A stretch of 35,929 nt of DNA. It comes from Deltaproteobacteria bacterium (GTDB lineage: Bacteria > Desulfobacterota > Desulfobulbia > Desulfobulbales > SURF-16). Location of the stretch: contig JAOZOY010000021.1 of assembly GCA_029933005.1 (NCBI GenBank), forward strand, positions 1 through 35,929, given 5' to 3'. The notes beneath the pieces are model-generated. The model made no database searches and was not told the DNA's origin. It worked only from the letters and a program-made list of their open reading frames with translations. Below are positions 1-35,929 of the stretch, in pieces; the first letter of the stretch is position 1, and each line of letters begins with the position of its first letter. Both the position numbers and the translations under genes were made by a program.

Positions 1-373
1 GGCAGAAGGGGAGAAAATGTTTTTTCCGACAAGCAATACGTGTATTGGCGGGCAAGACCTGAAATATAAGCTTTCTGGCGCTATGTTTTCTGCTAAAGAC
101 CATCAAAAATAGAATTTTTAGAAGAGGAATAATGTCTGTCTGGCTGGTTAACCCCTTGGCTTTGTAGCTGATGGTAACTTTTTTGATGGCACTCGGGCAC
201 TACGTTTGTTATTCTTTGCTTTCATGGAAAAGGTGACTCCTCAATCTGTTTTCCTGGTAGGTAACAGATTGAGGACATTACATTTCTCATGTTTTCTTGA
301 CATCTGTTTGCAAAAAAATGGATATTATTAATTTGAGAGACAAACTTACAGAGTGAATGGCTGAAAAATCAAA

Positions 374-563
374 GTAACTATTCAGCACCCCATCTTATCC
401 CATATCGGAGTCTCGCATACTCGCTTACCTGGCCTTCTTGAATAGCACAAGTATGCGTTTCGAAGTCCCAAATGAAAGGTAAGCGTAGACTCCGATATAG
501 AGTGCTCCTGAACAGTTACGGAACGGTGGTTATGCCAATTTGGTGGCCCACCTGAATAGTTAC
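374..563. mobile_element. MITE-like element A (190 bp), IS66-type ends, non-coding
   Basis: Left end GTAACTATTCAG (374-385), right end CTGAATAGTTAC (552-563), a perfect 12-bp inverted repeat; flanked by exact 8-bp direct repeat AAATCAAA at 366-373 and 564-571. Second right-end-like copy CCTGAACAGTTAC ends at 519; internal dyad ATATCGGAGTCT...AGACTCCGATAT. Confidence 0.85.
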
Positions 564-592
564 AAATCAAAAAAATAGAGGAGTCGAAAAAT

Positions 593-2512
593 ATGGGAAT
601 GACAGTTGCTGAAAAAATTCTGGCTGCACATCTTGTTGAGGGAGAAATGGTCAAGGGTGAGGAGATCGCTATTCGCATCGACAGAACTTTGACCCAGGAT
701 GCCACGGGAACCATGGCCTATCTTGAGTTTGAGGCAATCGGAATTCCGAGAGTGAAAACGGAATCATCGGTCTGCTATGTGGATCATAATCTGATTCAGG
801 CTGATTTTAAAAACGCTGATGATCATCTTTTTCTGAGATCCATTGCCCGGAAATACGGCCTCTTTTTTTCACCGCCCGGAAACGGCATTTCCCACCAGAT
901 CAATCTTGAGCGTTTCGGTCTGCCCGGCAAAACCCTGCTCGGTTCGGATAGCCATACCCCCACCGGCGGGGGTATGGGGATGCTGGCCATTGGTGCCGGG
1001 GGCCTGGACGTGGCCATGTCCATGGCCGGAAAACCCTTTTACCTGGTTATGCCGAAAATTTTCGGTATTAAACTCACCGGAACATTGCAGCCCTGGGTCT
1101 CGGCCCGGGATGTTCTGCTTGAACTGCTCCGCCAACTTTCAGTGAAAGGCGGCGTCGGTTATATCATGGAATATTTTGGTCCGGGAGTAAAGGAGTTGTC
1201 CGTCACCGATCGGGCCTCTATCACCAACTTCGGCGCGGAACTTGGCGCCACCACCTCTGTTTTTCCCTCGGATGAAAATACAAAACAGTTTCTCGAGAGC
1301 CAGGGAAGAGCCGATGGCTGGGTTGAACTGGTAGCAGACGATGATGCCCGGTATGACGAGGTGATTGAAATTGATATGTCCACACTTGAGCCCATGATCG
1401 CCTGTCCGTCATCACCGGATAATGTGGTCAAGGTCAGTGAGGTGGCCGGCAAGCCGGTGGCCCAGGTTCTGGTAGGATCGTGTTCCAACTCTTCTCTGCG
1501 TGATTTGATGGTGGTTGCCAAAACTTTGGAAGACAGGAAGGTCAGCCCGGAGGTGAGTTTCGAGATCAATCCTGGCAGCCGCCAGGTCCTTGAGAATCTA
1601 GCCGCCGGGGGCGACATGTTGACCTTAATCCATGCCGGCGCCCGGATTCACCAGGCCGGATGCCTGGGATGTATCGGCATGGGCCAGGCTCCGCCCACTA
1701 ATACTATTTCTCTGCGCACCTTTCCGCGCAATTTCCCCGCACGCAGCGGCACCAAGAACGACCAGGTCTATCTCTGCAGTCCGGAGGTGGCGGTTGCCGC
1801 GGCTGTCACGGGCAAAATCACCGATCCTCGTGATCTGGGGGATTATCCGTCTTTTACCTTGCCGGAAAAATATCTGCCCGGCGATTCCCGCATTGAGCCC
1901 CCCCTTGCCGATGGTTCCGATGTTGAGATTATTCGTGGGCCGAATATCGCACCTTTTCCGAAGTTTGCTCCGCCGCCCGAGACCTGGGAGGGCAGTGTGC
2001 TTTTGAAAACCGGTGATAATATTACCACGGACCATATCATGCCGGCCGGTGCTCAAATTCTTCCCCTGCGCAGCAATATCCCGGCAATCAGCGAGTTTGT
2101 TTTTTCTCAGATTGATACGGATTTTGTTCGGCGCGCCAAGGAGACCGAGGCCGGTATGGTTGTCGGCGGTGTCAATTACGGCCAGGGGTCTTCCCGGGAA
2201 CACGCTGCCTTGGCCCCCCGTTATCTGGGAGTTCAGATTAAACTGGTTAAGAGTTTCGCCCGGATTCACAAGGCAAATTTGATTAATTTCGGCATATTGC
2301 CTTTGACCTTTGTTGATGAGGCGGATTACGATCTTGTTGAGCAGGGAGCAAAGGTGGTCATCCCCGAGCTGCGCAAAGAATTGGCTGGAGGCAGTGAGAT
2401 AATCAATGTGGAAATTAATGGTAACACGATCGCTGCCCGGCTTGATGTTTCAGATCGGCATCGGCAGATTCTTCTGGCCGGGGGGCTGCTGAACTGGGCT
2501 AAAAACTTGTAG
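593..2512 (+). CDS. acnA: Aconitate hydratase
   Basis: 639-aa ORF; aconitase motifs (LLGSDSHTPTGGGMGMLAIGAGG, VLVGSCSNSS, GCLGCIGMGQAPP, YGQGSSREHAALAPRYLG); RBS-like gaggag at 578-583. Confidence 0.95.
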   Translation: MGMTVAEKILAAHLVEGEMVKGEEIAIRIDRTLTQDATGTMAYLEFEAIGIPRVKTESSVCYVDHNLIQADFKNADDHLFLRSIARKYGLFFSPPGNGISHQINLERFGLPGKTLLGSDSHTPTGGGMGMLAIGAGGLDVAMSMAGKPFYLVMPKIFGIKLTGTLQPWVSARDVLLELLRQLSVKGGVGYIMEYFGPGVKELSVTDRASITNFGAELGATTSVFPSDENTKQFLESQGRADGWVELVADDDARYDEVIEIDMSTLEPMIACPSSPDNVVKVSEVAGKPVAQVLVGSCSNSSLRDLMVVAKTLEDRKVSPEVSFEINPGSRQVLENLAAGGDMLTLIHAGARIHQAGCLGCIGMGQAPPTNTISLRTFPRNFPARSGTKNDQVYLCSPEVAVAAAVTGKITDPRDLGDYPSFTLPEKYLPGDSRIEPPLADGSDVEIIRGPNIAPFPKFAPPPETWEGSVLLKTGDNITTDHIMPAGAQILPLRSNIPAISEFVFSQIDTDFVRRAKETEAGMVVGGVNYGQGSSREHAALAPRYLGVQIKLVKSFARIHKANLINFGILPLTFVDEADYDLVEQGAKVVIPELRKELAGGSEIINVEINGNTIAARLDVSDRHRQILLAGGLLNWAKNL

Positions 2513-2527
2513 GTTTGATGTGGTTGG

Positions 2528-2700
2528 GTATAAAAAATTGTACTCTAATAAAGACAAGGTTGGTTCCCTCTCCATTGTTTCCTGGAGAAAGAGAGTGTTT
2601 TTTTATGGTATAAAAAGTTGTACTAACGCTTAACTATTTGATTTTCTATGAATAAATGTATCAGTTTGGGCTTATGAACTGATGGTATAAAAAATTGTAT
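2528..2700. repeat. Three copies of near-palindromic 16-mer GTATAAAAARTTGTAY
   Basis: GTATAAAAAATTGTAC 2528-2543, GTATAAAAAGTTGTAC 2608-2623, GTATAAAAAATTGTAT 2685-2700; start-to-start spacing 80 and 77 bp. Confidence 0.8.
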
Positions 2701-2786
2701 TTTTTCTAGCAGTATGGAAATATTGAAGGTGGGTCGCAAATGCCTAAATAGCAGGAGATAAGAAGAAAATATTTTTTTTTGTTGAA

Positions 2787-2802
2787 TGGCACGGTGATTG
2801 CT
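2787..2802 (+). promoter_or_regulatory. Sigma-54 (RpoN) -24/-12 promoter
   Basis: TGGCACGGTGATTGCT matches consensus TGGCACG-N4-TTGCW at every defined position; predicted +1 near 2813. Confidence 0.75.
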
Positions 2803-2812
2803 ATAACTAGAA

Positions 2813-2890
2813 AACAAGAAATAATTCTTATCTCCTTTCTCCTTTGATTGGCCGTTTCTGTTCCCCCAGAAACGGCCTTTCTTTTTTTCC
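2813..2890 (+). ncRNA. Candidate sigma-54-dependent small RNA (~78 nt)
   Basis: Predicted start from the sigma-54 promoter, end at a strong intrinsic terminator, no credible ORF; 5' stem AAGAA-ATAA-TTCTT, then pyrimidine-rich TCTCCTTTCTCCTTT, then terminator hairpin. Confidence 0.55.
2850..2890 (+). terminator. Rho-independent terminator
   Basis: GGCCGTTTCTG (2850-2860), loop TTCCCC, CAGAAACGGCC (2867-2877): perfect 11-bp stem followed by tttctttttttcc. Confidence 0.9.
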
Positions 2891-2990
2891 GGCAGAATGA
2901 TCATGCTCGTTTTTTCCACTCCTAATCATTGATGGTCTCGTAAAAATTTCATTTTGCCCCTTTTCAGGAAGCCATCATACTTTTATTTAC

Positions 2991-3938
2991 GTGATTTTCG
3001 TGAGAATTCTAGATCAACGGGTTGGTATTTTATGCTGCAGGAACTATGATCGGCAAGAGATCAAGGCCTGTTTTGATCGTTTTGCCGCTTCCCTTGATTT
3101 TATCGTTCCGACCGGTTGTCGGATCTTGTTGAAGCCAAACCTGGTTTCAGGCCAGGGGCATGACGGTCTGGGCTGCACCCATCCTGAATTTGTCGCCGCC
3201 GTGGCCGAATGGTGTGTTGATCAGGGCGCCAGGGTGGCAGTTGGCGACTCTCCGGCCTTTGGCAGCGGCCAAAGGGTAATGCAGATCTGCGGCATAAGAT
3301 CGGCCTTGCGTGGTCTGCCCGTGAAAACAATTCATTTTTCCAGGGGGAAATCAAAATGTCTGGATTGCGGCATTAAAGTGGGAATCGCTCCGGAAGCTCT
3401 TGACTGCGATTTCCTGATCAATATGCCCAAGGTTAAAGCCCATGCTCAGGTTCGGGTGACTCTGGCCGTGAAAAATTATTTTGGCATTGTCAGCGGTTGG
3501 AAAAAGGCCTGGCTTCATATGCGTTGCGGTGAAAGAGAAAATCTTTTTGAATCTCTTCTTGTTGATCTCCTGAAAGTTGTGCCTGCCGGTTTCAGTTTTA
3601 TTGACGGGATTGTTGCCATGCATAAAACAGGTCCCATTACCGGCGATCCTTTTCCCCTTGGCCTGGTGGCGGGGTCACTAAATCCGGTGGCCCTTGATGC
3701 GGCGCTTCTGGATATTCTGGGAGTTGCTGCCGGACAAAGCATGGTGCAGATGGAATGTGTCCGGCGGGATATGCCCGGCAGCCGTTCCAGGAATTTATCA
3801 TACCCATTTCTCTGTCCAAAAGAGATGGCTGTGTCTGATTTTTTTGTGCCGCAGGTGTTGGACAGGGTGCGTTTTCAGCCAGGCCAGATGTTGAAGAGCT
3901 GTTTGAAAAAAGCATACTCAAGAATTATTCCCGGTTGA
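2991..3938 (+). CDS. DUF362 domain-containing protein
   Basis: 315-aa ORF; LLKPNLVSGQGHDGLGCTHPEFVAAVAEW, INMPKVKAHAQVRVTLAVKNYFGIV typical of DUF362; exact start uncertain. Confidence 0.85.
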   Translation: MIFVRILDQRVGILCCRNYDRQEIKACFDRFAASLDFIVPTGCRILLKPNLVSGQGHDGLGCTHPEFVAAVAEWCVDQGARVAVGDSPAFGSGQRVMQICGIRSALRGLPVKTIHFSRGKSKCLDCGIKVGIAPEALDCDFLINMPKVKAHAQVRVTLAVKNYFGIVSGWKKAWLHMRCGERENLFESLLVDLLKVVPAGFSFIDGIVAMHKTGPITGDPFPLGLVAGSLNPVALDAALLDILGVAAGQSMVQMECVRRDMPGSRSRNLSYPFLCPKEMAVSDFFVPQVLDRVRFQPGQMLKSCLKKAYSRIIPG

Positions 3939-4087
3939 GACTTTACAAAGTTGTAGATAAAAATTATTCTTTGCAATCTCAATGTCATTGATTTAGGGCT
4001 GTTACGAAATAAGCCTTGTAAGGCACTAAATTTTTACTTATTTTCGAGAGGTTCGTGTTTTTCGTGGCAAAATTAAGGAGTAAAAAA

Positions 4088-4840
4088 ATGTTTCATCTTG
4101 AGGGAAAAACTGCGCTCATAACCGGCAGCTCCAGGGGTATCGGTAAGGCGATTGCTCTTCGTTTTGCCGAAAATGGCGTGAATGTCGTGGTTAACTATGT
4201 CCGTAAACGTAGCGATGCCGAAAAGACAGCTGCATTAATTGAATCAAAGGGGGCAAAATGCCTGGTGGTCAAGGCTAACGTGGCAAAGGATGAAGATGTG
4301 ATCGCCATGTTTGATGTGATCAGGGGGGAATATGGCCGGCTTGATTTTCTGGTGAGTAATGCTGCCTCCGGTGTTTTAAAGCCCGTGCTTGAGTTGAGCA
4401 GCCGTCATTGGAACTGGGCCATGGATATTAATGCCAGGGCTCTGTTGACTCTGGCTCAGCAGGCTGTGCCTCTCATGAAGGATGGCGGTAAGATTATTGC
4501 CGTCTCAAGTTTGGGTTCGGTGCGGGCCATTGAGAATTATACGGCGGTTGGAGCCTCAAAGGCGGCCCTGGAGTCCCTTGTCCGTCATCTGGCGGTGGAG
4601 CTTGGTCCTGAAAAAATCAATGTCAATACGATCAGCGCCGGAGCCGTGGACACCGAGGCCCTGAAAAAATTTCCCAACCGGCGGGAAATTCTCGATACAG
4701 CCAGGGAACGAACTCCCCTGGGTCGACTGACCACCCCGGAAGATGTGGCGGATATCGCCCTTTTTCTCTGCAGTGATCTTGCCGCTATGATCCAGGGCCA
4801 GACCATCGTAGTTGACGGCGGTTATTCCATCAGGGCCTGA
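4088..4840 (+). CDS. fabL: SDR-family oxidoreductase, FabL-type enoyl-ACP reductase-like
   Basis: TGSSRGIGKAIALRF Rossmann motif, SNAASG, C-terminal IVVDGGYSI; overall FabL-like; RBS aaggag before ATG 4088. Confidence 0.75.
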   Translation: MFHLEGKTALITGSSRGIGKAIALRFAENGVNVVVNYVRKRSDAEKTAALIESKGAKCLVVKANVAKDEDVIAMFDVIRGEYGRLDFLVSNAASGVLKPVLELSSRHWNWAMDINARALLTLAQQAVPLMKDGGKIIAVSSLGSVRAIENYTAVGASKAALESLVRHLAVELGPEKINVNTISAGAVDTEALKKFPNRREILDTARERTPLGRLTTPEDVADIALFLCSDLAAMIQGQTIVVDGGYSIRA

Positions 4841-4846
4841 TTATTG

Positions 4847-5467
4847 ATGGATCGGCAAAAACAACAGGGTGGTTTTGTCATCCGACAGAGGCTGATTCTT
4901 GCCTCGTCTTCGCCAAGGCGAGCCCGCTTTTTCAGGGATCTTGGCCTTGATTTTGAGGTCCGGTCCGCTGAAATAGATGAATCGCAGCGGGAAGGTGAGC
5001 TTCCTGCCGCCTTTGTTAAGCGGCTGGCCGGAGAAAAGGCGGCAATCATTTCCAAACGGAATCCTGCCGCCTGGGTGGTAGGTGCGGATACCTGTGTTTT
5101 CCTTGGCGGACAGATTCTGGGGAAACCGGATTCTCAGGCAGACGCCGGTCGTATGCTGCAGATATTGTCCGGCCATTGGCACGAGGTTTGGACGGGTTTT
5201 GCCATCTATCATTATAAGACAGGCATCAATGTTCGCCGGGCAGTGCTGACCCGAGTTCTTTTCCGGGAATTAACCCCTGATCTCATCCATTCTTATGTCC
5301 TCACCGGTGAACCCATGGATAAGGCCGGAAGTTACGGTATCCAGGGAAAGGGGGGATTTCTTGTCCGAAAAATTGAAGGGTCATGCAGCAATGTAATCGG
5401 CCTGCCCTTGAACGAAGTTGTTGAGGAGATGTTGAAGTTGCATGTAATCAGCCCCTGTCTGAACTGA
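4847..5467 (+). CDS. maf: Maf family nucleotide pyrophosphatase
   Basis: LILASSSPRRARFF, VVGADTCV, DKAGSYGIQGKGGFLVRKIEGSCSNVIGLPL are Maf signatures. Confidence 0.95.
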   Translation: MDRQKQQGGFVIRQRLILASSSPRRARFFRDLGLDFEVRSAEIDESQREGELPAAFVKRLAGEKAAIISKRNPAAWVVGADTCVFLGGQILGKPDSQADAGRMLQILSGHWHEVWTGFAIYHYKTGINVRRAVLTRVLFRELTPDLIHSYVLTGEPMDKAGSYGIQGKGGFLVRKIEGSCSNVIGLPLNEVVEEMLKLHVISPCLN

Positions 5468-5469
5468 AG

Positions 5470-5525
5470 GTAAACGTTTACAGGACAGAGGTTATCGTAA
5501 ATCTGCATTCCCGGTGAATGGTTAC
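5470..5525. mobile_element. MITE-like element B (56 bp)
   Basis: GTAAACGTTTACAGG left; rc of right end GTAACCATTCACCGG; exact 8-bp direct repeat AACTGAAG at 5462-5469 and 5526-5533; left copy overlaps the maf stop codon TGA. Confidence 0.75.
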
Positions 5526-5549
5526 AACTGAAGAGTGGCACCATTTGTT

Positions 5550-5579
5550 TTGACAGATGAATCTTGTTTGTTGTAGAAT
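5550..5579 (+). promoter_or_regulatory. Sigma-70 type promoter for the EAL/HDOD gene
   Basis: TTGACA (5550-5555), N18, TAGAAT (5574-5579); ATG at 5591. Confidence 0.55.
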
Positions 5580-5590
5580 TTTATTTAAAC

Positions 5591-6850
5591 ATGAAACATT
5601 CATCCCCTAAACAAGAACTGGCTGAAGACAGTGTCTTTGTCGCTCGGCAGCCCATTTTCCGCAAAACAAAAAAAGTCTTCGGCTATGAACTCCTGTTCCG
5701 TTCCGGTCAGGAAAATTTCGCCGATCCTTCTATAGATGGCGACGTAGCCACTTCCAATGTTGTCACTAACAGTTTTCTTGTTATCGGTCTCCACAAGCTC
5801 ACGGATGGTAAAAAGGCTTTTATCAATTTTACCGATGAGATGCTCTGTAATTCTTACCCTGCCCTGTTTCCCATACAGGCCATTGTCGTTGAAGTTCTTG
5901 AAGATGTTATTGTCACCCCTGAGTTGATTAAGGCCTGCCACTCTCTTGTCAGCCAGGGTTATGTTCTCGCCCTGGATGATTTTATCTATAAACCTGAGTT
6001 TGATCCTCTTCTTAAGCTGGCTGGAATCGTCAAATTTGATATCAGGGCCATGTCCATGGCGGAGCTTGCCCGGGATGTGGAACGAGTCGCTTCTTTTCGT
6101 GTCCGGCTGCTGGCTGAAAAGGTGGAGACGCAGGAAGAGTTCGAGGCCACGAAAGAGATGGGCTTTAACCTGTTCCAGGGCTATTTCTTCTGTAGGCCGG
6201 AGATTGTCGGCGGCCGTGATATTCCCGCTTCAAAAATACAGTATCTGCAGCTTTTAAGGATGGTTCAGGATGAAAATTATGATTTTAGAAAGATTTCCGA
6301 CCTGATTTCACATAATGTCGGCCTGTCATTCAAGTTGCTCAGATACGTCAACTCGGCATACATTGGTCTGCGTAATAAGGTGAAATCCCTGCAGACCGCC
6401 GTGGCCTTGATCGGCGAATTGAATATTCGTAAATGGCTCAGCCTGATCATGCTTTCCCGCATGGCTGAAGACAAACCTCTGGAGCTGGTAAAATTGTCCA
6501 TTGAAAGGGCAAGTTTCTGCGGCCGGATCGGCGATAGCCTGCCCGATAAAAGATTTGAAAGTTCTCTTTTTTTTACGGTGGGAATGTTTTCCCTGCTCGA
6601 TGTGATTCTGGGTCAGAAGATGGAAGTGATTTTAAAGGATCTGAATCTGGCTGATGAGATTCAGGATTGTCTCCTTGGCAGATCCAGGGATCAGCTGGCC
6701 AGGACACTTGCTCTGGTCAAGGCCTATGAACGCGGCAACTGGGAGAAGGCCGGCCAATTATCTTCCGCCCTTGGAATTTCCATGACGGATTTGCCCGGCC
6801 ATTTTGATGGTGTTTTGGAAGAAGTTCGGGCCTTTTGCCTGAGTGATTGA
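5591..6850 (+). CDS. EAL and HDOD domain signalling protein (YuxH-like)
   Basis: VARQPIFRKTKKVFGYELLFRSG N-terminal EAL-like region, LALDDF, LLAEKVE, LFQGYFF, then HDOD region (ISHNVGLSFKLLRYVNSAYIGLRNKVKSLQTAVALIGELNIRKWLSL). Confidence 0.9.
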   Translation: MKHSSPKQELAEDSVFVARQPIFRKTKKVFGYELLFRSGQENFADPSIDGDVATSNVVTNSFLVIGLHKLTDGKKAFINFTDEMLCNSYPALFPIQAIVVEVLEDVIVTPELIKACHSLVSQGYVLALDDFIYKPEFDPLLKLAGIVKFDIRAMSMAELARDVERVASFRVRLLAEKVETQEEFEATKEMGFNLFQGYFFCRPEIVGGRDIPASKIQYLQLLRMVQDENYDFRKISDLISHNVGLSFKLLRYVNSAYIGLRNKVKSLQTAVALIGELNIRKWLSLIMLSRMAEDKPLELVKLSIERASFCGRIGDSLPDKRFESSLFFTVGMFSLLDVILGQKMEVILKDLNLADEIQDCLLGRSRDQLARTLALVKAYERGNWEKAGQLSSALGISMTDLPGHFDGVLEEVRAFCLSD

Positions 6851-6868
6851 TTTTTGGATTTGGGAATG

Positions 6869-6910
6869 CGGATTTCGGAATGGACTGACAAAACCGCATT
6901 CCGAAATCCG
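6869..6910. repeat. Dispersed ATTTCGG/CCGAAAT inverted repeat
   Basis: CGGATTTCGGAATG (6869-6882) and perfect reverse complement CATTCCGAAATCCG (6897-6910); related sequence near 9011-9037, 9158-9186, 24553-24636 and 25322-25335. Confidence 0.8.
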
Positions 6911-6927
6911 AAATCCGAAATCAAACA

Positions 6928-9003
6928 TTATGATGATCGGCCCATTTGATACATCTTGGAAAAATCGCCGATGGTCAGAAAAAGTTCAGCAATTCCCGCC
7001 AGAAGTGACAGCCTGTTGTTTCTGATCTTTTCATCCTCCACCATCACCATGACATCATCAAAAAAGGCGTCCACCGGTTCTTTCATTCGCAGAATAACAG
7101 TTAATGCCTGTTCGTATTCTTTTTCCGCCACCAAGGGAAGGGCTTCGGAGCGGATTGCCTGCAGGGTGGCAAAGAGTTCCTTTTCTCCCGGTTCAGTGAG
7201 CAGTTTTTCCTGGACAGCGGTTCCCCGGTGGTCCTTAATGATGTTATTGACCCGTTTGAAAGCCGCAGCCAGCAGGGTAAAGGTCGGTTGGTCGCTGATG
7301 GCGACAAGGGCGTCAATCCGTTTGCGGCAGTCGACAATATCGTCAAATGAAACTGAGGTCACCGCCTCGACAGCTTCGGAAGGAAGGCCCCGTCCGATGA
7401 GATCATTGATATAACGGTTTTTGATAAATTCCATGCTGTCTGCCAGAACAGCCGGGTGATTCAGCTTGTCTCCATAAAGATCAATCGCTTTTTTAAGCGA
7501 GGCGGAGAGTGAAAGAGGTGCGGACAGGTTTTCAAGAATATGGAGAAGACCCAGGGCCAGGCGCCGCAGGCCGAATGGATCTGCTGTGCCGGTTGGGATC
7601 TTGCCGATACCAAAACAGCCGGCAATGCTGTCGAGGCGGTCGGCCAGACCGACAATGGCCCCATGAATTTCAGAGGGCAGGGGGCTGCCGGCCCGCACCG
7701 GCATATAATGTTCCATGATTCCCTTTGCCGCGGCAGGGGGTTCACCATCGTGAAGGGCGTAATGCATTCCCATGTTGCCCTGCAGAGCCGGGAACTCATT
7801 CACCATGTCGGTCACCAGGTCTGCCTTGGCCAGCCAGGCCGCCCTCTTGACATTTTCCGTTTCCGCCGGAGCCAGGGTTTGTGTCAGAAAGGTGGATAAT
7901 TCCAAGAGACGTTCCGTTTTTTCAAGCATGGTGCCCAGATGGGCCTGAAAGATGACTCCCGCCAGACTGTCAACGCGGTCGGAAAGCCGATGTTGCCGGT
8001 CTTTCTTGAAAAAAAACAGGGCGTCTTCAAGGCGGGCACGTAGAACACGCTGATGTCCCTGCCTGGTCAGTATGGAATTTTTGACCCGGGTGTTGTTCAC
8101 GGCAACAAAATTAGCCATAAGGTTGCCGTCGTTGTCGGCAACCGGAAAATATTTCTGGTGTACCCGCATGGAGGTAATGAGGACCTCCCGGGGTAACTGC
8201 AGAAATTTTTTGTCAAATTCCCCGCAGATGCCCAAGGGGAATTCAACCAGGTTTGTTACGGTATTAAGAAGTTCCTCATCCGGAATAATACGTCCTCCGG
8301 CTTCAGTGGCAGCCTTGTCAATTTCGCTCTGAATCGTCTGACGTCGCTGTGTCAGGTCCACCAAGACGCCGGCCTTGGCCAGATCCGCAAGGTAGCCGTT
8401 AAAGTTTTGGACTTTGAATTCTTCAGGCGCCATGAATCGATGTCCCCGGGTCTGGTTGGAGCTTGTGATGTCGTTAACCCGGAAAGGAACGATTTTGCTG
8501 CCGAACAGAGCCAGAAGCCACTGAATAGGACGCGCAAAGCTGGTGCGGTTTGCTCCCCAGCGCATGGATTTGGGAAAAGGAAGATCTGCAATTAGCTCGG
8601 GCAGAAAGTCTGAAAGGAGTTGCGCGGTCTCTTCACCTTTTTTTTCCTGGCGCAGCATCAGGTATTCACCCTTGGCAGTGGTCACAATCTTCATGTCGTC
8701 CACTGTGGCACCCCGGGAACGGGCAAAGCCCATCGCGGCCTTGGTGGGTTGGTTATCCTTGTTAAACGCTGCTTTTTTGGGAGGTCCGAGGATTTCCTCA
8801 AGGCGATCAGGCTGGCGATCGGCAAGATCATCAATACACAGAGTCAGTCGTCTCGGTGTGGCCGCTATCCGGATCCGCCCGAATGGCAGATCAAGCTCTT
8901 TAAGCTTGAGGGCCATAATTTTTTTCATATTGTCCAGCGCCGGCAAGATATAATCTGCCGGAATTTCTTCGGTTCCAATTTCAAGTAAGAATTCGTGCTG
9001 CAT
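6928..9003 (-). CDS. glyS: Glycine--tRNA ligase beta subunit
   Basis: 691-aa ORF starting MQHEFLLEIGTEEIPADYILPAL; RGHRFMAPEEF, LTRQGHQRVLRARLEDALFFFKKD, GLADRLDSIAGCFGIGKIPTGTADPFGLRR. Confidence 0.97.
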   Translation of the reverse strand: MQHEFLLEIGTEEIPADYILPALDNMKKIMALKLKELDLPFGRIRIAATPRRLTLCIDDLADRQPDRLEEILGPPKKAAFNKDNQPTKAAMGFARSRGATVDDMKIVTTAKGEYLMLRQEKKGEETAQLLSDFLPELIADLPFPKSMRWGANRTSFARPIQWLLALFGSKIVPFRVNDITSSNQTRGHRFMAPEEFKVQNFNGYLADLAKAGVLVDLTQRRQTIQSEIDKAATEAGGRIIPDEELLNTVTNLVEFPLGICGEFDKKFLQLPREVLITSMRVHQKYFPVADNDGNLMANFVAVNNTRVKNSILTRQGHQRVLRARLEDALFFFKKDRQHRLSDRVDSLAGVIFQAHLGTMLEKTERLLELSTFLTQTLAPAETENVKRAAWLAKADLVTDMVNEFPALQGNMGMHYALHDGEPPAAAKGIMEHYMPVRAGSPLPSEIHGAIVGLADRLDSIAGCFGIGKIPTGTADPFGLRRLALGLLHILENLSAPLSLSASLKKAIDLYGDKLNHPAVLADSMEFIKNRYINDLIGRGLPSEAVEAVTSVSFDDIVDCRKRIDALVAISDQPTFTLLAAAFKRVNNIIKDHRGTAVQEKLLTEPGEKELFATLQAIRSEALPLVAEKEYEQALTVILRMKEPVDAFFDDVMVMVEDEKIRNNRLSLLAGIAELFLTIGDFSKMYQMGRSS

Positions 9004-9069
9004 GATATTGTTTCCTGTTATTTCGGATTTGAGATATCGTATTTTGTCTATCGGAGTTTGTGTTTATTT

Positions 9070-9146
9070 GAAAGTCTCTCGCAGAGGGACTGAGTTCACA
9101 GAGTTTTTTCTCTGCGACTCTGTGACCCTGTGAGAGACTAACTTTC
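9070..9146. repeat. Dispersed CTCTGTG inverted repeat, copy 1
   Basis: gaaagtctctcgcagagggactgagttcacagag ... ctctgcgactctgtgaccctgtgagagactaactttc; same family as 16792-16853. Confidence 0.75.
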
Positions 9147-9179
9147 ATTTTTTATTAATCTAAAATCCGCATTCCGAAA

Positions 9180-9926
9180 TCACAGATCAGAAATCGATCG
9201 AATGGTGGCAAAGGTGCTGAAGCCCTTCGAAAGATTTTCCACACTCACCTCGAACCATTGAATGTCGGGGTGGGCGGATAGTTTTTCCCCCAGAGCCTTG
9301 GCGATTTTTTCCACCGAGAGATCGTAATTCGATGGTTTTGGCATCTCCATGGACCATTTTAAGTTGTGGGAGGTGATTTTTTCCACCATTTGAATAAGAT
9401 CTTCAAGCCAGATGAAATTGCGAAAATGAAGACGAATATGGGCAAAACCCCAGTGCCCCAGTGACTCCGGCAGGCCTGTGGTGCTTTGCTCAGGAGTTGG
9501 CGGCGCAATAGGCACTCTGACTTCCAGTGTCAGGGCATCAATTTTTTCAAAAGAGCCATGCATTTTACAGATATACTCACAAATATCCGTTCTGTGCCCG
9601 GAATGAGTTTTCTTTTTGAGAAAATAGGGAAATTCGATCTCCATATGTGCTGATTCAGCTTGGAGCTTCGTCTTCATTTCCCGCAGAACAAGATGAAAAC
9701 TCTTGAGGTCAATGTGGCCGTGGAAACGATTGAGGATTTCTATGAACCGGCTCATGTGGGTACCCTTGAACTGATGGGGCAGGTTCACATACATGTTGAC
9801 TTTGGCCACAGTATTTTGAACTTTCCTGGCCTTGTCCAGCACTGTGACGGGATAGGAGATTTCCTTGACACCAACTTTCCTGATATTGATTCGCCGATGA
9901 TCGCTCTGGCTTTGAATATCTTTCAT
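9180..9926 (-). CDS. folE2: GTP cyclohydrolase FolE2 (type IB)
   Basis: MKDIQSQSDHRRINIRKVGVKEISYPVTVLDKA, VNLPHQFKGTHMSRFIEIL, VRVPIAPPTPEQSTTGLPESLGHWG; start chosen at residue 41 of the track ORF. Confidence 0.9.
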   Translation of the reverse strand: MKDIQSQSDHRRINIRKVGVKEISYPVTVLDKARKVQNTVAKVNMYVNLPHQFKGTHMSRFIEILNRFHGHIDLKSFHLVLREMKTKLQAESAHMEIEFPYFLKKKTHSGHRTDICEYICKMHGSFEKIDALTLEVRVPIAPPTPEQSTTGLPESLGHWGFAHIRLHFRNFIWLEDLIQMVEKITSHNLKWSMEMPKPSNYDLSVEKIAKALGEKLSAHPDIQWFEVSVENLSKGFSTFATIRSISDL

Positions 9927-10076
9927 CGTTTCGGATGTAATGCCATGGCGGGAATGTTGAGATACGATAAGTTCATCAGAACGTAAAATCTTTGGGAGAG
10001 CTCCGCACGATTTTGTTTTGACTCGAACCAGGACAGTTTTCAACACATTTAAGTCAGTGTCAAAAGAGAAGCCTAC

Positions 10077-10448
10077 TCAGGAAATATGACGGCGAACAGC
10101 GGCTTTCAGTTCACTCAGATCAGATGATTTGACAATGTAGTCATCTGAGGCCCATGAGCCGAGATCCTGTTTAAATTCCTGGTAGGCTGAACTGAGAATG
10201 ACGGGCATATTCGGGCACGTCTCTTTCATGCGTCGCAGAGCGTCAATGCCGTTCATGCCGGGCATATTGATATCAAGGATGACAAGATCAGGTGAGACGA
10301 TATTAAGTTTTTCCAGCGCTTCCTCGGCGGAAAGGGCGGAGTGAACCTCGTATCCCTCTTCTTCCAGTTCTTCTCTGTAAAGCAGATGAATGCTTTCTTC
10401 GTCATCAACCAGCAATATTTTTTTCATGTCCGACCTCTTTTGTGTCAA
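10077..10448 (-). CDS. Single-domain response regulator receiver protein
   Basis: ILLVDDEESIHLLYREELEEEGYEV, PDLVILDINMPGMNGIDALRRM, C-terminal K; start probably MKKILLVDDEE. Confidence 0.9.
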   Translation of the reverse strand: MTQKRSDMKKILLVDDEESIHLLYREELEEEGYEVHSALSAEEALEKLNIVSPDLVILDINMPGMNGIDALRRMKETCPNMPVILSSAYQEFKQDLGSWASDDYIVKSSDLSELKAAVRRHIS

Positions 10449-10489
10449 GTGTTGACGGGAATCGGTGAGTGTTCAGGTTTTTTATAAAA

Positions 10490-11488
10490 TCAGTAGTCAA
10501 GCTTTCGCAGATATTTTGCTGCTTCTTCCGGAGGAGTGGGATTGATATAAAAACCCGTACCCCATTCAAAACCGGCTATTTTGGTCAATTTGGGCATTAT
10601 TTCAAAATGCCAGTGATAATGCTCTAAAGGTTCTGACCGTAACGGAGAAGTATGTAGAACAAAGTTGTATGGTACGTTTGGAATGCAGTTGTCCAGCCGT
10701 AACATGCTTTCCGTAAAAATCGCGGTTAAAGCCTGGAATGATTTGGTATCCTGCTCAATATAGGATGCGGAATGGTATTTGGGCAGGATCCACATTTCAA
10801 AAGGTGATCTGGCAGCGTAAGGTGTAATACAGAGAAAATGATCATTCTGGCAGACCACCCGGATCTCCTGTTTGATTTCCTGGCGGATAATATCACAGAA
10901 AACACAGCGTTCCTTGTAGTGATAATAGGAAAGGCTGCCGGCGAGTTCCGAGACGATCATCCTTGGCAGAATCGGCATGGCCACAAGCTGTGAATGTGAA
11001 TGCTCAAGGGAGGCACCGGCGCCACGGCCGTAATTTTTAAACACCATGACATATTTGAAACGTTGATCACGGCTGAGATCCACCAGTCGGTCACGATACG
11101 AGAGGAACACGTTTATCATTCGTTCCGGCGGCAGCTGGACGAATGATTCATTATGGTTTGGCGTTTCAATGATCACTTCATGGGCGCCAATGCCGTTCAT
11201 CTTGTCATAAAGCCCATCCCCTTCCTTGTCAAGATCCCCTTCAATAACCAGGGCGGGGTATTTATTCGGTACAACACGGAGATCCCACCCCGGAGTGTTC
11301 GGAGGGTGAGAAGTGCGGCTGTAACGCAAAACTTCCGCAGGCGTTGTTTTTTCATTGCCGGGGCAGAGTGGACAGAAGCCCCCCTTGCTTTCGCTTTTTT
11401 TGATGATAAAATCCGTAGGGCGCTTGCCACGTTCCTTGGCAATGATGATCCAGCGGCCCAGAACCGGGTCTTTGCGTAATTCCGGCAT
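10490..11488 (-). CDS. galT: Galactose-1-phosphate uridylyltransferase
   Basis: MPELRKDPVLGRWIIIAKERGKRPTDF, FCPLCPGNE, ASLEHSHSQLVAMPILP, HYHWHFEIMPKLTKIAGFEWGTGFYINPTPPEEAA. Confidence 0.93.
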   Translation of the reverse strand: MPELRKDPVLGRWIIIAKERGKRPTDFIIKKSESKGGFCPLCPGNEKTTPAEVLRYSRTSHPPNTPGWDLRVVPNKYPALVIEGDLDKEGDGLYDKMNGIGAHEVIIETPNHNESFVQLPPERMINVFLSYRDRLVDLSRDQRFKYVMVFKNYGRGAGASLEHSHSQLVAMPILPRMIVSELAGSLSYYHYKERCVFCDIIRQEIKQEIRVVCQNDHFLCITPYAARSPFEMWILPKYHSASYIEQDTKSFQALTAIFTESMLRLDNCIPNVPYNFVLHTSPLRSEPLEHYHWHFEIMPKLTKIAGFEWGTGFYINPTPPEEAAKYLRKLDY

Positions 11489-11498
11489 TGTTTCTTTT

Positions 11499-11861
11499 TC
11501 AGCCCTCCTGGGCTTTTTCGAAATCTTCCTGTTTGGTCTTGCATTTAATGCAAAATGTTGTCACCGGCCTTGCCTCCAGCCGGGCAATGCTGATATTATC
11601 TCCGCAACCATCACAATCGCCATAGGTTTCGTCTTTAATTCGAGTCAGTGCGGAATTGACCTTAGAGAGCAGTCTTCTTTCCCGATCACGGATGCGTAGC
11701 TCGAAATTACGGTCTGATTCCGCTGAAGCTCTGTCAGTTGGATCCGGATAGTTGTCACTCTGTCCGGTCATTTCGGAAATGGTTTTGCCCGCCCCGGACA
11801 GCAGGTCCTCTTTCATCTCTTCAAGTTTTTTCTTAAAATGTTCCAGTTCGTCCTTGTTCAT
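11499..11861 (-). CDS. DksA/TraR family zinc-finger transcription factor
   Basis: Coiled-coil N-terminus; CDGCGDNISIARLEARPVTTFCIKCK zinc finger. Confidence 0.9.
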   Translation of the reverse strand: MNKDELEHFKKKLEEMKEDLLSGAGKTISEMTGQSDNYPDPTDRASAESDRNFELRIRDRERRLLSKVNSALTRIKDETYGDCDGCGDNISIARLEARPVTTFCIKCKTKQEDFEKAQEG

Positions 11862-11922
11862 GGACTTTGTCTCCTGAGGTTGAAGGCTTAAACCACTAGG
11901 TCAGTGTGGTTTGCTGGGATGA

Positions 11923-12435
11923 TCAGTTTTCGTTCTGTCTGATATATGTTCCGCTCTTGCCTCCTGTTTTGACAAGAAGCCTGATATTGTCGATTTTCAT
12001 TCCCTTGTCAACGGATTTGCACATATCGTATATGGTCAAGGCGGCGATGGAAACAGCGCAGAGAGCTTCCATTTCAACCCCGGTTTTCCCCGTAATGCCT
12101 GCCGTTGCCCGGATCTCAATACTATTATCCGCATCAAGAAAAGTAAAGTGAATCTCCGCCTTGCTGAGGGGAAGGGGGTGAGTTAACGGAATGAGGTCGT
12201 CCACTTTTTTAGCGGCCATGATGCCGGCCAGTCGAGCGACACCAAGAACGTCACCTTTGGCCATCCTCCCCTGTCTGATGAGATCAAAGGACTTGGCCGA
12301 CATGCTGATTGTTCCCGCTGCCGTGGCTTCACGAACCGTAGCTTCTTTCCGGCTCACATCAACCATGCGGGCATTTCCCGTTTCGTCAAAGTGAGAAAAT
12401 TTTTTGTCGGGTGTTTTTTTTGTTTCGTTTGGCAT
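11923..12435 (-). CDS. moaC: Cyclic pyranopterin monophosphate synthase
   Basis: MVDVSRKEATVREATAAG, KGDVLGVARLAGIMAAKKVDDLIPLTHPLPLSKAEIHF, GKTGVEMEALCAVSIAALTIYDMCKSVDKGM. Confidence 0.96.
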   Translation of the reverse strand: MPNETKKTPDKKFSHFDETGNARMVDVSRKEATVREATAAGTISMSAKSFDLIRQGRMAKGDVLGVARLAGIMAAKKVDDLIPLTHPLPLSKAEIHFTFLDADNSIEIRATAGITGKTGVEMEALCAVSIAALTIYDMCKSVDKGMKIDNIRLLVKTGGKSGTYIRQNEN

Positions 12436-12447
12436 GGTAGTCGGAGC

Positions 12448-13557
12448 TCATGAGGCAAAATTGAAGAGTTTTTTGAAAAAACCTTCATGCTCAGAGTCAT
12501 CTTTGTCGTTTTCGAGTTCAGAAAATTCTCTGAGCAGTTCTTTTTGTTTTTCGGTGAGTTTCGTGGGAGTTGTGACTTTTGCTTCAATGATCATGTCCCC
12601 GCAGCCACTGCCTCTCAGGCGTGGCACGCCTTGGCCACGCAGGGTAAATCGTTGACCGGTCTGGGTTCCAGGAGGAATGGTCAGTTTCTTTTTGCCGTGG
12701 ATGGTCGGGACTTCAAGTTCATGGCCAAGGCTTGCCTGGGGCATGGTGATTGGCAGTTCACAGAAGATGTATTCACCGTCCCTTTTGAAGAATTCGTGGG
12801 ATTCAACATGAATAACGACGTAAAGATCTCCTGAAGGACCGCCCCGGCGGCCCCCCTCGCCTTCGCCGCGCAGCCGCATCCTTGCGCCATTATCCACCCC
12901 TGCCGGTATTGTGAGGGAGACTTTCTTGGTTTTACGGATCAGGCCGGTGCCGTCACAGTCATTGCAGGGATCCGTGATAATTTGTCCCTGGCCGTGGCAA
13001 TCCGGACAAGGCGTGCTGATTCTGAAAAAACCCTGGGATCGCATAACCTGGCCCTTACCATGACAGGTGGGACAGGTTTGACTTTGATAACCTGGCCTGA
13101 TTCCCGTGCCTTCGCAGGTCCAACAAGTTTCTTTTTTTGTGATTTCGACTTCTTTTTTTACGCCGTGAACCGCTTCGAGAAAACTGATTTTTAGGTCATA
13201 GCGGAGGTCTGAGCCGGGTTGGGGTCCGTTTCTGTCATGCTGTGCGCCGCCGCTAAAACCGAATAGATCCTCAAAGACATCACCGAAGCTTGAGAAAATG
13301 TCATTAAAATTGCCGGGTCCGCTGTAGCCGCTGTTTTTCAGGCCTTCTTCTCCATAACGGTCATAAATTTTACGTTTTTCCACATCGCCGAGCACTTCAT
13401 AAGCCTCGGCTGCATCCTTAAATTTGTCTTCCGTTTCTTTATCACCCTGATTGCGATCAGGATGATATTTCATGGCAAGTTTCCGGTAGGATTTTTTGAT
13501 TTCCGCCGCTGATGACGAATTGGAAATGCCAAGGATCTGATAGTAATCTTTGCTCAT
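12448..13557 (-). CDS. dnaJ: Chaperone DnaJ
   Basis: [38 protein letters not shown] region, four CxxCxGxG zinc motifs. Confidence 0.97.
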
Positions 13558-13571
13558 CGTATGATTGGAGA

Positions 13572-13874
13572 TCAGGCTGAATTTTCAGTGGTTGCGGGCT
13601 GGGTTTCCGGTTTGGTCAAAGCAGAAGCCTGCTCGGTTTCGGTTGTTTCCGGTTCGCTGTCCCGGCGGTGTCCCAGCTCTTTGATATTGTCAAATGTGAC
13701 CTCGCCGGCAGCAATTTCCCTGAGGGTCATGACAACCTCTTTGTTTTTTCCTTTAACAAGGAGCTCTTGTCCCTTCCTATGCTGTTTTACCCGAGCGACA
13801 GCAAGATGAATAAGGACGAAGCGATTTTCGTTACCGATCTGTTTAAGGCAGTCTTCAACTGTAATACGTGCCAT
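13572..13874 (-). CDS. rpoZ: DNA-directed RNA polymerase subunit omega
   Basis: [31 protein letters not shown]...[18 protein letters not shown]. Confidence 0.93.
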
Positions 13875-14086
13875 AATGTTGAATGAATCCTCCTTGATGA
13901 GAATTTGTTTTTGCCGGCGGTACTGATACGAAGAGTGCCGAAGTATTTAAAATGAAATAGTTACAATATAACAAACATGAACTTTACAATTATAATCGCT
14001 TTATTGTGTTTGACAACCTTTTTGTGTTGGGTGTGGATTGATCCGTCAAACGGGGATTTGTAGATCTGATTTGGAGCTATGTTTTT

Positions 14087-14102
14087 TGGCATGGGAAATG
14101 CA
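14087..14102 (+). promoter_or_regulatory. Candidate sigma-54 promoter upstream of the FlgO-type cluster
   Basis: TGGCATGGGAAATGCA: GG-N10-GC spacing preserved, two mismatches to TGGCACG-N4-TTGCA. Confidence 0.4.
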
Positions 14103-14376
14103 ATGTTGTTTTGTCGACAGGTCTGAATGGAAATGATCGTTTGCGTTTGCCGGTTGAGGTCTCTTGCCTTTACTGGTGGTCATTTGAGATGCGACAGCCC
14201 GTCAAGCTATCTGGATTTTTACGAAAAATAAGTGACGAATTGATGGGAAAAAAAAGCTACAGGGAAAATAATGCCGAACTTGTTTGTGGATTTTAAGTGT
14301 TGATCCGTTGACGCAGGTACGGTTTTTTGACAAAAAAGTGTTTGTTGACATGATTTTCCGAGCAGGAGGGGCGTCC

Positions 14377-15147
14377 ATGCGTTTTATTTGGGGAAAAATA
14401 ATTATTGTACTTATGTTTACGTGTTACGCCGGTTTTGTTTCGGCTGCCGGCTGGCCATGGACGGACACGGAGGCGGAAACTGTTCCTGTCAACATGTGTC
14501 GGCATGACCTGGATAAAGATTATGTCTACCGGCTGGATGAGGCTGTTCTGCCACCGGACGAATTAACATGGCCGGAAAATTTTTTGGCTTTTTTTCAGAA
14601 AAAAAAGGAGGCGCCTGTTGAGCCGTCGGATCAGGGCCTGGAATTGAAACTGCGCATCAGGGAGCTGGCTCATCAGCTTTTAGCCAATGCCAGGGAAGAG
14701 ATCATTGATGAGTTGACGGTCACGGTGAGCACTTTTGTTAATCTGAATCATCTTTACACAACCTCCGGGCTCGGCCGTTATTTTGGCGAACAGATGATGT
14801 ATGAGCTTCAGGTTGTCGGACTGGATGTTGTGGATGTCCGTCTGACGCCGGCCATGATGATCAGTGAGGGGTTCGGTGAATACGCAATGTCACGCGATAT
14901 GGCCGAGTTGAGTTATGTCCATCCAGGTGATGCCATGCTTGTGGGTACATACACGATTTCAAATAATGAAATTTTTATCAATGCCCGCCTGCTTCGCAAC
15001 CGAGACGGAATGGTGCTTTCGGGCGGTAGTACAGTTTTTGAGTTAAACGAAGTATCCGGCGGACTGCTTCAGGACGAGGGGAGACCGCATCGATCAGGTT
15101 CAAAGGTGCGGGTCAGGCCTTTTGCAGAAACAGCCCTGATTGAATAA
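14377..15147 (+). CDS. FlgO-family outer-membrane-type protein
   Basis: Signal peptide MRFIWGKIIIVLMFTCYAGFVSA; FlgO-like region IRELAHQLL..VTVSTFVNLNHLYTTSGLGRYFGEQMMYELQ..GLDVVDVR; AGGAGG RBS at 14363-14369. Confidence 0.7.
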   Translation: MRFIWGKIIIVLMFTCYAGFVSAAGWPWTDTEAETVPVNMCRHDLDKDYVYRLDEAVLPPDELTWPENFLAFFQKKKEAPVEPSDQGLELKLRIRELAHQLLANAREEIIDELTVTVSTFVNLNHLYTTSGLGRYFGEQMMYELQVVGLDVVDVRLTPAMMISEGFGEYAMSRDMAELSYVHPGDAMLVGTYTISNNEIFINARLLRNRDGMVLSGGSTVFELNEVSGGLLQDEGRPHRSGSKVRVRPFAETALIE

Positions 15148-15195
15148 GTCGAAAAATTGAGAGTGAAGATGAGATCAGTGAAGGAGTCCATAAAA

Positions 15196-15468
15196 ATGAA
15201 ATGGTTTTTTTTGCCGGCGGCTGTGGTTGTACTGTTGGCCGGATGTTCAATGTGGGAAAAAAAGCCGGTGGAGCAGCCGTTACAGAGAATAAACGGCTAT
15301 GCTTTTTCCTGTTATGGGCAGGGTGTTGAGTATTTACGGGAAGAACGATTTGAACTGGCTCGGGAACAGTTTTCATATGCTGCGGCTGCGGCTGTGAATA
15401 AAATGACTTACGATGATGCTGTAGATGGAATGAAAAGAGCCGAGCAGTTGTTGCGTGAACGGCGGTGA
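15196..15468 (+). CDS. Small lipoprotein with TPR-like helical segment
   Basis: MKWFFLPAAVVVLLAGCSMW lipobox LAGC; AFSCYGQGVEYLREERFELAREQFSYAAAAA; RBS aaggag. Confidence 0.7.
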   Translation: MKWFFLPAAVVVLLAGCSMWEKKPVEQPLQRINGYAFSCYGQGVEYLREERFELAREQFSYAAAAAVNKMTYDDAVDGMKRAEQLLRERR

Positions 15469-15563
15469 GTCTTAAGGCCCTTCAGGTTGATGATAGGGGG
15501 GTGACGTTTTTTCAGTTGGTTGAAAAAAATATTTTTGAATTTATGAATATGTCTGGAGTTGTC

Positions 15564-16145
15564 ATGCTGAAAAAGAGATTTTTATTGATCACGGCCTTTT
15601 TTGTCCTCATCTGTGTCGGCTGTGGTAAGGTTCAGCCAACCCCCACCGTTTCAGCTTCATCGTCTGATTTCTTTGGCTTTGGCGATGAGCTTGCCAACCG
15701 ACTCTTGGCCAGTCGGCAAAGCGGTTTCGGGCAGGGAGAAAAGTTGATTCTCACAACTTTGGTTGATCTTGATGATCTCTACCGGACATCCGCCTTTGGC
15801 CGCGCCATGACAGAGGCTTTGTCCACCTGTCTTTTTAACCGTGGTTTCAGGGTGGCGGAGATCAGGAAAACCTCTGAAGTTTATATCAAAAAGAGAAGCG
15901 GGGAACTGGCATTGAGCAGGGATGCCAATCTTGTGGCCGGAGATGAGGATGCCTATGGGATTGTCACCGGCACCTATGCATTGACCCCGAGTTCTGTGAT
16001 TGTTAATGTTCGGATGATTGAGGCAGCTTCAGGCGAGGTTGCGTATGCCGCCGGCCTGGAGATTGAACGGAATAAAAATATTAACAGCCTGCTTGCCAGG
16101 ACCGACGGCACAAGCCGGTATGAACTATCCGCTTATGAGCACTAG
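15564..16145 (+). CDS. FlgO-family lipoprotein (paralog of 14377-15147)
   Basis: Lipobox MLKKRFLLITAFFVLICVGC; GDELANRLL..LTTLVDLDDLYRTSAFGRAMTEALSTCLFNRGFRVAEIR aligns by eye with the first FlgO-type gene. Confidence 0.75.
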   Translation: MLKKRFLLITAFFVLICVGCGKVQPTPTVSASSSDFFGFGDELANRLLASRQSGFGQGEKLILTTLVDLDDLYRTSAFGRAMTEALSTCLFNRGFRVAEIRKTSEVYIKKRSGELALSRDANLVAGDEDAYGIVTGTYALTPSSVIVNVRMIEAASGEVAYAAGLEIERNKNINSLLARTDGTSRYELSAYEH

Positions 16146-16152
16146 GAGGGTG

Positions 16153-16782
16153 ATGATGAAACGCGGCCTGATTATTCTCATCATGGTATTTCTGCTCACC
16201 GGCTGTGGCGGAAAAAAGGATGTGGACCGGGTGGAAATTCGGACGAATTCCCCGGTTGTTTATATTTATCCTCTGGTGGAAGACGGTGGAATGAGGACGG
16301 TTACTGTTCTGCCCTTTCATGTACCGGCCAATGTGGATTCAAAACAGGGCAGCGGCACGGCGGCGTTGTTCAGAGATGTCCTGCTTGGGAAACAGGCCTT
16401 TAAAATGATCAAACTTATTGATCTTCCCTATGGCTCACGGGATGAAGCGGTGAGTCTTGGCAGACAGGCCGGAACGGATCTGGTCCTGGCCGGAAAAATT
16501 AATTATATGTTGGCGGGAACGAGGATGGGTGGGGCCAGGGTTGATGTTTCCGTCCGGTTGCTGGACGTCCGGAGCGGAGATACGGTCTGGTACATTGAGC
16601 AGACCCTGGATCAGCGCATGGATTATCCTGATACGAGTTTTCTGCACAGGCTGTCTTCCTGTTTTTCTGTTCCTCCCATCAGGTCATCCGAATCCGAGCC
16701 CGTTGTTCCCAACATGCTGGTTCACATTGCCGTGGACATGGCCGATATTATGGCTGGAGCGCAGACTGTTCAGAAAATGTAG
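16153..16782 (+). CDS. Lipoprotein, FlgO/TolB-N-like
   Basis: Lipobox MMKRGLIILIMVFLLTGC; VTVLPFHVPAN..., LGRQAGTDLVLAGKINYMLAGTRMGGARVDVSVRLLDVRSGDTVWYIEQ; RBS aggaggg. Confidence 0.65.
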   Translation: MMKRGLIILIMVFLLTGCGGKKDVDRVEIRTNSPVVYIYPLVEDGGMRTVTVLPFHVPANVDSKQGSGTAALFRDVLLGKQAFKMIKLIDLPYGSRDEAVSLGRQAGTDLVLAGKINYMLAGTRMGGARVDVSVRLLDVRSGDTVWYIEQTLDQRMDYPDTSFLHRLSSCFSVPPIRSSESEPVVPNMLVHIAVDMADIMAGAQTVQKM

Positions 16783-16791
16783 ATTTTTTAA

Positions 16792-16853
16792 TTTCTCACA
16801 GAGACACGGAATTCACAGAGAAAAAATGGATACCTCTGTGTCTCTGTGAGAGA
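16792..16853. repeat. Dispersed CTCTGTG inverted repeat, copy 2
   Basis: CTCACAGAGACAC (16795-16807) and perfect reverse complement GTGTCTCTGTGAG (16838-16850), between convergent genes. Confidence 0.85.
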
Positions 16854-16877
16854 TAAATTTCAAAGGTTGGCTTACTT

Positions 16878-18188
<1,311 letters not shown>

Positions 18189-18381
18189 TCATTCGTCTGA
18201 CTGCGTATGTTCATTGCTGGCCGCTTATGGCGGACAGTTTTTTTAAATGGATCAGAGTACAAGGTGATCATTGATCCCGGTTCTTTTTTACCGAAAATGA
18301 GAATAGTCAAAGGATTTGAAAAAGTCAATTGGTCAGGTTTTTATTTGGAATAAAGTGTTTTGAGAAGCCGTTTTCAGCTTT

Positions 18382-18410
18382 CTTGACACTGGATAGCAAA
18401 TACCGTATTC
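18382..18410 (+). promoter_or_regulatory. Sigma-70 type promoter upstream of tatBC
   Basis: TTGACA (18382-18387), N17, TATTCT (18405-18410). Confidence 0.5.
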
Positions 18411-18540
18411 TCAACAGATTGCAGACGAGGTCTAAGGGTAACTTTTCAATAACTGGTGGCAATTTTAAAAAATCCCTTTGATCCTCTGAACCTTTGCCCC
18501 TTTTTCTGCTGTCTTCAGCTCAACTGACTGGATCGTGTAA

Positions 18541-18864
18541 ATGCTCGGTATTGGACTTCCTGAACTCATCCTGATTTTGGCACTGGCCCTCATTGTTGTT
18601 GGCCCGGATAAATTACCGGAAATGGCCAAAACAATGGCTAAACATTTGTTGGAATTGAAAAAAACGGCAAATGCCCTCAAGGAAAATTTTCAGGAAGAAA
18701 TGGCTGATATTGAACGTCCGGGTGATTCCAGGCCTAAGCAAATTGAGGCTGAAAGTTCTGCAGATAATATTCACGATATTGCTTCTGATAGCCTGACCGA
18801 GCTTAAGGCCGATATGGATGAGGATGAGGATGAAAGTGGTCAGGAAAAACAAAAAAACAGCTGA
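18541..18864 (+). CDS. tatB: Sec-independent translocase TatB/TatA-like
   Basis: MLGIGLPELILILALALIVVGPDKLPEMAKTMAKHLLELKK; overlaps tatC (TGATG). Confidence 0.88.
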   Translation: MLGIGLPELILILALALIVVGPDKLPEMAKTMAKHLLELKKTANALKENFQEEMADIERPGDSRPKQIEAESSADNIHDIASDSLTELKADMDEDEDESGQEKQKNS

Positions 18865-19574
18865 TGAATTTTCTGGTTGATCATCTTGGCGATCATCTGC
18901 GGGAACTCCGTCGTCGGCTCGTGATTTCTTTTGCCGCGGTTGTAATCTGCAGCGGTGTTGCCTACATCTATTCCAGACCTATTTCCCATTTTCTCATGAA
19001 GCCGCTGTTTGCGGCCCATCCGGCTCTGACCAAGCTCGTCTATACGAATCTCACCGAGGCCTTTGTCAGTTATCTCAAGCTTTCACTTTTGACGGGGCTG
19101 ATTGCAAGTTTTCCGGTGCTGCTTTATCAGACTTGGATGTTTATGGCGCCTGGACTGCATCCGTGGGAAAAGAAGGTTGGCCGTAATGTGGTTTTCTGGG
19201 CCACTTTGCTTTTTGGCGGCGGGGTGTTTTTTGCCTATTTTGCTGTCATGCCTGAGCTGCTTGACTTTTTGATGGGTTTTACCAGGGATGGGCTTGAACC
19301 TCTGCCCAGGCTCGAATCCTACCTTACTTTTGTTGTCAGAACCTCCCTGGCCTTTGGCCTGGCCTTTGAGATTCCTTTTCTAATGGTGATGGCGACCAGA
19401 GTCGGCCTGGCGGCACGGGGATATTTCAGCAGTCAAAGAAAATATTTTTATCTGCTTATTGTTGTTCTTGCCTTTCTTCTTGCCGCCGGCGATCCGCTTT
19501 CCGCTGTTCTTCTCTCTTTCCCCCTGTTTGGTCTTTATGAGGCCGGTATTGCCATTATTCGCATTTTTAGTTGA
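18864..19574 (+). CDS. tatC: Sec-independent translocase TatC
   Basis: DHLGDHLRELRRRLVISF, multiple TM segments, ASFPVLLYQTWMFMAPGLHPWEKK, AFGLAFEIPFLMV. Confidence 0.95.
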   Translation: MNFLVDHLGDHLRELRRRLVISFAAVVICSGVAYIYSRPISHFLMKPLFAAHPALTKLVYTNLTEAFVSYLKLSLLTGLIASFPVLLYQTWMFMAPGLHPWEKKVGRNVVFWATLLFGGGVFFAYFAVMPELLDFLMGFTRDGLEPLPRLESYLTFVVRTSLAFGLAFEIPFLMVMATRVGLAARGYFSSQRKYFYLLIVVLAFLLAAGDPLSAVLLSFPLFGLYEAGIAIIRIFS

Positions 19575-19815
19575 GTTTTCCTGTAACTTATTCAGCAATA
19601 CAATCAGTGCAAAGATACCCTCTCAAGATGCAAAGCCATCAGCGTTAACATGAATTGTCCCCCAATAATTTATTTAACAGGGAAAACCTGCTCCTCAGGG
19701 CCAGGTCAGAGACGATAGGCCCTGTCGCTGTATAAAAGTGAAGTACCTTCATGTCAGGGAATTCAGACATTAAACTCTGGGTACAGGGCCGGGACAGGGA
19801 AAGCAACGCTACTTC

Positions 19816-20817
19816 TTACTTTTTCATTTCCTGCTTGATCAGACAGCAGGAAATGCGGTGGAGGGGGTTGCCGTGGTCGTCGTAGTCGATATTGCCGGGT
19901 TGCAGCAGTTTGTTCATCACACAGCCTTCGGGGATGTTCAGCTCAAAAAAACGGTCCTCTGTCAAATCTTCATTTTTGATCAGCTTGTTGTTTTCAATTC
20001 GTAAGGCATTAATCGGGAAGTCCTCGCAGAGTGGGCACCGGTATACCCTGCCGTTTGGAAAAATAAAGTAATTTTCCGCCTCTTTGCCACCGCAGGAAAA
20101 GGTTTCATCTCTGTCAAGAAAGACCTTAGGATAAACCACCTCAATGCCCATGTCAGCAGCATCTGCCGCAGCCTGGGGGATCACTGACAGCCATTCCCCG
20201 GGGGTGAGCTGCAGATTGTCTTCAGAGGAAGCTGATTTACCCCGTATACCGATGACCTGGATAAAAAAACGTTTGACTTGAAGACTTTTGAGCAGGGGAG
20301 CCATGCGAAGCAGATGGTCAATGTTCATTCGGCTCACCGTATAGATGACGCTGACGTCAAACCCGAGGCTGATTGCCCTTTTGAGATTGTCGGTGCAGAC
20401 ACGGAAGACGTCCTGGCCGCGAATAGGGTCATTAATGTCGGGATCCGGGCCATCCAGGCTGAAGCTGATTACGGCCTCTCCGGGTGAGATGTTAGCGAGC
20501 AGATCATGGAACAGGTAGCCGTTGGTGTCCACGGTGATGGACTGGTATCCCAGCTTGCGGGCTGTTTTAATGCCAAGGGCCAGATCGGGATGCATAGTTG
20601 GTTCGCCGCCCAGAAAGATCACATTGGTTTTTTTGTCCGGGTCGGCAAAGAGCTTGAGCCAGTCAAGCATGGTTTCCCTTGAAACGCTGCTTTTGCCGTG
20701 TTGTTCGGGATTGATGTAACAGTGGTGGCAGGAGAGATTGCATGCCGTCAGCAGGTGAAAAAAAACATTGCGTTCCCCGGCCTTGAATCCCAGGGTTTTT
20801 ACTTTTGGCTGATTCAT
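19816..20817 (-). CDS. Radical SAM protein
   Basis: HLLTACNLSCHHCYINPEQHG (CxxxCxxC), FLGGEPTMHPDL, FSLDGPDPDINDPIRG; Cys-rich C-terminus (FSCGGKEAENYF...YRCPLCEDFP). Confidence 0.9.
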   Translation of the reverse strand: MNQPKVKTLGFKAGERNVFFHLLTACNLSCHHCYINPEQHGKSSVSRETMLDWLKLFADPDKKTNVIFLGGEPTMHPDLALGIKTARKLGYQSITVDTNGYLFHDLLANISPGEAVISFSLDGPDPDINDPIRGQDVFRVCTDNLKRAISLGFDVSVIYTVSRMNIDHLLRMAPLLKSLQVKRFFIQVIGIRGKSASSEDNLQLTPGEWLSVIPQAAADAADMGIEVVYPKVFLDRDETFSCGGKEAENYFIFPNGRVYRCPLCEDFPINALRIENNKLIKNEDLTEDRFFELNIPEGCVMNKLLQPGNIDYDDHGNPLHRISCCLIKQEMKK

Positions 20818-20888
20818 GTTAACTGTTCAGGTAGGGCTATAACCTACCCTTAACTCCATAGTGTAACTGTCTATGATTTATTTTTGGG

Positions 20889-21044
20889 GTAAACATTCGG
20901 CTTGATAATAAATTATTACAAAAACCACCGAAATGTAAATTTTGGATAGTGGCCCATATTTGGACGATCAGGTCTGCGAGCTATATTGATTCATATGCGA
21001 GTAGGCCTGATCGTTCAAAGATGGGGTGCTAGCCGAATATTTAC
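20889..21044. mobile_element. MITE-like element C (156 bp)
   Basis: GTAAACATTCGGCT (20889-20902) vs AGCCGAATATTTAC (21031-21044), 13/14 inverted match; exact 8-bp direct repeat TTTTTGGG at 20881-20888 and 21045-21052; internal dyad TGGACGATCAGG/CCTGATCGTTCA. Confidence 0.9.
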
Positions 21045-21569
21045 TTTTTGGGAAAGGGTATAGTCGGCAAGAAAACTATTCCGCCAGTAGCTGTTATCCT
21101 GATTAAGGAAAAATTCTTTGAAAAGGAGAAGGCTTTCATCACGGAGAATATGTGGGACAATTGAAACTTTTATCTCCCGGTAGAGAGGTGTCAGGTGGGA
21201 CAGGGGCAGGGATGTGCCGCCGCCCATGGCGTCTTCGTAAGCGTAAACAATGGTGTGGATGTTGCTGAGGAGCAGAGCCCCGAAGCACATCAGGCAGGGT
21301 TCCATGGTGCAGTAAACCGTCACCCGGCTATGGTCAATTTCAAGTTGGCCGGCCACAAGATGACGCAGAGCCATGATTTCGGCATGATCAAGTTCATTGG
21401 CGGCTAGAGTGGTCCCAGCCCTGGTCAGGGTTCGGCTGTGTTCTCTTTTTCCACTGGCCACGATTTGATCATCGTAGACCATGACGCAGCCTACAGGGAA
21501 TTCATTGGCGGCAAGGGCTTTTTTTGCCTCTTCCAAGGCAATTTTCATGAAATATTCGTGAGTTGGCAT
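21015..21569 (-). CDS. Nucleoside/tRNA adenosine-type deaminase (zinc CMP/dCMP deaminase fold)
   Basis: MPTHEYFMKIALEEAKKALAANEFPVGCVMV, HAEIMALR, TMEPCLMCFGALLLSNI. Last 9 codons and stop lie in MITE C. Confidence 0.88.
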   Translation of the reverse strand: MPTHEYFMKIALEEAKKALAANEFPVGCVMVYDDQIVASGKREHSRTLTRAGTTLAANELDHAEIMALRHLVAGQLEIDHSRVTVYCTMEPCLMCFGALLLSNIHTIVYAYEDAMGGGTSLPLSHLTPLYREIKVSIVPHILRDESLLLFKEFFLNQDNSYWRNSFLADYTLSQKVNIRLAPHL

Positions 21570-21703
21570 GATTTCGGAGTAAAAATTTTCTAACAAATTA
21601 GTAAGTTATGTGATATTGTAACTTCAAATGATTTCTTTTTCAACCACGTGGCATCCTGTAAAAGGATTTGGGATTTTAAATTAGTCGCCTCTGGCGGGAT
21701 TTA

Positions 21704-21763
21704 TTTTGACAGGATGAACAAGATTTTTCATTTATCCTGATGATCCTGTTAATCCCGTCAAAA
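21704..21763. repeat. Dispersed GGATTAACAGGAT-type imperfect inverted repeat
   Basis: TTTTGACAGGATGAACAAGAT ... ATGATCCTGTTAATCCCGTCAAAA, imperfect arms. Confidence 0.7.
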
Positions 21764-21812
21764 TTGAAAATTTTCATGCTATAAATTTGACTGGCAAAAA
21801 ATCAAGATTGAT

Positions 21813-22184
21813 ATGACCGTTGTCGCTGAACATGAACTGTATCGTGCCTGCAAAATTATTTTTGGCACTGACCTGACGGTTTCCAGAAAGCTTTTAGGTT
21901 ATCTTCAGAAGTCGGGAGTCAAGAGAGCCTATCGCAAGAGAGTGTTGGAGACCCAACCGAACCGCTGTGTTGGCCGGGGAGAATTGGTCCGTCGTCGTCA
22001 CGTTGTCATGTTTTATTTGCTTCAGCTCGTAATCCTTCTTTCCCGGCAGAACAGGATGAAGAAAAGAATCGGTGTTTATTTTGTCCGGCATCATCTTTTG
22101 ACTTCCGCGCAAATGACGGAATTCGTCAGTCAATGCCGGAAGCATAACAGCAGGCAGCGTTCTTCAGCCGTCTCTCGTTTTTAA
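21813..22184 (+). CDS. J-domain-like protein with degenerate HPD motif
   Basis: ELYRACKIIFGTDLTVSRKLLGYLQKSGVKRAYRKRVLETQPNR resembles J-domain helices II-III with QPN replacing HPD. Confidence 0.5.
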   Translation: MTVVAEHELYRACKIIFGTDLTVSRKLLGYLQKSGVKRAYRKRVLETQPNRCVGRGELVRRRHVVMFYLLQLVILLSRQNRMKKRIGVYFVRHHLLTSAQMTEFVSQCRKHNSRQRSSAVSRF

Positions 22185-22199
22185 AAGGGAAATGGCACA

Positions 22200-24029
22200 G
22201 TGTATAACAATTTAATTTATCTGCTTGTGGTCATTTTTATTTTGACCACGAATAGCATTCCCGATACCCCTCAGTTTTCCTTTGTTAACAGCCTTTCGGT
22301 TTTTATTTTTAAGGCCTTTCTGTTTCAATTCCTGATCCGGTTTGTCTACCGGCGCAATCAAATTCAGAATTCTGCCCGTTATTTTACCATTGAGCAAAAA
22401 CTTTCGATTTTGGCCATCATCATGGTGGCCCTGGATGTTTATCTTCTTGACTGTCAGTATTTTTTTGCCAGTTTGCCCCTGTTGTCCAGTCTGCCGGTGC
22501 TGGTTGATCTGGGTGGCTTATTGCTTTTCTTTTTTTATTTGGCGATGATCTGGGCCGGCGCCAGGCAAACCTATGGCCGGATTTTCGGCCGAAGTTATAC
22601 CAGAAAACAGTTCCTGCTGTCTAATTTCAAGACCAACCTGCCCATTGTTCTGCCTTGGTTACTGCTTTCGTTCTTTTCCGATCTTCTGCGGCTCGCGCCG
22701 CTGCCGGATCTTCAACGGTTTCTGGCCTCGACCTGGGGTGAACCTTTTCTTTTTTTGATTTTTTTTCTTGTTTTGGTGCTGACCTTTCCGGCGATCATTG
22801 TCCGGTTGTGGAACTGCAGACCTCTGGAGAAGGGGCCGGTACGGTCTCATCTTGAAGCGTTTTGCAGGGCGCATAAGGTTGGTTATGCCGATATCATGAT
22901 CTGGCCCCTTTTTGAGGGGCAGGCCCTGACTGCCGGAGTGATGGGCCTTGTGGCGCGGTTTCGTTACCTTCTTGTAACTCCGGCCCTGCTCAGAACTTTA
23001 ACCCCGGATGAGCTTGATGCTGTGATGGCCCATGAGATTGGCCATGTGAAAAAATATCATCTGCAGCTTTATCTTTTTTTGTTTATGGGGTTCGGTTTGC
23101 TGGCTCAGTTGACTAATTTTCCTGTTCTTTACCTGCTGTTGAATTCCACTTTTTTTTACCGGTTCTGTGAGATGATCGGCCAGGAGCCCGGCACGGCCCT
23201 TTCGTTTTTCAGCACCCTGCCCATGTTCGTTTTGATGTTGATCTATTTTCGTTTCATCTTCGGTTTTTTCATGCGCAATTTTGAGAGACAGGCTGATCTT
23301 TATTCTCTGAGATCACTGGGCCGGGCATGGCCTTTGATCGGCTCCCTTGAAAAGATCGGCTGGTTAAGCGGCAACATCCGTGATTTGCCGTGCTGGCATC
23401 ATTTCGGCATTGCGGAGAGGGTAGATTTTCTAGAAAAATGTGAGCGTGAGCCTCGCATAGGTCTGCGGCATGACCGCAAGGTATATGGTTTTCTGCTCGT
23501 TTATCTGTTGGTGATCTGCATTGCCGGTTTTTCACTTTGGAAGATGCCTGCCGATTTATTGGAGGGGGCACCGCAGGAGAAATTTTCCGAGGCCGTGATT
23601 AACCGGAAAATTATGGAGGATGGGGATAATCCGCTTTGGTATATGCTCCTTGGCGACCTGCAGCAGGGGCGAGGCCTCTATCGGGAGGCGGTTGCGGCCT
23701 ATGAAAAAAAATTGCAGTTGACGCCGGATGATCCCAATGTCCTGAACAACCTGGCCTGGCTGCTGCTCACGGTGGATGATGAGCAAATACGCAATCCGGC
23801 CCAAGCCCTGATGCTGGCCCGGCGGGCTGCAGAACTCAAACCCCTGGGATATGTTCTTGATACCCTGGCCACCGCATATTGGGTCAATGGATTTAAGGAA
23901 AATGCCCTGCGGGTGGAAAGGCAGGCGCTGATTACGGATCCTGCCCATAAAGAGTATTATCGGGAGCAGATTGTCAAGTTTGGCGGAGTGCTGGAAGAAG
24001 AAAATATACGGACGGAACAGGAAAAATGA
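22200..24029 (+). CDS. M48-family metallopeptidase with C-terminal TPR repeats
   Basis: GTG start; LDAVMAHEIGHVKKYH (HExxH), NFERQADLYSLRSLG, TPR-like region YREAVAAYEKKLQLTPDDPNVLNNLAWLLL. Confidence 0.9.
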   Translation: MYNNLIYLLVVIFILTTNSIPDTPQFSFVNSLSVFIFKAFLFQFLIRFVYRRNQIQNSARYFTIEQKLSILAIIMVALDVYLLDCQYFFASLPLLSSLPVLVDLGGLLLFFFYLAMIWAGARQTYGRIFGRSYTRKQFLLSNFKTNLPIVLPWLLLSFFSDLLRLAPLPDLQRFLASTWGEPFLFLIFFLVLVLTFPAIIVRLWNCRPLEKGPVRSHLEAFCRAHKVGYADIMIWPLFEGQALTAGVMGLVARFRYLLVTPALLRTLTPDELDAVMAHEIGHVKKYHLQLYLFLFMGFGLLAQLTNFPVLYLLLNSTFFYRFCEMIGQEPGTALSFFSTLPMFVLMLIYFRFIFGFFMRNFERQADLYSLRSLGRAWPLIGSLEKIGWLSGNIRDLPCWHHFGIAERVDFLEKCEREPRIGLRHDRKVYGFLLVYLLVICIAGFSLWKMPADLLEGAPQEKFSEAVINRKIMEDGDNPLWYMLLGDLQQGRGLYREAVAAYEKKLQLTPDDPNVLNNLAWLLLTVDDEQIRNPAQALMLARRAAELKPLGYVLDTLATAYWVNGFKENALRVERQALITDPAHKEYYREQIVKFGGVLEEENIRTEQEK

Positions 24030-24544
24030 AAGGACTTGTATTGCTTTTTACCGGAAACGGCAAGGGGAAGACCACCGCAGCCTTGGGACAGGCCCTGCGG
24101 GCGGCCGGCCAGGGCCTGAAAGTCTGTTTTATTCAATTTATCAAGGGCAGCTGGCAGACTGGAGAGGAGAAAGCATTGGCCCATTTCAAGGAATGGATTG
24201 ATTTTTTTGTCACGGGCAGCGGTTTTACCTGGCAGGCCGAAGATCGGGATAAGTTGATCAGGGAAACCCGAAAGGCTTTTCAATTTGCCGGGGATAAAAT
24301 TTCAAGCGGTGAGTACGACATGGTCATTCTTGATGAACTGACCTATCTTGTCAAGTACGGTATGGTCGAAGAGGGCGAGGTTGTTGAGATGATCCGCAAT
24401 CGTCCGGAAACGCAGCATCTGGTGATCACCGGCCGTGATGCTTCCGACGGCCTTGTCGCTATTGCCGACCTTGTTACCGAAATGCGCGAGATCAAGCATC
24501 CCTTCAGCCATGGGATTAAGGCCCGGAAGGGGATTGAGTTTTAA
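24026..24544 (+). CDS. cobO: Cob(I)yrinic acid a,c-diamide adenosyltransferase
   Basis: LLFTGNGKGKTTAALGQALRAAGQGLKVCFIQFIKG, VILDELTYLVKYGMV, ITGRDA; 4-bp overlap with preceding gene. Confidence 0.95.
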   Translation: MKGLVLLFTGNGKGKTTAALGQALRAAGQGLKVCFIQFIKGSWQTGEEKALAHFKEWIDFFVTGSGFTWQAEDRDKLIRETRKAFQFAGDKISSGEYDMVILDELTYLVKYGMVEEGEVVEMIRNRPETQHLVITGRDASDGLVAIADLVTEMREIKHPFSHGIKARKGIEF

Positions 24545-24636
24545 ACTAGATTAAAATTTCGGATTTTAGATCTTGGATTTCGGAAATAACTAACGGGCTA
24601 AAAACCGAAATCAGCATTCAAAAATCCGCAATTCTG

Positions 24637-25323
24637 CTAGGGCATGGCTGACGGGGTTTTAAAGTTCAGCTCGGTCAACGATGTCCCCTGGGAGAGGGCC
24701 TGGCCGAGCAGTTCGCCGAAGCGCTTGGCCTCGACCAGTTGATCAGTGCCATGGCCGTATTTGGAATATACTTTTTTCATCAATCTGGATTGTTCCGGAT
24801 TTTTGCCGGCAAGTTTCAGGAAAACGCCGATGGTTCGCCACGGTTCCTTGGTGGGGTGGGTAAAGACGATCAGGTTCGGAATGGTTGCCCCGCATTTTCG
24901 GAGTTTTTGTCGCAGGCCGTACCAGTGAGCACGCCAGTAACCCCGGCAGGAGATGAAGGGGATAACGGTACGACCCTTAAACAGCCGGCTTCCGTCCCGG
25001 TCAAAAAGAGAAAGAACCGGGCCGCTGGGATGATAGGACCAGGTGGGGCCTGCCAGAATAATCAGGTCATATTCCCGGTTGCATTTTTCAGACAGTTCGG
25101 CAATAGGAACTCGTTTCCTGAAAAAAGTGATCAGCATCATTTTCAGGGTGGTGGGGATGTCTCCGAAGGGAAAACGGATTGTTTTGTTGGGAGAAAGTTT
25201 TTCGATGCTCACCTTAACTTGTTGTCGTTCCAGTCCCTCGGTTAATTTCCTTAACAGGCTGCTGGTCTGGCCGCTGTATGAATAACAAAGGATTAAGATG
25301 TGTTTTGCTTTGGCGTTGTTCAT
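24637..25323 (-). CDS. Flavodoxin-like fold protein
   Basis: HILILCYSYSGQTSSLLRKLTEGL flavodoxin-like P-loop, YDLIILAGPTWSYHPSGPV. Confidence 0.65.
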   Translation of the reverse strand: MNNAKAKHILILCYSYSGQTSSLLRKLTEGLERQQVKVSIEKLSPNKTIRFPFGDIPTTLKMMLITFFRKRVPIAELSEKCNREYDLIILAGPTWSYHPSGPVLSLFDRDGSRLFKGRTVIPFISCRGYWRAHWYGLRQKLRKCGATIPNLIVFTHPTKEPWRTIGVFLKLAGKNPEQSRLMKKVYSKYGHGTDQLVEAKRFGELLGQALSQGTSLTELNFKTPSAMP

Positions 25324-25585
25324 TTCGGATTCGGTAAGAAAATAAGTATCTGTTAAGCGATGGGGGAAAGGATCTCTATACTTTACTGATGAATTGACAT
25401 GATAAATATTTTAAAAGCAGGGGGCTTATGGCTTGGCGTGGATTGAAACTGCAAGTCATGATTCATCAGATGATCAGGTTACTCAACTTACCGATTTAAT
25501 ACCAGAGTAAAAATGATCTTTTTCATGGCTTTTTGTCTTTCGATGATTCAAGTTGAGGGAAGACAGGAGCGAAGAGAAAGAGACA

Positions 25586-26962
25586 ATGATGAAAACAATT
25601 TACGATGTAATAATTATCGGCAGCGGCATTTCCGGTCTGGCCACGGTCCATTTTTTGCGGAAAATACGTCCTGATCTACGCGTTTTGCTTCTTGAAAAGT
25701 CGGAGCGGGCCGGCGGAGCTGTTCAATCTTTTTTCGAGGATGGATTTCTGGCTGAGTGTGGGCCGCACGGTTTTCTGGACAATGTCGAAGAAAGCCGGGA
25801 AATTCTATGCGATACCGGTCTTGACAAAGAAGCCCAGACTGTGCCTCTTGGGGATTTTCGTCGCTTTGTCTGTCATCGGGGAAAATTGGTCGCCCTGCCC
25901 CAGAAACCCCGGAGTATGCTGACGACGTCGCTGCTTTCAGTAAAAGCAAAGCTGCGGCTGCTCGGTGATCTCTGGATAAAGCCTCGTCAGGAAGATCAGA
26001 CCATTGCTGAATGGGCCGAGTATCGCTTTGGCAAGGGTGTGCTTCCCCTGGTGGATGTGGCGGTGATAGGCACTTTTTCCGGAGATTACCAGCGTCTCAG
26101 TATTGATGCGGTCATGCCGGGCGTGCGGCGGCTGGAAAAGGAATATGGCTCTATTTTTCGAGGACTGAAAGCAAAAAAAAAGAAGAGTAAAAAATCCGGT
26201 CCCCTGCCGACCATGAAAAATTTTCCTCAGGGGCTTGAACGGCTGGTTGAGGTTCTGGCCCGGAACAGGGAGATTGTCTTTGACAGTTCGGTCCGCCGGC
26301 TGAACCGGCAGGATAACGGGTACTATCATATAGACACGGCAAAGAAAAGATTTTCGGCTCACAATGTGGTCATGGCCCTGCCCGTCAATCCGGCTCTTTC
26401 TCTGTTGTCCAAGCTTAGTACTCCTCCTGTGGCCGCTATTCCCGTGTCACGTATTTTTAATGTTGCTTTGGGGTTCACCGACCGGGCTCAAATTCCTTAC
26501 GGGTTCGGTTACCTGGCTCCGGAAACGGAAAACCGTTTTGCCCTGGGCGCTCTTTTTTCATCCCAGATGTTTCCCGGCCGGGCTCCGACCGGGCATGTGT
26601 TGCTTGAAGCCCTTGTCGGCGGTCGCCGACATCCGGAAAAATTGAAACTGGCTGATGAAGAAATTATTAAGAGGGTTCTTGATGATATTAAACAACTGAT
26701 TAATTTGCCCGAGCCGCCGGTATTTGCCAGGGTGTTGAAGCCGGCCGGAGGTATTCCGCAGCTGGAGTTGGATCATCCCCGCCTCCTTGAATGGCGCAGG
26801 ACGTTGGAAGACAAAGAAAAGGGATTGTATATTTGTGGCTTTGGCTGGGACGGCATCGGAATCAATGATATGACCAAGTCGGCAAGGAGGGTTGCCGAGG
26901 CGATTGTGGCAGGTGGACGTGGTAAAGCAGAGAAGGATGCGGTGAAAGGGGTCTATTTTTGA
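25586..26962 (+). CDS. hemG: Protoporphyrinogen oxidase (HemY-type, FAD)
   Basis: YDVIIIGSGISGLATVHFLRK, LLEKSERAGGAVQSF, LAECGPHGFLDN, C-terminal GLYICGFGWDGIGINDMTKSARRVAEAI. Confidence 0.9.
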   Translation: MMKTIYDVIIIGSGISGLATVHFLRKIRPDLRVLLLEKSERAGGAVQSFFEDGFLAECGPHGFLDNVEESREILCDTGLDKEAQTVPLGDFRRFVCHRGKLVALPQKPRSMLTTSLLSVKAKLRLLGDLWIKPRQEDQTIAEWAEYRFGKGVLPLVDVAVIGTFSGDYQRLSIDAVMPGVRRLEKEYGSIFRGLKAKKKKSKKSGPLPTMKNFPQGLERLVEVLARNREIVFDSSVRRLNRQDNGYYHIDTAKKRFSAHNVVMALPVNPALSLLSKLSTPPVAAIPVSRIFNVALGFTDRAQIPYGFGYLAPETENRFALGALFSSQMFPGRAPTGHVLLEALVGGRRHPEKLKLADEEIIKRVLDDIKQLINLPEPPVFARVLKPAGGIPQLELDHPRLLEWRRTLEDKEKGLYICGFGWDGIGINDMTKSARRVAEAIVAGGRGKAEKDAVKGVYF

Positions 26963-27022
26963 ACGATTTCGTTCAACTTTACATTTTCCAATGGCGGGAA
27001 GGGCCTGGAACTAGATGGGCTG

Positions 27023-27601
27023 CTACTGAATAGTTACGGATTTTCTTCTTTCCTCAAGTTGAATATCAAGAAGCTTCAACTGTTCAATCATGTCCTGCAG
27101 ATTTTGATTTTCTGCTGTCAGCTGCTCTTTTTCCCCTTTTAATGCTGAGGTGTCGCTTTTTAGTCTTATGCTATGTTTTTTTAAGGCATTATTTTTGGCT
27201 TTCAGAGCATGATTTTTGGACCTCAATGTATCAATCTCCCGGAATAACGACAGGAGGTACTGCACGTCACTTTTTTTCTCTGCCTCGGGATTGAGCCGGA
27301 TATAGCTTTCAAGATTCTGTAGAGCCTTTTTGTAATCGGGTTGGGATTTTTTGTGGTGTGAGTAGAGGAGGGAAAGATAATAAAATGACTCTGCGGCCGC
27401 AGCTGAATCCGGATCATCAGCGCTGTTTTTTTCAAGGCGGGCGATTTCCGGTTCAATATTGTTGCTTTCAACGGACAGGTAATAGTGGGGATAGGTGTTG
27501 AACAGGGACTTGTCAATACAGCCGCTTGTAAGTAACCCGATACAGGCCAACAGGAGAATGAATGGTCGAAAATTCGGTTTTAGCGGCCTGAAATGTCTCA
27601 T
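27023..27601 (-). CDS. Lipoprotein with C-terminal coiled coil
   Basis: ILLLACIGLLTSGCIDK lipobox; TPR-like FYYLSLLYSHHKKSQPDYKKALQNLESYIRLNPEAE; heptad-rich C-terminus. Confidence 0.65.
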   Translation of the reverse strand: MRHFRPLKPNFRPFILLLACIGLLTSGCIDKSLFNTYPHYYLSVESNNIEPEIARLEKNSADDPDSAAAAESFYYLSLLYSHHKKSQPDYKKALQNLESYIRLNPEAEKKSDVQYLLSLFREIDTLRSKNHALKAKNNALKKHSIRLKSDTSALKGEKEQLTAENQNLQDMIEQLKLLDIQLEERRKSVTIQ

Positions 27602-28980
27602 TTTCCTCCCAGGCCGACAACCTTGGGCCGAAAGCCGGGCTGTTGTTTTTTTTGACCTCTGCGGTTGACAACGAACACGCTGCCCGGGATCGACTTGGCG
27701 TGTTTTTTTAATTCTGCGGCAATCTCTCCGATTATTAAATGATTTGTCGGTCTTTGATGGTCAACGTTGACCACTGCGATTGAAATAGTCATGATAGGAA
27801 ATCTTACCTCCAGTCCCTGTCGCGTGTTGCCGACAATGTAGCCTTTTTTTCTGTCTATGACAGGATAATAATCGGGAACAATTCGATCAAATTTCTTGAT
27901 AATAGTCTCGCATATTATCCTGTGGTGACGCCGATTGACGATCGCGACAAAATCATCTCCGCCAATGTGGCCGACAAAGTTGTCATCAGAGTTATACCTG
28001 GAAACGGTGGATTTAATTAATTCCGCTGTCGCCTTGATGATTTCATTGCCCTGGGCGTATCCGTAGCGGTCATTAAATGACTTGAAATTATCCAGGTCCA
28101 GCATGCAGAATGAAATGTTTTTATTCGTAGCCAGCCGGTTTTTAAGAACATTTTCAATGGCTGTTCCTCCAGGCAGTCTGGTTAAGGGATTTGCGTCCCG
28201 ATGGATCACTTCCAGAAACGCCAATCGTTGAGCCATGTCACCAAAAGAGCTGGCGAGTTCCCTGAATTCGTCTTTGGTGTCAACGTCTGGGTAATGGTCA
28301 AAATGTCCTTCCGATATCAGCTTGGCGGAAGATTTCAACTGTTGGATTGACCGGGAAATACTGCGGCTGATCAATGATATTGCAACAAATCCCAAGATGA
28401 ATCCCAAAATGGCCAACAGTCCCGTGATCTGGAATGCTTTCATGCCGATGGAGCCGGCACTGATTATTTTCTGGTGCTGGTTTTTTCTGCCGATTTTTTC
28501 AATATGCTGGATAAGCACAAAAATTTCGTCCAGCGTCTCCTGTATTTGCTTGTCGTATCTTGGGACAGAATCTGCTGTTGAGTTGTTTAATGATTCAAAA
28601 TTTTTGGTATACAGTTCATTTAATTTATGATGGAGTGATGCCAGCTGTTCGATGGGAATATTTTGATGGTTTTCCAGGACCCGGATTTGGTCTACAAGCG
28701 AATTAAAGGCATGGCTGCGTTGCTGGAATAACTTAAGTATCTGCGGACTCCCCAGAATCATATAACGCCGACCATACGCTTCCTGGGCCAGAAGATTATC
28801 CACTAATTTATCTGTCGCCAGGAAGAGAACAGTATCGTTTTCCACGATATCTTTATTGATTATTTCAAACTGTTTGATGTTTTGCAGAGAAAAAACGGCA
28901 ATTGCGATGATCGCCAGCAGAATAGGCATGTAGCCAAGAATCATTTTCCCCTTAATATTGAATTTTTGTAAAGTGTTCAT
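27598..28980 (-). CDS. Membrane HAMP-GGDEF diguanylate cyclase
   Basis: Two TM segments, HAMP (SRSISRSIQQLKSSAKLISEGHFDHYP), GGDEF domain with signature HIGGDDFVAIV. Confidence 0.85.
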   Translation of the reverse strand: MNTLQKFNIKGKMILGYMPILLAIIAIAVFSLQNIKQFEIINKDIVENDTVLFLATDKLVDNLLAQEAYGRRYMILGSPQILKLFQQRSHAFNSLVDQIRVLENHQNIPIEQLASLHHKLNELYTKNFESLNNSTADSVPRYDKQIQETLDEIFVLIQHIEKIGRKNQHQKIISAGSIGMKAFQITGLLAILGFILGFVAISLISRSISRSIQQLKSSAKLISEGHFDHYPDVDTKDEFRELASSFGDMAQRLAFLEVIHRDANPLTRLPGGTAIENVLKNRLATNKNISFCMLDLDNFKSFNDRYGYAQGNEIIKATAELIKSTVSRYNSDDNFVGHIGGDDFVAIVNRRHHRIICETIIKKFDRIVPDYYPVIDRKKGYIVGNTRQGLEVRFPIMTISIAVVNVDHQRPTNHLIIGEIAAELKKHAKSIPGSVFVVNRRGQKKQQPGFRPKVVGLGGK

Positions 28981-29482
28981 TGGCTGGCATGTCTGATTAT
29001 TTTTTTGAACAGCGGAATAAGTTGCTGTCTAAGCTACCGTGTCTGACGGAAAGGTTACCGGTTCAGAATTGTTTATGTTGATACGCAAGAAAGATGCCAA
29101 TGTCTCCAGTATTCCCTCATCTGTGCTGGGTTACTGGTTGTTATGGTAACAGGCAAGACCTTTTCACAAGCCTCGACCGTCGCATTTGTTTCTATTAAAA
29201 TTATGACAGATTTTGATGAATTGTGAAAAGAAAAAAGGATAAATCTACTGTAGAAATAGATTAATTCTTTTTAACTGGACACTGTGGGGAAAATAGAAAA
29301 GAAAAGGCGTGGAGGATGTTTTTGTGAAAAAAATTTAAATGAAGATTTTGCAGGTCTGAGTCTTTGTTCTGCTTTGTCTGCCTGCACACATATGGAGCGT
29401 CCCGCATAAGGGAAGCACCTTCAAAGACAGGTGCTAGATGGTTAACCCAATTATTTTTTTTGGCTGAGTGGTTACCGAAGTG

Positions 29483-30814
29483 CTACAAAAACTGTTTTTC
29501 AAGCTTGGTGGAAACAAGTTTGATCTGGCCTCGCACGCTGCTGGATCGTACGATTTGATCTGTGATGACCCGAACAGAATGAACCACGGTTGAGTGATCC
29601 CTGTTAAAGGCTCTGCCAATATCGGCCAGAGGCTGATTCGTGTATTTACGGGCCAGGTACATTGAAATCTGCCGGGGAAAGGTAATGGCTTTTTTTCTGG
29701 ATTTGGAGCAGAGATCGTTAATGGTAACCTTGAACTGGCCGGCGATAAAATTACGGATGACTTCGGCGGTCAGGTCATTATGGCGACCAATAATATTTCT
29801 CAGGGTTTCCTTGACCAAAGTTAGATCAGGGCGGGTTTTGAGCAGGCCGCATTGAGCCTTGATGCCGACAATAATACTTTTGATTTGGCGAATATCGCCC
29901 TTGATCTGTTCGGCCAGGAACAGGATCTGTTCTTCGTTGAGGGGAAGTCGGCAGTTATCGGCTTTTCTTTTGATAATTCGAATACGGGTATTTTGGTCCG
30001 GAGGGTTGATGGTGGTGATCAGTCCGGAGGTCAATCTGGAGCGGAAAGCAGAGTCAATATCAGGAATATCCAACGGAGTCATGGAGCTGGTCATGATAAT
30101 TCGTTTCCCTCGATCCATAAGATAATCCAGAGTTTCCGCCAGTTCACTCTGGGTCTTGGGTTTGCCGCCCAAGGTGTGAATATCTTCAATCAGCAGAATA
30201 TCGCAGTAATTTTGATATTTCTTTTTAAAGCCGTTCATGCTGTTATTTTGAATTGCTTTAACCATTTCACCTGTGAGTTGCTGGGCAGTGAGATAGTGCA
30301 GTCGCGTTCCCGGCGAGTGATTCAGGATATGGTGGGCCACGGCATGGGTCAAGTGGCTTTTTCCCAGGCCAGTATCGGCCTTGATATAAAGACAAGGTCC
30401 GAGAGCCGTATCATTCATGGCCATTGCCTCGCTGGCACCGTGGGCAACCATGTTGCTTTCTCCAACTATGAATTCAGCAAAGGTGTGGCGGGGATGCAGG
30501 GCTCGGATGCATGATTGAACCTTGGGCATGGTTGGCAGGCGCAGTTGCTCGCTTCCGCCAGTGAGCAGTGGCCTTCGGCTCGAGCCATCAACAGTGAATC
30601 GTATATTGAGATTCTTTCGGTCAAGTTCTTCTAGACAGCTCTTGATCTCTGTCAGGTAATTGTTTTTAATCCAATTACAGAAAAAAGTATCCGGTCCGGC
30701 CAGTTCCAACCCTTGACTGTCTTCCTTAAGGCAGCAGATTGGCTCAATCCAGAGCGAATAAACGCTGTTTGACAGTTTTTTAGACAATTTATTTTTTATA
30801 CTATTCCACAACAT
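29483..30814 (-). CDS. dnaA: DnaA-like replication initiator, divergent
   Basis: AAA+ core (ADTGLGKSHLTHAV, DILLIEDIHTLGGK, SRLTSGL, INPPDQNTRIRIIKRKA), domain IV FPRQISMYLARKYTNQPLADIGRAFNRDHSTVVHSVR. Confidence 0.85.
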   Translation of the reverse strand: MLWNSIKNKLSKKLSNSVYSLWIEPICCLKEDSQGLELAGPDTFFCNWIKNNYLTEIKSCLEELDRKNLNIRFTVDGSSRRPLLTGGSEQLRLPTMPKVQSCIRALHPRHTFAEFIVGESNMVAHGASEAMAMNDTALGPCLYIKADTGLGKSHLTHAVAHHILNHSPGTRLHYLTAQQLTGEMVKAIQNNSMNGFKKKYQNYCDILLIEDIHTLGGKPKTQSELAETLDYLMDRGKRIIMTSSMTPLDIPDIDSAFRSRLTSGLITTINPPDQNTRIRIIKRKADNCRLPLNEEQILFLAEQIKGDIRQIKSIIVGIKAQCGLLKTRPDLTLVKETLRNIIGRHNDLTAEVIRNFIAGQFKVTINDLCSKSRKKAITFPRQISMYLARKYTNQPLADIGRAFNRDHSTVVHSVRVITDQIVRSSSVRGQIKLVSTKLEKQFL

Positions 30815-31294
30815 TGTTTGTAGGTCTAAAAGAAAGATATTGAAAAAAGTAACCGGAGTCAGTTTGAATGTTGGCTAGTTTTATTCAAAAAACAGGGTGG
30901 CTGTCAAAGACGGTTAAGGCGGATTTCTAATCATGATTTCTAGAGTTATCAACACCCTGGAAAAGCCTGTATGGCATGGATGTTACCGGCAGCGTCTTTT
31001 AATTTGTTAAAAAAGCGTGCTTTTTTTGTGCCAACGAAAAGGCCTGTGATTCTATAGTTTTATGACTGTTCTGTTATGGTTTTTAATACTTAATTAAATC
31101 ATTAAGCTCCTCTTTCCTCGTTTTCTTTGCTGATTTCTCCTTTTTTCTCTTTTTTTTATATATCAGATGCTACAGACTCGTGTTTTTTGATTTTTTCTTA
31201 CTGCCACTTGGAATCAGGGCTGAAAAAAATTTAGGCACCAGGAGGAGACTTTCTTGACTTCAAACATCGTTCACTCTAAATTAATAAAAAAATG

Positions 31295-31492
31295 GTAAGC
31301 GATCACAGGCACCGAAGGTAAGTGAACGAAGTGAAACTCCATTACCGCGATCAGGACGTCTGACATAGAGGGGCTATAGTCACCCACCCTGCTTACGGTA
31401 GGTAGCGCAGACTCCGATCTCCGGCACCTGTAAACGCTTATAGAATAAGGAGTTACCTGAAAGCTTGGTGATTTTACCCCGTGATTGGTTAC
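31295..31492. mobile_element. MITE-like element D (198 bp)
   Basis: Left GTAAGCGATCACAGG; rc of right end GTAACCAATCACGGGG; exact 8-bp direct repeat AAAAAATG at 31287-31294 and 31493-31500; shares AGACTCCGAT module with element A. Confidence 0.8.
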
Positions 31493-31517
31493 AAAAAATG
31501 TTACCAACGGTGAAAAT

Positions 31518-31928
31518 ATGATTAAACGTTTTTCCATCTCTCTTGATGAAAATTTGTTGGCGGAATTCGATGATTTTATCCTGCGCCGGCAATACAGTAA
31601 CCGATCCGAGGCCATCCGTGATCTGATTCGTAAGTCTTTTATTCAGGACGAGTGGGAGGCTGGAAAGGAAGTTGTCGGTGTGATTTCATTAGTTTACGAT
31701 CATCATCAATATCAGCTCCAGGATCGGATCACTGAATTGCAGCATGGTTTTCATCATCAGATTGTTTCCACGACACATATTCATATGGATCATGATAACT
31801 GCCTGGAGGTGGTTATTGTCCGGGGCAAGGCTTGGGAAGTTCGGGATCTGGCGGAAAAATTGACCGCGATTCGCGGGGTCAAAGATGGGAATCTGGCCAT
31901 GAGCAGCACCGGCGAGGACTTGCATTAA
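31518..31928 (+). CDS. nikR: Nickel-responsive transcriptional regulator NikR
   Basis: MIKRFSISLDENLLAEFDDFILRRQYSNRSEAIRDLIR ribbon-helix-helix; metal site region YDHHQYQL, TTHIHMDHDNCLEVVIVRG. Confidence 0.95.
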   Translation: MIKRFSISLDENLLAEFDDFILRRQYSNRSEAIRDLIRKSFIQDEWEAGKEVVGVISLVYDHHQYQLQDRITELQHGFHHQIVSTTHIHMDHDNCLEVVIVRGKAWEVRDLAEKLTAIRGVKDGNLAMSSTGEDLH

Positions 31929-32018
31929 TCAATTTTGGCGGATTCAAAAATATGATGCGGCAGGTCCTGGTCGCGGGCACCAGTCACCGTGTCTGTCGGG
32001 TTTGCCCGGGAAGAGAGA

Positions 32019-32912
32019 ATGGATGTTCATCAATTAAGAATATTTGTGGCCGTTTATCAAAATAAAAGTTTTTCAAAGGCCTCGCTGCAACTCGCCATCA
32101 GTCAACCCACAATAAGCGAACATATAAAAAACCTGGAAAACGAACTTGGCTTTTTGCTGTTTGACAGGCTTGGACGGACCATCGAGCCTACCCAGGCGGC
32201 GGAAATTATCCTGCCGGGAGCTCTTCAGGTGATAGATGGTCTTGAAAAGATAAAGGATTCTCTTGATATAAGTAGCCGGGAGGTCAGCGGGCATCTGGTC
32301 ATTGGCGCCAGCACTATTCCGGGCACCTATATGCTTCCTGTCCTAGCCTCGGAATTTAAAAAGAAATATCCGGATATCTCTTTTGAGATCATTATCGGCG
32401 ACACCGGCAAGATTGTCGAGATGGTGGAGAATCATCAGTTGCTCCTTGGCGTGGTTGGCGCCAAAATGAATTCGAAAAAATTGCAATATGAGCCCTTTTG
32501 CCAAGATGAGCTGGTCTATGGAGTGGCTCCGCATCTGGTTTTCGGGGAAAGGAGCGGGGTTGATGAAATAAATAAAATACCTTTTCTCATGCGGGAGAAA
32601 GGTTCCGGAACCAGGCGGAATATGGAGTTGTTTTTCAAAAAGTTGAAGATTGATATCGGGAAATTGAAAGTTGTTGCCGTGCTGGGCTCAACCGCTTCAG
32701 TCAAGGAGGCCATGAAGGCCGGTCTTGGCGGCTCGGTTTTATCCCGCAAGGCCATTGAGGAGGAACTTGCCAGCGGTTCTCTTGTGGAAATGACACTGGG
32801 CACCCTGCGCATGGAGCGGAGTTTTTATCTGACCAAACTTAAAAAACGGAGCTTGCCGGCGTATTACACTGTTTTTGTCGATTTTATTGCCGCTAAGGCG
32901 GATCTATCATAA
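32019..32912 (+). CDS. LysR-family transcriptional regulator (possibly the selenium-metabolism-associated type)
   Basis: MDVHQLRIFVAVYQNKSFSKASLQLAISQPTISEHIKNLENELGFLLFDRLGRTIEPTQAAE HTH; LysR substrate-binding domain. Confidence 0.88.
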   Translation: MDVHQLRIFVAVYQNKSFSKASLQLAISQPTISEHIKNLENELGFLLFDRLGRTIEPTQAAEIILPGALQVIDGLEKIKDSLDISSREVSGHLVIGASTIPGTYMLPVLASEFKKKYPDISFEIIIGDTGKIVEMVENHQLLLGVVGAKMNSKKLQYEPFCQDELVYGVAPHLVFGERSGVDEINKIPFLMREKGSGTRRNMELFFKKLKIDIGKLKVVAVLGSTASVKEAMKAGLGGSVLSRKAIEEELASGSLVEMTLGTLRMERSFYLTKLKKRSLPAYYTVFVDFIAAKADLS

Positions 32913-33086
32913 ATATTTTCTATAGATAGAGTAAGAATCAAAAAGCCCCTGCCGCTAACATCTTTCCCGCAGACTTTCCTTGCTCGTATTGAAGAATTCC
33001 CTGGAAAAACCAGGTGAATGGTGCAACTTTTCAGCCAAAGGGGTATAATAAAATGTTGCGTGGCAAGGTGGAAAGCCATTTGGAAT

Positions 33087-34148
33087 ATGATGATTAAGAG
33101 AAAAAAAACAAGACAGATTCATGTCGGTAATGTCCCTATCGGCGGTGATGCGCCAATTATTGTGCAGTCAATGACCAATACCGATACGCGGGACGTTGAG
33201 GCAACTGTTGCCCAGATTAAAGGGCTGGAAGCGGCCGGCTGTGAGATGATTCGGGTGGCGGTCCCTGAGCCGGAAGCGGCCCGGGCCATTGGAGCGATCC
33301 GCGAGCGAATTGACATTCCCCTGATTGCCGATATTCATTTTGATCATCGCCTGGCCGTGGCCAGCATGGAAAACGGCGCTCAGGCCATCCGGATTAATCC
33401 CGGCAACATCGGCGGGCCGGAGAAGCTGGCTCAAGTGGTTCGGGCGGCCAGTAAATTCAAGGTGCCGATTCGGGTTGGAGTTAACTCGGGTTCCGTGGAA
33501 AAGGAGATCCTGGCCAGGCACGGCCATCCCACGCCGGCGGCTCTAGTGGAGAGCGCACTGAAGAATACCCGTCTTCTGGAAAGGTTGGGTTTTTATGAAA
33601 TTAAAATTTCCATCAAATCATCCGATGCCCTTGCCACTATAGAGGCCTATCGGCTGCTTTCCGAGCAAACTGATTACCCCCTGCATCTGGGGGTGACCGA
33701 GGCCGGAGGACTGATCGGCGGCACGGTCAAATCGAGTTTTGCCCTGGGAGTTCTTTTTCTGGAGGGCATCGGCGATACCTTTCGTGTCTCTTTGACACGC
33801 GATCCTCTGGAAGAGATTCGGGTCTGTTACGAGCTTCTTCGTGCCCTGCATATCCGCCAACGTGGTCCTGAACTGATATCATGCCCTACCTGCGGCCGCT
33901 GCCGGATCAATCTTTTCGGTCTCTCTGAAAAAATTGAACAGTATGTTCAGACGATTACAACTCCTCTGAAAATTGCGGTCATGGGTTGTGTGGTGAACGG
34001 CCCGGGCGAAGCCCGGGAGGCGGATCTCGGCGTTGCCGGCGGCAATGGCGTCGGGATCCTGTTCAAGAAAGGCAAGCTGTATAAAAAGATCCCTGAAGAC
34101 GAACTTTATGATGTTTTTATTGAAGAATTAGAAAAAATGATAGAATAG
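33087..34148 (+). CDS. ispG: 4-hydroxy-3-methylbut-2-en-1-yl diphosphate synthase
   Basis: VNVP-type start KTRQIHVGNVPIGGDAPIIVQSMTNTDTRDVEATVAQI; SCPTCGRCRINLF, MGCVVNGPGEAREADLGVAGG. Confidence 0.97.
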   Translation: MMIKRKKTRQIHVGNVPIGGDAPIIVQSMTNTDTRDVEATVAQIKGLEAAGCEMIRVAVPEPEAARAIGAIRERIDIPLIADIHFDHRLAVASMENGAQAIRINPGNIGGPEKLAQVVRAASKFKVPIRVGVNSGSVEKEILARHGHPTPAALVESALKNTRLLERLGFYEIKISIKSSDALATIEAYRLLSEQTDYPLHLGVTEAGGLIGGTVKSSFALGVLFLEGIGDTFRVSLTRDPLEEIRVCYELLRALHIRQRGPELISCPTCGRCRINLFGLSEKIEQYVQTITTPLKIAVMGCVVNGPGEAREADLGVAGGNGVGILFKKGKLYKKIPEDELYDVFIEELEKMIE

Positions 34149-34206
34149 AAATTCAGTCGTCTAAGCATGGCGCTGATATCGAATACGATGGAATGAAAGG
34201 ACAGAC

Positions 34207-35929
34207 ATGCGTTTTTCAAAACTTCTTATCCCCACTTTAAAAGAAACTCCGGCCGAAGCCGAGGTGGTCAGCCATCAGCTTATGCTTCGGGCCGGATTTA
34301 TTCGTAAACTGACTTCTGGAATATACTCGTATCTTCCCTTGGGGCTGGCCGCAATCCGAAAAGTCGAGCGGATTGTCCGTGAAGAGATGAACAGGGCCGG
34401 AGCCCAGGAGTTGTTGCTTCCCATGGTGCAGCCCGCTGAACTCTGGCGGGAGTCCGGCCGCTGGCAGAAATACGGACCGGAACTGCTGCGTTTTACCGAT
34501 CGTCATCATCACGAAAATTGCCTGGGGCCGACCCATGAGGAGGTCATCACTGATCTGGTGCGGCTGAATGTCCATTCCTACCGTGAGTTGCCCATCAATC
34601 TTTACCAGATCCAGACCAAGTTTCGGGATGAGATCCGGCCTCGATTCGGACTCATGCGTGGTCGGGAATTTATTATGAAGGATGGTTACAGTTTTGACGC
34701 CACAGATGAGGCCGCCGGTGAAACCTATGAAAAAATGAACAGGGCCTACCATCGTATTTTCAGCCGCTGTGGCCTGAAATTTCGAGCAGTTGAGGCGGAT
34801 TCCGGCACCATCGGCGGCAGCTTTTCTCGTGAATTCATGGTGTTGGCTGATACTGGCGAGGATACCATTGTTGTCTGTAAGAACTGCAGCTATGCCGCCA
34901 ATATGGAAAAAGCAAGGGCCATGGAGATTCCCGCTGCCGGAACTCCGGATCTGCTGTCCATGGAAAAAATAGAGACTCCGGGCAAACGCAAGGTCAAGGC
35001 CGTTACCGAGTTTTTGGATATCTCGCCCAAGGAGCTTGTGAAAACACTTGTTTATCTGGCTGACGGCGAGCCGGTTGCCGTCCTGATGCGTGGCGATCAC
35101 GAGGTGCAGGAGGTCAAACTGCAGAATCTGCTTGGCGCCATGGAGGTTGAGATGGCCGATGACAAGCAGGTGTTCGATGTCACTGGTGTCCCCACCGGTT
35201 ATCTTGGTCCGGTTGGTTTGAAAATCAAGGTTGTGGCGGATCTGGAAGTGATGAAAATGAGCAATTTTGCTATAGGGGCCAATGAAAAGAATTTTCACTC
35301 TTTGAATGTCAATGTCGGCCGGGATTTTGAGGTTTTACAATTCGCCGATCTCCGTATGGTCACGGCTGATGACCGCTGTCCATCCTGCGGTGGCGGGCTT
35401 GAGTTGACCAGGGGGATCGAGGTGGGCCATATTTTTAAGCTGGGCACTGCTTACAGCCAGGCTTTAAACGCGACTTTTCTCGATAATCAGGGACAGGAAC
35501 AGTCCTTTGTCATGGGCTGTTACGGCATTGGCGTCAGTCGGAGCGTGGCTGCCGCCATTGAGCAGAACCACGACAAAGACGGCATGATTTTGCCCATGCC
35601 CATTGCCCCTTTTCAGGTTGTGTTGCTGAATCTTTCCACGAAAGATGAAGAAATTACCCAGGCGGCCGAGGGGCTTTATCAGGAATGTCTGGACAGGGGT
35701 ATTGAGGTTCTCATGGATGACCGGGATGAAAGGCCGGGAGTGAAATTCAAGGATGCTGATCTTATCGGCATCCCGATTCGCCTGACAGTAGGTCGAAGTT
35801 TCAGCAAGGATGGTGTTATTGAAATTCGCAGCCGGCGAACCGGTGAGACCGTTACCATGCCGTTATCTGAAACGGTTGAAAAGCTAAGAAAAATGATTGA
35901 TTTCGAGATGATTGGTGAGCTTTCCGTAA
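34207..35929 (+). CDS. proS: Proline--tRNA ligase, 3' end open at window edge
   Basis: Manual translation from ATG 34207: MRFSKLLIPTLKETPAEAEVVSHQLMLRAGFIRKLTSGIYSYLPLG...GPTHEEVITDLVR...FRDEIRPRFGLMRGREFIMKDGYSF...MGCYGIGVSRSVAAAIEQNHDKDGMILPMPIAPFQV. In-frame reading stays open to 35928; the TAA at 35927-35929 is out of frame. Confidence 0.97.
   Translation, partial: MRFSKLLIPTLKETPAEAEVVSHQLMLRAGFIRKLTSGIYSYLPLGLAAIRKVERIVREEMNRAGAQELLLPMVQPAELWRESGRWQKYGPELLRFTDRHHHENCLGPTHEEVITDLVRLNVHSYRELPINLYQIQTKFRDEIRPRFGLMRGREFIMKDGYSFDATDEAAGETYEKMNRAYHRIFSRCGLKFRAVEADSGTIGGSFSREFMVLADTGEDTIVVCKNCSYAANMEKARAMEIPAAGTPDLLSMEKIETPGKRKVKAVTEFLDISPKELVKTLVYLADGEPVAVLMRGDHEVQEVKLQNLLGAMEVEMADDKQVFDVTGVPTGYLGPVGLKIKVVADLEVMKMSNFAIGANEKNFHSLNVNVGRDFEVLQFADLRMVTADDRCPSCGGGLELTRGIEVGHIFKLGTAYSQALNATFLDNQGQEQSFVMGCYGIGVSRSVAAAIEQNHDKDGMILPMPIAPFQVVLLNLSTKDEEITQAAEGLYQECLDRGIEVLMDDRDERPGVKFKDADLIGIPIRLTVGRSFSKDGVIEIRSRRTGETVTMPLSETVEKLRKMIDFEMIGELSV

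What the first reader, a model, noticed from the sequence alone, without database searches (positions are those of the whole stretch)
366..31500. A family of short IS66-like MITEs whose insertions all sit exactly at gene boundaries
Seen directly: four elements (374-563, 5470-5525, 20889-21044, 31295-31492; 190, 56, 156 and 198 bp) begin GTAA and end TTAC, have related inverted ends, and each is bounded by a different exact 8-bp direct repeat (AAATCAAA, AACTGAAG, TTTTTGGG, AAAAAATG). Four different perfect 8-bp duplications is strong evidence of transposition. GTAA termini plus 8-bp duplications are established features of IS66-family elements; no transposase is in the window, so they would be non-autonomous. 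Positional pattern: B and C are inserted at stop codons (maf, deaminase); A and D are inserted 21 and 17 bp upstream of start codons (acn, nikR), just 5' of the RBS region. This suggests either selection for minimally disruptive sites or targeting of gene edges. Element size varies widely while ends are conserved.
Basis: partly seen in the sequence, partly recalled or inferred. Interest (0 to 1): 0.88.

Follow-up and report, generated by a model that had tools for sequence, protein, structure and literature searches.

The report
Modular IS66-type miniature transposons (MITEs)
The four repeats are real, very small "passenger" transposons with perfect 8-bp target duplications, part of a family with an estimated 150 or so copies in this uncultured Desulfobulbales-type bacterium that was most likely moved by IS66-type transposases; they sit near gene ends mainly because they avoid coding DNA, not because they aim at gene edges.

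Summary
Observation confirmed. All four elements have GTAA...TTAC ends and exact 8-bp duplications. In 942 kb of the same genome, 42 GTAA...TTAC segments have exact 8-bp duplications, against a mean of 0.34 for the other 255 tetramers. A same-genus genome holds a letter-perfect empty site for C and an unoccupied site for B; D's site there carries a different element.

The IS66 assignment holds. All four end types occur at ends of IS66 elements in other genomes of the order, several with perfect 8-bp duplications. Many carry a DruA/DUF4338 gene beside tnpC. This genome keeps only transposase/DruA fragments.

The elements share one backbone: a 100-150 bp palindrome, an inner end, and a 44-45 bp tail with the outer end. 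The 56-bp type (B) is inner end plus tail only. The palindrome shows strong two-sided change across subfamilies, without the G-U excess expected of RNA.

"All exactly at gene boundaries" is mostly the geometry of short intergenic regions. Of 166 placed insertions, almost none lies deep in a gene, but there is no general gene-edge enrichment (55 observed, 55.7 expected). There is a modest excess at stop codons (32 vs 21) and depletion at starts (12 vs 20).

The parts
366..373 (.). 8-bp target duplication AAATCAAA (left copy) of element A; right copy 564-571
374..563 (+). Element A: palindromic module 374-519 (inner end CTGAACAGTTAC) plus 44-bp tail 520-563; end type GTAACTATTCAG
   Evidence: end type matches IS66 elements L150, L253-L259
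5470..5525 (+). Element B, 56 bp: 12-bp palindromic inner end GTAAACGTTTAC (5470-5481) plus 44-bp tail (5482-5525); duplication AACTGAAG at 5462-5469 and 5526-5533, containing the maf stop TGA
   Evidence: site unoccupied in same-genus genome G001
20889..21044 (-). Element C: tail 20889-20934, palindromic module 20935-21044; end type GTAAATATTCGGC; duplication TTTTTGGG at 20881-20888 and 21045-21052; supplies about 9 new C-terminal codons and the stop of the minus-strand deaminase gene
   Evidence: perfect single-copy empty site in G001; end of IS66+DruA elements
31295..31492 (+). Element D: palindromic module 31295-31441 (inner end decayed, TTAT) plus 51-bp tail 31442-31492; end types GTAAGCGATCACAGG / GTAACCAATCACGGGG; duplication AAAAAATG at 31287-31294 and 31493-31500
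20821..20877 (.). Decayed remnant of an older A-type tail beside C, shared with the same-genus genome
   Evidence: seen in the alignment; resembles the left end of L064:3426-3594
404..429 (.). Nested mini-module CGGAGTCT..CGCTTACC in the left arm of A; inverted partner GGTAAGCGTAGACTCC at 478-493
31317..31340 (+). Nested mini-module GGTAAGTGAACGAAGTGAAACTCC in an arm of D

Best explanation
These are miniature, transposase-less transposons (MITEs) moved in trans by IS66-family transposases, mainly the single-ORF (ISBst12-like) and the tnpC+DruA (DUF4338) kinds found in the same order. The transposase recognises the roughly 12-16 bp ends that begin GTAA, and insertion duplicates 8 bp. Full copies have three usable ends: outer left, an inner end 44-45 bp from the right terminus, and outer right. 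The transposase or deletion can give left-right (about 150-224 bp) or, where the inner end is a palindrome, inner-right (56 bp) elements. One backbone carries several end types, so it has adapted to several IS66 subfamilies. Insertions in non-coding DNA and at the extreme 3' ends of genes survive; others are lost. Shown: duplications, empty or unoccupied sites, end identity with IS66 elements elsewhere, shared architecture, covarying palindrome. Inferred: trans-mobilisation, use of the inner end by transposase, and selection as cause of the location pattern.
For: 42 exact-duplication elements in 942 kb vs 0.34 for other tetramers; 81 in 1.54 Mb. Exact empty site for C and an unoccupied site for B; D's site lacks D in the same-genus genome. 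IS66 elements with matching ends: A type L150 (2414 bp, duplication ATTTTATT) and 1.6-1.7 kb single-ORF copies with perfect 8-bp duplications; B type L265, both ends GTAACCGTTCACCGGG; C type L394, L405, L408; D type L448, 28 bp after a tnpC stop. Own-genome remnant of DruA with a B-type end. Inner end at 44/45 bp. Published ISBst12-group element ISDge4 has TIRs GTGACTACTCAGCA / GTAACTGCTCAGCA and an 8-bp repeat (PMC12898284).
Against: No intact partner transposase is found in the genome as assembled, so mobilisation in trans is inferred. Multi-copy ISs often drop out of metagenome bins, so absence is weak. The IS66 elements share mainly the ends with the MITEs; the palindrome is not clearly derived from any of them. 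L265 ends have no matching duplication, and the C- and D-type partners are seen at one end only.
Confidence: 0.88

Rival explanations
1. The elements actively target gene edges, especially stop codons, through a target-site or protein preference of the transposase.
For: In the same-intergenic null, insertions within 10 bp of a stop codon are 32 vs 21 expected (P about 0.0015, uncorrected; own genome 17 vs 11.3, other genomes 15 vs 9.6). Density peak of 9.4 per 10 kb in the last 10 bp of genes in the own genome.
Against: No enrichment near edges in general (55 vs 55.7), start codons are depleted (12 vs 20), the target site is only AT-rich. Purging of insertions upstream of genes and tolerance at 3' ends explains most of the pattern. 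Several statistics were looked at, with a home-made gene caller.
Confidence: 0.12
2. The palindromes are functional RNA elements (terminators or mRNA stabilisers) kept at gene ends by selection.
For: Strong covariation of the palindrome (19 of 28 pairs change on both sides) and folding z about -6.
Against: G-U pairs are not in excess of A-C (16 vs 38 among non-Watson-Crick cells), as expected for DNA rather than RNA pairing; no orientation bias relative to genes (25 of 46); no Rfam match in the window.
Confidence: 0.08
3. Non-IS66 origin: an unrelated transposase family with coincidentally similar GTAA ends.
For: No intact IS66 partner in the own genome.
Against: All four end types, 12-16 bp long, are found at the ends of IS66 elements in the order.
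Confidence: 0.04

Closest known systems
ISBst12 group of the IS66 family (e.g. ISDge4, PMC12898284)
   Same: GTAAC-type short ends (GTAACTGCTCAGCA vs GTAACTATTCAGC here), 8-bp target duplication, single transposase gene in the partner
   Different: The elements here are 42-224 bp, have no gene, and carry an inner end and a covarying palindrome
Bacterial MITEs with an identified partner IS, e.g. MITEAba12/ISAba12 (PMC6382973), MITEPsy1 (PMC3189936)
   Same: Non-autonomous, partner-like ends, target duplications, mostly AT-rich or intergenic sites
   Different: Different transposase families; one conserved size and end type each, whereas this backbone carries at least four end types and three usable ends
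REP/BIME repeats (PMC2817692)
   Same: High copy number, palindromic, extragenic, mosaic
   Different: The elements here have 8-bp target duplications and IS66 ends (REPs being linked to REP-associated tyrosine transposases)

Membership tests
IS66-family MITE | Termini begin GTAA, related inverted ends | tested here: met
IS66-family MITE | 8-bp target duplication, single copy in the empty site | tested here: met
   (exact for C; B site unoccupied; D site carries another element; A not testable in G001)
IS66-family MITE | Ends match an autonomous IS66 element | tested here: met
   A, B, C, D types in other genomes of the order: (both ends seen for A and B, one end for C and D)
IS66-family MITE | No transposase of its own | tested here: met
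   No TSD-bounded element exceeds 225 bp in 942 kb; the neighbouring genes tested are not transposases
IS66-family MITE | Partner transposase in the same genome | tested here: inconclusive
   Only IS66 and DruA fragments in a 164-contig, 96.5% complete bin
IS66-family MITE | Transposes when the partner enzyme is supplied | not testable with these tools
   needs a trap assay
REP/BIME element | 20-40 bp palindrome without target duplication, Y1 transposase partner | tested here: not met
   8-bp duplications in 42 of the segments found, and IS66-type ends
Structured RNA element | Known family, or pairing with G-U tolerance typical of RNA | tested here: not met
   no Rfam match; G-U not above A-C

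The most novel reading that the evidence does not exclude
A single DNA-palindrome backbone whose three ends change in concert to fit different IS66 transposases, with its arms kept complementary at DNA level: a modular non-autonomous transposon that switches its host transposase, down to a 56-bp mobile unit, partnered with DruA-carrying IS66 elements.
Probability: 0.3. Interest if true: 0.65.

Novelty: new variant of a known kind. Interest (0 to 1): 0.5.

Why it matters
IS66 transposition is poorly characterised. This family gives several end types and a minimal 56-bp substrate, so end recognition becomes directly testable. It links DruA (known from Druantia defence) repeatedly to IS66 transposons, and offers a clear case of a palindrome maintained at DNA level across genera. 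No paper on IS66-derived MITEs turned up in the open-access library, though most subscription papers are not held.

Tried and rejected
General gene-edge targeting: no enrichment against the within-intergenic null. Orientation bias relative to genes: none. RNA-level selection: G-U not in excess. A long autonomous copy in the own genome: none in 942 kb with a duplication, IS66 fragments only. Canonical IS66 (C134) as partner: its end GTAAGCGCTTTATTA differs beyond GTAAGCG. Viral carriage of the hairpin core: 0 hits. oriC link for D (next to dnaA): no DnaA-box excess.

Full report
OBSERVATION. All four elements are present at the stated coordinates with GTAA..TTAC ends and exact 8-bp repeats. A blind scan of 942 kb of the same genome (a 3.07-Mb, 164-contig bin) for GTAA..TTAC segments of 25-3000 bp with exact 8-bp flanking repeats found 42, all shorter than 225 bp (one copy, D, is counted twice because two fetched stretches overlap). 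The other 255 tetramers gave a mean of 0.34 and at most 3; shuffled sequence gave none at <=400 bp. In 1.54 Mb there are 81 with 0-2 mismatches in the repeat. By similarity, A and D each have about 40 or more scored places in the genome.

EMPTY SITES. A same-genus genome (G001, about 90% identical) has a letter-perfect empty site for C, with a single TTTTTGGG. At B it has a single, diverged, unoccupied site, but carries an A-type element with its own 8-bp repeat AATTTCAT a few tens of bases downstream, where this genome has no insertion: a reciprocal difference. At D it lacks D and carries what looks like a truncated A-type tail. A could not be tested there because the G001 contig ends inside acn. 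The deaminase's original stop TAA directly follows the C duplication in the empty site; the insertion gave the gene about nine new codons read from the element.

PARTNER. IS66 elements in relatives have perfect 8-bp duplications. A-type ends: L150 (2414 bp; DruA/DUF4338 plus IS66 tnpC, duplication ATTTTATT) and single-ORF elements of 1.6-1.7 kb with GTAACTATTCAGC or GTAACTACTCAGC. B-type: L265, DruA plus tnpC, 16-bp identical ends GTAACCGTTCACCGGG, without matching duplication. C-type: GTAAATATTCGGCTTG or ..GGCC at the DruA-side end of L394, L405, L408. D-type: GTAACCAATCACGGGG 28 bp beyond a tnpC stop in L448. The protein assignments are by Pfam (DruA only weakly by PADLOC). The own genome holds only fragments, one of them a truncated DruA gene with a B-type end about 110 bp upstream. 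The published ISBst12-group ISDge4 has matching ends and an 8-bp repeat (PMC12898284).

ARCHITECTURE. Oriented copies have a left palindromic module, an inner end, and a 44-45 bp tail (51 bp in D). The 55-58 bp elements such as B are a 12-bp near-palindromic inner end plus the tail. Hairpin-only and other deletion forms also occur. Ends within one element resemble each other more than between elements (L-R 6.75 vs 5.51 of 8 variable positions), though relatedness of copies inflates this. Seventeen diverse copies, picked by hand from the non-redundant set plus one D-type copy, align almost without gaps across end types. The palindrome pairs in 93.7% of cells, with 80 two-sided changes vs 3-18 when slid. 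G-T is not above A-C (16 vs 38), which argues for DNA-level maintenance; the mechanism (arm correction or selection) is not settled.

LOCATION. Own genome: 57 of 81 insertions are intergenic although 82.8% is called coding; those in genes are almost all within 31 bp of the stop codon. An independent set from other genomes: 74 of 85 intergenic. Within intergenic regions plus 12 bp on each side, any-edge proximity (<=25 bp) is 55 vs 55.7 expected; stop codons within 10 bp 32 vs 21 (P about 0.0015, uncorrected, one of seven statistics); start codons 12 vs 20. No orientation preference. Target duplications are AT-rich only. So the four window cases are typical of short intergenic regions; a mild stop-codon bias remains possible. 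Gene models came from a simple codon-usage caller.

DISTRIBUTION. An exact 20-mer of the hairpin core occurs in at least 112 stretches of public genomes, nearly all Desulfobulbaceae, Desulfurivibrionaceae, Ca. Desulfobia and other Deltaproteobacteria bins, with a few in Calditrichaceae/Flavobacteriaceae bins that may be misbinned; none in viral contigs. The D-type end is in 18 of 194 genomes of the order, 13 genera.

VERDICT. A real, abundant, modular MITE family of IS66 type: a new variant of a known kind. The gene-boundary claim is largely a by-product of avoiding coding DNA.

Noticed in passing
window 404-429, 478-493, 31317-31340; also L078:18210, L228:4660, L218:11452: A smaller 16-24 bp repeat (GGTAAGCG..AGACTCC with a variable, often palindromic middle) is nested in the MITE arms; 85 hits in 1.54 Mb, 36 inside duplication-bounded elements and a few apparently free of any MITE.
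   Followed up: partly
L150, L137, L265, L394, L408: DruA/DUF4338, known from Druantia defence, repeatedly lies next to IS66 tnpC inside one transposon; no paper joining DruA or DUF4338 with IS66 was found in the library.
   Followed up: partly
window 29483-30814: dnaA lies next to the intergenic region holding element D; no excess of DnaA-box-like sites in the window.
   Followed up: partly
G000 C36:15250-15430 and elsewhere: Another repeat not of this family (containing CATCATTAAATCCATACAATACATTAA) recurs about 12 times in the sampled genome.
   Followed up: no
own genome, k-mers GTCGTAATCCCTTCGTAAATCAGGTC and ATGAGCCATGAGCC: A 22-copy 26-mer repeat (possibly a CRISPR or tandem array) and short ATGAGCC / ATCAGCC tandem runs appear among the top k-mers.
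   Followed up: no
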